Shown here: positions 1-64,000 of the stretch, piece by piece
Position numbering within the stretch: position 1 is the first letter of the stretch
Layout: every line of letters starts with the position of its first letter
Assembly: GCA_001599355.1 (NCBI GenBank)
Contig: BCGQ01000001.1
Location: 871,135 to 935,134 of the forward strand
Direction: 5' to 3'
DNA: 64,000 nucleotides
DNA from: Nakazawaea peltata
Taxonomy: Eukaryota; Ascomycota; Pichiomycetes; Alaninales; Pachysolenaceae
Notes under the pieces: generated by a model
What the model saw: the letters and a program-made list of their open reading frames with translations, nothing else
Told to the model about the DNA's origin: nothing
The model's database searches: none
Made by a program: the position numbers and the translations under genes

Positions 1-1296
1 TTTAGAGTAGTCTCTTAAGTATTTGGATAATTCCATCTCGATTGCACCACCACCGGCGACAACACTGTTGTTTTGGACGGCTCTCTTTACGATCATAATG
101 GCATCATGTAAGGATCTTTCAACTTCAGCAATAACTTGCAGAGCTCCACCTCTTAAGATTAAGGTACATGTTTTCAGCTCAGGACAACCTTTGAATAAAT
201 TGTAACGTTCATTACCGATTTGAACCTCTTCGAAAGAGCTACAAGTACCTAAATGTTCAGGCTTGATATCGGAGGTAGTCGATTGGATAGAACCTCCGAC
301 AGCTTGGATGACTCTTTCAATATCTTCAGCTGCTACTCTACCGGCACAGAAGATATTTCTATCGGCAAAGTATTGAGTCAGTAAATCTCCAATTGGTAAT
401 TTAGACAAGACAATATTAGCTCCAGTGTTAACTATCAGTTCCAATTTATCAAAGATGATTTGCCATTCAGCATCGACAATAGCTTGATAATCGTCGACTT
501 GTTCTATTCTTACCTCGGCATTATCCTTCTCTGCTTTCAATTCTAATTCGACATTAAGTGTTAAGATCTTTGGGTCTGTGAATTTCTTTGGTTGTTGTTC
601 GAATCCAGCGTAGGAGAAAGTCTTCTTAAAAGCGACACCATCAATGAACAAGGAATCTTCCATACCACCACCTGGAACCTTCTTAATACCGATCAAATCT
701 TCATTCAAATCATCTTGATCAAGTGATAAAACTGCATCGACAACCATCTTGGTGAAAAATTCCGAATTATTATTAATCAATTTAGAAGACATCAGAGTTT
801 TAGCACATCTTTCTAACAATTCTCTGAACTTGACTTCATTCAGTTTATCTTTGGAGATTTCAACGGCCAATTCTTTAATTCTTTGAACAGCTAATTGACA
901 CAGTTTAGAATAACCTTTAGTAACGACATGAGAAGATATTCCTTCTTCGATAAAACTCTTGGATTCTTTCAAAAATTCACCAGCCAACAAAGTGACAGAG
1001 GTGGTACCATCACCAACTTCCAGATCTTGAGCACGTGAAATATCGACTAACACTTTAGCAGCAGGATGAACAACGTCGAGTAATTTCAAGATTGTAGCAC
1101 CATCATTGGAGATCGTAGTTCTGCCATTGCCATCGACAATCAATACATCGGATCCCAATGGGCCCAAAGTAGGTTTCAATGTGTCTTGGATAGCGATACA
1201 GGCATTGATATTGGAGATAATTTGTCCTCTTCCTTGAGAGGTGTCGGTTCCCTCTTTCAAGACGACAACTGTAGGTGTTTGACCTCCGAAATTCAT
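1..1296 (-). CDS. CCT7: Chaperonin TRiC/CCT subunit eta (partial, C-terminus outside window)
   Basis: This is the eta subunit of the cytosolic chaperonin CCT, the two-ring ATPase that folds actin, tubulin and WD40 proteins. The ATG at 1296 gives [16 protein letters not shown], the usual CCT7 N-terminus. The frame stays open for 432 codons to the left edge, ending in SKYLRDYSK, so about 120 residues are missing. Visible are TLGPLGSD near residue 40, the phosphate-binding GDGTTSV near residue 95, and CAGRVAAED near residue 315. The CTG at 379-381 lies in GDL-x-TQYFADR, where yeast and human CCT7 have Ala, which supports CTG read as alanine. The upstream neighbour is MDV1 on the same strand; the pair is also adjacent in S. 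cerevisiae (YJL111W/YJL112W). Confidence 0.97.
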
Positions 1297-1628
1297 CTCT
1301 TGATCTTTAGTGGTCTGGTTCTTTGAGGTTTAAAGGTAGCGATTAAACGCCCCCATTAAATCAGTGAGGAAAATTTTTTTTGTCGACGCGTTAAATTGGG
1401 AGGTACACGACGAAATGAGGGAGGTTTGGGGTGCGCGGGAATGGGGGTGCGCGGGAAGTGGGCGGAGAATGGGTGGGAGTAGGCGAAGGATAGGCGGAGG
1501 ATAGGCGGAGAGTAGGCGGAGAATGGGTGGGGAGGAGGTGGAGGAGAAAGAGGAACTAGACCGAGGGGCAGATGAGGACTAGCCCCAGCATAGATGCTAC
1601 AACATTCAAAATAATATTTACAGATTGA
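1297..1628. promoter_or_regulatory. CCT7 upstream region with G-rich repeats
   Basis: This gap holds the CCT7 promoter and the MDV1 3' flank. An A4T8 RRPE-like tract lies at about 1370-1381 and the recurrent motif GTACACGACG at 1403-1412. From about 1418 to 1552 the plus strand is strongly G-rich, with degenerate repeats of the type ATAGGCGGAG. I see no gene here. Confidence 0.5.
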
Positions 1629-3680
1629 TTATACAGCATAACTAATAACCTCACCAGATGATGTCCCACCAACAACATAACTGTCCTTGTACCTAACATA
1701 ATTAACAATAGACGAATCACCATTATCACAAGTCCAATGTCTTTCTTCAACTCTATCGTAGATTTTGACAGATGATTCTCCATTACTACTAACGATTCTT
1801 CTTGAATCAAATTGTAAAGAGGAAATAGGAGAATCGTAAGCAAAGGCATCTACAATTCCACCAGTACGTAAATCCCAAATTCTAATAGAACGATCAGTAG
1901 ATCCTGTAGTAAGATGTTTATCATCGAATTGTAATGAAGTAACTGGACCAGTATGACCAACGAGTTGTCTGATCACTTCTCCTGATCTCAAGTCCCATAA
2001 TCTTACCATTCCATCCAGAGTACCTGTGGCCAAAGCAGCATCATACACTTGTACAGCTCCAATGAACAGCAGTTGCAGCAGTGCTTCAGCTGAAGGTACT
2101 TGAATCCCACTGAAATTAGATACTCCACTGGCATTTAATCCACCAGATAAGAAAGAGTTACCCAAATTGGTACTATTGGACATGAATTGAGAATTAGAAA
2201 TGCCATTCTGAGTGGCTGCCCATAATACATCGATCGTTTGTAAACAATGTCCTTTCACGGTATCCCATTGTCTAATTGTACGATCGGCAGAACCACTCAC
2301 CAAGACATTATTATGGAAATGCAAAGCAGTAATCTCTTCAATATGACTATCAAATGAGTAAACCAAAGGAGTTCTATCATCATCCAAATCATCATTTCCA
2401 AGTAATGAAAGATCCCATAATTTCAACGTAGCATCAAGAGATCCTGTCACCACCAAATCATCCACCATTTGTAAACATTTAACCGATGCATTATGCCCTT
2501 CTAATAATCCAATACATTTGGATCTACTGAGATCCCATACTCTCACTGTGTTATCCAAAGATGCGGAAACCATAGTGCCAAATGGAATATCGAAATCCAA
2601 AGATGTTATAGAATCGGAATGCAGGTCAAATTTATCAATGACAGAACCAGGTTCATAGTATGTTTGTAATGTAGGTTTTGTCTTACGAAGAGACTTCTTT
2701 CTAGTGGTTGAAGTTGAAGGAATTCTCTTCTTTTCACGTTTCAACTTGGTATAAATAGATTTTGTCATGAGATTAGACTCGAGATCCTCTTCTTGTACCA
2801 TTTGGTACTCTTCATCTGCCAGAGTATCATCATTCTCGGTATTATTGAACTCTCCTGGTTGTTTATTACCGTTTAATACACTTGTATCATGTAATGTCTC
2901 GTCATTATCGTCATTATCATCATCGTCTTCTCCTTGGTCGATATTTTGGACTAAAACAAGTCTCGAATCGATCTCATAAAGTTGGTTCTCCAAATAAATC
3001 TCATCTTGTTCAAATTTCTTGATCTTATTGAACAAATTCTTTCTCAGTTCCTGTAACATTTTGATCTTTTGGTCGAGTTCGACGATCTCATTCGATGATA
3101 AACCTTTCTTTATCTCTAATAAATCCAATTTATAATTGATATCCTCTTTAAATTGTTCCAATTTCTTTGGATTTTGGGCCGTTTTGATCTTTTCCTCGGT
3201 GATTCCCGTAGGTAACAGACTTGAATCACCCGAATTTGCACCACCTTCTATCAATTTTCCATCTCTAACCATTTCGAGCAGTTCATTTATCTCTGGTAAC
3301 ACGGCGCTGAAGCCTTGGAATAAAGAAAATACCTCAGTAGCATCGGATCCAGGTGATAAAGTAGAAGAAGCAGCAGCCGAGGCAGGCGCCAATGGCGGAA
3401 TATCGCGTAACATCTCGTCTGGAATATCGTTCCAACTAGATCTTTTACTATGATTGGAGCGCCGACGATCATATGAATTTCGTGACCTTGTTGGTGAGGT
3501 CGAATATCTATGGATCATGGCGCTTGTGTTGCTTCTTCTTACGGTGCTTTGAATTGCGGTCTTGTAGGTGTTATTTTGGAGAAGCTTATCCATGGGCGCC
3601 ATTCCATTTTGTTGTGGAGTATTGACTATGACTGAAGCCGTATTGGCCATTGCCTTCAAAAGGTCCGAATTATTGGACAT
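1629..3680 (-). CDS. MDV1: Mitochondrial division WD40 adaptor Mdv1/Caf4
   Basis: Mdv1 bridges the outer-membrane protein Fis1 to the dynamin Dnm1 during mitochondrial and peroxisomal fission. The ATG at 3680 (MSNNSDLLKAMANT) is the first in frame; upstream codons open only from TTG. The protein is 683 residues, close to S. cerevisiae Mdv1 (714). The N-terminal Fis1-binding half is followed by a coiled coil at about residues 175-245 and an acidic linker. The family signature YEPGSVIDKFDLHSDSITS precedes about seven WD40 repeats, with WDL/WDLR ends such as TVRVWDL, TLKLWDL and SIRIWDLR, up to the C-terminus. Caf4 is the post-duplication paralogue in Saccharomyces; a single-copy Mdv1 is expected here. 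Confidence 0.93.
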   Translation of the reverse strand: MSNNSDLLKAMANTASVIVNTPQQNGMAPMDKLLQNNTYKTAIQSTVRRSNTSAMIHRYSTSPTRSRNSYDRRRSNHSKRSSWNDIPDEMLRDIPPLAPASAAASSTLSPGSDATEVFSLFQGFSAVLPEINELLEMVRDGKLIEGGANSGDSSLLPTGITEEKIKTAQNPKKLEQFKEDINYKLDLLEIKKGLSSNEIVELDQKIKMLQELRKNLFNKIKKFEQDEIYLENQLYEIDSRLVLVQNIDQGEDDDDNDDNDETLHDTSVLNGNKQPGEFNNTENDDTLADEEYQMVQEEDLESNLMTKSIYTKLKREKKRIPSTSTTRKKSLRKTKPTLQTYYEPGSVIDKFDLHSDSITSLDFDIPFGTMVSASLDNTVRVWDLSRSKCIGLLEGHNASVKCLQMVDDLVVTGSLDATLKLWDLSLLGNDDLDDDRTPLVYSFDSHIEEITALHFHNNVLVSGSADRTIRQWDTVKGHCLQTIDVLWAATQNGISNSQFMSNSTNLGNSFLSGGLNASGVSNFSGIQVPSAEALLQLLFIGAVQVYDAALATGTLDGMVRLWDLRSGEVIRQLVGHTGPVTSLQFDDKHLTTGSTDRSIRIWDLRTGGIVDAFAYDSPISSLQFDSRRIVSSNGESSVKIYDRVEERHWTCDNGDSSIVNYVRYKDSYVVGGTSSGEVISYAV

Positions 3681-4329
3681 GATGCACTTGGGATCTTGTT
3701 CAGTGGAGAAGGGGAGATTAACTATGCAATGGAAAGTATGGTGAAACCCTTTTGACAAGCCCTTTTAGATCACAACTAATTGATAGACGATTGAAGAGTG
3801 CAGACTGAAGATCGTGTATCAAATGGTCACGGTTGTACTAATTGGAAGCTCTTCTTGTCTTGTTTCCCCCCTTTTTATTTTTGCCTCAGCTTAGCGATTC
3901 CACTCGCCTTTGGCACAAAAATTTTTTCCCTCTCCCTTTTGCTTTTGATTTTTCTTCGCTTTGATTAGCGGAGCAAGTTTCAGAATTGAAGGGGATGAGG
4001 GTGGGGGCGAGGGGTGAGGGGGAAGGGCGAGAGCATAGCAAGGAACGGATAAGAGGAGATGCATATGGGGTTGAGATGAGAGAAGGGAGTTAAAAGAAGA
4101 GGAAGAGATTATTTTAGTGGTTATTGAATGATAAGGGGGTGATTGCCACTCTGGATTGAAGTTCTTTGAAGGGAAGAGCAAAAAAATATTTACGCGTTTT
4201 CGCGCTAGTGTGAGTAGTTGCAGAAGCGGCTGCGGCTGGGATTTTTCAGCTCCGAGGGAAAGAGAAAAGAGGGAGCGAAAATCAGATGGAGCAGAAGGAG
4301 AGCAGAAGGAGAGCAGAGGAAGGGGTGAA
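3681..4329. other. Divergent intergenic region MDV1/Taspase with G-quadruplex motif
   Basis: This is the shared upstream region of MDV1 (leftward) and the threonine aspartase (rightward). The plus strand at 3991-4027 has six runs of three to five G separated by 1-4 nt. The region up to 4329 is purine-rich (GAGAGAAAAGAGGGAGCG-type sequence). A rightward open frame from a TTG at 4156 joins the aspartase in frame but has no ATG before 4330. Confidence 0.5.
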
Positions 4330-5361
4330 ATGAGCTTGATCCTCTTCCATTTCGGAGCAGGAATTCATTCAATCAAACGAATCAAAGATTATAAAGAATT
4401 ACTGCAACTGTGTTATCTGGAATGGGTACGATTGAACCTTCAGCACACAGGAGATGACCTAATATTAGACCAATTATCACTGATATCACATCTCATTGAA
4501 GGATCAGAATTGACAAATACAGGGTTTGGTTCATCATTAACTGTTGATGGAGACGTAGAAAGCGACAGCAGTGTTATTTTAATGGACAATTCATCTGGTA
4601 GAACCCAACAAGGTGCTGTCGCTTGTATCAAGAATAAGTATCCAATAGATGAATCTATAAAAGTGCTACGGAATTCGAGACAGAAAAACCCATTTGGCAT
4701 TACACCTCCAATATTAATAATTGACCCGAAACCTGATCATGAGAAGAGTTTAGTGAGTCAACGGCAGTACCTGAGATTTCAAAGTTATCTTGAAATGATG
4801 AAAGAAAACCACGAACCCCCGTTACTGACAGAGGAACTAATTACCGATACTATAGGAATATGCATTTGTAAAACTGAGGGATGTGTGACATCTTGTTCAT
4901 CAGGTGGGAATATGCTCAAATCTAAAGGAAGAATAGGATCAGCTGCCATTGTAGGTACATCTCATTTCCAATTGAATGAGAAAGATTTCGAAATCTCATT
5001 AATGTGCAGTGGAAATGGAGAAGATATCATACTGATGGATTTATGTAGATCATGTTGTTATTACATTAAAGATCATATAGAAACATGGGAGAATCCGTCA
5101 TATAGTGATCTTTTGGTTGAACTGATCGTCACCCAATCTAAACGGGTCCAATTGCAGGCAATTGATCTGAATTTTAATACCGTCATCTATGTAGGAGTCT
5201 ATGGGTATATTCGTTACTTTGGCAAGACATTCATAATCATGGCTCATTCTACAGAATCATTCATTGTGTCATATTTCACAGATCTGATGATCAAACCAAT
5301 CACGATTTTCAGCACGAAAAAACAATCTCAACTATTTTGTACATACGAGAGATTACTTTGA
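4330..5361 (+). CDS. Threonine aspartase (Taspase-1-like Ntn hydrolase)
   Basis: This is a member of the asparaginase-2/Taspase family of N-terminal nucleophile hydrolases, which cleave themselves before a catalytic Thr. The start ATG at 4330 (MSLILFHFGAGIHS) is the first ATG; the family usually begins with such a hydrophobic strand plus HxGAG. LTNTGFGSSLTVDGDVE (about residues 61-77) matches the Taspase LTNAGxGSNLT segment. ITDTIGICI places the likely nucleophile at Thr174, and SSGGNMLKSKGRIGSAAIVG (191 on) matches the substrate-loop motif SSGGxxLKxPGRxG of Taspase. The protein is 343 residues. Human Taspase 1 processes MLL and TFIIA; the yeast substrate is unknown. Plain isoaspartyl peptidase activity is the alternative. 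Confidence 0.8.
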   Translation: MSLILFHFGAGIHSIKRIKDYKELLQLCYLEWVRLNLQHTGDDLILDQLSLISHLIEGSELTNTGFGSSLTVDGDVESDSSVILMDNSSGRTQQGAVACIKNKYPIDESIKVLRNSRQKNPFGITPPILIIDPKPDHEKSLVSQRQYLRFQSYLEMMKENHEPPLLTEELITDTIGICICKTEGCVTSCSSGGNMLKSKGRIGSAAIVGTSHFQLNEKDFEISLMCSGNGEDIILMDLCRSCCYYIKDHIETWENPSYSDLLVELIVTQSKRVQLQAIDLNFNTVIYVGVYGYIRYFGKTFIIMAHSTESFIVSYFTDLMIKPITIFSTKKQSQLFCTYERLL

Positions 5362-5891
5362 GAAAGATGTTTTTTTGTCTTAAATAATAGGGGGTGTAAA
5401 TAAATAGATTAAGGTTGAATTATTTTTTATATGATAACCGTTTGAGATTTCTATTGTGGGATGCAGCCATGTGGGTGCATAGATAGCAAGGGAGCACATG
5501 CTAAGTGTAAGTTGTAGATACTCAACGTCACCGCCACCATCAACATCACCGTCACCATCGCATTCACCATCGCATTCACTATCACCATCACCAACTCACC
5601 TCACCTACTCACCTCCCCTACTCACCCCACCTACCTTCACTTAGTCTCCCTTTTCTCCCTTCCCTCCCTTCCCTGCCTTTTTCCCTATCCTCCTTTTCCC
5701 TCCCTGTAGGTACGCGCTCCCTCGATTTCAATCGAAGAAAAATTTTTCCCCTATAATTTAATAGACAAAGAGCTGCCAAATAAGCTTTATAACGTTGACT
5801 TGCTTTGAATAAATCGATCAAGGGCGATCCCAAGTCTGACTGGTGATACATATCGTTGATTGAGCGTGAGCGCCCATTATTCCAGTTTGAA
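5362..5891. other. GPR1 upstream region with CAC/CAT and pyrimidine tracts
   Basis: From 5527 to 5640 the plus strand is a run of imperfect CACCATCAC- and CTCACCTAC-type repeats. It is followed to about 5712 by an almost pure C/T tract and then an AAAAATTTTTCCCC element near 5738. No ATG-led gene is seen; a minus-strand open frame in the C/T tract is low-complexity only. Confidence 0.45.
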
Positions 5892-8297
5892 ATGTTCGGT
5901 CGAGGGTTCGAGTTTGCTCAAAACGCCCTGGACATTGGGTCCGCAATGCAGAGCTCGCTTGTGGCGATGTCATCTATGGCTCGAGAAGTATCGGATTCCC
6001 GGTTCACTAACCATGAGCTGCACACGCTTCGTGTATGTTCAATTGCATCTTCTTCCACATCGTTAGTATGTGGTGTATGTGCCTTCTATATGTTTGGCGC
6101 CATCGATTATAAGAAGCGTGTCTTCAGACACCAGTTGATTATGTTCTTGATTTTCTTCGATATGATCAAGCTGGGTGTCTTGCTTATATATCCTTCAAGA
6201 ATCGAGACCAAATATTTGGCCTATTATAATCATAATTTCTGTGAGATCGTTGGTTTCTTCACAAGTTTGGCCATCGAGGGTGCTGATATCGCCATTTTAA
6301 GTTTTGCAATCCATACTGGTTTATTGATCTTCAGACCTAATGCTAAAGTTAAGAATGGGAACAATCTTGAAGGAGGTTTGTTCAAATACAGATATTATGT
6401 CTACTTGATTTCCTTCATAACACCATGCATTTTACTGGCTCTTGCCTTTGTCAATAATTCAGGTTATAAACCATTGACAACTTGGTGTTATTTACCTCAA
6501 GAACCACGTTGGTATAGATTAGTTTTGAGTTGGGTACCAAGATATTTGATCGTTATTACTATTGTTACCATATATGTTTCCATTTATTTTTATGTCACAA
6601 AACAGTACAGTATTGTGGGGGGTAATTTCAGGACAATTCATAATGTTAATTCAGATCAAGATAATGCTTCCAAAGTTATGAAACTTTGGCATCTGATTAA
6701 AACTACAACAGAACCACTGAGAAATTTCTTTAAAGCCATTTTATTCCCCGAGATGGGAATCTACGCTTATGATGAGGAGATCGAAAAGGCAAATATGTCT
6801 ACAGAAGATCGTATTAAGATGTCGGATTTAGATGAAGATGGCAATTTGAAAGCACCAAAGAAGGCTCTGTTATCAGGAACAGCAAATTCCGGTATAAATC
6901 TCGGTGTAAATCCGGCTCCTCATGCAATTGGTTTCCAAGATAATCTTCACAAAGAACAATACCATCAATTCCAAATCAGAAGATTACAAATTCAAAAACA
7001 AATGAAATCAATTTTCATCTACCCAATCTCATACATATTCTTATGGTCTTTCCCATTTATTTTACAATGTTTCGAATTCCATGATGCCAAGAGTAGTATT
7101 GTTTGGTTGAATGCCGTACTGCTGTTCTTCCAACCGTTCAATTGTACTGTTGATACTTTGGTCTTTTTGTATAGAGAACGTCCATGGACTATCACCACTT
7201 ATAAGACCGATACTAACCCATTGGAAGTGTATGAATATCCAAATTGGAGGAAGAAATTGGCTTGGTTACCATTGTACAAATTACCTACAGTGGAATCTAA
7301 TCAAGCACGTCATGAGAAACAAATGAAGAAGAAACAAATTCAAAGACAACAAGAACAGGAAGCATTAGCAGAACAGCTGAAATTGAAATCCACTACTGAT
7401 TCTTCCGACAGTTTCCATCTGGATGATACCGAGCTCCATGATTTCAGCAAGATTCTTTCTGGAGATGATTTGGATTTCGTCAAGTTACCTACTCCAGCTC
7501 TGAAAAAAGAGATTACTGGTCCTTCGAAATCGAATACTTATGATGACAGGTTAACTCTGTACCCTGATGGGCTACCACCTGCTGGCACCGATTATGATGC
7601 GAAGAGAAGGAGATCTTCGAAATTCAGTTGGTTAAGTTCATTAAGTGGAGCTGCAGAACTGACCGACTCTAGAAGAAGGTCTTCTGGTACTACTCTGTCT
7701 ACCGGAGGTGGTAGTGGTGCTAATAAATCAAAGCCAGCCTCCGAGACAAACTCGAACAACTCTGAAAATTTCAATGTCCCTTCTGCTTCGATGTTTTCAC
7801 TGACCTATGCAATGACAGAAATCGCACCAAAGAGTCTTCCAAAAATCACCGAACGTAAAGAATCCAAACCTGAAGTGAAAGACTTTGCCGAGTTGAAACC
7901 TCATGATTCTCCGACATCTCCATTACAGGCTAATTACAATGCACATGAGATTTCTAATCCTCCTTCACCTCCTCCTTCCACATCTCCACTTCACAATACT
8001 CCTCATCAATCCAGATCTATGGCAAACATATTCGGAATCACCAGGAGAGCCTCGTTCTTCGATGGGATGCATTCCGATTCTCATAAAAAGAGAAGTCCTT
8101 TCAGTGACGATCATAGAACACCAGATCCATCTGATTCTCCTTGGGGTTCTAGTTCCTTCAGCTTCTCTGCCAATGCCAACAGACCTTCCAATTCTGGGAT
8201 CAGTCAACAAACAGACAGATTTAATGAGGGACTGGAAAATGAGGATGATGATGACATGGATTTCTTAGATTTCTTGAAACGTGGTCCTCCTGTCTGA
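5892..8297 (+). CDS. GPR1: G-protein-coupled glucose/nutrient receptor Gpr1
   Basis: This is the plasma-membrane receptor that senses sugars (in some yeasts amino acids) and works with G-alpha Gpa2 to raise cAMP/PKA signalling. The ATG at 5892 (MFGRGFEFAQ) starts an 801-residue protein; the frame opens earlier only from a TTG. Five membrane helices lie between about residues 45 and 235. A long third cytoplasmic loop follows (about 240-365), then two more helices in the Git3/Gpr1 C-terminal domain (IYPISYIFLWSFPFI to FNCTVDTLVFLYRERPW, about 375-435). The cytoplasmic tail of about 360 residues is Ser/Pro/Asn-rich and ends in an acidic EDDDDMDFLDFLKR segment. Confidence 0.93.
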   Translation: MFGRGFEFAQNALDIGSAMQSSLVAMSSMAREVSDSRFTNHELHTLRVCSIASSSTSLVCGVCAFYMFGAIDYKKRVFRHQLIMFLIFFDMIKLGVLLIYPSRIETKYLAYYNHNFCEIVGFFTSLAIEGADIAILSFAIHTGLLIFRPNAKVKNGNNLEGGLFKYRYYVYLISFITPCILLALAFVNNSGYKPLTTWCYLPQEPRWYRLVLSWVPRYLIVITIVTIYVSIYFYVTKQYSIVGGNFRTIHNVNSDQDNASKVMKLWHLIKTTTEPLRNFFKAILFPEMGIYAYDEEIEKANMSTEDRIKMSDLDEDGNLKAPKKALLSGTANSGINLGVNPAPHAIGFQDNLHKEQYHQFQIRRLQIQKQMKSIFIYPISYIFLWSFPFILQCFEFHDAKSSIVWLNAVLLFFQPFNCTVDTLVFLYRERPWTITTYKTDTNPLEVYEYPNWRKKLAWLPLYKLPTVESNQARHEKQMKKKQIQRQQEQEALAEQLKLKSTTDSSDSFHLDDTELHDFSKILSGDDLDFVKLPTPALKKEITGPSKSNTYDDRLTLYPDGLPPAGTDYDAKRRRSSKFSWLSSLSGAAELTDSRRRSSGTTLSTGGGSGANKSKPASETNSNNSENFNVPSASMFSLTYAMTEIAPKSLPKITERKESKPEVKDFAELKPHDSPTSPLQANYNAHEISNPPSPPPSTSPLHNTPHQSRSMANIFGITRRASFFDGMHSDSHKKRSPFSDDHRTPDPSDSPWGSSSFSFSANANRPSNSGISQQTDRFNEGLENEDDDDMDFLDFLKRGPPV

Positions 8298-8608
8298 TCA
8301 CTCCACTTTATATTACTCGTCGTTGATCGACGAGCTCACCTTATTTTTGCATATCCTTTCCAATAACTCAATGTTAGACAGTCTCTAATCGACGATAAGC
8401 CGCTACTATAAAATTAATAAATTGCTAATATCTAAATTAATAAATTGCTAATATCTAAATTAATAAATTGCTAAGTAAATAAGCTTTCTTATCTTATCTA
8501 ACGGCTAAAACGGCATATTTAGCCGACAGATAATTTTTCAGTCGGGGGAAGTTAGATCTAGTTATTCACTGTATTGGTAAATATATCGACACTCGAACCA
8601 CAATTGCA
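8298..8608. repeat. Intergenic GPR1/DSD1 with AT-rich 23-bp tandem repeat
   Basis: A 23-bp unit (AAATTAATAAATTGCTAATATCT) begins at 8411, repeats at 8434 and is cut short in a third copy at 8457-8473. The rest is the GPR1 3' flank and the DSD1 promoter. No gene is seen. Confidence 0.8.
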
Positions 8609-9961
8609 ATGATTACATCATTAGATCTCTATCCTCAACCTCATGACAAAAGAGCTGTTATTTTGGACGCCTTCAAGGGTAAGCACCTGACTGAACTTCC
8701 GACCCCTTCATTCGTTATCAAGAAGAATGTTATGGAGAATAATTGTGGCCGGATGCTCCAAAGAGCTACCGATTTAGGTGCTGAATTTAGAGCTCATGTT
8801 AAGACCGTTAAAACTTACCCTGCTGTGAAGAATCAGATGGGTTATGACTTGCCTACTGAGGTCTCCAAAAGAGACCGTGTCTTGGTGAGCACTCTTAATG
8901 AGCTGTGGCAGATTGTGTATGAACAGGAGAAGAATGGAGAGACTATTGTGAAGGACTTGTTATTCGGATTACCTGGGGTCACTGAATCTTATCTTGAGCA
9001 ATTGGTTTTATTGTCTGAGAAATTGGATACCGTAAGATTAATGGTCGATAATGTACAACATTTGTACAACATCAGAGACTTCCATAAGCTGAAGAAGATC
9101 TCGAAGAAGTGGACTGTCTTCGTTAAAATTGATGCTGGAACCAACAGAGCTGGTATTCCAGTCACTGACAAATCTGTTCTCAGCGATTTCCTCAAGGTTT
9201 TGTTCTCACAAGAGATATCTGAACATGTCGAATTATTTGGATTCTACTGTCACATGGGTCATGCCTATGGATCTTCATCAATTGGTGCTGCGGAACAACA
9301 TTTGATCGAGGAAATCGGGTTCACGAAGAAAGCCATTGATATTTTAGAAGAAGTCGACCCAGAATATCTCACTAAATACCCACTCACAGTCTCTGTTGGT
9401 GCTACTCCAACTATCCACTCTTTCGATAACTTCTTATATAAGAAACAATCTCCAGAATTGGATGCCCAACTTGAAGCTTTGATCTCACAAATCAAATCCA
9501 AGAACGTTTCGTTGGAGATCCATGCTGGTAACTATCCAATTTGTGATTTGCAACAAATGGCTACTGGTTGTGTCGGTGAAGATAGCGTAGCTTGCTATGT
9601 CTTGTCGGAGGTCATCTCCCAGTACCCTGGCAGAAGAAATGAGTGTGGTGAATTGCTTATGAGTACTGGAGTCATCTCTATGAGTAAAGAGACAAGTACT
9701 TTCAAAGGATTTGGTCAGGTGAGATTCTTCGATTCTAAGTCGGACGAAGAATATGGTGCTTGGTATGTTGACAGAATGAGTCAAGAACACGGGATCTTGG
9801 CTCCAATCGAAGCAAGTGGTCTGAAATTGATCAAAATCGGTACTAGAGTCAAGGTTCTTCCTCAACATTCTTGTATCACAATCAACGGATTCAATCATGT
9901 CTTCATCGTTGATGAAAATGAGAAAGTTGTCGACGTCCAAATCCCTTGGAGAGGCTACTGA
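8609..9961 (+). CDS. DSD1: D-serine dehydratase (PLP- and zinc-dependent)
   Basis: This enzyme converts D-serine to pyruvate and ammonia, detoxifying D-serine. It is a fold-type III (alanine racemase-like) enzyme using pyridoxal phosphate and zinc. The ATG at 8609 gives 450 residues; S. cerevisiae Dsd1 has 428. LPTPSFVI near residue 29 is the family N-terminal motif. The PLP lysine is K65 in FRAHVKTVKT. The zinc ligands are H420 and C422 in PQHSCIT near the C-terminus. Both are present, so the enzyme should be active. A D-threonine aldolase would be the related alternative, but the LPTPSFV and HSC context fits D-serine dehydratase. Confidence 0.93.
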   Translation: MITSLDLYPQPHDKRAVILDAFKGKHLTELPTPSFVIKKNVMENNCGRMLQRATDLGAEFRAHVKTVKTYPAVKNQMGYDLPTEVSKRDRVLVSTLNELWQIVYEQEKNGETIVKDLLFGLPGVTESYLEQLVLLSEKLDTVRLMVDNVQHLYNIRDFHKLKKISKKWTVFVKIDAGTNRAGIPVTDKSVLSDFLKVLFSQEISEHVELFGFYCHMGHAYGSSSIGAAEQHLIEEIGFTKKAIDILEEVDPEYLTKYPLTVSVGATPTIHSFDNFLYKKQSPELDAQLEALISQIKSKNVSLEIHAGNYPICDLQQMATGCVGEDSVACYVLSEVISQYPGRRNECGELLMSTGVISMSKETSTFKGFGQVRFFDSKSDEEYGAWYVDRMSQEHGILAPIEASGLKLIKIGTRVKVLPQHSCITINGFNHVFIVDENEKVVDVQIPWRGY

Positions 9962-9997
9962 TATGTATAGATTCGTTTTAATTATATATACATGATT

Positions 9998-11119
9998 CTA
10001 AGTTAAGATTTTCTGGTTATTAATGAGCCATTTAGTTCTTTTATCGATATCTGCAAAGTACTGAAGTCTGTTCTTCTGGAATTTATCACTGAACAAATCG
10101 ATATCTGATTTCAAGAGGGATTTCGAGACTTCAGATTTGATCTCAGCTAATATTTTGATAGTTTTCACATCACCAGGGAACCCATTCAATAACATTTCTT
10201 TCAAAAGTCCACTTATATCTTCGAGATTCTTATTAGCATTCCAAGTCGTTTGTAATAACAGATTGTACAAGTCAACATTACAGACGTCGAGGTACAGTTG
10301 AGGATGAGATTTCAATGAATGGAAAATTGCAACAGCCTCATTCGCAGAATTATAGTCCAAATCTAAACTCTTCAAGCAATATTCCATTATAACTGGAGCA
10401 GTCAACCTGTTCAATGGGACTTCTTCTGGGTCCAATTCTTTTAAGCTTTGTAAGTCTTTAAATAAATCCTCGAGCGATTTGTTTTGGCTAGGGACAGATT
10501 GCTTACTCAACGGACCTACTATATGACACTCTATATAATCTACTAATTGTTTACTATTGTCAAAAGACGATATGTGCTGGAACACAGGCTCAAGCTTACG
10601 TATCACCTTCAACTTTCTCTTCTGATTCTCTTCATAGTCGGTGGGTACATACTCTGAAAGACCACGATTAGAGTGTCTCTTCAACAATGAAAGATCAATA
10701 TTATCCAATTCAGGTAGCAGTTCATCCATAAAATCTCCAGAAGTCCTACTATTACCGCCGATTTGGCCCGATTCTTGAATTGTCTCGAATAATTTAGTGA
10801 AAATTTCACTATCATGAACTGATTGCCTTGGCTTCGATTTTGACACCAGAGTATCTGTAGTGATATTTTTGATCAAATCTGACAACTCTTTCTGTACATC
10901 ATAATCCTTTTTAGGTACTTTAGGATCTAATATGGATCCGAATGTGGTCCAGTCACTTAAAAATCCATCTTCTGAGGAGTGGGGTTCGTTTGAGGTGTTG
11001 GAACTCTCTGGTGAGCCCAATAAATCGGACAAATTTTTGCCGCTGTACAATCTCAGGGACAGAGATCTCCATAGAGAATGTTTTATAAGCACTCTTCTAC
11101 CAGAAATATTCCTCAACAT
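9998..11119 (-). CDS. Mtf2-like mitochondrial protein
   Basis: This 373-residue protein has a likely mitochondrial presequence: MLRNISGRRVLIKHSLWRSLSLRLYSG is rich in Arg and hydroxylated residues and lacks acids. The C-terminal 170 residues (MEYCLKSLDLDYNSANEAV, VDLYNLLLQTTWNANK, LLKEMLLNGFPGDVKT) look like a helical PPR-type region and resemble the Mtf2/Nam1 C-terminal domain. Mtf2 couples mitochondrial RNA polymerase to transcript processing and translation in yeast. The assignment rests on pattern memory, so it is moderate. It is tail-to-tail with DSD1, 36 bp apart. An 11-bp tandem repeat lies just upstream. Confidence 0.55.
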   Translation of the reverse strand: MLRNISGRRVLIKHSLWRSLSLRLYSGKNLSDLLGSPESSNTSNEPHSSEDGFLSDWTTFGSILDPKVPKKDYDVQKELSDLIKNITTDTLVSKSKPRQSVHDSEIFTKLFETIQESGQIGGNSRTSGDFMDELLPELDNIDLSLLKRHSNRGLSEYVPTDYEENQKRKLKVIRKLEPVFQHISSFDNSKQLVDYIECHIVGPLSKQSVPSQNKSLEDLFKDLQSLKELDPEEVPLNRLTAPVIMEYCLKSLDLDYNSANEAVAIFHSLKSHPQLYLDVCNVDLYNLLLQTTWNANKNLEDISGLLKEMLLNGFPGDVKTIKILAEIKSEVSKSLLKSDIDLFSDKFQKNRLQYFADIDKRTKWLINNQKILT

Positions 11120-11344
11120 GGCATGTACTTCTTGATGGGTTCTCTCTTCACTATGAAGAAAAATTTTATGTCATTTTTTAGATTTTTCAAGATGAGAAAA
11201 TAAAGCGAAGATGAGGGAGGGGGAGGGGCAGGACAGCGTAAGGAAGGGGAGGCGAAGGGGAGGCGAAGGGGAGGCGAAGAGGCGGCGGAGAGTATTCTAC
11301 AGTAAGCTACATCACATAAATATTCAACTAGTATTCTAAAATAT
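11120..11344. repeat. G-rich 11-bp tandem repeat upstream of the Mtf2-like gene
   Basis: AGGGGAGGCGA is repeated exactly three times at 11245-11277, within a G-rich stretch from 11213 to 11291. It lies about 125-160 bp upstream of the Mtf2-like start codon. Confidence 0.85.
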
Positions 11345-12436
11345 TCACTCTTGAACAATCATCCGAGAAAGACGTGCTAAGAAATTGTCTTTCAACTTCC
11401 CCTTCTGATGGAAATCCAAAATAACATAGAGCGATGAGATGATGAGCAATTTATCAAGTTTGATCCGATTGATAGCAGAATTCGATCTAGATGAGTGTTT
11501 CTTATTCAGCGATATTAAAATAAGTCTTGCACAGTAGAACCAAATAGATGTGACATCTTTGTACAGAATAGTAGGTAATGAAGATACTGCACCTACTAAT
11601 TGTAATGTTCTTTTGTCAGTTCTTTGAGATTTTGGTAATGACTCAGTTAAGTACCTAGCAATATTTGAAACCGACATAGTGACCAAAAATAATTTGAAAG
11701 ACTGCGATACCAGTGGAATAAAATTGAGAGATTTATGCTTTCGATATGCCAATGCTGAGAATAATGGGATTAAAACCAGCATTGATTTGGATTTCTGAGC
11801 GAAATATCTTGGGAGATCCACTGGCACCCCTCTTTCCATACTATAATAGTCAAGTGCGCGAGTGAAATATTTCGGGCAGTGATCCACCTCTAAATTATAA
11901 TATTCCCATACTTTAGCAAAGGTGATTGGGAACAAGAACCAGTAATTTTTAACAGGTGTGAATTCGTTCAACATCAATTTCAGTGCCAGCACCGATAAGT
12001 AGACTGATATGTAGTTTTTCTGATACTTCAATTGAGTAGGGTACTTGAATATGGCAAGGGATAAAGTGATCAAATTCAGAATGCGCGCTTTTGCAGTAGT
12101 ACTCAGGAGGAAACTGAATTTACCCGAAGTTTGAATAAGACCCAAGATCTCCATGATTATCGGTCTTAGGGAGAAAAGTAATCCAAGTCCATTCAGAAAT
12201 CTCCATTTAGGCATTCTTGTAGTCTCTTTTGATAATAAAGCAAGACATATACACACTACCCGATAGTATCTTCTAACTGCCTTGATAAGGACAATCACAT
12301 GCTTCTTCTGTCCTTGTTCCAAAGATCTGTAGAATTCTGCCAATTTCGCAATTCTGTCACTTTTAAGACGACCATTCACCAGAGATAACTCTCCTTCATC
12401 GGTAATTAACAACAGAAGCTTACTAAATCCCGCCAT
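11345..12436 (-). CDS. Unknown multi-pass membrane protein
   Basis: I do not recognise this 363-residue protein with certainty. The ATG at 12436 gives MAGFSKLLLLITDEGEL. It is rich in Leu, Ile, Lys and Arg. Likely membrane segments lie near residues 50-70, 80-105, 115-130, 140-160, 220-255 and 300-345. A central WEYYNLEVDHCPKYFTRALDYYSM block is weakly like fungal TMEM135-type proteins, which is only a guess. The high basic content would fit an organelle membrane (peroxisome or mitochondrion). It diverges from the pseudouridine synthase gene with a 178-bp spacer, and its stop lies 225 bp before the Mtf2-like start. Confidence 0.75.
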   Translation of the reverse strand: MAGFSKLLLLITDEGELSLVNGRLKSDRIAKLAEFYRSLEQGQKKHVIVLIKAVRRYYRVVCICLALLSKETTRMPKWRFLNGLGLLFSLRPIIMEILGLIQTSGKFSFLLSTTAKARILNLITLSLAIFKYPTQLKYQKNYISVYLSVLALKLMLNEFTPVKNYWFLFPITFAKVWEYYNLEVDHCPKYFTRALDYYSMERGVPVDLPRYFAQKSKSMLVLIPLFSALAYRKHKSLNFIPLVSQSFKLFLVTMSVSNIARYLTESLPKSQRTDKRTLQLVGAVSSLPTILYKDVTSIWFYCARLILISLNKKHSSRSNSAINRIKLDKLLIISSLYVILDFHQKGKLKDNFLARLSRMIVQE

Positions 12437-12571
12437 TATGTCTATTCTTCCTGTCCCTTCTCCTTAACTCCTCAATCTAATCTTGTCGGGTGCGCGCTTC
12501 TTTAAAAATACTTGCACTTTTTTAGTACTTTCCTCGAGGGCATCTTTTCCTGCGTGCTGAAATTTTCTTAA

Positions 12572-12579
12572 GCGATGAG
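12572..12579 (+). promoter_or_regulatory. PAC-like element GCGATGAG
   Basis: GCGATGAG matches the core of the PAC element of ribosome-biogenesis genes. A TGAAATTTTC sequence resembling RRPE lies a few bases upstream (about 12558-12567). It sits 36 bp before the pseudouridine synthase ATG, closer than usual for PAC, so its role is uncertain. Confidence 0.4.
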
Positions 12580-12614
12580 GGATCCTAGAGAGGGAGAGGG
12601 ACCAGAGTAGGGGC

Positions 12615-13700
12615 ATGGCCTACAATAGGATGGTGCAATATTGGTTTGAGAATGGGCTCAGGAAAGTAAAACCGTACTATTATGTACATAGAACAAATAG
12701 TAAAGGTCGTTGGTTTGGGAGAACTATAGTAGATGTGTTCAGCTCAGAGTTTAGAGACAGACCTTCATCGTACTACATTGAGCAGATTCAACAGGGGAAC
12801 TTCAAAGTGATACAGAGGCAAAAGCCAGAACAACTTATAAGTCATGATTCACTCTTAGACTACAAAATCCGTAATGGTGATGTTATAGAGTATACAGAAC
12901 ATCAACATGAACCGGTGGTGCCCGAGGGGTTTCCCTCAGTGATTTATGAAGATGATGGGTTAGTTGTGGTTGATAAACCTTCAGGTGTACCCGTTCATCC
13001 CGTCCAGAAGTATTTTTACAACTCAGTTTCTGAGATTTTGAAGCATAATTTCAACTGGAACCTGATTTATACTTGTCATAGACTTGATAAGTTGACTTCA
13101 GGGGTCCTTATATTTGGAAAGACAGCATCACTGGCCACAGATATACAGGTTAAAATCCAAAATAAGGAAAATGTTGAGAAGTATTATCTCGCAAGAGTGG
13201 ACGGAAAGTTCCCAAGCGAGGAAGTACATTGTAATGACCCAATATCAAATATACAAACAAAGAAGAGCTTCGACGGGGGTATTTCTGAAGCAAAAGATGC
13301 ATTGACTTTATTTAACATCGAGTCATATAATTCTGATCTAAACCAGAGCATAGTAAGATGCCAACCAATTACTGGAAGAACTCATCAGATTAGAATTCAT
13401 CTCAGGAATTTAGGCTTTCCAATTGCGAATGACCCTCTCTATGGTGCTTCTGGTTTATTAAACTCCAATGCAATTTCTAAAGCACATCAGGACATCGAAG
13501 AAGATCAATTTGAGGCCTTGACAGAAAAGGCCACTCATATAAGAGATAATTTGTTATCCGACAATTACTGTGAAGATTGTGGTGTTCGTCTTTACAAGGA
13601 CTATAAGCTGGATGATTTAGTAATTTGGCTTCATTCTTACAAGTATATTATAGATGGATTATCTTTTGAAACACCAAGACCTTCATGGACTTGCATTTGA
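12615..13700 (+). CDS. RNA pseudouridine synthase, RluA type (Pus6/Pus9/Rib2 group)
   Basis: This enzyme isomerises uridine to pseudouridine in tRNA. The 361-residue protein starts with MAYNRMVQYWFENGLRKVKPYY, the FENGLRxVxPYY segment typical of the fungal Pus9/Rib2 group. It has a small S4-like RNA-binding part (about 45-95), then VVDKPSGVPVHP and the catalytic motif CHRLDKLTSG with Asp158. TGRTHQIRIHLRNLGFPIANDPLYG is the conserved C-terminal motif. A CEDCG pair near residue 315 may bind metal. No deaminase domain is present, so it is not the bifunctional Rib2. Pus6 (U31) and Pus9 (mitochondrial U32) are the candidates and I cannot separate them. CTG codons should be read as Ala. Confidence 0.85.
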   Translation: MAYNRMVQYWFENGLRKVKPYYYVHRTNSKGRWFGRTIVDVFSSEFRDRPSSYYIEQIQQGNFKVIQRQKPEQLISHDSLLDYKIRNGDVIEYTEHQHEPVVPEGFPSVIYEDDGLVVVDKPSGVPVHPVQKYFYNSVSEILKHNFNWNLIYTCHRLDKLTSGVLIFGKTASLATDIQVKIQNKENVEKYYLARVDGKFPSEEVHCNDPISNIQTKKSFDGGISEAKDALTLFNIESYNSDLNQSIVRCQPITGRTHQIRIHLRNLGFPIANDPLYGASGLLNSNAISKAHQDIEEDQFEALTEKATHIRDNLLSDNYCEDCGVRLYKDYKLDDLVIWLHSYKYIIDGLSFETPRPSWTCI

Positions 13701-13874
13701 AATATAGATTTTAACACAGCAACATTTTACAACTTCACCTTTCAACCTGAAGCCTACATTCATCTCGATGTTCACAAACTAAGTCTTTTAAACATGTTAA
13801 CAATACTTTATAAATAGATATAAGAAAAGGGATACATATAAAAAAGTGACTATATAATTCTTTGATAAAAAGGT

Positions 13875-15551
13875 TCAGTTTAAGGAGCTATCATTTGACC
13901 TCTCAGACGAATTGACAGTTTCTACAGGATGCTTTGAGTTATCTTGTGCATCTATTGGTAATTCCTGAGGGTCTTCAGGTGTAGAGGCTTTGGAATTTTC
14001 CAGATTTGTAGTGTTATCACCCAGAAGTGATTCCTCATCATTTTTGGTATTTTTGGCATGAGAGTGTTTAACATCATCTGGCCTTAAATCTTTTAAAAAC
14101 ACCGATGCCACAAAGGCGATGATATAAGCTGCCATTGAAAGATACATAATATCTGCATAGTATTCCAGTAACTCAGATTTGTTGGTGATAGTCGTAGCTT
14201 TATCACCAATGATAGAAGTGGTGACAGCAGCTCCTAAAGCCGAACCAAATTGAGACATACTGAGACAGACACCCATGACCAACAGCTGCATGTCCATAGG
14301 AGTTGCAAGCATCACAAGGTTCAAATATCTGATAAAATAAATGTTTGTTCCTGCACCAAATAAGAGAAGACCAGGTAGACAGATTCTCCAATATACAGTA
14401 CTGGAAGTATCTAACCTTGTAAGAACAATTGCTCCCACTGAACCGACTAACAATCCAAACAGACAAACTAACTTAGGAGAGATCAGATCAAACGGAACAA
14501 GAACACCAATGACCGTGAACGTAGTCATAATTATCAAGAGTACAACTGTTCTCACACCAGCTATAATTGGTGAATCTTCCAAAACTGCAGAGAAGAAACC
14601 TAATAAGTTCAACAAACAACCCATGAACCCCATATACAAGAGCAGTGCTAATATTATTATGAGTTTGAAGTTGGTGATACTCCAAGCCGCTTGCGGTATA
14701 ATAAGAATGGTACTCACTCCTCTATTGTTTTTGAAGTAGAATTGTTCCCACAAAAGGAATGCTACAATAGTAAGAGCCCCAACAATAATAGGGATATAAG
14801 CAGAAGGATGGGACCAACTGTTTCCAGCTTCAGTGAAACCGGCAACAAGTAAAAGAGTTCCAGCAATACATAAGAAAGCCCCAAAGAAGTCCAACCTGAG
14901 GGCATCTCTTTTGTTCCCTCTGCCAATTGGCCTCAAGACGAGTAACAGGACCACGAAACAGAATAAGGAAACACCAGCGGAGAACCAACATGCGGCACGA
15001 TACCCAATGGCAGTCATATCAAAAGCGCCTCCGAGGATAGTGCCCAAATTGAAAGAGATAATCATGGATGTGGAAAGGCATCCCAAAGCAATATTCAATG
15101 CCCTTCCTTCGAAGCTATGAGCCACGATAGCAAAGGAAGGTGGAATTGTTGCCGCACCACAAATACCAAGAAAAGCTCTAAATAGAACTAAGACGTAGAT
15201 ATTTTTGACAGCGGCACAGATCAAAGAGAATATACAGAAGAAAAATAGACCCCCAATTAACATTATATCATGGCCGATTAGATCACTGATTTTTCCGGCA
15301 GGAATAATGAAACTAGCATAAGTGACAGAATAAATAGAGACAGTCCAACTTGCTGTTGCATATGTAGACCCAAACCGATTCTGTACGTCCTCCACACTGT
15401 TGAAGAACATTGACACGTTCATGTTATCAATAATCTGTGAGCTCGCCACGACAAGAAAGATGATGACACCATTCTGTAATTTTGAACCTACAGTGGATCT
15501 CAGGAATTCAACACCCCTTTCTACTGGTTTTAAAATAGTTCCTAACGCCAT
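13875..15551 (-). CDS. DHA2-type MFS transporter, array copy 1
   Basis: This is a 558-residue major facilitator of the 14-helix drug:H+ antiporter-2 type. The ATG at 15551 gives MALGTILKPVERGVEFLRSTVG. Visible are ASFIIPAGKISDLIGHD (loop 2-3, MFS motif A-like), FRAFLGICGAATIPPSFAI (helix 4, motif B/C area), GSALGAAVTTSIIGDKA late in the protein, and an acidic Ser/Asn-rich tail. The substrate is unknown; relatives such as Atr1 export aminotriazole and borate, and others carry drugs or ammonium. It is the leftmost of three tandem paralogues and is closest to copy 2, with which it shares a 65-bp identical tract (14254-14318 here). A TATAAATA lies 60 bp upstream. Confidence 0.9.
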   Translation of the reverse strand: MALGTILKPVERGVEFLRSTVGSKLQNGVIIFLVVASSQIIDNMNVSMFFNSVEDVQNRFGSTYATASWTVSIYSVTYASFIIPAGKISDLIGHDIMLIGGLFFFCIFSLICAAVKNIYVLVLFRAFLGICGAATIPPSFAIVAHSFEGRALNIALGCLSTSMIISFNLGTILGGAFDMTAIGYRAACWFSAGVSLFCFVVLLLVLRPIGRGNKRDALRLDFFGAFLCIAGTLLLVAGFTEAGNSWSHPSAYIPIIVGALTIVAFLLWEQFYFKNNRGVSTILIIPQAAWSITNFKLIIILALLLYMGFMGCLLNLLGFFSAVLEDSPIIAGVRTVVLLIIMTTFTVIGVLVPFDLISPKLVCLFGLLVGSVGAIVLTRLDTSSTVYWRICLPGLLLFGAGTNIYFIRYLNLVMLATPMDMQLLVMGVCLSMSQFGSALGAAVTTSIIGDKATTITNKSELLEYYADIMYLSMAAYIIAFVASVFLKDLRPDDVKHSHAKNTKNDEESLLGDNTTNLENSKASTPEDPQELPIDAQDNSKHPVETVNSSERSNDSSLN

Positions 15552-16293
15552 TAGTTAAAGCACTCGCAGTATTCAACTGGGAATCATGAATGGGAGAGGA
15601 CTCATCGGGTTATTTATATTTTAAAGAGGAGGACTAAGAATCAGAAATGTGAAGTCACTTTAGGCTCTCCAAAGGAAGACTCCAGAATATCCACGGCTTA
15701 AACATTGACTAGCTGCAGTTTTATGCATACTTCTACCGTTTTAGGAAGGTGGCTACTGGTAAAATGAGTTTTTCTTCCGTTAACTACGCTAGTTTCGTTA
15801 ATTGCTCACGTATTGTAGATACTTTTCATTAAATGCTAAAAAAAATAAAACGAGGCTAGATAGTAGACAAGAAGAATCAAGTTAAAGCTAGTGAAGTCGG
15901 CCGATTATGGGATTAAAGCCGCGCAAATAATCTAGTCAGCACAAAAGGGGGTTTTCTTGGATCTGGTGCTATTTAACAAAATTCCCCAGCATGTGAATTG
16001 GCCTTCACGACAATCCACGCAAGTTTTACCAGAAATCACAGACGCCAAGACTTGGTATTCCCATAAACTCCGCGACTCCGCTATCCCGACCCATGTCATG
16101 AAATCATAAGGTAGTCCTTGATTATGTTCTTCGGTGATGACGTACTGACTCAGCAGCTTTTAATTTTTCTTTCTGGGCTAAAATAAAACGAGATCTCTCT
16201 TTTAAAATCTATTATAAGAAAAGGGATACATGGTTTGTGAGGAAGCAATTTTATAAAAAATATTAGATGATTAGTTTATTTTAACAGGTGGCT
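15552..16293. promoter_or_regulatory. Promoter region of DHA2 copy 1, duplicated blocks
   Basis: TATAAATA (minus strand) lies at 15611-15618. Two blocks are shared with the copy 2 promoter: 15673-15717 (CCACGGCTTAAAC...TGACTAGCTGCAG) and the pair TCGGCCGA at 15897-15904 plus GATTAAAGCCGCGCA at 15911-15925. A Gcn4-type TGACTCA is at 16146-16152 and TGACGT at 16138-16143. No gene is seen. Confidence 0.6.
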
Positions 16294-17946
16294 TCAGTTC
16301 AAAGAGCTTTCATGTGTCTTCTCACTGGTGTTTAATGTGTCTGGAGTTGCCTTTGAGCCAGCCGGGTCTGATTGGGATACTGGCGACTCTGCATGTGATC
16401 CAGTTTCCTGAGTTTCAGTTTCTTTGGAGGCTACAAGAGATTCCTCATCGGATTTGGTATCAGTCTCATGTTTAACATCATCCGGTTTCAAATTCTTAAG
16501 AAGCAAACACAGAATGAGACTGACGATATATGCGGACATTGGAAGATACATAATTTCGGCATAATATTTCAGTAACTCAGATTTGTCAGTTATAGTTGTA
16601 GCTTTATCACCGATGATAGAAGTGGTGACAGCTGCTCCCAAGGCCGAACCAAACTGGGACATACTGAGACAGACACCCATGACCAACAGCTGCATGTCCA
16701 TAGGAGTTGCAAGCATCACAAGATTTAAGTATCTGACAAAGTAAATGTTAGTTCCGGAACCAAATAAGAGAAGACCAGGGAAGCAAATTCTCCAATAAAT
16801 TGTATGCGATGTACTCAAACGGGTAAGTACAATCAAACCAACTGTTCCTACCAACAAACCAATCAGACAGACCATTTTTGAAGATATCAGATTGAATGGG
16901 ATCAGAACTCCAATCATAGTGCAAATTGTCATGATGACTAAGAGACAAACCGTTCTCACACCAGCAATGATAGGAGAGTCTTCTAATACTTGAGTGAAGA
17001 AGCCAATCAAATTTAACAAACAACCCATGAATCCCAAATATAAGAGCAGGGCTATCAAAGGAATGATCTTGAAATTTGTAATACTCCAAGCTCCTTGAGG
17101 AATAATAAGAATTGTATTTGTACCCCTATTATTCCTGAAATATAATTGTTCCCACAGAAGGAATGCCAAGATAGTGAGGAAACCTACGATAATTGGGATA
17201 TACGCAGAAACATTGGACCAACTGTTTCCAGCTTCGGTGAAACCTGCAACAAGTAAGAGAGCTCCAGCAACGCATAAGAAAGCACCAAAGAAGTCCAACC
17301 TGAGAACATCTCTTTTGTCTCCCCTACTAGTTGGTTTCAAGACAAGTAACAGGAAGATGAAACAAAACAAGGAAACAGCAGCCGAGAACCAACATGCTGC
17401 ACGATAACCGATAGGAGTCATATCAAAAGCTCCTCCAAGGATGGTACCCATGTTGAATGAAATAATAATAATTGTGGAAAGACAACCTAAGGCTATATTT
17501 AAAGCTCTTCCTTCGAAGCTGTGCCCGACAATTGCAAATGAAGGTGGTACTGTTGCTGCTCCACATATACCTTGTAAGGCTCTGAAAAGAACTAAAACGT
17601 AGATATTCTTCACTGCTGCACAAATCACAGAAGCTATTCCAAAGAAAAAAAGACCCCAAGTTAACATGATGTCATGACCGACTATATCACTGATTTTTCC
17701 GGCAGGAATGATGAAGCCAGCGTAAGTGACAGAATAAATAGAGATTGTCCAACTAGCGGTTGCGTATGTAGAGTTGAACTGATCCTGCACATTGTCGACA
17801 CTGTTGAAGAACATTGATACGTTCATATTGTCAATAAGCTGAGAACTGGCAACAATAAGGAAGATGATGAGACCATTCTGTAATTTTGAGCCTACAGAGG
17901 ATCTCAAGAATTCCACACCTCTTTCTACTGGTTTTAAAAAAGACAT
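16294..17946 (-). CDS. DHA2-type MFS transporter, array copy 2
   Basis: This 550-residue transporter is clearly paralogous to copy 1 along its whole length (MSFLKPVERGVEFLRSSVGSKLQNG; FNSTYATASWTISIYS; GHSFEGRALNIALGCLST). It has the same predicted 14 helices and conserved loop motifs. The tail after the last helix is acidic and Ser/Thr-rich (DTKSDEESLVASKETETQE) and differs in sequence from copy 1. The TATAAATA at 18007-18014 is 61 bp upstream of the ATG, the same distance as in copy 1, and blocks of its promoter are copied in front of copy 1. Substrate unknown. Confidence 0.9.
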   Translation of the reverse strand: MSFLKPVERGVEFLRSSVGSKLQNGLIIFLIVASSQLIDNMNVSMFFNSVDNVQDQFNSTYATASWTISIYSVTYAGFIIPAGKISDIVGHDIMLTWGLFFFGIASVICAAVKNIYVLVLFRALQGICGAATVPPSFAIVGHSFEGRALNIALGCLSTIIIISFNMGTILGGAFDMTPIGYRAACWFSAAVSLFCFIFLLLVLKPTSRGDKRDVLRLDFFGAFLCVAGALLLVAGFTEAGNSWSNVSAYIPIIVGFLTILAFLLWEQLYFRNNRGTNTILIIPQGAWSITNFKIIPLIALLLYLGFMGCLLNLIGFFTQVLEDSPIIAGVRTVCLLVIMTICTMIGVLIPFNLISSKMVCLIGLLVGTVGLIVLTRLSTSHTIYWRICFPGLLLFGSGTNIYFVRYLNLVMLATPMDMQLLVMGVCLSMSQFGSALGAAVTTSIIGDKATTITDKSELLKYYAEIMYLPMSAYIVSLILCLLLKNLKPDDVKHETDTKSDEESLVASKETETQETGSHAESPVSQSDPAGSKATPDTLNTSEKTHESSLN

Positions 17947-18741
17947 TATTTAAAGTGTACTAGATGCTTCACCTCAAAATCACAAAGGTCGGAGGATTCA
18001 TTAAATTATTTATAGTTTAGTGATGAGGGCCCGGAAACCAAAACCGGATCATAATGTTACATTTGAGATCACCGTAAGAAGATTCCACAACACCTACGGC
18101 TAAACCGTTTTGACTAACTGCAGTCAAGTTGCATATTTCGACCGTTTTTCGGGGCATATAAAACGAAGTTTGAACCGTCCACGACTTATTTTTTGGCCCT
18201 TGCTCATCGCTTATAGACCTTATCTCCTTAAATTTTTTCCAAAAAATTCCCTTTTGGGCTATGGTGAAACGAGTTCGGGTTATAAGCCAAGCACAACAAA
18301 CTTTAGTTAGTGAAATCGGCCGATTTGACGGATTAAAACCGCGCAGATTAGTACAAAAAATGCACAAGGGGTGTTTTGGACTCAAATTGAGCGTGCCATT
18401 CAATAGAAGAGCAAGGAAGTGTGAATTAAGATCAATGGTAGCCCAGGTGAATTTTGCCTAACAAAAATGGCAGTGGTATTGAAATCTGCGTTAAACCCGC
18501 TGCGGTATCCCCTACCTCGGGTTCGTTATTTGTCCTCCTTTAGAGGCGAAATAGGATAATTCATCCCCATCATTTCCTAGATTAATACGATGTAGTCGTA
18601 AAATTTTAAATTCAATCAAAACTTCACCTGACCCTTATCTACAAGGGACTCTAAGATTCCATCATAAAACAGTCATTAGTAATATTCATTATATGTCTAT
18701 AGCCACCCCTTGAGCTCCATGGGTATGGATATTCCAACTCA
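17947..18741. promoter_or_regulatory. Promoter region of DHA2 copy 2, duplicated blocks
   Basis: TATAAATA (minus strand) lies at 18007-18014. Blocks 18076-18121 and TCGGCCGA 18316-18323 plus GATTAAAACCGCGCA 18331-18345 are related to those in front of copy 1. The region also includes the 3' flank of copy 3. Open frames on both strands here (about 18017-18461) overlap the conserved promoter blocks and are not credible genes. Confidence 0.6.
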
Positions 18742-20325
18742 CTAGGAGATCGATTCTGGTTTATCGACGGGTGTTCCCGAATATTCATTAAGCTCATCCT
18801 TAGAAATGGCCTCTTCATCAGTCACAGAGTCTACAGCATGAGAATGTTTGACATCTTCCGCCTTCAAGTCTTTTACAATCAAACACAAAAGGAAACTGGA
18901 AATGTACGCTGCCATAGCAAGGTACAAAGAATTAGCATAAACATCCAGTAATTCTTGCTTGTTTGTCATGGTGGAAGCCTTGTCACCTATGATTGAAGTC
19001 GTGATCGAAGAGCCCAAAGCTGATCCAAAATTGACCATACTGAGACAAGCAGCCATTACCAACAGTTGCATATTCAAAGGAGTAGCAAGGGTAATGAGAT
19101 TTAAGTATCTCACAAAATAGAAATTTGTACCGGCACCAAATAAGATAAGTCCAGGGAGACAAATTTTCCAGTAGACATTATGTGAATAGTCCAACCTGGT
19201 AAGAACTATGGCTCCGACTGACCCTATCAATAATCCTACTAAACAAATCAACTTTGGTGAGATCAGATTGAATGGGATTATAACTCCAATAGATGTACAG
19301 ATTGTCATGGTGATCAATAGCACAATTGTTCTCAAACCAGAGATCACAGGAGAGTCATTGTAAACGCTGGAGAAGAAACCAACCAATACTAAACAGATAT
19401 TAATGAATCCCATATATAAGAGGGCCGTTATAACAGGCAAGATCTTAAAGTTGGTGATACTCCAAGCTGAATGAGGAATAATAAGAATTGTGTTTTCCCC
19501 TCTTCCATTTCTATAATACAATTGTTCCCACAAAAGAAAAGCAATCAAGACGAGGACTCCCACAACAATAGGGACATATGCGGATGGGTGGTTCCAGCTG
19601 TTACCGGCCTCGGTGAACCCAGCAACAAGCAAAAGAGCTCCAGCAACACATAAGAAACCACCAAAAAAGTCCAATCTTAAGATATCTCTTGGATCTCCAC
19701 GATTTACGGGCTTCAAAATGACCACCAGCAAAATAAAACAGGCAAAGGAAGTTCCAGCTATGAACCAACAAGCAGAACGATATCCTAGAGTTGTCATGTC
19801 AAAAGCTCCACCAATGATAGTTCCGAGATTGTAAGCGAGGACTAAAGTTGTTGAAAGACAACCCAAAGCAACATTTAATGCTCTCCCTTCAAAACTATGG
19901 GCGACAATTGCAAAAGAGGGAGGAACAGTCATTGCACCACAAACTCCTTGGAAAGCTCTAAACAAAATCAAAACATAAAGGTTCTTCACAGCAGCACAGA
20001 TTATAGCGAAAATTCCAAAGAAAAATAACCCCCAAATTAACATAATATCATGGCCGACTATATCACTGATTTTACCAGAGGGTATAATGAAACTGGCATA
20101 AGTGACAGAGTAAACAGATAATGTCCAACTGGCAGTGGCATATGTAGTATTAAATTGGTGCTGTACATCTTCAATACTGTTGAAGAACATAGTGACGTTC
20201 ATATTGTCTACAACTTGAACAAAAGCGACAATCAAAAAAATAATAGGGCCATATTGTAACTTTGAACCAATATTTGAACGTAAATATTCCACCACACTGG
20301 TGACTGGTTTGTACATTGGTGACAT
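18742..20325 (-). CDS. DHA2-type MFS transporter, array copy 3
   Basis: This third tandem paralogue has 527 residues (MSPMYKPVTSVVEYLRSNIG). It aligns with copies 1 and 2 from helix 1 to helix 14 (TTYATASWTLSVYSVTYASF, GHDIMLIWGLFFFGI, FRAFQGVCGAMTVPPSFAI, GSALGSSITTSIIGDKAS) but is the most diverged and has a shorter tail. The likely role is proton-driven export of a small molecule at the plasma or vacuolar membrane; the substrate cannot be read from the sequence. Its promoter has a TATATAAA at 20394-20401 but not the TCGGCCGA block of the other two, so it may be controlled differently. Confidence 0.9.
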   Translation of the reverse strand: MSPMYKPVTSVVEYLRSNIGSKLQYGPIIFLIVAFVQVVDNMNVTMFFNSIEDVQHQFNTTYATASWTLSVYSVTYASFIIPSGKISDIVGHDIMLIWGLFFFGIFAIICAAVKNLYVLILFRAFQGVCGAMTVPPSFAIVAHSFEGRALNVALGCLSTTLVLAYNLGTIIGGAFDMTTLGYRSACWFIAGTSFACFILLVVILKPVNRGDPRDILRLDFFGGFLCVAGALLLVAGFTEAGNSWNHPSAYVPIVVGVLVLIAFLLWEQLYYRNGRGENTILIIPHSAWSITNFKILPVITALLYMGFINICLVLVGFFSSVYNDSPVISGLRTIVLLITMTICTSIGVIIPFNLISPKLICLVGLLIGSVGAIVLTRLDYSHNVYWKICLPGLILFGAGTNFYFVRYLNLITLATPLNMQLLVMAACLSMVNFGSALGSSITTSIIGDKASTMTNKQELLDVYANSLYLAMAAYISSFLLCLIVKDLKAEDVKHSHAVDSVTDEEAISKDELNEYSGTPVDKPESIS

Positions 20326-20720
20326 GGCAATTTAGGAGGAGTCAATTGAAAAATTCATGGTGTCGCGGGGTCTTCAAGCCAGGCATAGCTCCCTTTATAT
20401 ACGCGCGCCCCCTTATCATTTTGCTTTTCAAGTTTAAGGCGCTAGCACATAGTAAAGCCTTCAGAAAAAAAGGGGTTCGGTTCGGGGCTTACTAATGATT
20501 TTTATTTTTTTTACGGATGTATTTTTTTTATGCAAGTTTAAAGCCGAACACAGCTAGAAAACCATAGAGGGTGATAGTAGTCGCAACATAGTCGGGACAA
20601 AGACTTGATTATTCAGCACGATCTTAGTAATGATAACGTTGATTCTAGATGATTCCATGTTTTAGAAGATCGTCTACGAGAGTGTTGTAACGGTTATCAT
20701 ATTATGTATATACAAAGTTC
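20326..20720. promoter_or_regulatory. Promoter of DHA2 copy 3 and 3' flank of an unknown gene
   Basis: TATATAAA (minus strand) at 20394-20401 lies about 70 bp upstream of the copy 3 ATG, followed outward by CG-rich ACGCGCGCCC at 20401-20410. The rest is AT-rich with no recognisable gene. Confidence 0.5.
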
Positions 20721-21710
20721 TCAGCCTCTTGCCCAGAGGTAGGGCTGAAACATTTCCTTAAAAGGCAAACCATTCACTTTACAAATAGAAGCCAACAATT
20801 TGATATCAGGTTGGGAAGGATATCTTGTACCCCAAGATGGCGAAGCGGTGATGGAATCGAGCAGCAGGATGAAATGTGTTTTTACTTGAGCTTCGGTATC
20901 AGAATTGTTTGCATGGCGATGACATGATACCAATAAAATACCATCCTTCACCACGTCCTTATTCTTGGAGAAGTCCGATGTGATATAGTCATAGTATAAA
21001 TCTCTATAGAATCTTTTACCTCTTGTTCTTACGACAGCAAACTTTCCAGGGAAATAGCTGTTCCTCGTTTGTTTACCAGAAAGTGGATTCTTTCCAAAGG
21101 TGTTAAAAAGTAATGGCTTTGATGACAAAAATACAAAGGAAGGTTTAGATTTCCGAGTAGCAGCTAAATAATGAGTCTCTGGAATGTACTTTAATGAGAA
21201 AAACTCGCATGAATAGCTTGTAGGTATCATATTGAAGAATTTCAGCTTGCGAAATGGGGTGAGCACCCCCTTCAATTCGAGCTTGGATTTAGCCAAGGGA
21301 GTCTCAGTAGTCACAAGTTTAAACCTTGGGGATTTGATATATGATGCAGGTAAAAAGGGCAACCGTGGATTACGTAGCACTTGTAGATCGATATCCAAAT
21401 ACTTAGAGATGTCCAATTCCAATCTCTCGGACTGTTTGATCTTTAAATCTGGATCGAATTGAAAAGGCTTGTAGCTTGTAGTATCTGGGGCTGTCTGGGT
21501 AGATTTTGGCGCGGCTGACAAAGTATCCGATGAGTAGGTGGTGACAGGGACAGTAATCCCGGGGATTTGAGAAGCCAGCTCAAAAAAGTTGGACTTTGTT
21601 TCACTGCTGGGCTTTAATATTGGAGCATTATTGAAACTTCGTATCACTGGCGGTGATTTGATTGCCTTTCCGAATATTTCTCCAAACACGTTTGGAATTT
21701 TCTTAGACAT
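20721..21710 (-). CDS. Unknown protein, possibly mitochondrial
   Basis: I do not recognise this 329-residue protein. The ATG at 21710 gives MSKKIPNVFGEIFGKAIKSPPVIRSF, a basic N-terminus without acids before residue 11. The first third is Ser/Thr/Pro-rich. The second half is basic and aromatic (PFRKLKFFNMIPTSYSCEFF, GKRFYRDLYYDYIT), followed by a hydrophobic block VVKDGILLVSCHRHANNSD and VKTHFILLLDSIT. No membrane helix or known motif is evident. Long uninterrupted frame, ATG start and ordinary codon use argue that it is real. It may be a fast-evolving mitochondrial factor, but that is a guess. Confidence 0.7.
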   Translation of the reverse strand: MSKKIPNVFGEIFGKAIKSPPVIRSFNNAPILKPSSETKSNFFELASQIPGITVPVTTYSSDTLSAAPKSTQTAPDTTSYKPFQFDPDLKIKQSERLELDISKYLDIDLQVLRNPRLPFLPASYIKSPRFKLVTTETPLAKSKLELKGVLTPFRKLKFFNMIPTSYSCEFFSLKYIPETHYLAATRKSKPSFVFLSSKPLLFNTFGKNPLSGKQTRNSYFPGKFAVVRTRGKRFYRDLYYDYITSDFSKNKDVVKDGILLVSCHRHANNSDTEAQVKTHFILLLDSITASPSWGTRYPSQPDIKLLASICKVNGLPFKEMFQPYLWARG

Positions 21711-22175
21711 TGAGTATGGTGTGTGGTAGATGGCTAGGATGTCATAAATGAAGGGCTTGTTGAGTTCGTTCCGAGTCTCTCTGTGATAGGCGCTTCTTTC
21801 AATACTTCTGATCTACCCTCTTCCTTTTCTTCTTTTTCTCTCTCTCTTCCTATCGGTCTCCCTCTTGTCTTCTCTTCCTCGCCTTCTCTTCCTTTCCTTC
21901 TTTTCCTTCCACCATTTTTTCGCTTTCCTTCCGTGTTTCCTTTCTCTTCCTCCCTTCCCTCATTTCCTCCATCCATTCCTCATATTTTGCTCAGCCTCCT
22001 CCTACACCTGCAAAATAAAAATTTTCTCCGTACGCACTTCCTGAATGCCTCTCCTATCATTTGACACCTTACTAAGGCAGCACAGCATACCTGAAATACG
22101 GTGATTAATCCCCGCATCAGTGAATAATTGACTTTTAGTGAGTTCATAGGTCCCAATTCCCACTCCCCACTGATC
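21711..22175. other. Divergent region with long pyrimidine tract before SSK1
   Basis: From about 21805 to 21985 the plus strand is almost entirely C and T (CTTCCTTTTCTTC-like). This is a nucleosome-depleting type of tract between two divergent genes. Open frames on both strands here are low-complexity and not credible. Confidence 0.5.
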
Positions 22176-23900
22176 ATGAACGGAATCCACACCAAACGAG
22201 TGTGGGTAAGGCGGCCTGGCGGTGCCCCCACAACGTTATTGGTGGGACCAGAAGATATCGTCGACGATATGAAGAGTTTGATTATTATGAAGTATCCATT
22301 ATCAATTGCTCGTGAAGCCGATCTGGCTGACTTGATTATCAGGATGGATGCTCTTCCGTTGTCGTCATCATCTCCTTCCCATCAAAGTAATAGCCAAAGT
22401 AGGAGCAAGGTTAAAATGTACCCATACCAGACAGCATCTGCACAACAACCAGCGTCTCCCGTTCCCGTATCATCTACGAGATCACCATTGTTACCATATT
22501 CATCTCATCCTACTAGACCAATGTCTAGGTCACTGACGGATGATTATTCATATCGAAGTCAATCACCTTTTGGGTCTACTAATAATATTCTTCGACCAGA
22601 TCTGAATGTGTGGAAGATCCTAGAACAGTATTTCCCGGGTGGAATGAGTATGAATGATGCATTTGTTGTCGAAACTCCACCACAATCGCAATCACAACCA
22701 ATAGATTTCTGGACTTCTCCACAGCAACAACAACCACAACAAACTCAAGCAATTGAATTACCATTACAACCTCTGCAACCTCAACCACCAGCTCAACCTC
22801 TGCAGCAACCTCAGAGACCTTCAGTTAAAACGAACAATTCAGGAGGAACATATGTATCACCATCCAAAGAGCCACAGCTGAGATCATTTTCTACGGTGCC
22901 AAAATTGCAAATGGCACCCCATTCTTCAGCATCATATGCACTGGCAGCAGCTTCATCGGCAGCTCAATCGCTGTCGAGATTGAAGTATAATCATAGCAAT
23001 TCTTTCTCCGGAGATACTGTTCGTCATCTGAATAGCCGTAAGGTTAATCTGATTCATAGAAGATCGATGTCAAACCCACAATCACCATCAGCAGCAACGG
23101 CTTCTCAAAACGGCAATAATACTTCTATTTTATTGCTCCCTAAAGAATATCAACCAAAGGAACGTAAATCTGAGACTCTGATCTCTTTAGATGATCAAAA
23201 GACGCTCCAGAAATTTGTTCAACCACAGGAAGAGACCCAAACAGAACCTTCACTGTCAAAGGAACAAGTGCTAAAGCAATTGATTGAACCTCCACATAGA
23301 GCCGAGAAAATGGTACCAAGTGACTCAGGTCATCTCAAACCACTCCCAAGATCGGTTTCCCCAGCCCTAGCAAACGGTAAAAAGATCAAATCCACCACAG
23401 AAAAAGTGTTCCCCTCCATCAACATTTTAATCGTAGAAGATAACAAAATTAACCAAAAGATTTTACAAGCATTCTTAAGGAAAAGGAAGATTAACTATCA
23501 AACTGCAGTTAATGGTGAAGAGGCGATCACAAAATGGAGACAAGGAGGGTTCCATTTGGTCCTTATGGATATTCAATTACCAGTGAAATCAGGTATAGAA
23601 GCGGCAATTGAGATCCGGAGATTGGAAAAATTGAATAAAATCGGTCTCTTTGAATCAAAGTTGTCGAAAAACAACAATAAGATTGTGCCTGAAGACGAAT
23701 TGGATATTAATTTATTTAGAAGTCCCGTAATCATCGTGGCATTAACAGCATCGAACTCCAACCTGGATCGTCAAAAGGCTCTTACCGCAGGTTGTAACGA
23801 CTATTTGACTAAACCCGTCAACTTAGATTGGTTACAGAATAAGATTACCGAATGGGGTTGTATGCAAGCTTTGATCGATTTCGATCACTGGAAAAACTGA
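22176..23900 (+). CDS. SSK1: HOG-pathway response regulator Ssk1
   Basis: This is the aspartate-phosphorelay response regulator that activates the Ssk2-type MAPKKK of the HOG osmostress pathway when unphosphorylated. The first ATG in frame is at 22176 (MNGIHTKRVWVRRPGG); earlier codons open only from TTG. The protein is 574 residues. A conserved N-terminal segment (about 8-60) is followed by a Ser/Gln/Pro-rich linker with polyGln. The receiver domain lies at about 415-570, with acidic pair E421/D422, phospho-acceptor D465 in LVLMDIQLP, T524 in ALTAS and K546 in LTKPVN. The ending WGCMQALIDFDHWKN is diagnostic of Ssk1. A loop of about 25 residues before SPVIIVALTAS is also typical. Confidence 0.95.
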   Translation: MNGIHTKRVWVRRPGGAPTTLLVGPEDIVDDMKSLIIMKYPLSIAREADLADLIIRMDALPLSSSSPSHQSNSQSRSKVKMYPYQTASAQQPASPVPVSSTRSPLLPYSSHPTRPMSRSLTDDYSYRSQSPFGSTNNILRPDLNVWKILEQYFPGGMSMNDAFVVETPPQSQSQPIDFWTSPQQQQPQQTQAIELPLQPLQPQPPAQPLQQPQRPSVKTNNSGGTYVSPSKEPQLRSFSTVPKLQMAPHSSASYALAAASSAAQSLSRLKYNHSNSFSGDTVRHLNSRKVNLIHRRSMSNPQSPSAATASQNGNNTSILLLPKEYQPKERKSETLISLDDQKTLQKFVQPQEETQTEPSLSKEQVLKQLIEPPHRAEKMVPSDSGHLKPLPRSVSPALANGKKIKSTTEKVFPSINILIVEDNKINQKILQAFLRKRKINYQTAVNGEEAITKWRQGGFHLVLMDIQLPVKSGIEAAIEIRRLEKLNKIGLFESKLSKNNNKIVPEDELDINLFRSPVIIVALTASNSNLDRQKALTAGCNDYLTKPVNLDWLQNKITEWGCMQALIDFDHWKN

Positions 23901-23972
23901 TTTTTATGATACTGCTTTTATTTTTACTTGTATAGAATCGATTTTATATTACTGGACTAATAGATAATCTTT

Positions 23973-26900
23973 TCAATTCCAATTTATGTAGTCTTTGTCG
24001 ATGACTCTGAACACTTTCAAGGTGCCTTGTTTCAAGTCCGAGAGTTTGTAACTATTCTTTTGTACTTTACCCGAATGGTCGGTCTCAAACACTCTAAACT
24101 TATTTTTGGTCGTGTCAAACTCACCAATAATACACGATTGCACTCCATTCGCGCCGACTTCAATTTTCGTATTTTGCCTCAACTTATTGTGCACCACAAA
24201 GGTTCCCTTCATACAGAGGATATCTCCGGGTCTGATTTCGTCATTTTTTACACTACTTTCTGCCCCACGATATTCGAAGATCAAAGCTCCAAAGGAAGCA
24301 GGTCCAATACCTGGGATGATTGGATATTTCTTGTGGAGCTTCTCCAAGGCATATGGAACTAAGCGGTTGAAACCTATGGTAGCCGAGCCTAAAGATTCGG
24401 CTATAGTCAAGAGTTGGGTTCCATACTCAAGCGACAATTTATCCAATTTTTCTTGACGAGGACGAGGACTTGGGATGTGAGACTGGTTGAAGGTGACCGA
24501 GTTGATAGGATCATTGGCTGAGTAGCTTACCTCTATGACAATTTGAGATAAATCATGGTATAATATGTAGTAATCTTTGTAGATGACTTTACGTTTACCT
24601 CTTTTCTCGATAATGTGGGAGTCTGTCTCGTAGATAGCTTTAAAGCCGATTTCCAGGGCAATTGAAGATGGGACTTCATCGTTAATCCACCATTGAGTAT
24701 CTTTGGACAATTCTATGTCTTGGCTTGGATTGGAGGTTGATAAGGTTGAAGAGCGGATAAGGGTGGGAGAGACTTCTTGAGAAGGTATTGGGTGGATTGA
24801 TTTTTCGGTTGATGGGATTGGTGTGATGGAAGGTATGATTGGTGGAGCTGGATTTGATGGAGGAGCTGGAGCTGATGGAAGAGCTGGAATAGAAGGAGGA
24901 GCTGGAATAGAAGGAGGAGCTGGAATAGAAGGAGGGGCTGGCACCGAAGGAGGAGCTGGCACGGAAGGCTCAACTGATTTATCCAGGGCTGATGGGGGAG
25001 CTGGAACGGCTGGCATGGCCGGAACGGCCGGAACAGTTGGCACCGACATTGGAGCCGGTACTGGAGGTGCCGGTATTTCAGGAATTGTTTCCTCTTCTTC
25101 ATCCAGCTCCATCGAAATATCCTCCTCTTCCTCTTCTTCTTCATCAGCTAATGGAGGAGCAGGAACTGGAGGTGGTGGTGGAACACCTTTCACAGTCGAA
25201 GTGGATGGAATATCTGGGACTGGGGGAGGTGGTGGTCTTGACATCGTAGGAATTGGAGGAGGAACACCTACAACAGGTGACGCAATCTCTTCATCTTCTT
25301 GCAGAACAGTATGGACATTCTTAGTTCCAATATCTGTGTCTAAATCAGCATCATATCCTGTGGTATTAGATTCCAATACAGGAGGTCCAGGGAGTTCCAG
25401 GTCAGACTTAGTGGCATCACCAGTCAATGGAGGAGCCATAACACCACTGTCAGTCTCATCACTAATGGTAGTATTCAGCTCTTTAGCGACAGTAGGACTC
25501 AACAGCTCATCTAATTCATCTTGAGACATCGTTGATTTACGAGAACTAGGAAGATCTTCTTCAACTTCTGGAGTTTCTGGCTCGTCTTCAGATTCTGGGA
25601 TAGCCTCAGGCTCAGATTTAGACTCAGCATGAGGAATCATTGGAGGAACAGCAGTAGGGAGAGAAAGACCAGGCATTGGTTGAGGAGCCATCAGTTGGGG
25701 AGGTGGAATAGCTTCAGTCTTTTTGGTTTTGGTCTTCTTTGGTTTAGAAGAAGGCAGAGGAGCTGGAGCTCCAAATGGACTAGCAACTCCCATCATACCG
25801 AACATTCCTGCTCCACCTGAAAGTTTAGCCATTCTTTCTCTTAAAGCTCTTTTTCTTGATTCTTCGTCGTCTTCATCTGCTTCTTCGTCATCGTCGTCAT
25901 CATCGTCGTCTTCTTCTTCTTCTTCCAGATTCTCTTCAAGATTTTCTTCTCCCAGATCATCTTCCTCGAGTTCTTCTTCGTCTTCCTCTTCCAGAAGTTC
26001 TGGCTCCTCGACTGGGAGATGGTTCAGCTCTTCTTCACCCTCTTCTTCCTCTAATGGCTCCACTTCACCGGTCAGACCAACCTCTTGAATCAGCTCCTCA
26101 TCTTCAAGAACCGAAACGCTTCTATGAATCGAAGGCCTCGACTCATGAGTCATCATAGAACTCATAGAACCACCTGTCAGTGTAGGAACGACAGGTTTAA
26201 TCTGATGCTCCAGATCCAATTTCTTACTCTTCTTTTTCAGTTCCTTCTTCTCTTGTCTTCTCTTTTCCAGTTCGGCCTCTCTTTCGGCCTCTTCCTGTTG
26301 ACGTTTCTGTAATAAAGCGATTCTCTCTTTCAAACTAAGCTTAGGAGCTTCTTCTTCCTCTTCGACAGCAGTAGACTCAGACACTATAGAAGCAGAAGGA
26401 ACCTGAACAGGCTCTTCTTTAGGTTTACTACTGTAAGCATCTTTAGCAAATGGAGGAGGGACATAGGATGACTTTGGTGAGGCGTAGAATGGTTTCTTGA
26501 CGAAGGATTCCTCTTTTGGTTTCAGATCAGGGATCAAAGGCACACCGGCATCCGAATTGAATGTTGAGATTTTACTTGAGAGCAGGTTAAGTTTTTTGAC
26601 GGGATCTACCGGGGTAGTGGCATGAGCGGGGGTGGCAGGGGCGGCCGGGACAGCAGTGGAAGCCAGAGCCAGAGCCAGAGCCAGAGCCAGAGAGGCAGCA
26701 GGCACAACACCCGGAGAAGCAGCTGGTGCATCTTCAAATTCATCAGATGATTCAATCTCTCCCTCATCTTGATCCAGATCAATTGACTCATTGGCTTCCT
26801 CATGACCATCGGCGCTTAGCTCCGATTTCTCCAATTTGGGTGACGAAACGCCCAGGGCATCGGCCGAACTAGCAGCTTCATCACCCTCAATCTCCTTCAC

Positions 26901-27083
26901 AAAGTTCTTAGGAAAGATCCCACTCATCAATTTCCCCTCACCATCGACATAACTCCCACTATACCACTGTTCATCTTCTATTCCTTCAACTGTTATGACT
27001 TGACCGGCTTTGAAGGGCAAGTCATCCTCTACATCCAAGACGTATTCATACAAGGCGACGACTTTGAAAGGTACGTTGGGCAT
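23973..27083 (-). CDS. BBC1: SH3-domain actin-patch regulator Bbc1
   Basis: Bbc1 acts at cortical actin patches, binding Las17 (WASP) and type I myosins and limiting Arp2/3 activation during endocytosis. The 1036-residue protein begins with an SH3 domain at residues 5-68 (ALYEY, DEQWYSGSY, GIFPKNFV). The middle is disordered: a charged coiled-coil stretch, long Glu/Asp runs (about 340-420), Pro-rich PAPPSI repeats (about 690-765) and poly-Pro SH3/profilin targets. The C-terminal 210 residues (TQWWINDEVPSSIALEIGF to the end) are the conserved Bbc1 domain. Residues 130-141 are encoded by alternating GCT/CTG; if CTG is Ala, this is an uninterrupted alanine run. Confidence 0.95.
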   Translation of the reverse strand: MPNVPFKVVALYEYVLDVEDDLPFKAGQVITVEGIEDEQWYSGSYVDGEGKLMSGIFPKNFVKEIEGDEAASSADALGVSSPKLEKSELSADGHEEANESIDLDQDEGEIESSDEFEDAPAASPGVVPAASLALALALALASTAVPAAPATPAHATTPVDPVKKLNLLSSKISTFNSDAGVPLIPDLKPKEESFVKKPFYASPKSSYVPPPFAKDAYSSKPKEEPVQVPSASIVSESTAVEEEEEAPKLSLKERIALLQKRQQEEAEREAELEKRRQEKKELKKKSKKLDLEHQIKPVVPTLTGGSMSSMMTHESRPSIHRSVSVLEDEELIQEVGLTGEVEPLEEEEGEEELNHLPVEEPELLEEEDEEELEEDDLGEENLEENLEEEEEDDDDDDDDEEADEDDEESRKRALRERMAKLSGGAGMFGMMGVASPFGAPAPLPSSKPKKTKTKKTEAIPPPQLMAPQPMPGLSLPTAVPPMIPHAESKSEPEAIPESEDEPETPEVEEDLPSSRKSTMSQDELDELLSPTVAKELNTTISDETDSGVMAPPLTGDATKSDLELPGPPVLESNTTGYDADLDTDIGTKNVHTVLQEDEEIASPVVGVPPPIPTMSRPPPPPVPDIPSTSTVKGVPPPPPVPAPPLADEEEEEEEDISMELDEEEETIPEIPAPPVPAPMSVPTVPAVPAMPAVPAPPSALDKSVEPSVPAPPSVPAPPSIPAPPSIPAPPSIPALPSAPAPPSNPAPPIIPSITPIPSTEKSIHPIPSQEVSPTLIRSSTLSTSNPSQDIELSKDTQWWINDEVPSSIALEIGFKAIYETDSHIIEKRGKRKVIYKDYYILYHDLSQIVIEVSYSANDPINSVTFNQSHIPSPRPRQEKLDKLSLEYGTQLLTIAESLGSATIGFNRLVPYALEKLHKKYPIIPGIGPASFGALIFEYRGAESSVKNDEIRPGDILCMKGTFVVHNKLRQNTKIEVGANGVQSCIIGEFDTTKNKFRVFETDHSGKVQKNSYKLSDLKQGTLKVFRVIDKDYINWN

Positions 27084-27404
27084 CTTGAGAGGAGTCTGAT
27101 GTAGTTTTTGATGGTTAAATTGGTGCTGGTGTTATTCAATTGAGTGGTGTGTTTGATCTAAATAAAGGCTGTACTGAGATTATGGGTTTCCTGATTAGGA
27201 AATTGCTGTCTGGGGTTTGGTCGAACGTACACGACCATTACACGACACGACAATTTCTTTAAAGAGAAATGTGCAAATGCACACGACCAAATTGGGGGTG
27301 ATACGATTGGGGGTGACACAGTAGAGGTGATCTAGTAGGGGTGAGATTAGTGACTAGGCGGTGGGTAATTACAGTAATTGAAAGTTGATAGAGAATACTT
27401 TTAT
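27084..27404. promoter_or_regulatory. BBC1 promoter with three ACACGAC motifs
   Basis: GTACACGACC at 27227-27236, TACACGACACGAC at 27239-27251 and GCACACGACC at 27279-27288 lie 140-205 bp upstream of the BBC1 ATG. The same motif appears before CCT7, in the MET22/BEM1 spacer and before SUI2. Nothing else is seen. Confidence 0.55.
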
Positions 27405-33219
<5,815 letters not shown>

Positions 33220-34512
33220 ATGCCTCGTTATCCTCTTATCCTACTATGGTGTCTCGCTGCCTTTGTTACCATCTACATTATCATCTTTTCTACAGTCATA
33301 GTTAATTTCTTTGATCAATCATTTCAATTAAAATTGGATATTATCAAACCACCAATGATACATGTTCCACTGGAGATACAAGTGCCTTTGGAATTACCAT
33401 CAGATACTCAAACAAATCCAGAAACCCTAACACCCAATTTTATCTCCGCAGTTTATTATTCCCTGTGGTCAGTTTACGAACCTAATCATTTCCCAGAAGA
33501 TATTCCGTATGACCAGATTAACCTGGTTTATTATAGCTTCTTTGGGATAGACACAGACACGGGGTCTGTAATACATCTCGATGAATTCAGTGATACTCAA
33601 AAAATACTCAACTCAAATTCTTCTTACTCTACTAAAGGCCTGATTAATCAACTAATGCTGCAGAAGACGAAGAATCCTAATCTTCGGATATACTTTTCTA
33701 TTGGTGGCTGGGGTAGGGGTGATGATTTTGAGTCTATACAAGAAGATGGAGCAAAATTTGCAGTATTTATCAAATCTCTGATTTCGGTGATGCTCAAGTT
33801 TGGATTTGACGGAATTGATATCGATTGGGAATTTCCAACCACCGAACAGGAATCGCAATTTTATATCAAAATGCTAAGAGCTCTCAAGAAGGAGTTACTA
33901 ATACTTAATCACCATGGTAACACATTCAAATTGACAAGTGCTGTACCTTGTACTCTAGAAGCTTTAAACCATTACCTTATCCCAGAAATGGACGCATCTC
34001 TTGATTATTGGAATCTAATGTGTTATGATTTCAAAGGACTGTGGAGTTCTAGAGTTGGATATCATTCTAATCTATATTCCACAGATGAGTCTGAAGAATC
34101 AGCCAACAGAACTATATTCACCAAATTTCTTGGAGTTGTCGATAATCAGAAGATTATTCTTGGTATGCCTAACTATGGTCGTGGGTTTGTAGATTCCAAT
34201 GGATATGGAACGAAATTCAAATCACTGGGAGAAGGATCCTACGGAATGAAAGGGATATGGAATTATAATGATCTACCTCTACCTGGTACGGAAGAGCATT
34301 TCGATGATAAAGCGATTCTGGCATACTGTTCTGATTCTAATACTTGGATCAGCTATGACAACTATCAATCACTGATCCTGAAACTGGAATACGTTTACCA
34401 CAACCAACTAGGAGGTGGAATGTGGTGGGAAAGTAGTGGACTCGATTACAATGACCTTAATCGATCGACTGTCTACAATTTTGTCAATAGACTACAAGAC
34501 CTAAATAAATAA
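33220..34512 (+). CDS. Membrane-anchored GH18 chitinase (Cts2-like)
   Basis: This is a glycoside hydrolase family 18 enzyme that hydrolyses chitin by substrate-assisted catalysis. The 430-residue protein starts at an ATG followed by a signal-anchor helix (about residues 6-29, LILLWCLAAFVTIYIIIF), so the catalytic domain probably faces the lumen or cell surface. Motifs in order are INLVYYSFFGID, YFSIGGWG, the catalytic DGIDIDWEFP with D200, D202 and proton donor E204, and YWNLMCYDFKGLW, followed by MWWESSGLD. All catalytic residues are present. It resembles S. cerevisiae Cts2 (sporulation) more than the secreted Cts1, having no Ser/Thr-rich tail or chitin-binding domain. Confidence 0.88.
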   Translation: MPRYPLILLWCLAAFVTIYIIIFSTVIVNFFDQSFQLKLDIIKPPMIHVPLEIQVPLELPSDTQTNPETLTPNFISAVYYSLWSVYEPNHFPEDIPYDQINLVYYSFFGIDTDTGSVIHLDEFSDTQKILNSNSSYSTKGLINQLMLQKTKNPNLRIYFSIGGWGRGDDFESIQEDGAKFAVFIKSLISVMLKFGFDGIDIDWEFPTTEQESQFYIKMLRALKKELLILNHHGNTFKLTSAVPCTLEALNHYLIPEMDASLDYWNLMCYDFKGLWSSRVGYHSNLYSTDESEESANRTIFTKFLGVVDNQKIILGMPNYGRGFVDSNGYGTKFKSLGEGSYGMKGIWNYNDLPLPGTEEHFDDKAILAYCSDSNTWISYDNYQSLILKLEYVYHNQLGGGMWWESSGLDYNDLNRSTVYNFVNRLQDLNK

Positions 34513-34534
34513 CCGTTCATGACATTAATCTAAT

Positions 34535-36079
34535 CTAAATATATTGACGTTTCCATACAAAATATTCCTCTAATCTCTCAGAAGAATAAGTAGTGTAATC
34601 AAAGTCTATCAAGGAAATGCTGCTTTGGATTCCAGACCAGATACCCCAATAAAACCCTGGTAATCCATAGAATACCAGGATCTCGTCTATCAAATTATCA
34701 ATTTCCTTCTCTTGAACTTGCTGTGACGGGTCTGTCGAAAGATACAGTCTACACCAAGAACGCATCACAGGGTTCTCTTTGGTAGGACTAGGGATCTTGG
34801 ACTTATCACACTCAAATCCTTGCCATTCCATGAAATGATTGGAGATGTCAAACAGACGAGGCAGAGGTAACATATACTCGTAATCAATAAACAGGATAGG
34901 ATTTTCAGATAAAGGTCCAACTTTCAGTTCCGTTGTTGAGAGCTCTATATTTTCAGGAACAATTACGTTTCCACTCAACAAATCAGAATGACAAGATACT
35001 ACCGGAGATTTAGTAGATACAGCATTAATGAGCCATTCATGTTCTTTTGTCAAAATCAGCTGTAATGATTCTTCTTCCTTAGATTCCAAAACATCTTTAT
35101 GTTTTAAGCAAGTTGCTTTGAGAGAATCGATCTCGGGTAAAACCTTGATCCAACTCAGCAAAAGCTGCCATATGTCTTTGATTAAGGTACCTTCTGAGTT
35201 CAGTTCGTCCTCTAATGAACGAAGTTTAGCAATACCTTGTTGAATCTCATCACCTTTGATGACATTATGCCAATGACCCAACCTTTGAGCAATATGAGGG
35301 TATAAAGAAGGAAGGGATAACTCATTAGTGGAAAGGGATCTTCCTTCTAAGTATCCATAAACTAATCCATTACCGAATCTGGCATGAATTGGAGACAGTA
35401 AATCTAATGAATTAAGGAAAAGCTGAGAAACAAACTCTCTATCTCTATCAATAATCAAGCTGGTTCCTTGTCCATAAGTTCTAATCAAGACAATCTCATT
35501 AGAACGTGTATTTTTAGCCGAGAGTAACATATTGGTGATACCACCGGTGAGCTGTTTAAGCTCCAAATCCTTTGGGTTATCCCATCCATCAAAAACTACC
35601 GATAACATGGCAAATATCTCTTGATAAAGTGCTGGTCCAAGTCCATTTTTTGGAAGCGTTATATAATGATTTGGCAAATAAAGTGAATGTGAGGATGGAC
35701 CCTTGCCTGATTGTAAAATAGTACCACTATTCAAGTTTATAATTTCCGGCGGAGGAGATCCAATCCTTGCAGGAGCTATAGTGGAGTTAGTGAGATCGGA
35801 GACCAAAGAACATGAGCTGACCGAAGTAGTTAATGATGAATAATTATCCTGCTGTTGCAACAGAAGGATCTGAGGATCATGAGCAGTGAAGTTAGATCCA
35901 TATACTTCAAGTTTATCAGCCGATACCCTTGGATCCAAGTCAGAGTCGACCGCCAGGTGTCTCTTCTCATCTTTTTCAAACGGTAGAAGCTTCAAATTCC
36001 CAGCCGATAATAAACAATAGATGAAAGATTTCATTTTATTTTGGTTCTTCTTGAAAGAACAACCACATTCGTCCTCCAT
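34535..36079 (-). CDS. EKI1: Ethanolamine/choline kinase
   Basis: This enzyme phosphorylates ethanolamine (and choline) with ATP as the first step of the Kennedy pathway for PE and PC. The 514-residue protein has an N-terminal extension of about 130 residues, then the kinase fold: LKQLTGGITNMLLSA (ATP-loop region), VLIRTYGQGTSLIIDRDRE, and FGNGLVYGYLEGRSLS. The Brenner motif is CHSDLLSGNVIV (about 358) and the choline-kinase motif follows in FIDYEYMLPLPRLFDISNHF. The HSDLLSGN form and YLEGRSLS fit ethanolamine kinases; choline kinase Cki1 is the close alternative. It lies near DPP1, another phospholipid gene. Confidence 0.85.
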   Translation of the reverse strand: MEDECGCSFKKNQNKMKSFIYCLLSAGNLKLLPFEKDEKRHLAVDSDLDPRVSADKLEVYGSNFTAHDPQILLLQQQDNYSSLTTSVSSCSLVSDLTNSTIAPARIGSPPPEIINLNSGTILQSGKGPSSHSLYLPNHYITLPKNGLGPALYQEIFAMLSVVFDGWDNPKDLELKQLTGGITNMLLSAKNTRSNEIVLIRTYGQGTSLIIDRDREFVSQLFLNSLDLLSPIHARFGNGLVYGYLEGRSLSTNELSLPSLYPHIAQRLGHWHNVIKGDEIQQGIAKLRSLEDELNSEGTLIKDIWQLLLSWIKVLPEIDSLKATCLKHKDVLESKEEESLQLILTKEHEWLINAVSTKSPVVSCHSDLLSGNVIVPENIELSTTELKVGPLSENPILFIDYEYMLPLPRLFDISNHFMEWQGFECDKSKIPSPTKENPVMRSWCRLYLSTDPSQQVQEKEIDNLIDEILVFYGLPGFYWGIWSGIQSSISLIDFDYTTYSSERLEEYFVWKRQYI

Positions 36080-36491
36080 CGCTAAAAATATATCTGTATA
36101 AATACCCCAGATCTAAACGCCCTTTAAATTTAAGCCCCTTATTAACAAAAAAATCCCACCAAGCAAAATCAAATCCGAATCTAACCAACTAACGATTATC
36201 CAGCAAAGCGCCCGACCAATACAAATACCACTTCTTGGCACCAAAACTATCTGCTCTATGCCAAAACAAAAGGTAAATAGACAAAAAATTTTTCCCTCCT
36301 CGAAATGTCTCGCTCTTGTGATTACGAAAAAAAGAAGAGTATTAAAGTACGGCGGAGGTGATTTCGGCAGGAGAAAAAAAAGACGATTGTTGGATTTTTC
36401 GTGCGTACGAGTCCCTGGTTAATGGTGCATAATCGGGGGGAAGATTGCATGTGACTACGAAATTTTGGGCTGAGCGGAGCATGTGATATTT
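36080..36491. other. Intergenic region, EKI1 promoter and DPP1 3' flank
   Basis: This stretch is AT-rich with an AAAAAATTTTTCCC element near 36283. No gene or structured element is seen. Confidence 0.4.
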
Positions 36492-37634
36492 TTATATAAT
36501 TTCCCTTTCAGGAGCAGGTTGATATTGACCTAAAGAGGAGAGTGAATAAGGGGCTGTGGAATCAGGGCCTTCTTTTTCCTTCTCATCTTCTATCAATTGA
36601 TAGGGTAAGAAACAGTATTCGTCTGTGATGGAGGGGAAAATACGTCTGTAGGACCACCAGGCAATCAGAGAGCCTAATAAGGAGCCGAGAATGACATCAA
36701 CGAAATGATGACGGTAGTCTTCGGTTCTTGAGATGGCAATGTACCCGGCTCCCATGAGTGGGATACCACTTACTATAGTACGCCATGATCCGGTATCAAT
36801 GTGACCTACAAGCAATTGGCCACTAAGCCATAAGGCGGTATAACCTAAACCTGCGAAACTGATGGAGCTATGGCCGGATGGCGTAGTCTTGAACCCGTCC
36901 AATAAGATATGTTTATGTTTAGTAGTACAAACATCTTTGGCAAATACCATAGTGTTGAGTGGGGCATCTTCACTTACTACACATCTCGCAAGGAAATCTG
37001 GACGATGACGACCTATCCACACTTTAAGAATCTCGGTGACTAAACAATTGGTGAAAAGTCCAATATATAATCCTAGTAATGAAACAAAAGTAACGTACAC
37101 CTTATTTCTAGGAGGTGTAAGTAAGATACTGACACCTATCACGATAAGTGTAGTGAGAATGAATGAAACGAAAAGTAAAGCACCGCCAGAAACTCTTTCA
37201 TGTTCGGCAAATGGATGCGAGATTGTCAAATCATTGACAAAGAATTGTCTTTGGAATGGTTCAACTTGATAGAACCAATTAAATAAGAAAGCCACGCATA
37301 AAAATGAACATAAAACAACGTCTGATAATCTCCATTTCACCAAACTTGGGTATAATCTTAACTTGCCGAACCCGAAGCTGTACCTATCAAAGTATAATTG
37401 TTCGTACCAGACCATCTTCCAGTGTTGTCCTTGTTCTAAAGTATGGTCCACGTAAACTTCGCCTTGATTATTAACTTTGTTCAAAAAATTTCGTCCTGGT
37501 TGCGCATTTTTTAGTGTAAAGCTGCCTTGAGGGGCTGACGAGGGGTTGACAGGAGGAGATGAGGGGGAGTTATTGGAGTGATTTTGAGATGAAAAGTCGT
37601 TTAATTCGTGTGAATTCATGTCATTGATGTTCAT
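36492..37634 (-). CDS. DPP1: Diacylglycerol pyrophosphate/lipid phosphate phosphatase (PAP2)
   Basis: This membrane enzyme of the vacuole dephosphorylates diacylglycerol pyrophosphate and phosphatidate without Mg2+. The 380-residue protein has six predicted membrane helices and the three-part PAP2 signature: KVWIGRHRPDF (KX6RP), TTPSGHSS (PSGH) and SRTEDYRHHFVDV (SRX5HX3D). The N-terminus carries about 60 mostly polar Asn/Ser/Pro-rich residues. Lpp1 is a shorter paralogue; the size and the neighbourhood (GCN2 to the left, the YDR286C-like gene to the right, as in S. cerevisiae YDR283C-YDR286C) favour DPP1. Confidence 0.92.
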   Translation of the reverse strand: MNINDMNSHELNDFSSQNHSNNSPSSPPVNPSSAPQGSFTLKNAQPGRNFLNKVNNQGEVYVDHTLEQGQHWKMVWYEQLYFDRYSFGFGKLRLYPSLVKWRLSDVVLCSFLCVAFLFNWFYQVEPFQRQFFVNDLTISHPFAEHERVSGGALLFVSFILTTLIVIGVSILLTPPRNKVYVTFVSLLGLYIGLFTNCLVTEILKVWIGRHRPDFLARCVVSEDAPLNTMVFAKDVCTTKHKHILLDGFKTTPSGHSSISFAGLGYTALWLSGQLLVGHIDTGSWRTIVSGIPLMGAGYIAISRTEDYRHHFVDVILGSLLGSLIAWWSYRRIFPSITDEYCFLPYQLIEDEKEKEGPDSTAPYSLSSLGQYQPAPEREII

Positions 37635-38002
37635 TGAGCAAGGTTGTCTCGGTATACCAATCTCACAAACTTATTGACCCCTTCCATGATAAGGTATCAA
37701 ATTTGTCTCTTCCTTTCTCTTACAAAAATAGTACTGAAGAAACTCCCTGCGTTGGGGGCTTTGTGCGCCGCAGCCACACGTTGTCTTTAAACAACGCGGG
37801 AAGGGCTCGTCTAAACTTCGATAAATAAAGCCTCTTTCTTACTTAAATTTATTCACTATTTATAGAAGTATACGGGCTAAATGCAGCATTATTTTATGGG
37901 GGCTCTTATAGAGAGCATTAGGAATACTAAGAGCCTTGAAGTTGTTTTTTCGTGTGAGAACACTGTAACGCGATTTCGATACCTCAAATTCCCACTCACC
38001 GC
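37635..38002. other. DPP1 upstream region
   Basis: This region holds the DPP1 promoter and the 3' flank of the glutaredoxin-like gene. A short plus-strand frame (37634-37828) is not conserved-looking. Nothing else is seen. Confidence 0.4.
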
Positions 38003-38323
38003 TCATAAATCTTGACTTAACTCATCCACCAACTCCTCCTTATCCAATCTATGCATATATTTTATAGGTTTAGTCTGCTCCAGACGATCGATATGTACTA
38101 CCGGAATATCATAGACGTACATATCATACCATTGCTTATTCTCTGGCTTCGTAATATCCACAAATTCATAGTCAATTTTCCTCCCAATAACCATCTTATG
38201 ATTTTGAACCTCCTTAAGTACAAGTTTCAGTTTCTCACAAAGTTCGCAGTTTTCTTTAGTAAAAAACGTTACTCTAGTTGAATAGAGTCTCCTTGAAGAC
38301 ACGCCAGCTAAATATTTCAACAT
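38003..38323 (-). CDS. Glutaredoxin-like thiol protein (YDR286C type)
   Basis: This is a 106-residue single-domain thioredoxin-fold protein of the DUF836/glutaredoxin-like family. The first ATG is at 38323 (MLKYLAGVSSRRLYSTRVTFF); codons upstream open only from GTG. The N-terminus is basic and hydroxylated and could be a mitochondrial presequence. The redox motif is CELC in FTKENCELCEKL, followed by DYEFVDITKPEN and the cis-Pro loop YVYDIPVVHID. Its function is not established in yeast. It sits next to DPP1 as YDR286C does in S. cerevisiae (with ZIP1 between them there). Confidence 0.85.
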   Translation of the reverse strand: MLKYLAGVSSRRLYSTRVTFFTKENCELCEKLKLVLKEVQNHKMVIGRKIDYEFVDITKPENKQWYDMYVYDIPVVHIDRLEQTKPIKYMHRLDKEELVDELSQDL

Positions 38324-38504
38324 AATCAACCCCACACTTCACTTTTTCAGTCTCTTCTCTACCTCTTTCCACCACTTTTCAACCTCCATTGAACCTCCAA
38401 TCTTTTCCTAACATTTTTTCTCTGTCAAATTGTTGCGCTCGTTTACTAAGCGCTGAGATTTGATCTTTAAAGAAGGGACCATTGTCGGACGAAGTCGAAG
38501 CACA

Positions 38505-40199
38505 ATGTTCCATAGACCACCTTCTGCTGATCCTCTGTTTGAAAGGGTGTCTAGAGCGAGCTCATATCACCCATTGGAAGTTGAAGATGAGTCCGCCCCC
38601 ACCGCCATAGTTATAGATCCTCCTAAGAAGAGCTCAGAGGTGGCACCAAATGCATTCCATAGGTTGGAAACTGGGTCGTTAGATCCTCTTCCAAATGAAT
38701 TAATGCTGGAATTTGAGAATTTCATCAAATTCTTGAAACTGCCCAAGTTCAATAGCCCTTTAAATCTTGACAATGTCGCTAAGTTGTATCAAAAATTCTT
38801 CTGTGACTTCCATAAGACAGCCTCAGATTATTGGTATGACTATTATAATGTGTCACAATATAGGGAATCCCAGTTGCTCACTAAAGAGGAAATAGCTGAC
38901 AGGAATCATAAACTCTCTCAAATGTATCTGTCGATTCTAGAGACTGATTTGCTCATTGAGAAGTTGGTTTGTGATAAATATTATAAGAAGATCATTAAGA
39001 GTGATAAGAATTTGGTTAAAGATGAGATGAACAGGTTATTGAGTTCGAAATTGAATGATAAATTACAAGAATTGAGTAAACTTGACAGCTCATTATTGAC
39101 TCTACGGAAATTAGATGTGGATTTGGATTTGAACCTGGAAGAGACAGATGACTTACTCTTAAATCGTATGTTACCTCTATATTTAGAGATGTTCCTGGTC
39201 AAATCCCCAACTTTGAAGTTGAAAAAGTTCAAGGAGATTCATGAACTGATTAATAAGTTTTGTAAGACGAAGATCGACTCATCCAAGGTTAATGGTGACT
39301 TATATTTACCGATTTTGATCTTCTCAATGATGAGGATCGGTAAATTAAGTAGTGATGGACATAGCTTGATGCTGGAACTAAATTTCATCAAAAATTTCAA
39401 GAATGATATGATCTATGATACTCTGCTGCAACTGCTGCTGGGAGGACAGGTTCCTCATAGTGACGATAACAGTTCTACTGTAGCAGAATTATTATATTGT
39501 TTAACGAATTTAGATGCTTGCTTAATTTACCTCAGAAATGTTACTTTGCTGGATTTAGATAACATTGCTGGACCTGATATTTTGAAATCTCCAATCACCA
39601 TTGATGAAGCAAGTTTGACTTATTGTGAAGATTACAATCAGATTAGAAAGAATTCTAAGAGTAATAGTGTCTTGGACTACTACTCATCTAGACTACAAGA
39701 TCTTCTGTATTCTAATGCTGATCAAGGTATAAAGACGATAGGAACGGCATTTGATTCGAGTGTACGTTCTATATTTGGGAGATTTGTGTCCCCATCACTG
39801 TCATCTACTGAGGGTGAAATATCTCAAATTGGATCTCATCTCAGGATCGATGACGATATTCTCTCGCAAGCTTCGACTATTTCTCCGTCAGAAACACTTA
39901 AAACCACTCATTCTTCTGGGTCTATTGCATCGGCAGGTTCGAATACAGCCCAAACATTCAAAAGTATGAGTGAAGTGATGAAACTACTGATTCGATCGCG
40001 GAGTGGATCCGGTGCATCGAACCGCAGCCGCGCCAATTCGGCTACTTCGACTTTAAATGATGGCAGTGCAGTAACACCCCTCCTTGAGAAACTCAAAAGA
40101 GAGCATCTAGAGAAAAAATTTGAGGAGATGAGCGTCAAAGATTTGAAGAAGATGCACGAGAATTACTGTAAATTGATGCGTGCGCTCCCTGATAATTAA
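38505..40199 (+). CDS. MUK1: VPS9-domain Rab5 exchange factor Muk1-like
   Basis: Muk1 and Vps9 activate Rab5-type GTPases (Vps21/Ypt52) on endosomes. The first ATG is at 38505 (MFHRPPSADPLFERV), giving 564 residues; earlier codons open only from TTG. A helical region at about 60-190 precedes a VPS9 domain (about 230-390): NRMLPLYLEMFLV, KFKEIHELINKF, YLPILIFSMMRIGK, ELNFIKNFKNDM, TVAELLYCLTNLDACLIYLRN. No C-terminal CUE domain is present, which separates it from Vps9 and favours Muk1. The tail is Ser-rich with SRSGSGASNRSRANS. The CTG-rich run at about 39421-39441 would encode alanines under the inferred code. Confidence 0.82.
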   Translation: MFHRPPSADPLFERVSRASSYHPLEVEDESAPTAIVIDPPKKSSEVAPNAFHRLETGSLDPLPNELMLEFENFIKFLKLPKFNSPLNLDNVAKLYQKFFCDFHKTASDYWYDYYNVSQYRESQLLTKEEIADRNHKLSQMYLSILETDLLIEKLVCDKYYKKIIKSDKNLVKDEMNRLLSSKLNDKLQELSKLDSSLLTLRKLDVDLDLNLEETDDLLLNRMLPLYLEMFLVKSPTLKLKKFKEIHELINKFCKTKIDSSKVNGDLYLPILIFSMMRIGKLSSDGHSLMLELNFIKNFKNDMIYDTLLQLLLGGQVPHSDDNSSTVAELLYCLTNLDACLIYLRNVTLLDLDNIAGPDILKSPITIDEASLTYCEDYNQIRKNSKSNSVLDYYSSRLQDLLYSNADQGIKTIGTAFDSSVRSIFGRFVSPSLSSTEGEISQIGSHLRIDDDILSQASTISPSETLKTTHSSGSIASAGSNTAQTFKSMSEVMKLLIRSRSGSGASNRSRANSATSTLNDGSAVTPLLEKLKREHLEKKFEEMSVKDLKKMHENYCKLMRALPDN

Positions 40200-41231
40200 A
40201 GGTGATCTTTTGTTTGTCACACGAGCATAAATAGAGGTTAAAAATAGAATTAAATATTTGAATGAAAATTAATGCCTCAGTAATTGCACTCTAGAAGGGC
40301 TAAGCTTCCAGTTATTATTTGCTAACAATAGATGCTTGTTCGTTTGGGGAGACGACATGTATAGTATCGGCTTGACAAAGATGACAGCATGGAAATAGTA
40401 CCGATTAAAGTTTTCCCTAGAACGGGTATATGATGTCTTAGATTAAATTTTTGGGATCGAGACGCAGGAAGGCCTAAAGGGGGAAATTAATGTAGTTTAA
40501 GCCTGGATATTCTAAGCATACTGTTGGTGTACAATGTGGATGGAGAAGCCACTCGAGGCCACTCACAACATGTATCAAAGCCTAGTTTATCCTCAGCTAC
40601 CCGTTTCTGTTGCTTTTCTTGTTGTTTTCCTCTTTCCTCTTCCCCTTCCCCTTCTCTTCCCTCCCCGTCCCTTGTTAGTCAAGGGATTTGGCCAATTACC
40701 CAGACTGCGCACGCGCACATTCACCCAAACCGCTCTGCGCACACCCTCACTATGCCACGCCGCGCACTCTTCCCCCCAAACCAAGGCATCGGATTTACTC
40801 ATCCACTTCAGACATTGTCAACGCACTCTATCAAATTTATATTAAGACATAACAAGGTCTAGACAAAGCCTCAATCCCTTCTGTTCTCCGTCTACTGTTG
40901 TACTTCCCCCCTTCCATAATGCACTCCCCTAATGTAACAGCTCTTTTCCCCGCCGTTGCGCCTCAGTACCGTCCCTCATCCCCTAAAATAATGCAAGATG
41001 CCCACTGTTTTCCCTCCATGCACGTGTACAAACTATTAAGCCTAGTGTGCGCCTTTAAGGTGCGAGTCATTTCGTTGCTTTTTTAGGATAACGTACTAAA
41101 CCACTATAAATACTAGGCGAAATTCGAGACATTATTTGGATGTTATTCACACGAGACATTCTCAATTAGATACTTAAGAGGAATAAATTCCTCTTCTCCC
41201 ACTTTTCATTACAGCATAGAACCAATTCAAG
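40200..41231. other. Long intergenic region with TATA box
   Basis: About 1 kb lies between MUK1 and the small tail-anchored gene. A C-rich plus strand (40600-40760) contains overlapping low-complexity frames I do not credit. TATAAATA at 41105-41112 lies 120 bp before the ATG at 41232 and probably drives that gene. AATTTTTGG near 40446 resembles an Sm site, but no snRNA could be supported. Confidence 0.45.
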
Positions 41232-41633
41232 ATGATTGTCGACCTTGTCAGGAAATATACAAAGCCAAACGCTAGGACAGTAGCAGTTGATATAGAATCC
41301 CAGCAACTCCTTACGGTGGCATCCGAGTACCCTGAAGAGAAGACTTCGGTGCAAGGTATGCATGTTGTATCGGTACACCAGGTTGATAACACAATTCACT
41401 TGACAATCCCAAAGAATATCGCTGCTCTGTTGACCTCAAACACTGGCTCATTCCAAGGTATCGTTATAGAGACAGATAATGACGAAACCGTTTACTCTAT
41501 CAAATATTATCAGTCCAAATTCCCTCTCGAGCTCTTACTCGATTTACTGATCATTTTGACTGTTTTGTTATTTATGCAGCTGGTCTACATGAGTTACAAA
41601 GCAGGTATACTTACAGATCTCACAGATCATTAG
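41232..41633 (+). CDS. Small tail-anchored membrane protein of unknown function
   Basis: I do not recognise this 133-residue protein. It starts at an ATG (MIVDLVRKYTKPNARTVAVD). A soluble part of about 95 residues, rich in Val, Ile and Thr and probably beta-stranded, is followed by one hydrophobic helix at about 98-119 (ELLLDLLIILTVLLFMQLVY). A short tail of 13 residues ends in DLTDH. This is the layout of a tail-anchored protein. Evidence that it is real: ATG start, an upstream TATAAATA, amphipathic beta pattern, and a stop only 13 bp from the convergent MET22 stop. Minus-strand frames over the same stretch start badly and look random. Confidence 0.6.
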   Translation: MIVDLVRKYTKPNARTVAVDIESQQLLTVASEYPEEKTSVQGMHVVSVHQVDNTIHLTIPKNIAALLTSNTGSFQGIVIETDNDETVYSIKYYQSKFPLELLLDLLIILTVLLFMQLVYMSYKAGILTDLTDH

Positions 41634-41646
41634 TTATAAATCTATA

Positions 41647-42684
41647 TCATAAATTCAGTTTAATAGCATCGATAACATCCTTGTGTAATTTCTTAGTCGT
41701 GGCAATGATACCTTTACTGTCCAAAGTTCTTCCCTTTCCGAAATCCAATTCGTTACCGTACATATCACTTACTACACCTCCGGCTTCGGAGATCAATACG
41801 TTACCCAGGGCGTGGTCCCAGATTTTCTCTTGGTATGACATTGATTTTGGTAATCTTAAGTAAATTTCGGCATCACCTCTTGCAAGAGCACAATATTTCA
41901 GTTGAGAATCCAATCTTACAGTATGCAGTTCGGCATCTGCAACACCTAAGTGTTCTTTAATCTTACTTTGTAAATCGTGAGACGAATGACCTTTTTCGAC
42001 ACCTTCACAAATCTTCAATTCGGCATCATTAAATCCTAACAGATCACGCATTTGAATCTTGGTAGATGAAGCCAATTCTCCAGTGACTTCTTGAGATAAT
42101 GGTTGATAATAAGCACCCTCACCTTTAATTGCACTATACAAACCACCAACCTCAACGGAAGGCTCACTCAAATGACGAGGTAAATGAGGACAACCAATAA
42201 CTCCCAATTGTACTACACCATCAACAATCAACAGCAAACATACCAGGAACTGATCACCACGGATGAAACCTTTAGTTCCGTCAATAGGATCCAAAGCCCA
42301 AACTCTACCTTTATTTCCACCTTTACTGTTTCCGAGATCAACGGCATCACAAACTTCAGCTCCAGAATTCAACTCACCAATGACATCGGAATGTTTAGAA
42401 TCTTGAGTTTGAACATCCTTAATAACATCCAATACGTTTCCTAACAATCTCAGGTTCTCTTTCAACGTCAGGGAGTCCTCCTCACCGACAATTTCATCGT
42501 GTGGGAAGTTCTTATGAATACTATTTATAATGATGGCCTGGGCGGCGAAATCACCTAAAGTGACAGGAGAGTCATCGGTTTTGATGATGGTATTGGACAG
42601 GATTTGTTTGGAGATTTGTCTAGTCAAGATAGACAGTCTTCTTACTGCCAATTGCAGCACAGCTAACTCTTTCAGGTACATCAT
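41647..42684 (-). CDS. MET22: 3'(2'),5'-bisphosphate nucleotidase (Hal2/Met22)
   Basis: This enzyme hydrolyses 3'-phosphoadenosine 5'-phosphate (PAP) to AMP. That permits sulphate assimilation and protects RNA exonucleases; it is the classic Li+/Na+-sensitive salt-tolerance target. The 345-residue protein has the IMPase-family metal motifs IVGEEDS (about 66), DPIDGTKGF (about 130) and WDHA-x-GNV (about 290). CTG codons at 42244-42246, 42232-42234 and 41806-41808 fall where the family has Ala (QFAVCLALIVDG; WDHAAGNV), among the strongest evidence in the window for CTG as alanine. The ATG at 42684 is followed by a second Met. Confidence 0.95.
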   Translation of the reverse strand: MMYLKELAVLQLAVRRLSILTRQISKQILSNTIIKTDDSPVTLGDFAAQAIIINSIHKNFPHDEIVGEEDSLTLKENLRLLGNVLDVIKDVQTQDSKHSDVIGELNSGAEVCDAVDLGNSKGGNKGRVWALDPIDGTKGFIRGDQFLVCLLLIVDGVVQLGVIGCPHLPRHLSEPSVEVGGLYSAIKGEGAYYQPLSQEVTGELASSTKIQMRDLLGFNDAELKICEGVEKGHSSHDLQSKIKEHLGVADAELHTVRLDSQLKYCALARGDAEIYLRLPKSMSYQEKIWDHALGNVLISEAGGVVSDMYGNELDFGKGRTLDSKGIIATTKKLHKDVIDAIKLNL

Positions 42685-43314
42685 TGGCGGTTAACTTAAG
42701 GTGGAGAAGGTTAGTTGGTTAAGTAGGAAAATTTTTCTTAGCGCTACCTGAGCACGCACAGTAAGCACAGTAAGCAGTGAACGCAGTGCACGCAGATGAA
42801 CGTTTGGTGTTATGAGGTAAAAAACTGATCCTTGTGATATCGCGTGAGCGGTACACGACCTTGAGATGATTTAGGTCGAAGCACATAAGAGAATATCAAC
42901 TGCACTATTTATTAGGTTGAGATCAAATTGAGACCAAATTGAGATCACATTGGCATTCCACTCATCAATATCCAGACTGAAATTCCCTCATCTTAGTTCT
43001 CACCTCTCACCTCTCACCTCTCACCTGCCCACTCCCTCTCACCCCCCGCCTTGTCCCACCTCTCCTGGCCAAGAAAATTTCTAAATCGGGTTAAATTCTT
43101 CACAAACAGAAATGAAAGAAGGGGAAAATCCTCTGCGGTGTTGTTTTGGGTGTGTTTTTTCCTTCTAATTTTTTATAATTAGGACAGGCCGACGACAGGT
43201 GGATCGACGTGACGTGTTGAACAGGATTATTGCATTTGCATTCGAGTATTCATTGAAGTGATAGAGCTGAGAAGTCGTTAGAGAAGTTTCCAGCATTTTT
43301 TCATCGTCACTACA
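42685..43314. promoter_or_regulatory. Divergent MET22/BEM1 promoter region with repeats
   Basis: GTACACGACC is at 42851-42860. Short imperfect repeats (CACAGTAAGCACAGTAAGCAG) occur at about 42760-42780. A 7-bp unit CTCACCT is repeated four times at 42999-43026. TTTTTATAATTAGG near 43171 may include a TATA-like element for BEM1. No gene is seen. Confidence 0.55.
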
Positions 43315-45013
43315 ATGGTGTTCAAAGTGAGTTTGATCTCTTTTTTCTTAGGCCAATTCCAATAGGCGTGTAACTAACTGAATTTAGACATTTAAAAGAA
43401 GCAATAGTGGGGCCAATTCCAATAAAAGACCGGTAATTACATCTCCACTGGTGCCACAGAGACAGAAGATTCAACTGTTGTACGATTATGAGAGTCAGGG
43501 AGATATGGAATTGACTTTTTACAAGGGTGATGAATTTTATATCATTAATGAGGCAGATGAGAATTGGTATAATGTTACTGATATGGAGCAAATGAAGGTG
43601 GGAGTTGTTCCAAAGTCGTATTTCAAGATTATTAGTGCCTCATATGTTAGAAAGAGACAAAGTTTGACCACTTTGCACGGTAAAGTATTGTATGATTTCG
43701 AGGCCATGTCCAATCAAGAATTGCAGATCGCCAAGGGTGAATATGTGACTATTTGTGCACATTCCGGGAATGATTGGTTCATTCTGAAGCCTGTATCTAG
43801 GTTAGGAGGACCAGGTTTAGTTCCTGTTTCTTACGTTGGAGTCTTAGATATGTCTCAAGGTAATGCTTCTCAAGGTCATATGAAAGTATTCACTCCACTG
43901 GATATTGAATCTAGTAGATTACCAACAGTTGAACAATGGAATAGAGAACGTGATGAATATAAAAAATCGGCTACTCCAATCAATGGTTCGAATGGAAACA
44001 GTAACAGCTACATTAATGTCAATGAGTCTCCTGTAGCTGCTGGTAACACTTATTCACCAGGTGGATACTCAGCCGTACAACAAAATAATTTGAACAGATC
44101 TGGAACTATGCTGTCTGCAAAGACTAATGCTTCATCTCTTTTAGAATTAGGTGATGTTTACGTGGTCAGACTGTTTATTCCAGAGAAATATTTCACCAAA
44201 GAAAGTGATGGTCGTGGGAAATATTGGTACGTTATTGAATTGACATTCAGTAATGGGCTCAAAAGATTAATAAATAGATGTTATGAGGATTTCTTTGATT
44301 TCCAAGCTCATTTGAAGAAACTTTTCCCAAGAGATGCCAACGAAGATTCAAGAATCTTACCTACAATTCCAGGTCCTTTGGCTAATGTCAGCTCGACAGT
44401 TCTGGACCAAAGATTACATGATTTCAACAATTATCTCTTTGAATTGTTAGATTTACCAGGAAGAATTAGTAGGTGTAGATTTGTTCTTTCATTCTTCGAT
44501 ATCAAGTATTATAATGACCGGAATATTTTGGCCGATCTGGTACCTCCTCTGCAACAGCTGCAATTGCAACAACATAATACCCAGCAACTGATTCAGAGGA
44601 ATACTTCGTCGTCTTCTCAAAGATATCTTTCGCAAAGTCAAAGTAGTCCAAATGGATCGCTGCTGGTCCTGCTGGTTCTGCATTCACTGCCAGTTCAACT
44701 GCAACTGCAAATGCAACTGCCTGTACAACAGCCAGTTCAACAACCTCCTCAACTGCAGACCAGAACTGCTTCTAACCAAGATGAAAGATTTAAATTTTAC
44801 TTCAACGATGAGATTTTCGTACTCAAATTGAACAGGTCCATAACCTTAAAAGAACTTAAGATGAGTTTAACTAAAAGATGTCAATCTGAGAATTTCAGAA
44901 TCCTCTTAGTAGATGATTCTAGTGCCGAATTCGATATAACTTCCGATTCAGATTTACTTAAATGTTTTGATCTTGAGTCGAAGAAGAGAAAGTTGATTAT
45001 TGTTCCGGTATAA
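43315..45013 (+). CDS. BEM1: Polarity scaffold Bem1 (two exons, joined 43315..43326 and 43388..45013)
   Basis: Bem1 links Cdc24, Cdc42 and PAK kinases to build the polarity site. Exon 1 is only four codons (M-V-F-K), then a GTGAGT donor; exon 2 begins T-F-K-R-S-N-S-G. The spliced protein is 545 residues. Domains in order: SH3-1 (about 32-88), SH3-2 (about 104-162), PX (about 255-375, recognisable by LFIPEKYF, GRGKYWYVIEL and the R/Y-rich lipid-binding strand), a Gln-rich linker, and C-terminal PB1 (about 470-545). The CTG at 43475-43477 turns LLYDY into the canonical SH3 ALYDY when read as Ala. Without the intron there is no ATG near the SH3 domain. Confidence 0.93.
43327..43387 (+). other. 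Spliceosomal intron of BEM1 (61 nt)
   Basis: The donor GTGAGT is at 43327-43332, a TAACTAAC branch sequence at 43371-43378, and the acceptor TTTAG ends at 43387. The frame is kept across the junction (phase 0). The branch A to AG distance is about 10 nt. A 14-bp sequence in the intron (GGCCAATTCCAATA, 43351-43364) recurs exactly in exon 2 at 43411-43424, 60 bp away. Confidence 0.88.
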
Positions 45014-45264
45014 TTTATGCACATTGCTTAATTAGATTTAGTGTAGATCGGTAGATTAGACACTGTTGTTTATTCTTAGTGTAACTTTCCTTCCCTAATT
45101 CTCCCCATAATTCTCCCTATAATTCTCCCTATAATTCTCCCCCATATTTCCCCCTATATTTTCCTAGACCCCCTGGACATTTCACATATTTTCCTACATA
45201 TTTTCATATTTTCCTACATTTTTCACCAGCAACGTGGACTTTACTCTTAACACCATACTCAACC
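45014..45264. repeat. Short repeats between BEM1 and ALG6
   Basis: Between about 45094 and 45145, a 12-bp unit like CTATAATTCTCC occurs in about four imperfect copies. CATATTTTCCTA-type repeats follow at 45145-45222. The region is pyrimidine-rich on the plus strand. It is the BEM1 3' flank and the ALG6 promoter. Confidence 0.7.
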
Positions 45265-46911
45265 ATGGCAAAGACAGACGTACACAAACCTACAAAGACA
45301 AAACCCAAGTCTAAAGCTACCAATGCCAAACAGAACCAGATTGTACTGGACACCTCCTTCGATTCGTCCCCATTGAACGATTTCTTGACCCCCTTCAGAC
45401 CAGCTCCAAATCAATGGATCGTTAAGTATATAGTGATCATATTCCTGATCATTATCAGATGCGCTATAGGAAGTGGGGGTTATTCTGGACGCCTGACGCC
45501 TCCTATGTATGGAGATTTTGAACTGCAGAGACATTGGCTTGAGATCACTCAACATATGCCAGTTTCCAAATGGTATTTCTATGACTTACAGTATTGGGGG
45601 CTTGATTATCCTCCCTTGACTCTGTATCATTCGTGGGTGTTGGGTAAAATTGGTACTATTATTAACCCAGAATGGTTTGAATTGGATACTTCACGTGGTA
45701 TAGAATCTCAGGACTTGAAGACCTTCATGCGTTTAACATCTTTATTGTCAGAAGTCCTCGTGCTCTTCCCTCTGGTCTTACGTTATATTAACCATATTAA
45801 AATGGGTAAATCTCCGGTAGGACAAGTGTTGATATTGGGTCTGATTCTCTTCCAACCTTGTTTATTATTGATTGACCATGGTCATTTCCAGTATAATTCC
45901 GTCATGTTGGGTTTCTTCGTCTTGAGTGTCAGCTGTTTATTAGAAGACAACTTTATATTACTGAGCTTTTTCTTTATTATGAGCATTGGTTTTAAACAAA
46001 TGCTGTTATATTATTCACCATTTATATTTGCTTATATCTTGAGTCGTTGTTGCTATTCTGAGGGTTTACAAATTCCTCGTTTGATAGCCGTTGGTGTCAC
46101 CGTAATCTCTAGTATTATTCTCTTACTCTTACCATTCTTGTTACATCCAGACAGAATTTCTTTAGTACAACAGATTTTAGTCAGGATGTTCCCATTTAAT
46201 CGTGGTATATTCGAAGATAAAGTAGCCAACTTTTGGTGTTCTACTAATTTGGTCATCAAATATAAAGATTTATTCACTAATCAGCAATTAACTAGACTTG
46301 CTTTGGTCGCAACAATACTGCTGTTTACTCCTCTGTGTATTACTATCTTCTTGAGACCAAAGAAGGAGATTCTTTTGCTTGGATTTGTAGCCACATCGAT
46401 GTCTTTCTTCTTGTTTAGTTTCCAAGTACATGAAAAATCCATCTTAGTGCCTTTGATGCCGACTCTTTTGTTATTCAACAGATATAACTCTTTGATCTCA
46501 TGGTTCTCGAACTTTGCTCTTTTCAGTATGTACCCTCTTTTAGCCAAAGATGAACTTATTCTTCATTATTGGTGTTCGGGATTACTCTTTAATTGGTTAA
46601 TTGGAAATATGAACTTTGTTTCAAGAGTATTACCAAGCTTTATAATCCCAGGACCTACCTTATCTGAAAAATTGGGAAACTCTTCTACTAAATTACTGCT
46701 TCCAGAGTCAATTTTAGCTAGAATAGTCATTATTGGCTCTTATATCTTAGCAGCAATCATTCATATCGTAGAATTCACTCAAGATCCTCCCCTGAGATAT
46801 CCAGATCTTTGGGTGATTGCCAACACTACCTTATCTTTTGCCGTATTTGGAATCTTCTATTTATGGTGTAATTATGAAATGATAAAATTGGCATTTACTT
46901 CAAACACATAG
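45265..46911 (+). CDS. ALG6: Dolichyl-P-Glc:Man9GlcNAc2-PP-dolichol alpha-1,3-glucosyltransferase
   Basis: Alg6 adds the first glucose to the lipid-linked N-glycan precursor on the luminal side of the ER. The 548-residue protein has about 11-12 membrane helices. The first luminal loop contains PPMYGDFE-x-QRHWLEITQH (catalytic Asp in the GDFE motif) and YWGLDYPPLT-x-YHS, both diagnostic of Alg6 as against Alg8. CTG codons at 45523-45525 and 45622-45624 occupy the two x positions, which are Ala in other Alg6 proteins. The last 12 bp overlap the 3' end of the convergent GH17 gene. Confidence 0.95.
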   Translation: MAKTDVHKPTKTKPKSKATNAKQNQIVLDTSFDSSPLNDFLTPFRPAPNQWIVKYIVIIFLIIIRCAIGSGGYSGRLTPPMYGDFELQRHWLEITQHMPVSKWYFYDLQYWGLDYPPLTLYHSWVLGKIGTIINPEWFELDTSRGIESQDLKTFMRLTSLLSEVLVLFPLVLRYINHIKMGKSPVGQVLILGLILFQPCLLLIDHGHFQYNSVMLGFFVLSVSCLLEDNFILLSFFFIMSIGFKQMLLYYSPFIFAYILSRCCYSEGLQIPRLIAVGVTVISSIILLLLPFLLHPDRISLVQQILVRMFPFNRGIFEDKVANFWCSTNLVIKYKDLFTNQQLTRLALVATILLFTPLCITIFLRPKKEILLLGFVATSMSFFLFSFQVHEKSILVPLMPTLLLFNRYNSLISWFSNFALFSMYPLLAKDELILHYWCSGLLFNWLIGNMNFVSRVLPSFIIPGPTLSEKLGNSSTKLLLPESILARIVIIGSYILAAIIHIVEFTQDPPLRYPDLWVIANTTLSFAVFGIFYLWCNYEMIKLAFTSNT

Positions 46912-48492
46912 AGGGAGTTTATGTTTAAGTTTTCGATGGGAATCAAAGACCCCCCATTGACTTTCCCATACCTCCACATCTTTGACGGTTTGTTTCCAAG
47001 GTTGATCGAACAGTTCGAACCAGAAATATGGAATATTCCTTCTATTGTATTGGCATATAAATTCCTTCATAAAATCCAGAGAATCGTTAAGACTGGCTAT
47101 GGCCTTATCTATGTTTCCGCCGCCAGTTGGCCATCCAACTTCTGATATATAATAAAATTCTTGTTGCATTAACTTCCCTGTAGCAACTGAGCTCGGTATT
47201 CCTTCGAAGAAGGGGTAATAATTGATTCCGTAGAAATCCAGGTTTTGAAGTTGATTTTGACTCAGAATTCCAACTGCTATATCATATTTTTGTGTGATTG
47301 ATTTCACCCTTCTTAGCCACATATCAAGGTTAGAAGTGGCTTCATTTCCCATTATTATAGAGTCTATCAAATTTACAAATTCAGTATTTGAAAGAAGTTC
47401 TTCAAGATATGACACTTCTTGTTCATTATTCAGATAATCATCATTGATATAAACACCTAAAGTGACAGTCATATTCAAATTAAGCTCTTTGATCAGATCA
47501 CATACAAGACCCAGTTGATTACAATGCATTCCATTTAGTTTTATCCTAGTTGTCACTCTGGATATTACTATTAGATCTAATAGTATGTCATCTAGTTTGG
47601 CTCCACAATGTGGTAAAAGTGAATCTTGAGGTGAATAGTTCAATCCGTAGAAAGTATTTGTAAAACTCTGGTTAGTCATTAGCTCTTGGATATCTGTCAT
47701 ATCTTTATACGGTTTGGGAATTCCTAGGATGCTGTTATAGAAGTAGGGATTAAAATTAGAGATATCATATCCCCCTGAACCTAACAGTAATAATGATTCA
47801 TTATTAAGGTAGTTGTTTTGAGTTGATTTCCAACCTCTCAGTAGTAATAAACAACATACAGTAGTCAGTAAAGTTGTAATGGACAGTCCAAAACTAAGGA
47901 TAAACCAATATCTTCTATGATCTTTGGTGTGATTTGGTGGCTCGTGAGGGGGTCCTGGTATTGTTTTATTGGTGATGGCGCTTTCTCGAAAAAGAGGATG
48001 ATCATTCTCAGTATGATGGAGAACAGAATAACTAATTGACCCAGAAGTTTTCACAGTCCTAGCAGGAGAATGATTGGTTGTAGTTGGTTTTAGATTCCCA
48101 CTACTTTCGAACCAATCTGATATTTCAGGTAACTCATTTGCTTTTTTAACCTCTCCTAACGTTTCCTTCAGTATTATATCCAGTTCCCGTTCACAAATTC
48201 CAATAGTCAATTCTTCTGACTCCACTTTATTCAATGTGGTGACTGTTGGATTTCTACTTCTCGAGTAAACGGAGCTGAGAGGGCGATATAAAACGGAGCT
48301 TGAGTCTTCTGATTCCTCAGGTATTTCTACAGTATTATTGTTTTGTGATTTGGGGGGTTCGATTTCTAAATCTTTGGGTATAATTTCTTAATTAGTTAGT
48401 GGGTTATCTTTGAGAAAGCACATGAAATACTCACGTTTCCCGGACTCTGTAACCTGATTCAGCCATTTCTCGATATCCACAAACGAAGACAT
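46900..48492 (-). CDS. Type II membrane GH17 beta-1,3-glucanase-like protein (two exons, joined 48492..48435 and 48386..46900)
   Basis: This is a glycoside hydrolase family 17 protein of the cell-wall glucanase/glucanosyltransferase group. No ATG exists near the start of the long frame. An ATG at 48492 opens a 19-codon exon (MSSFVDIEKWLNQVTESGK) ending at a GTGAGT donor, and the junction restores the frame with 50 more open codons. The spliced protein is 514 residues. A membrane helix at about 177-205 follows a polar N-terminal region. The catalytic part has the acid/base E368 in MGNEA, the nucleophile E435 in SEVGWPTGG, and FWFELFDQPWK...ESQWGVFD near the end. The layout recalls BtgC/EngC-type membrane GH17 proteins. 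Exon 1 is inferred from splice signals. Confidence 0.82.
48387..48434 (-). other. Spliceosomal intron of the GH17 gene (48 nt)
   Basis: On the minus strand, GTGAGT (48434-48429) starts the intron, CCACTAACTAAT holds the branch site, and TTAAG ends it at 48387. The branch A lies about 8-9 nt from the acceptor. Phase is 1, and splicing joins two open frames exactly. At 48 nt it is very short even for yeasts. Confidence 0.78.
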
Positions 48493-48623
48493 AACCTTAC
48501 ACAACCTACTAAAAAAGGGATAATCAAAAGGTGAATTTACACTTAAAAAAACACTATATAAATGGCGTCAGCTTATGCCTAATTAGGAAAAGAAAATTAA
48601 GGCACAAAAGCCGCAAAGACAGC

Positions 48624-49127
48624 TCAATGGCAGGCCAAAGAAGAATCCTGGTCAAATTTCACACCGGCATCATGGAAAAAGTAGTGTCCCAACAGAGATC
48701 CAACAGCCATACTTATCATGATCCAATAATTAAAACTCATAAAAATCAACATGAGCAAGAAACTAATAAAAACTTGAAGACCATAAAGTGAGGCCTCAGT
48801 GATTCTGAATCTCTTAGTAACTGAGGAATTGGTCATTGGACCTGGTTTCGGTTTGTTCTTCAGTAAATAATTCGCACTCCATCTCTTATACAGTTCATAC
48901 CCAATTCCTAAAAGCATAGTAAACACCATTGATAAAATCAAGTCCTGCTTGTTTTTCATGTGCCAACTCTTAGTCAAAATACAGTAATCTTCATATTCCC
49001 ATGTCAACATCATGGACATTTTACATGATCCGCCCATTCCTGAGTGATCATGTCCAGGCATGTCCATATCCATTGAGTGGCCCATAGAGCCGTGTCCCAT
49101 ACTGTGATCCATTGTACTGTGGTCCAT
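48624..49127 (-). CDS. High-affinity copper transporter (CTR family)
   Basis: This is a trimeric Cu(I) uptake channel of the Ctr1/Ctr2/Ctr3 family. The 167-residue protein begins with a Met/His-rich metal-capturing segment (MDHSTMDHSMGHGSMGHSMD, with further DMDMPGHDHSGMGG). Three membrane helices follow at about 60-82, 112-133 and 136-152. Helix 2 holds the MxxxM selectivity motif (MLIFM) and helix 3 the GxxxG packing motif (GSLLG). The tail ends in ACH, a possible copper-binding end. The promoter has a TATA element 44 bp upstream and two perfect copper-response elements, so it is probably induced in low copper. Confidence 0.92.
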   Translation of the reverse strand: MDHSTMDHSMGHGSMGHSMDMDMPGHDHSGMGGSCKMSMMLTWEYEDYCILTKSWHMKNKQDLILSMVFTMLLGIGYELYKRWSANYLLKNKPKPGPMTNSSVTKRFRITEASLYGLQVFISFLLMLIFMSFNYWIMISMAVGSLLGHYFFHDAGVKFDQDSSLACH

Positions 49128-49170
49128 CTTTTCTTCGTGCCCTATATTTCAAATCCCTCTTCTTCCGTCT

Positions 49171-49178
49171 TTATATAA
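49171..49178 (-). promoter_or_regulatory. TATA box of the CTR gene
   Basis: TTATATAA lies 44 bp upstream of the CTR start codon at 49127, a typical distance for an inducible yeast promoter. Confidence 0.5.
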
Positions 49179-49180
49179 CG

Positions 49181-49188
49181 TTTGCGCG
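49181..49188 (+). promoter_or_regulatory. Copper-response element 1
   Basis: TTTGCGCG fits the Mac1 consensus TTTGC(T/G)C(A/G) exactly. It is just upstream of the CTR TATA box. Confidence 0.6.
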
Positions 49189-49267
49189 GATTTTGCCAGT
49201 GATTTCGGGACTTTTGTCTTCAGCTTGCCCATCGAATATTTGAGATTTTGTTAGGATTTTGTAGAGA

Positions 49268-49275
49268 TTTGCGCA
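49268..49275 (+). promoter_or_regulatory. Copper-response element 2
   Basis: TTTGCGCA fits the Mac1 consensus TTTGC(T/G)C(A/G) exactly, in the same orientation as element 1 and 87 bp away. Paired elements are what S. cerevisiae Mac1 needs at CTR1. Confidence 0.6.
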
Positions 49276-49462
49276 TCGAGTTTTTGCTGTGATTTTGTTA
49301 GAGATTTTGTTAGAGCTTTACTTGGAGATTTTGTTAGAGATTTTTCTTAAAGATTTTGTTAAAGATTTCGCTGAGCTTTTGCTAGAGATTTTATTAGCGA
49401 TTTTATTAGAGGATAGTGGGTATCATAGCTTAACTTAGAGTAGAAATTACTTAACTGACACC

Positions 49463-49885
49463 ATGTCACAAACTTACTTACTCTGGAAAAGATCCATCAT
49501 ATATGGTGGAGGTATCATGGGATCGGGTATCTTATTGTTCATGTTCACCACTCCTACCGAGGAACAATTAGTAGCCAAATTATCCCCAGAATTGAAGCTG
49601 AATTATTTGAAGAATAAAGAGTTACGTCATCGTGAACAAGAGGAGTTGATCAAGTTAGTCAAGAAGACTTCTCTGTCTAATGATCCTATTTGGCATACTG
49701 GAGATTTACTGAATCCTTGGATCAAAGGTGGTCCAGGAAAGTCTTTATTAGTTGCTAAGGAAGAGTTCAACAAACAACAACTGCAAGACAAACAGAAGCT
49801 GGAATTGGAACTGAATAAAAAGATGTTGGAGGAGTTGGAGAAGAAGAAACTGGAAGCTGATAAGAAGAAGAGATGGTTCTGGTGA
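49463..49885 (+). CDS. CBP4: Cytochrome bc1 complex assembly factor Cbp4
   Basis: Cbp4 is an inner-mitochondrial-membrane protein that binds newly made cytochrome b with Cbp3/Cbp6 during complex III assembly. The 140-residue protein has a membrane helix at about 12-30 (IIYGGGIMGSGILLFMFTTP), then the family block TTPTEEQLVAKLSPELKLNY. KNKELRHREQEELIKLVKKT and SNDPIWHTG follow, then a Lys/Glu-rich coiled-coil tail. Start ATG at 49463. It is transcribed away from the copper transporter. Confidence 0.93.
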   Translation: MSQTYLLWKRSIIYGGGIMGSGILLFMFTTPTEEQLVAKLSPELKLNYLKNKELRHREQEELIKLVKKTSLSNDPIWHTGDLLNPWIKGGPGKSLLVAKEEFNKQQLQDKQKLELELNKKMLEELEKKKLEADKKKRWFW

Positions 49886-49945
49886 TATATGTAAATAGTA
49901 TTTTATTATTAGGGTTATTATTTCTATATTTATATGAGTAGGATA

Positions 49946-50563
49946 CTATCTTCTTGAAGACCAAAGCAGACGAGAATCTCTGCTCATAGCGTTCCAGACG
50001 CTATTCATGTTGTTTATCACTGAAGAACTTGCAACACGAGTCAGATGCAGTGCCGAAGCGGCAGAATTAATACCTCCTAATGACAGTACAGATCCACTTG
50101 ATGTACTATCCACTTGTTTATTAGCTTCATCCACCAGCAGTACAATATTCTTAATGCTAGTATCTATGACCATACCTCCTTGTACAATCTCTTCCAAACA
50201 TGTCTCGAGTACCTGCCATCCAAATACCAAATCCAATTCACAAACGTTGGCAAAACATTTATCAAGGACCTCGACAAAGACCTGGATCAAATCCAATATT
50301 CCCAATTCCGACTCTTGTTCATCAACCACAAACACAAAATACAACGTCAGATATCTTCTATAGATGATTTTCAAATCCGAGTAGTTCTCGTTATCCAATA
50401 AAGGAGGAGGTGAAAGAAATGAGCATTGGCTGTTGGTTCTCTTGATGACCAATTTATGAATTTGTTGTAAAAGGTACTGTTGAGTTTGGATATCTACTTC
50501 GGTGTAGAATTTGAGCATTCGAGGAAGTCCCTCGTTATTGAAGATCAATACCGAATAGATCAT
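49946..50563 (-). CDS. APS3: AP-3 adaptor complex small (sigma) subunit
   Basis: This is the sigma subunit of the AP-3 coat, which carries cargo such as alkaline phosphatase from Golgi to vacuole. The 205-residue protein shows the sigma-adaptin fold: MIYSVLIFNNEGLPRMLKFY at the N-terminus, KIIYRRYLTLYFVFVVDEQESELGILDLIQVFVEVLDKCFANVCELDLVF in the core, and GGMVIDTS later. The ESELGILDLIQ form is typical of AP-3 sigma. The C-terminal 45 residues (VDSTSSGSVLSLGG onward) extend beyond the core as in other yeasts. Confidence 0.92.
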   Translation of the reverse strand: MIYSVLIFNNEGLPRMLKFYTEVDIQTQQYLLQQIHKLVIKRTNSQCSFLSPPPLLDNENYSDLKIIYRRYLTLYFVFVVDEQESELGILDLIQVFVEVLDKCFANVCELDLVFGWQVLETCLEEIVQGGMVIDTSIKNIVLLVDEANKQVDSTSSGSVLSLGGINSAASALHLTRVASSSVINNMNSVWNAMSRDSRLLWSSRR

Positions 50564-52083
50564 GATTGGATGAGGATCAGTTAGCGCCGTCTGGTGGTCC
50601 TTTGATCGCCCTGTGAACGCTCGTACTTTTTACGTTGAGATGTGCGCGGTAGTTTGGTGTTATGATGGATAAATTGATAAACTGCTGATGAAAAGGGGAT
50701 CGTGGTGTATAATGGATAGATGGGGTGTAGCGAGGTGGTGAAGAGATGGCGGTAGATAGGTGGTGGGTAAGAGAGTAGGTAGATAAATCTCGGGAGACAC
50801 ACCAGTTAATAGGCAGAACTTTCACAGCCACAATTAAATTATTCTGAAATGATAATTTAGTATGAAATATTCATTACACTATTGTTTGTTAGCTAATAAA
50901 ATGCTACTTGAACTGCCTCGGTGGCTGTTGCACGATACCCTTATTGTCTATGGATAGGAACTAGAGTGCGAGAAGAGATGACAGCAAATATAGGAATGGG
51001 AGCTTCCTAACAACATTCCCAGAAGTATTGCCCTCCCCACAACCAGATAACAGTTTTGTTCCTTCAACTAGTGCGTGAGTAACTGTTTGTGTGCACGAAC
51101 TAATTTCCGAGGGATGAGATGCATTGTTAATTTAGAGAGCAGAATAAGTCTCGAAGTAGGCTGAGCTGGATAGAATAATTAGTTAGAAATAGGTGGGTCT
51201 AAAGAGAAATGGATAGATTTGGGATGAATTACGATGTGGTAAAATAGTGAGTTATGTCAGTTTGTCTAGCAGAATAATTAATCTCCTTACCCCCCTCTTC
51301 TCTTCTTTACCCCTCCTCTTTACCCCTTCTCTAGTCTCTGCTCTCTCTTTCCTAGTGCGTGAAATTATCTTTTCTTTTCCAATCTCACGCATTGTTAAAG
51401 CTCGCTAACACAATCACAGATTTCATAAGGCATTTATTTAAATTGCTATAATCAGGAACAGTGCATGATTAGAGATTGACAAAACGTTGATACTGTATAG
51501 TTCGTTCCTTGCTCTGAATTCTCTTCTTATTTATTATCTACTGAATTATCTGCTCACTCCCCAATATTATCTGCTCAATCTTATTATTATCTGCTAATTT
51601 CCCTATATTACAGCGAAAATCTTATCGGTAGTACGACATAGTCCAAGAAAGGAAACCACACCTGCACAAAGCAATCGCATTCAACTAAGACAAGAAATCC
51701 AAGACAATTCAAAAAAACAGCAAATAAATTACAACACATCTAAGCCTATATCTCATTCCTCTGCTCATTCCTCTGCTCATTTCTCTTTTCTCATTTCTCT
51801 TTTCTCATTTCTTATTCCTCATTCCTCATTTCTCATTGCTCCATCTCAATCCCCCAATATCTCAACCCTCCTCTCTTTCCATTTTGTGCCTCAGTTTTTC
51901 AAACTTTCCCGCACATATCCTGCCCTCTTCTGAGCATAATCCTTGCTGCACAACCTGTTAATATTTGCTCGATTCGGCGTCTCATTTTTCGCTTCATCTA
52001 TTTTTTTTTTCCCGGTTCTTAGTTTAGAACAAGTTGTGATAGTAATTTTAGGTGCTGTTAAAGAGACTCCAGAGACTACGACC
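50564..52083. other. Long intergenic region upstream of the CAF120/SKG3-like gene
   Basis: About 1.5 kb without a supported gene. The plus strand is pyrimidine-rich at 51284-51350 and again at 51745-51900 (CATTCCTCTGCTCATT and TCTTTTCTCATT repeats), just before the downstream gene. An in-frame extension of that gene from a CTG at 51943 lacks an ATG. No tRNA boxes were found. Confidence 0.45.
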
Positions 52084-54342
52084 ATGGTTTTGAGGAAGAT
52101 ATTCAAGAAGAAGAGCGATCCTTCTCCGCAAGCGCTGTCTCGGAATATCGCATCCGCCCCTTCTTCCTCTACGTCTCATAAGAAATTACCTTCAGGGGAT
52201 GTGAATTTCAAGCCGTTGCTGCCGCCGCCGATTACTCCATCGATGACCCCGAAGAACCTTTCGGCTTCTTCGTCTACTCAGGAGATGTCGACTCAAACTC
52301 CGTCTCCTCCATCGGCGTCTTACTCACAACAACGAATTTACTCGGCCAATTCCGCTTCTTCTAAGGCCAAACAACACTACAGAATGTCTTCGGTCCCAAC
52401 CTCGTTCTTAAGACAAAGATCCGATAGTAACGGTACTAGCAATGGCGCTTCACCGGTACAGTCAGTTCAAAGCTCAGCTCATCATCTTCATTCCAAATCA
52501 ATGGACCCTTCCGCCCTCATAGATAATGCTTCTATCCCTAAAGAACTCGTTCCTATCATCACCTTAATCCAAGCTCAACAGGCTCGTATTTACTATGATG
52601 ATATGCTTAGATTGAATGGTACTTTGATGGAATCCAAATTGAGTGGAACCGAATTGTCCTTCTGGTCTGTGGAGAAAGAAGATGACTTGACCTACATCAA
52701 CATTGCCGATGTCCTGTTACAATACAATGCTACAAAGAAGGACTTCTCTTTAGAGATTACCGTCAATAGAACTAGACACTTCAAGTTCGAGTTTGAAACT
52801 AAACAAGACTTGAACTTCTTCTATTCTTGTTTGTTGTTGTCCCAATTTGAATATAGACAATTGCAAGAAAGTTTCACTGGTCTGTTGTTGAGTGCTAAAG
52901 GTGTGTTGTTGAGTGATATTCGTACTTTATTACTGCCTGAAAACAGATATGTCAAGACCGAATGGTGTGTAATAAGATTCCCATTCTTGAACAACAAATG
53001 GATCAAATGTTATGTGGTGGTTACTCCAGGTGAAAAGACTTTATTGAAAAGTTCTGCTAAGGAGAAACCAGGTAAAATCGAAATTTACTCTTCATCTAAG
53101 ACAACACTGAAGAATTTATTGGCCACGATAGTCAATGGTCGTTCATGTTATTCAGTATACCCTGAAAGACCAGAGTTCATCGATAATAATGCGTTGATCC
53201 ACCTTACTGGAAGTGTTTATATTAACCAGGACAAGTTATTGGAGTTGACCGAAGTAGTATCTCCTCCAGCTTCCCCACTCTTCCTGACCCCACAAGCTCC
53301 TCTGCTGCAAATCTCTAAGAAATCATCTGCTACTTCGTTGCATAAATTACTGTCTCCAAAATCTCAAATGTTCAACTTTGGTGGTGATTCTCATGATAAC
53401 AAACCTAGATCTAGATCGAGTTCTTTCCTCAATTCGAATAACAATTATCATCAAAGATCGGAATCTGTTCAGTCTTTACAAAGTGAACTGTCTTCTATTT
53501 CTAAGAAGGCTAAAAATATCAATTGGATAAAGACCTCGCTTTGTTTCCTTATTCCTGATACTCATCCTTCTGTCAAACAGTTTGATACTATGATTAGATT
53601 GATCATTCCAATTATGAATCTGTTTAAATTATATGGAAGACCTACTAAGTTCCTCTCTCAACGTGATGACAAACAATCTCTCTTATTTGGTTTACCTCAA
53701 TTGCCTTATACTGAATATTTAGATCTTGAAACTGCTTACAAATTGGTCGATTTGAATATCATCAACTCTATTAATGAACACTGGTGTAACGATGATTGGA
53801 TCCAAGTATTCAAAGAAATGATTTTATTCAAACTTACAAAGGGATTCAAAGGTTCTGGTAACGTATTTGAAGTGTTCAAAGAAGGTTTAATCTACACCAA
53901 AGAAAACCAATCTAATGAGTCGGATTATATTGATGATGGAGAGTATCTCTCAGATGCTGACCAGTTGGAATTTGTCGAGTTAAGTAACCATGATATCTTA
54001 TTAGATCAAGGTCAATCTTCACTGATGTCATCTCCTAGAAATTCTATGATGATGGGAAGTGGTAATAGATCAAGATCCTCTTCATATTTACAAAATCCTC
54101 CAAGTGCCAATTATCAGCATTCAACTTCGATCAATTCTCGTTTGAATTCTCCTCTTTCTTCCTCGGGCCAATTGGAACCTTCTCCTCAAATCGGAATGTC
54201 AGGTAATAGCCATGAATATAGGAACTTACTCTCGGTTCCTCCTATACAAACATCGATCCATAATCATGGATCTGGATCCCCATTACTGCGAGAATATTTG
54301 TCGGATAATGCAAGTAATGAGGAGCAGCCTATAGTTGCTTAG
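52084..54342 (+). CDS. Caf120/Skg3-like PH-domain protein
   Basis: This belongs to the fungal Caf120/Skg3 family; Caf120 associates with the CCR4-NOT complex and Skg3 with the bud neck and plasma membrane. The ATG at 52084 (MVLRKIFKKKSDPSPQ) gives 752 residues. After a Ser/Pro-rich N-terminal 130 residues comes the conserved region: IPKELVPIITLIQAQQARIYY, a first PH-like domain (about 165-255; TLMESKLSGTELSFWS), and a second (about 295-395; WCVIRFPFLNNKWIKCYVVV). A helical block with DLETAYKLVDLNIINSINEHW follows. The tail is Ser/Asn-rich. The single gene probably represents the pre-duplication ancestor of both paralogues. Confidence 0.82.
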   Translation: MVLRKIFKKKSDPSPQALSRNIASAPSSSTSHKKLPSGDVNFKPLLPPPITPSMTPKNLSASSSTQEMSTQTPSPPSASYSQQRIYSANSASSKAKQHYRMSSVPTSFLRQRSDSNGTSNGASPVQSVQSSAHHLHSKSMDPSALIDNASIPKELVPIITLIQAQQARIYYDDMLRLNGTLMESKLSGTELSFWSVEKEDDLTYINIADVLLQYNATKKDFSLEITVNRTRHFKFEFETKQDLNFFYSCLLLSQFEYRQLQESFTGLLLSAKGVLLSDIRTLLLPENRYVKTEWCVIRFPFLNNKWIKCYVVVTPGEKTLLKSSAKEKPGKIEIYSSSKTTLKNLLATIVNGRSCYSVYPERPEFIDNNALIHLTGSVYINQDKLLELTEVVSPPASPLFLTPQAPLLQISKKSSATSLHKLLSPKSQMFNFGGDSHDNKPRSRSSSFLNSNNNYHQRSESVQSLQSELSSISKKAKNINWIKTSLCFLIPDTHPSVKQFDTMIRLIIPIMNLFKLYGRPTKFLSQRDDKQSLLFGLPQLPYTEYLDLETAYKLVDLNIINSINEHWCNDDWIQVFKEMILFKLTKGFKGSGNVFEVFKEGLIYTKENQSNESDYIDDGEYLSDADQLEFVELSNHDILLDQGQSSLMSSPRNSMMMGSGNRSRSSSYLQNPPSANYQHSTSINSRLNSPLSSSGQLEPSPQIGMSGNSHEYRNLLSVPPIQTSIHNHGSGSPLLREYLSDNASNEEQPIVA

Positions 54343-54670
54343 ATAGATACAATATACATTCTTTCGTTAAGTATTTGTAGAGGGGAGTGATGTGTGTCTC
54401 TCGATCTCCTTTCCTCCATCTCCTTTCCTCCATCTCTCTATCTCCCTTCTCTCCTTCTTCTTTGCTCCATCTCTCCATCTCCCTTCTCTGCTAACCCCCT
54501 TCTCTGCTAACCCCCTTCTCTGCTAACCCCCTTCTCTGCTAACCCCTATTTCTTTTGCTCTTTTTACACGACCATTAAAATTTTTCCACTGAAAATTTTT
54601 TTGGGCGTAGAAAAATCAACGAGATTCAAGAGACAGACGGTAGAAGATCAAAGGTTTAGAAAGTGTCAAG
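54343..54670. promoter_or_regulatory. SUI2 promoter region with 16-bp tandem repeat
   Basis: A C/T-rich tract (54404-54490) leads into four copies of a 16-bp unit CCCCCTTCTCTGCTAA at about 54481-54546. TTACACGACC is at 54564-54573 and an RRPE-like GAAAATTTTTTT at 54591-54602. The last two elements suit a translation gene. Confidence 0.65.
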
Positions 54671-55591
54671 ATGAGTACTTCCACGTGTAGATTCTACGAG
54701 AACAAGTACCCTGAGGTAGATGAGGTGGTCATGGTAAATGTCCAGCAAATCGCTGAGATGGGTGCTTACGTAAAGCTTTTAGAGTACGATAACATCGAAG
54801 GAATGGTTTTATTGTCAGAATTGTCGAGACGTCGTATCAGATCGATCCAAAAATTGATCAGAGTTGGTAAGAACGAGGTTGTTGTGGTATTAAGAGTCGA
54901 CAAGGAGAAAGGTTACATTGATTTGTCCAAGAGAAGAGTCAGTGCAGAAGATATTGCCAAATGTGAGGAAAGATATAACAAATCCAAGCTGGTTCATTCG
55001 ATCTTAAGACACTGCGCTGAGAAATTCTCTGTTCCATTAGAGACATTGTACCAAAGTGTAGGGTGGCCATTATCTAGAAAGTATGGACATGCCTATGATG
55101 CATTCAAGATCTCGATCACCGATAGTTCAGTATTTGAAGAGATCGAGGCACCTAATCTGGAAGTATTGGAAGAGTTGAAGCTCTATATTTCCAGAAGATT
55201 GACCCCACAACTGATTAAATGTAGAGCCGATATCGAGGTTACCTGTTTCAGTTATGAAGGTATCGATGCGATTAAAGATGTATTAAGAGAGCTGGAGAAG
55301 TTGAGTAATGAAACCAATCAAATCAAGGCCAAGTTGGTCGCCGCCCCATTATATGTATTGACCACCCAATCTTTAGACAAACTGCAAGGTTTGGCTTTAT
55401 TGGAGCAACTGATCACTTTAATAACAGAGACCATTGCTACAAAACGTGGTAATTGTAACGTTGTGATGGCTCCTAAGCTGGTCACTGCTACAGAGGATCT
55501 GGAATTGCAACTGTTGATGGAGAGAAAGGAAAATGAGGCTAGACAAGTCAGTGGTGATGAGGGAAGTGATAGTGAATTTGAAGATGAGTAG
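54671..55591 (+). CDS. SUI2: Translation initiation factor eIF2 alpha subunit
   Basis: This is the alpha subunit of eIF2, which delivers initiator Met-tRNA to the 40S subunit. The 306-residue protein has an S1 domain (about 17-88), a helical domain (about 90-180) and an alpha/beta domain (about 185-280), ending in an acidic tail GDEGSDSEFEDE. The Gcn2 target is Ser52 by codon count (Ser51 of the mature protein) in LLSELSRRRIRS, with the KGYIDLS recognition motif intact. CTG codons at 55211, 55409 and 55511 match Ala in RLTPQA, SQA and LEALL of other eIF2alpha proteins. Next to MHO1, as in S. cerevisiae (YJR007W/YJR008W). Confidence 0.97.
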   Translation: MSTSTCRFYENKYPEVDEVVMVNVQQIAEMGAYVKLLEYDNIEGMVLLSELSRRRIRSIQKLIRVGKNEVVVVLRVDKEKGYIDLSKRRVSAEDIAKCEERYNKSKLVHSILRHCAEKFSVPLETLYQSVGWPLSRKYGHAYDAFKISITDSSVFEEIEAPNLEVLEELKLYISRRLTPQLIKCRADIEVTCFSYEGIDAIKDVLRELEKLSNETNQIKAKLVAAPLYVLTTQSLDKLQGLALLEQLITLITETIATKRGNCNVVMAPKLVTATEDLELQLLMERKENEARQVSGDEGSDSEFEDE

Positions 55592-56122
55592 ATATATAAA
55601 GTAACTCTGAAGATTTGATGAATGTAGATAGGGGCTGTTTGTGGTTTCCCAATGGGGAACCTCCAGGGGTCAGCCCGCTCTGTGGCTACTTTTAGCCACT
55701 TTTAGCCACTTTTAGCCACTTTTAGCCCCTTTACAAATTTAAGCCCTCTGTTTTTTTTAAGCTCTACGAAAATTGCCTCTACGCACCTTAAAAACTCACT
55801 CAAATTAAACCTTACGTAATGACCGATCCCCGCTTCTCGTTTAACCCCTTAATGGATATTTTTGATCTGGCTGTGATTATCCGTGGGATCCGAGCATCCG
55901 TAATATCCGTACCATCAAATTATCTCTCCATATCTGGTGTAGCTAATTTTATTCATCTCCTCCAGCACCATCTCATCATGCTCATCTTATCACTAAAAAA
56001 ATTATCTGATATATTAAATATATTAAAATTATAAGCAATATAACTTAATTATTATAAGTTAATTATCATAGCTTATAGTTGTTAGTTGTCAGTTATAAGC
56101 TATTGGCTGTTACTTCTACACA
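55592..56122. repeat. SUI2-MHO1 spacer with 10-bp repeats
   Basis: The unit TTTAGCCACT is repeated with a 10-bp period at about 55686-55730 (four to five copies). The last 120 bp before MHO1 are AT-rich with TTATAAGTTAATTATCATAGCTTATAG. A small frame at 55819-56034 has no support. Confidence 0.65.
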
Positions 56123-57067
56123 ATGAAGGTAAGACCAGCTACTCATTCAGGTTCATGGTACTCTTCAAATAGTACCAAATTAAACTACCAATTAGATAAA
56201 TTCCTACTGAATTGTTCTACCAATACAAAGAGTAAAGTATTGATTGGTCCTCATGCTGGTTATACGTTTGCTGGTCAAACTTTAGCTCATACTTATTCAC
56301 TGTGGGATCTGGTTGGATGTGATACTATTGTAATAATGGGTCCATCTCATCATGTTTATTTCAAAGATTGTGTCATGTTGACGGGATATGATCTGTATGA
56401 GACTCCATTTGGTACGTTACCTGTGAATACTTCAATGGTGGAGGAGCTATGTAATGAGGCACCAGATTTGTTTAAGAAGATGAATTCTACAATGGATCAA
56501 GATGAACATAGTTTTGAAATGCATATGCCTTATGTTTATAAGATGGGAGCTGCTGCTGCTGCTGCTGATGGTCTCCCTAAGATCGTCCCAATCATGATAA
56601 GTCATACTACTAGACAACTTGAAGGTAGAATAGCTGAAATTTTACAACCATTTTTCGATGATCCAAAAATCACATTTGTCGTTAGTTCAGATTTCTGTCA
56701 TTGGGGTTCAAGATTCGGGTATACTCTGTATACGGGATCCAAAGATCTTACCAAACTTGTCAGATCCCCACCTACAAATCGTCAATTACCCCTTCCAATC
56801 TACAAAAGTATCGAAATCTTGGATAACACACTGATGCAGGTCATCTCTTCCAAAGACTATACCGATTTCAAAGATTACATAGATATTACCGGGAACACAA
56901 TTTGTGGGGAAAGGCCAATTGGAGTATTAATGAAGCTCATCTCCAAGAATGAGCAAACAACCAAATCAAATGGAACGTTTAACTGGCCGCATTATACTCA
57001 AAGTAGTAATATCACCGATCCATTCGATTCGAGTGTCAGTTATGCTGCCGGCATCTACACCAACTAG
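56123..57067 (+). CDS. MHO1: MEMO1-family protein (Mho1)
   Basis: This is a yeast homologue of human MEMO1, a protein related to class III extradiol dioxygenases; human MEMO1 binds iron or copper, and yeast Mho1 has been linked to filamentous growth and redox state. The 314-residue protein covers the whole family: MKVRPATHSGSWYSSN, IGPHAGYTFAGQTLAHTY, IMGPSHHVYF, DEHSFEMHMPYVYKM and VVSSDFCHWGSRFGYT near residue 190. The conserved His residues (GPHAGY, GPSHH, EHSFEMH) and Cys of SSDFCHWG form the vestibule. ATG at 56123 is unambiguous. Confidence 0.95.
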   Translation: MKVRPATHSGSWYSSNSTKLNYQLDKFLLNCSTNTKSKVLIGPHAGYTFAGQTLAHTYSLWDLVGCDTIVIMGPSHHVYFKDCVMLTGYDLYETPFGTLPVNTSMVEELCNEAPDLFKKMNSTMDQDEHSFEMHMPYVYKMGAAAAAADGLPKIVPIMISHTTRQLEGRIAEILQPFFDDPKITFVVSSDFCHWGSRFGYTLYTGSKDLTKLVRSPPTNRQLPLPIYKSIEILDNTLMQVISSKDYTDFKDYIDITGNTICGERPIGVLMKLISKNEQTTKSNGTFNWPHYTQSSNITDPFDSSVSYAAGIYTN

Positions 57068-57251
57068 TCCATATATCATATATTCCAATACTATAACCCT
57101 ATCTAACTCTATCTAGCCCTATCTCGAAAAGTAGTGTAAAAAATCCCAATCTACGCGACCCGTCTCGATCCAAAAAAATCAGATCATAAGGGGTAAAGGG
57201 ATGAAAAGGAGGGAGAAACCAACTGGTAATGACACAGTGATTGGGTGACAA

Positions 57252-59297
57252 ATGAGCGACAATAAAATCTTTAGCAGGTCTAAACTGTCCGAATTACTCC
57301 ATGAATTGGATCACGTGGACAAGAAGTCGAAAAACTCGCTTCTGAGAAAGAAAATCGTATTGAAAAAAATAACCGCCAACATCATCCTAGGTAATAATGA
57401 GGTGCTGGCGCTCTTTCCTCATATGGTGAAATTGTACCAGGAACCCGGTATTGATTTGGAGCTGAAGAAGATGATTTGTATGTACTTCACGACTTACGCG
57501 CCCCTGAGACCTCCTCAATTACCGGAGGTCATGGACATATTACGTCAAGAGTTTCAAAGCCGTGATGCTACAGAGACACAAGTATTACTGTTGAGGACGT
57601 TATCGTCGATCAATTTCCAATTGGAAGAGACGGCCAATGCTGTGTATTTCATATTGGCTCCGAATAAGAACGATTCATGGCCATTGGAAGTGAGGGAGAA
57701 GGCTTGTTTTGCCGTGGCCAAGATCTTTGAATTCGATCCAAAGCTTCTGGGTGAGAAAGATTTACTCAAATTACTCAACGAAAAGTTATATGATCCTAGT
57801 GTTGTTATAGTGACGGCACTGTTACTGCTGTTGGGGAACATTATTGAACGGAATCCTAAATTACAATTGAGAATTAGTTATGATCATGCTCTTAATTTGT
57901 TGGATAAAATCTCAAAATGTAATGAATGGGCTGTGGTTTATATTTTGAATTCATTGATGTCATTTATTCCACAATCCAACGAGGAACTGTTACTGATCAT
58001 CGATAAGGTATTACCTGTATTACAACATGAGAATTCTAGTGTGGTTTTAAACCTGTTGAAAGTGATCATGTATTGCTGCAACTATGCTATTAATCCTCAA
58101 GATGTGATCCCAACATTGTCGAAAAGATTGGGTAATCTGTTAGTTTCGATGCTTTCTAAACCTGCTGAGATCCAATTCTTAGTATTGAGAAACGTCATTT
58201 TGTTACTTTTAAGTAAACCAAGATTGATAGAATTTGATGTCAAGATGTTCTTTTGTCAATATGATGATCCTATCTATGTGAAAGATACCAAATTAGAGAT
58301 CATTTATTTATTGGCAGACGATCAAAATATAGATGTCGTATTAGGGGAGTTGAAAGAGTATGCTACAGATGTCGATGTTCAAATGTCCAGGAAACTGGTC
58401 CGTGCTATTGGTAATTTACTGGTGAAATTGGATTGTTATTCAAAATGTCTTGCAGTTTTATCGGAACTTTTCCAAAGTGAGATTTCATATATCATTCAAG
58501 AGGGTGTTATCGTATTAAAGAACATCTTACGTAAGCATCAACATGGATTGGATGATTTGATACGGATTATTGTCGATCATGTTGATATGATTGATGAGCC
58601 GGAATCGAAGCAAAGTTTGATATGGATTATAGGTAATTATTGTCAAATAATTAAGGATCTGTATCTGTTGTTGGATCTCTTGGGATTCAATTTGGAAGAA
58701 GAACCAACCGACTTCCAATTACTGTATTTGACAGCAGTTGTAAAGTTCTATATAACAGATCCATCTTCGGAACAGGCTGCTGATTTATGTGTTAGACACC
58801 TCAAATGGGCAACCGAATATAGTCATAATCCAGATGTTCGTGAGCGTGGATTCTTTTATTGGAGATTGATATCACTGAATGATCTTGACATGCTGACCTC
58901 TGTCATTCAAGCGAAATTGCCTGTAATTTCTACCGAGAACGAGAAGTTGGATAGATCAATTTTAGAAGAATTGGAATTGAATATTGGTTCTTTACTGTCG
59001 ATATATTTGAAACCAGTTTCTCTGGTATTTAGATTACTGCGTGTCAGGGGTCTTCCGGCTAGTCCGGCTTTACAAAATACAGCAGTTTATTCGGAAAAGC
59101 CTAAAAGAACACACCAACCTGAGGCAGCTTCTGCTCCTACTTCAACTTTACCAACTCCAATGATGGAATCTCATGACACTTTTGAACCATTGAGAAACGA
59201 TTTTGACAAATTAAGCACCAAATCTCGTGCACCATCATCTGGAGTCAAACTTGGACGGAAATTATCACTTAGTTTTAAGAAGAAGACGGAGTTATAA
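57252..59297 (+). CDS. APL1: AP-2 complex beta-type large subunit
   Basis: This is a beta-adaptin trunk of a clathrin adaptor. The 681-residue protein is one HEAT/armadillo solenoid: SKNSLLRKKIVLKKITANIILGN, LELKKMICMYFTTYA, REKACFAVAKIFEF, NEWAVVYILNSLMSF, QYDDPIYVKDTKLEIIYLLAD, QSLIWIIGNYCQ, and DVRERGFFYWRLIS. There is no clathrin-box hinge or ear domain, as in S. cerevisiae Apl1. The neighbourhood SUI2-MHO1-APL1 mirrors S. cerevisiae YJR005W-YJR008W and decides for APL1 over APL2. CTG codons at 57825-57830 match the AA of the VAALSEI motif. Confidence 0.9.
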   Translation: MSDNKIFSRSKLSELLHELDHVDKKSKNSLLRKKIVLKKITANIILGNNEVLALFPHMVKLYQEPGIDLELKKMICMYFTTYAPLRPPQLPEVMDILRQEFQSRDATETQVLLLRTLSSINFQLEETANAVYFILAPNKNDSWPLEVREKACFAVAKIFEFDPKLLGEKDLLKLLNEKLYDPSVVIVTALLLLLGNIIERNPKLQLRISYDHALNLLDKISKCNEWAVVYILNSLMSFIPQSNEELLLIIDKVLPVLQHENSSVVLNLLKVIMYCCNYAINPQDVIPTLSKRLGNLLVSMLSKPAEIQFLVLRNVILLLLSKPRLIEFDVKMFFCQYDDPIYVKDTKLEIIYLLADDQNIDVVLGELKEYATDVDVQMSRKLVRAIGNLLVKLDCYSKCLAVLSELFQSEISYIIQEGVIVLKNILRKHQHGLDDLIRIIVDHVDMIDEPESKQSLIWIIGNYCQIIKDLYLLLDLLGFNLEEEPTDFQLLYLTAVVKFYITDPSSEQAADLCVRHLKWATEYSHNPDVRERGFFYWRLISLNDLDMLTSVIQAKLPVISTENEKLDRSILEELELNIGSLLSIYLKPVSLVFRLLRVRGLPASPALQNTAVYSEKPKRTHQPEAASAPTSTLPTPMMESHDTFEPLRNDFDKLSTKSRAPSSGVKLGRKLSLSFKKKTEL

Positions 59298-59327
59298 AAA
59301 TATCGATCGTAATTCATTAAGATTATA

Positions 59328-60827
59328 CTAAAAATAGAACTTTCTATCATCTGCTGGAGTACTGACCATACTGCTCAGACGACTGACATTCTCAGATTTG
59401 ATGTTACATGGATCCATTTGGATGATCTCTGGATCTTCACATAATTCACCATTCATACGTTGGCCTGGTTCGCTAAGAGCTCTACGACTCTCCTCCAAAT
59501 AAGTTCTGTTCTTCTTAATTGTCTGGAGTTGAGAATTAGAAGGATGCATCAGAGTCAGAGTTATCGATTCCATCATGGCAGAGTCACTTCCTGATCTTTT
59601 AAGAGACGGAGGCAGATGTTGTTGCAGCTGTTGATATATGGATGTTTGTTGAGTGGTCAGTCTACTCAAAGATAAAAGTTGCTGGTTCAATCTGGACATG
59701 GAAATCATTGAAGAGGCAGAAGTTGTCCGTTTTAAAAGTTCTTGCATATTGGTATGAGATTGCTGCGGTGAGAGTTGTCTAGGAGTATTAATTGGAGATT
59801 GTCTAGGAGAGAATCCCAATTTATGTAAAGAATAGTTAGACTTAACACGAGGCAAAAGATCAACTTTACTTTCAATATTGGAGGTGAGGAATCCATGACG
59901 ATTCAATTCTTGTGTCGTTATTCTTTTCCTTGGGTCTAATTCGAAACATTTGTTAATAAAATCTTTCAGAGTAGCACTTATATCCGACCAGTATTCTGGA
60001 GGCTCGTAGAAATAATCACCAATGACGATCAGCTCTCTAGTTTCATCGTCTGTTTCACAATCAAATGGCATATATCCACACAAAATGAAGTACGCGAGAA
60101 CTCCAATTGACCATACATCGACTGGATAAGAGTATCCGTCCTCCCTCAGAACCTCATAGAAGTCCCTTTGTTGCTGTGTCACAGTTTGAGGGAACGGGAA
60201 TTTCTGAACTAAAACTTCAGGTGCAACATAACTTAAAGTCCCACACAACAAAGTCAACTTCTCATCAGGATCAGTACAGACTTTGGCTAAACCGAAATCG
60301 GCAATAAGAATTTCCGATGAGGCGGATCTGGTCTTGAAAATAAGATTCTCAGATTTCAAATCACGATGAATGATAAGATTATCATGTAAAAAAGACACAG
60401 CAGAACAGATAGACTTGATTATACCCACCAGATCCTGCTCGAAATATGATCCAGATTGTGTAATCTTATCGAATAAATCCCCTCCGGTACATAAATCGGT
60501 CACTAAGTACAAGTTATCATCTGTCTCATAGTAGTCACTCAACATCAAAAGGTTCTTATGGTTGAACTTACTGATATATTTCAAAACCGAGATTTCATTC
60601 TGAATCAAAATCTCTCTTCCGTTCATCATATTCTTCCGGATGATTTTCGTCGCATAATGGTATCCGGAAGTCTTGTGAATCGACTCCCTAACAGTAGCGT
60701 ACGTACCACTACCCAAAGTGTCTTTAAGTAAGGTATATTTGCATTTATGATGATACCTCTGCTCTATATTGAGCTTGGTTATACTTTCCTTCGATGGCCA
60801 GACGTCTTGTGTATTCATAATTCCCAT
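59328..60827 (-). CDS. Calmodulin-dependent-type protein kinase (Cmk family)
   Basis: This is a Ser/Thr kinase of the CAMK group. The first ATG is at 60827 (MGIMNTQDVWPSKESITK); codons before it open only from GTG, and another ATG follows at 60818. The protein is 499 residues. The kinase domain spans about 32-325: LGSGTYATVRESIHK, YATKIIRK, a DNLYLVTDLCTGGDLFDKI hinge, HRDLKSENLIF, DFGLAKVC, GTLSYVAPEVL and DVWSIGVLAYFILCGYMPF. An insert FPFPQTVTQQQRDFYEVLRE after the APE motif is unusual for Cmk1/2. The Ser/Gln-rich C-terminal part could hold a calmodulin site, but none is clear; other CAMK kinases (Rck type) are possible. Confidence 0.8.
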   Translation of the reverse strand: MGIMNTQDVWPSKESITKLNIEQRYHHKCKYTLLKDTLGSGTYATVRESIHKTSGYHYATKIIRKNMMNGREILIQNEISVLKYISKFNHKNLLMLSDYYETDDNLYLVTDLCTGGDLFDKITQSGSYFEQDLVGIIKSICSAVSFLHDNLIIHRDLKSENLIFKTRSASSEILIADFGLAKVCTDPDEKLTLLCGTLSYVAPEVLVQKFPFPQTVTQQQRDFYEVLREDGYSYPVDVWSIGVLAYFILCGYMPFDCETDDETRELIVIGDYFYEPPEYWSDISATLKDFINKCFELDPRKRITTQELNRHGFLTSNIESKVDLLPRVKSNYSLHKLGFSPRQSPINTPRQLSPQQSHTNMQELLKRTTSASSMISMSRLNQQLLSLSRLTTQQTSIYQQLQQHLPPSLKRSGSDSAMMESITLTLMHPSNSQLQTIKKNRTYLEESRRALSEPGQRMNGELCEDPEIIQMDPCNIKSENVSRLSSMVSTPADDRKFYF

Positions 60828-62118
60828 CGCTGTCTCGCCAGATCCAATCTGTAGCAAGGACAAAATAACTAGGGAAAAAAAAGGTGTGACATTTGCTGAT
60901 CGAATCTGACGGACGGAAAAACTCGAGATTTCATGCACTCATAAATTCGTAAATTGCTATGACAAAGGTGGGGTGTTATTTTCCAGAGGCTCACGTTGCT
61001 TTTTGGGAATGTCTTGCCCGTACCCCGATTAGGAGATAGCTGGGCAACATTGTTGTAAGGGGGCCGGATGGATTTTGTCTCAGATTTTGATTACCGGATG
61101 GTGGTTGGCGGTACTGGTGAGGGATTTATTACATTTTATCTCGATAGGTACCATTTTGGGTCATAAGCGTGATGTTGTTGAGTAAATCGTTATACCTCAA
61201 AAGAGCTAAAAATAGCATCTTTGTGCCTGACCTTAGCTTTTAAAAGAGAAAAACTTTCCAATTTGGGAAAGTGGATAAAGAATTTGATTGTCCTCAACAG
61301 AGTCTTACTCAAAAGCTTATCATGTCGATCCTGGCCGTCGAATCCACCAAACATGGTTATTTGTTATCTTGTATCTTCATTTTCTAACCTCTCCTTTCCC
61401 CTTAGTATTGTGATCACAGTCACCGAGTATTATTGTTTATTACCGAAATTACAACTCCGGCGAAATGCCGAGAATTGACCGAGCCAAAAAAATTACCGAT
61501 CAAATCTGGAATAACCGAGGCCCAAATAAAAAAAAAAAACGACAAGCTGGGTGATTACGTCGTAAATAGCTAAAATGAATCTATGACTTGTTTAGATGTC
61601 AAGGATCTATGTTTATTGTCTCAGATATCAAATTCTCGTAGTTAGTTAATACTGACCCCTTCTCTACCACATTTTTCTTCATCAGGCTCAGATCTTGTCT
61701 CAGTCTCAGAACCACACAACGAGAAAAAATACTCCATCTCAAAAATCTCCCAATCTCAATATAACACCACCAACATATAAAATAAGAAATCCAGCACTCA
61801 GATACGAAAATCCCATCGGCCTAAACTAATCCCGACTAACCGGTTCACCGACCAAACTTCCAACCACCCCCTCACCATCACCCCTCTCTGGGCAAACCTT
61901 CACACCTTTACGTAGCTCGCGCATAAAGCCGCAGATTTTTTGCAAGGAAAAAGCTCCAGAAAGAGACACCGACAGAGAGAAGCAGAAAAAAAAAATAAAC
62001 CCCAGCAAATTGTTCCCTTCAGCGGTTAGAACATTCAAGCAGGTTGAGTCTCTTGTTTATAAGCAAATATAATAGTGGTGGTCTAGATTCTTAGCCACTG
62101 ACTTACGACCATTTCAAT
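60828..62118. other. Long divergent intergenic region
   Basis: About 1.3 kb between the kinase and the zinc-cluster gene. It contains poly-A at 61528-61540, an A-rich tract near 61988-61997 and AT-rich stretches. Small frames at 61221-61478 and 61826-62038 have no support. No RNA gene was recognised. Confidence 0.4.
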
Positions 62119-64000
62119 ATGCTGGGTTCGGCGTCAATAGCATCGTCTTCGACATCCGAGGAGACTCAGACTGGGAACGCGGCTCCCGTCAAGATGATCA
62201 ACAATAGTCAAGCCAGTTTTATCAGCCATAAGCGCCCTGTTGCAAAGAGAGCCTGTTTGGCTTGTAGAGAGACGAAGATAAAGTGTGATGGAGAGGCTCA
62301 ACGTAGCCAAGATTCCACCGATCCAACAGCGCCTAAGATTTGCTCAAATTGTGTCTATTTTGGAACTGAATGTGTGTTTGTACGAAGCAATAGAGGTGGC
62401 AGAAGACGTAAACGTTCGGACAGTATAGCTGATTCGACTGTTTCATCGACGATTTCGAGTTTACTGCATGCTACGAGCTTGAATAATCCTGGCCCCAAGC
62501 TACTTAAATCAGAGCCTGGAACCTCGGCTTCCTCCATATTATCGGCTTCTTCTAGTACTTCAGGTTCCGATATGAGGAACTCACATTCATTGAATTACAG
62601 CAGTCCAACAAGAAACCAGCTCGATTATTTGAGAAGGAAATCTAACTCGTACACTCCAGGTCGTAGATCACCTTCTTTAGAGTCGCAAAGTACTCTTTCG
62701 TACTATAGAGATTATCGTGGTGAATATTATGATGGAGAAAGACGCCATTCCCATAAATTAGATGATAATGGAGGACCTTACCTGCTGTCGGAAAGAAGTG
62801 AATCTTCTGGATTTGGGTCTCATGGTCCAAATATACCACCTGGAGGTCCCCCAGGACCAGGAGGACCCGGAGGACCTGGTGGTCCAATGGGACATTATGG
62901 ACATTATGGTGGACCACACCATATGCCTCACCATCCTCCTCACCCTGGTCCTCCTCCTGGCCCACCGGGATCATATTTCCGTCCTCCTCATCCATTTGGA
63001 CCTCCACCTCCAGGACCACCTCCACCACCTCCTCCTTACGGTCCATGGGGTCATCCTCCACCTCCTCCACCTCCTCATCCGATGCATCATTGGCATAGAA
63101 GGAGAAGATGGCTGCTGTATCATCTGCAACAAGAACAACTGTGGAATAATTATCACTTACCACCTCCTCAACTGCTTTTATCTGGAATCAGTGGGGAGAA
63201 ATCGGAAGCTGGGGGTGAATCTTCTTCACTGGCTCCATCTACACGCCTTCCTGATGTAGAGGCCTCGATCACGGGGACTCTGTCAACCTCAAAAATAGAA
63301 TTAAATCGGTCAAATTCAAAAGATTCGACTGCTGACAGAAAGAATATCCATGCCACTACAGCTATGGACACCTCAACTCATTCCATCGATGCCAATACTT
63401 CCACCAATATACTGCCAGTTCTGTCAGATGACCATTCACTGAAATTAGAATCGATTGACTCCTCTTTCAGGGAATATAATCTTCCAGGTACTAGGATTTG
63501 TGAGCTGTTCTTTGATCTATATTATCGGTACATTCATCCAAGTTTCCCGATTTTACCAGAAAAAGCTCAGTTCATCAGTACTTTGGAGACCAGATCTTCC
63601 GCCTCTCTTCTTCACGCTATGTTTTCCATGGTTTGTCGTTTAGTCCCCTCTGCAGTTGTCTCTTCACCTACTTTGAGAGATCAGAATTATTGGTATCCAT
63701 TTGTAGACCAATACTGGTCAAGTCTAGACGATGTTTCTTCTGTCTCTACTTCTTTACTTATGTTTCAATACCAGTTGGTCGAAGGAAACTATGCTCTGCT
63801 GAAGTCGTATTTAGAAAAGGCTTACGATATAGTGGAAATCAATGACTGGCAGACAATGTTGAAGTATAGAGGACTGATGTTCTATGAAAAGTTTTATTCC
63901 ATTAGTACACCAAGAATGATCTCCGATAGATTCCAAAAGAGTCGATTATTATGGCTTATTTGGGAGAGTCATTTGAAGTTGAAATTATTGATGTCCGAAC
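62119..64000 (+). CDS. Zn2Cys6 transcription factor (partial, C-terminus outside window)
   Basis: This is a fungal binuclear zinc-cluster regulator. The ATG at 62119 opens a frame of 627 codons to the right edge. The DNA-binding domain at about residues 46-95 has CLACRETKIKC (CX2CX6C), a longer than usual loop, then CSNCVYFGTEC (CX2CX6C) and a basic RSNRGGRRRKR stretch. A very Gly/Pro/His-rich segment follows (about 230-330, PPGGPPGPGGPGGPGG and HHPPHP-like runs). From about 455 on, LPGTRICELFFDLYYRYIHPSFPILPEKAQF marks the start of the fungal-specific regulatory domain. I cannot name the orthologue; the target genes are unknown. Confidence 0.92.
   Translation, partial: MLGSASIASSSTSEETQTGNAAPVKMINNSQASFISHKRPVAKRACLACRETKIKCDGEAQRSQDSTDPTAPKICSNCVYFGTECVFVRSNRGGRRRKRSDSIADSTVSSTISSLLHATSLNNPGPKLLKSEPGTSASSILSASSSTSGSDMRNSHSLNYSSPTRNQLDYLRRKSNSYTPGRRSPSLESQSTLSYYRDYRGEYYDGERRHSHKLDDNGGPYLLSERSESSGFGSHGPNIPPGGPPGPGGPGGPGGPMGHYGHYGGPHHMPHHPPHPGPPPGPPGSYFRPPHPFGPPPPGPPPPPPPYGPWGHPPPPPPPHPMHHWHRRRRWLLYHLQQEQLWNNYHLPPPQLLLSGISGEKSEAGGESSSLAPSTRLPDVEASITGTLSTSKIELNRSNSKDSTADRKNIHATTAMDTSTHSIDANTSTNILPVLSDDHSLKLESIDSSFREYNLPGTRICELFFDLYYRYIHPSFPILPEKAQFISTLETRSSASLLHAMFSMVCRLVPSAVVSSPTLRDQNYWYPFVDQYWSSLDDVSSVSTSLLMFQYQLVEGNYALLKSYLEKAYDIVEINDWQTMLKYRGLMFYEKFYSISTPRMISDRFQKSRLLWLIWESHLKLKLLMSE

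Follow-up and report, generated by a model that had tools for sequence, protein, structure and literature searches.

A 64,000-nucleotide stretch of the Nakazawaea peltata genome (assembly GCA_001599355.1, contig BCGQ01000001.1, positions 871,135 to 935,134), hereafter the window, raises the question of which amino acid this yeast inserts at CTG codons. The first-pass annotation, made from the letters of the window, had proposed alanine. Protein alignments, comparisons with PDB chains and a CAG tRNA with alanine identity elements bear this out, and we consider it almost certain that the nuclear genome of N. peltata uses the CUG-Ala code. The order Alaninales (Pachysolen, Nakazawaea, Peterozyma) is known for this code. 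The reading of CTG as Ala instead of Leu is a genuine, previously described code change, common to a small group of yeasts; sense-codon reassignment is very rare in nuclear genomes.

CTG codons occupy alanine positions in conserved proteins

All codons cited in the first-pass annotation proved to be in-frame CTGs. The residue facing CTG was examined in five window proteins and one gene outside the window, and the outcome favoured alanine: CUG was found at Ala positions of six conserved proteins, five of them within the window. The PDB chains described here as S. cerevisiae are those that we take to be from this species, as the records give molecule names only. In the partial CCT7 gene (1..1296, minus strand), five of the eight CTGs face Ala in the S. 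cerevisiae chain, one faces Ser and none faces Leu; among the chains listed, the codon at 379-381 faces Ala in five from CCT eta, that of S. cerevisiae included. MET22 (41647..42684, minus strand) contains 13 CTGs, of which 10 aligned to the S. cerevisiae enzyme (Ala 6, Leu 1, Ser 1), with Ala at each of the codons 42244-42246, 42232-42234 and 41806-41808. The nine CTGs of SUI2, encoding eIF2 alpha (54671..55591, plus strand), face Ala six times and neither Leu nor Ser; those at 55211, 55409 and 55511 all face Ala in S. cerevisiae. Taking all PDB-chain alignments together, 67 CTG residues faced Ala in 41 cases, Ser in 4 and Leu in 2. As controls, GCN codons faced Ala at 66 of 106 positions, and Leu codons other than CTG faced Leu at 138 of 208.

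For GCN2 (27405..32480, minus strand; 21 CTGs, 19 usable), ALG6 (45265..46911, plus strand; 14 CTGs) and an APL1-like AP complex beta subunit (57252..59297, plus strand; 24 CTGs), 120 homologues were aligned to each protein, giving 57 usable CTG sites. The weighted Ala frequency was 1.00 at the ALG6 codon 45523-45525 and 0.92 at 45622-45624, 0.76 and 0.69 at the APL1 pair 57825-57830, and 0.98 at GCN2 site 1011. Mean Ala frequency was 0.362 at CTG, 0.360 at the 120 GCN sites and 0.021 at the 314 sites with other Leu codons. Ala was the modal residue at 27 of the 57 CTG sites, and 18 of the 20 sites dominated by a single residue were Ala-dominated (Ser 1, Leu 1). Ala reached a frequency of at least 0.6 at 18 of the 57 sites, a number matched by none of 20,000 random sets of 57 non-CTG sites (maximum 8) and by none of 20,000 sets of Leu-codon sites (maximum 1). 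Summed over the 57 sites, CTG scored +65.4 bits for Ala. Applied to the 60 other sense codons, the same method recovered the standard meaning of 57; the three that it missed had 4, 7 and 1 sites.

Outside the window, CTG stands at each of the four alanines of the EPTAAALAYG motif in HSP70 gene L141. A further CTG at 43475..43477 (plus strand), in-frame and upstream of the listed ORF 43505-45013, would lie in the first BEM1-like SH3 motif, an assignment made from sequence only.

A single tRNA gene with a CAG anticodon is of the alanine type

A census with the tRNA family RF00005 scored 63 of 608 candidates, 46 of which were inspected, and the CAG tRNA gene was absent from the 63 places scored. 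Since this census was incomplete, the search was continued by patterns. All 89 matches to a CAG-anticodon plus T-loop pattern were passed through ARAGORN, and the sole CAG tRNA was a single-copy gene outside the window (contig C4:81426-81498). It has a short variable loop, A73 and the alanine identity pair G3:U70 that the first-pass annotation had suggested looking for, all resembling the genome's own Ala tRNAs, and it shares a T6-T67 mismatch with the Ala(AGC) and Ala(TGC) genes. Some features of its sequence weigh against the Ala reading. Full-length identity is 0.70 to the Ala tRNAs and 0.71 to both Val(UAC) and Leu(AAG). In an arm-by-arm comparison among tRNAs of this genome other than Val(AAC), the D arm and anticodon stem showed 8 differences to Val(UAC) or Gln(UUG) and 16 to Ala, while the acceptor, variable loop and T arm were nearest to Ala(AGC) (7 differences versus 12 and 18). 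The gene carries a mixed signal as to its origin, Ala-like in the acceptor and T arm and Val- or Gln-like in the D arm and anticodon stem. A search for PF03175, the virus-like-element DNA polymerase relevant to a killer-element hypothesis, gave no match here and none in the control genomes.

The 16 Leu/Ser-type genes identified as class II D-arm matches all carry anticodons other than CAG. Neither tRNA-Leu(CAG) nor tRNA-Ser(CAG) was found by pattern search and ARAGORN, although a divergent gene could escape a pattern-based search. A tRNA-Leu(UAG) gene is present and carries a long intron. The Rfam scan of the window gave no match at gathering scores. Weak Rfam matches in L145 to microRNA and tmRNA families fell under the gathering scores and were set aside as chance or as parts of the tRNA.

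Phylogenetic position and proposed mechanism

In a tree of one gene, GCN2, built from 24 of the 120 homologues, the window grouped with Pachysolen tannophilus and one relative with support of 100/100. This agrees with the earlier placement near Pachysolen, and with a position among Pachysolen, Nakazawaea and Peterozyma, the homologue lists holding no sequence named Nakazawaea or Peterozyma. The organism shares with P. tannophilus and the Alaninales this phylogenetic neighbourhood, CUG at Ala positions, a CAG tRNA with Ala identity elements and no detected tRNA-Leu(CAG), but it is distinct from P. tannophilus, with 55% identity in ALG6 and 54% in GCN2. The same codon has been reassigned, and is read by a new CAG tRNA, in the CUG-Ser1 (Candida) and CUG-Ser2 (Ascoidea, Saccharomycopsis) clades; here, unlike there, the new tRNA is Ala-type, and the alignments reject Ser. 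Most Ser2 species have retained a tRNA-Leu(CAG) gene, according to PMC5951914, whereas none was found in N. peltata.

Because the CTG columns are Ala-like, the CAG tRNA is Ala-type and the GCN2 tree places the window beside Pachysolen, tRNA-Ala(CAG) most likely reads CUG and inserts Ala. In the proposed mechanism, the starting point is the CAG anticodon on an alanine-type acceptor with a short variable loop. The tRNA, presumably expressed, would be charged with alanine by AlaRS, which is blind to the anticodon, and would then pair exactly with CUG. The ancestral tRNA-Leu(CAG) has apparently been lost, and Leu codons are served by tRNAs with anticodons CAA, UAA, AAG and UAG.

Residual leucine, leucine and serine as alternative readings

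A first alternative is that CUG is mainly Ala yet ambiguous, with a small Leu share contributed by wobble of tRNA-Leu(UAG) or by partial leucylation of the CAG tRNA. Some Leu may be inserted at CUG, as tRNA-Leu(UAG) exists, GCN2 by itself gives Ala no advantage (Ala -5.3, Ser +0.1, Leu -38.1 bits), and CTGs face Leu codons in three tandem MFS transporter paralogues (13875..20325, minus strand; 9, 9 and 4 CTGs). In these paralogues, where CTG and Leu codons swap, 43 pair cells from CTG held CTG in 28 cases, a Leu codon in 8 and an Ala codon in 3, which is local counter-evidence to the Ala reading. Many GCN2 CTGs fall at variable sites. The CAG tRNA also carries A35, G37 and A73, which are determinants for LeuRS. 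In C. albicans, G37 of tRNA-Ser(CAG) is linked to about 3% Leu mischarging, as stated in PMC5951914. Against this, CTG showed no clear Leu excess over Ala codons: Leu was modal at 2 of 57 CTG sites versus 3 of 120 Ala-codon sites, with mean frequencies of 0.057 and 0.037. We regard ambiguity as unlikely. A polysemous CUG, mainly Ala but with a measurable Leu share arising from tRNA-Leu(UAG) competition or LeuRS recognition of A35, G37 and A73, and with that Leu tolerated where the site is hydrophobic, as in the MFS paralogues, seems slightly more doubtful still.

An unchanged Leu meaning, with the Ala matches being selected examples, would fit the Leu-like sites GCN2 1226 (Leu 0.77) and ALG6 478 (Leu 0.57), the MFS paralogues and possible wobble by tRNA-Leu(UAG). 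Other CTG sites that are not Ala-like include APL 71 (Ile 0.59) and APL 296 (Ser 0.67). Over the 57 sites Leu scored -109.0 bits, mean Leu frequency at other Leu codons was 0.575, CTG lay at Leu positions in neither the homologue alignments nor the PDB chains as a rule, and no Leu-type CAG tRNA was found; this reading has a negligible probability. A Ser meaning, as in the Ser1 or Ser2 clades, is equally remote: Ser was second best at CTG (+0.5 bits; modal at 7 of 57 sites), but its mean frequency there, 0.133, equals the Ala-codon level (0.128) and not that of Ser codons (0.361), the CAG tRNA lacks the long variable arm of Ser tRNAs, and the GCN2 tree sets the window apart from Candida-clade species and Ascoidea.

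CTG usage

As this yeast reads CTG as Ala, its proteins need translation with a modified code, and standard-code annotation of the genome is wrong at CTG; the earlier warning that such translations fail at every CTG holds for the main meaning of the codon. CTG occurs about 21 times per 1000 codons in the window, and CUG makes up 343 of the 1127 inferred Ala codons (30%), for which the available parts of the literature offered no comparable published figure. With CUG among the common Ala codons and no mere remnant, the change of meaning seems to be firmly established. Further CUG-Ala genomes would help to date the code change and to test by what route the old tRNA disappeared. Two of the eight HSP70 genes have no CTG at all, a hint that CTG is avoided where expression is high.

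CTG codons occupy alanine positions

The window covers positions 871135-935134 of contig C1. The 31 ORFs used (of 33 of at least 150 aa; 24826-25524 and 62762-63259 overlap longer ORFs and were dropped) contain 16200 codons, 343 of them CTG. The first-pass annotation had proposed that CTG encodes alanine throughout the window, and the codons it cited are CTG and in frame in the window sequence. One of the genes concerned, the BEM1-like gene, may have a short first exon in the region 43315-43505 that begins at ATG 43315, followed by a GT splice-site-like sequence at 43327 and an intron preceding the SH3 motif.

Residues opposite CTG were evaluated in homologues of the APL1-like AP beta subunit (57252-59297, plus strand), ALG6 (45265-46911, plus strand) and GCN2 (27405-32480, minus strand), with CTG masked as X before the search. 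For each query, 120 homologues were taken as listed, from 375, 4278 and 834 matches, respectively, and each sequence was down-weighted by the count of others more than 70% identical to it; the sets include some yeasts with reassigned CUG. Over the 57 usable CTG sites (APL1 24/24, ALG6 14/14, GCN2 19/21), the summed scores were +65.4 bits for Ala, +0.5 for Ser and -109.0 for Leu. The Ala/Ser/Leu scores were +42.7/+12.7/-52.9 bits for APL1, +28.1/-12.3/-18.0 for ALG6 and -5.3/+0.1/-38.1 for GCN2, so that GCN2 on its own rejects Leu and does not pick out Ala. The modal residue was Ala at 27 sites, Ser at 7, Leu at 2 and another residue at 21; where a single residue reached a frequency of at least 0.6 (20 sites), it was Ala 18 times and Ser and Leu once each. 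In 20000 random draws of 57 sites other than CTG, the number dominated by Ala always stayed below 18. Applied as a control to the 60 other sense codons, identical scoring recovered the standard assignment of 57 and missed CAC (4 sites), CGA (7 sites) and CGC (1 site).

Mean residue frequencies in CTG columns versus Ala-codon columns were 0.362 versus 0.360 for Ala, 0.133 versus 0.128 for Ser and 0.057 versus 0.037 for Leu. CTG columns thus match Ala-codon columns and differ from those of the remaining Leu codons, where the means are 0.575 for Leu and 0.021 for Ala.

Solved structures were compared for SUI2 (54671-55591, plus strand), MET22 (41647-42684, minus strand), CCT7 (1-1296, minus strand), ALG6, which is common to both data sets, and one HSP70 gene from outside the window. 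The partner chains are from S. cerevisiae for the first four, with a mitochondrial Stress-70 chain for HSP70. CTG residues faced Ala in 41, Ser in 4 and Leu in 2 of 67 aligned positions; three CTG in gaps, and one each in MET22 and ALG6 beyond the alignments, were left out. As controls, GCN codons faced Ala in 66/106 and other Leu codons faced Leu in 138/208 positions.

Paralogues within the genome

Eight HSP70 genes (L137-L144) of this 11.63 Mb, 11-contig genome were compared with one another. Here an Ala codon lies opposite CTG in 141 of 452 cells, a rate like that at which Ala codons face other Ala codons (1000/2678). In the EPTAAALAYG motif, L141 has CTG for all four alanines, and L137-L140 have GCN codons there. 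Counter-evidence comes from three MFS transporter genes of the window that are close paralogues in tandem (13875-20325, minus strand): among 43 pair cells from CTG, 28 contain CTG, 3 an Ala codon and 8, over several columns, a Leu codon. With CUG read as Ala, these 8 are Leu/Ala exchanges, mostly single-base steps.

A CAG tRNA with alanine features

No tRNA genes were found within the 64-kb window. Genome-wide, a pattern of CAG anticodon plus T loop matched 89 places, all scanned with ARAGORN (2, 30 and 57 places; the 30 were rerun with introns of up to 300 bases and the 57 with long introns). These yielded a single CAG tRNA, on contig C4 at C4:81426-81498 (227-299 of stretch L039), which is also the sole match in a similarity search. 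Its ARAGORN label, Leu, is based solely on the anticodon. The tRNA carries the G3:U70 pair that the first-pass annotation had proposed to look for, along with a 5-base variable loop, G1:C72, G2:C71, C4:G69, a T6-T67 mismatch and A73, all in common with the Ala(AGC) and Ala(TGC) genes of this genome, of which a shared D arm retrieved at least four and at least two, respectively. The gene scores 50.9 bits with the Rfam tRNA model and is followed by a T run. G3:U70 is the main determinant for AlaRS. AlaRS and SerRS are described as needing no particular anticodon bases (PMC5951914).

The same source derives the CAG tRNA of the Ala clade from a tRNA-Ala gene (PMC5951914). Over its full length, the present tRNA is 0.71 identical to Val(UAC) and Leu(AAG) and 0.70 to Ala tRNAs. 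Its acceptor, variable and T arms are Ala-like, and its D arm and anticodon stem are nearer Val(UAC) or Gln(UUG); this sequence pattern may reflect a mixed or fast-evolving origin.

Leu- and Ser-type tRNAs were sought by a class II D-arm pattern, with 16 genome matches: Leu CAA x5 (by eye), UAA x2, AAG x1 and UAG x1, and Ser UGA x1, AGA x3, GCU x2 and CGA x1. None of the 16 has a CAG anticodon, and a Leu-type D arm with three mismatches allowed occurred at 8 places, none outside the 16. At positions 55-149 of L096 (C4:431871-432106), ARAGORN gives a Val(gac) tRNA with an intron, which by eye we take to be tRNA-Phe(GAA) with a short intron. The tRNA-Leu(UAG) gene (C4:804518-804725, minus strand; L145 219-426), found by ARAGORN with long introns allowed, has a 120-base intron, which counts as long because the 134-318 nt introns of tRNA-Leu(CAG) in other yeasts are given as the largest canonical tRNA introns known (PMC5951914).

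Placement within a clade of known code

The best matches of APL1, ALG6 and GCN2 are 56%, 67% and 62% identical to them, respectively. Among the matches listed, P. tannophilus is the nearest species-named match for GCN2 (54%) and, by score, the second for ALG6 (55%), after Komagataella; its name is absent from the 120 APL1 matches listed. A GCN2 tree with 25 rows, in which 24 of the 120 listed homologues were used, unites the window protein with its best-match relative and P. tannophilus (100/100); this group joins one of Komagataella, Ogataea and other Pichiales-type species at 99/98. Best-match relatives have Leu at several family-Ala sites, among them ALG6 120 and 233 and APL 113, 190, 382 and 582, as would be expected from standard-code translation of a CUG-Ala relative.

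The Ala clade has been described as comprising Pachysolen, Nakazawaea and Peterozyma (PMC5951914), all in the order Alaninales (NCBI taxonomy), and the CTG-to-Ala change is treated as a property of that order (PMC11540330); the window thus adds one more genome to those with this already described code.

CUG usage

No figure for CUG use in the Ala clade was found in the available portions of PMC11540330, PMC6701816, PMC4986446 and PMC8629427; the five CUG-Ala genomes were excluded from PMC6701816. Counted as Ala, CTG accounts for 30% of the window's Ala codons (343 of 1127), with single genes ranging from 6% to 59%. The HSP70 genes L137 and L140 have no CTG and 65 and 62 GCN codons, L138 has 6 CTG and 55 GCN, and the mitochondrial-type L141 has 28 CTG in 687 codons and 40 GCN. 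We take L137 and L138 to be SSA-like genes and L140 to be SSB-like. Codon counts in the eight HSP70 genes suggest that CTG is avoided in highly expressed genes, which would fit a single-copy CAG tRNA gene.
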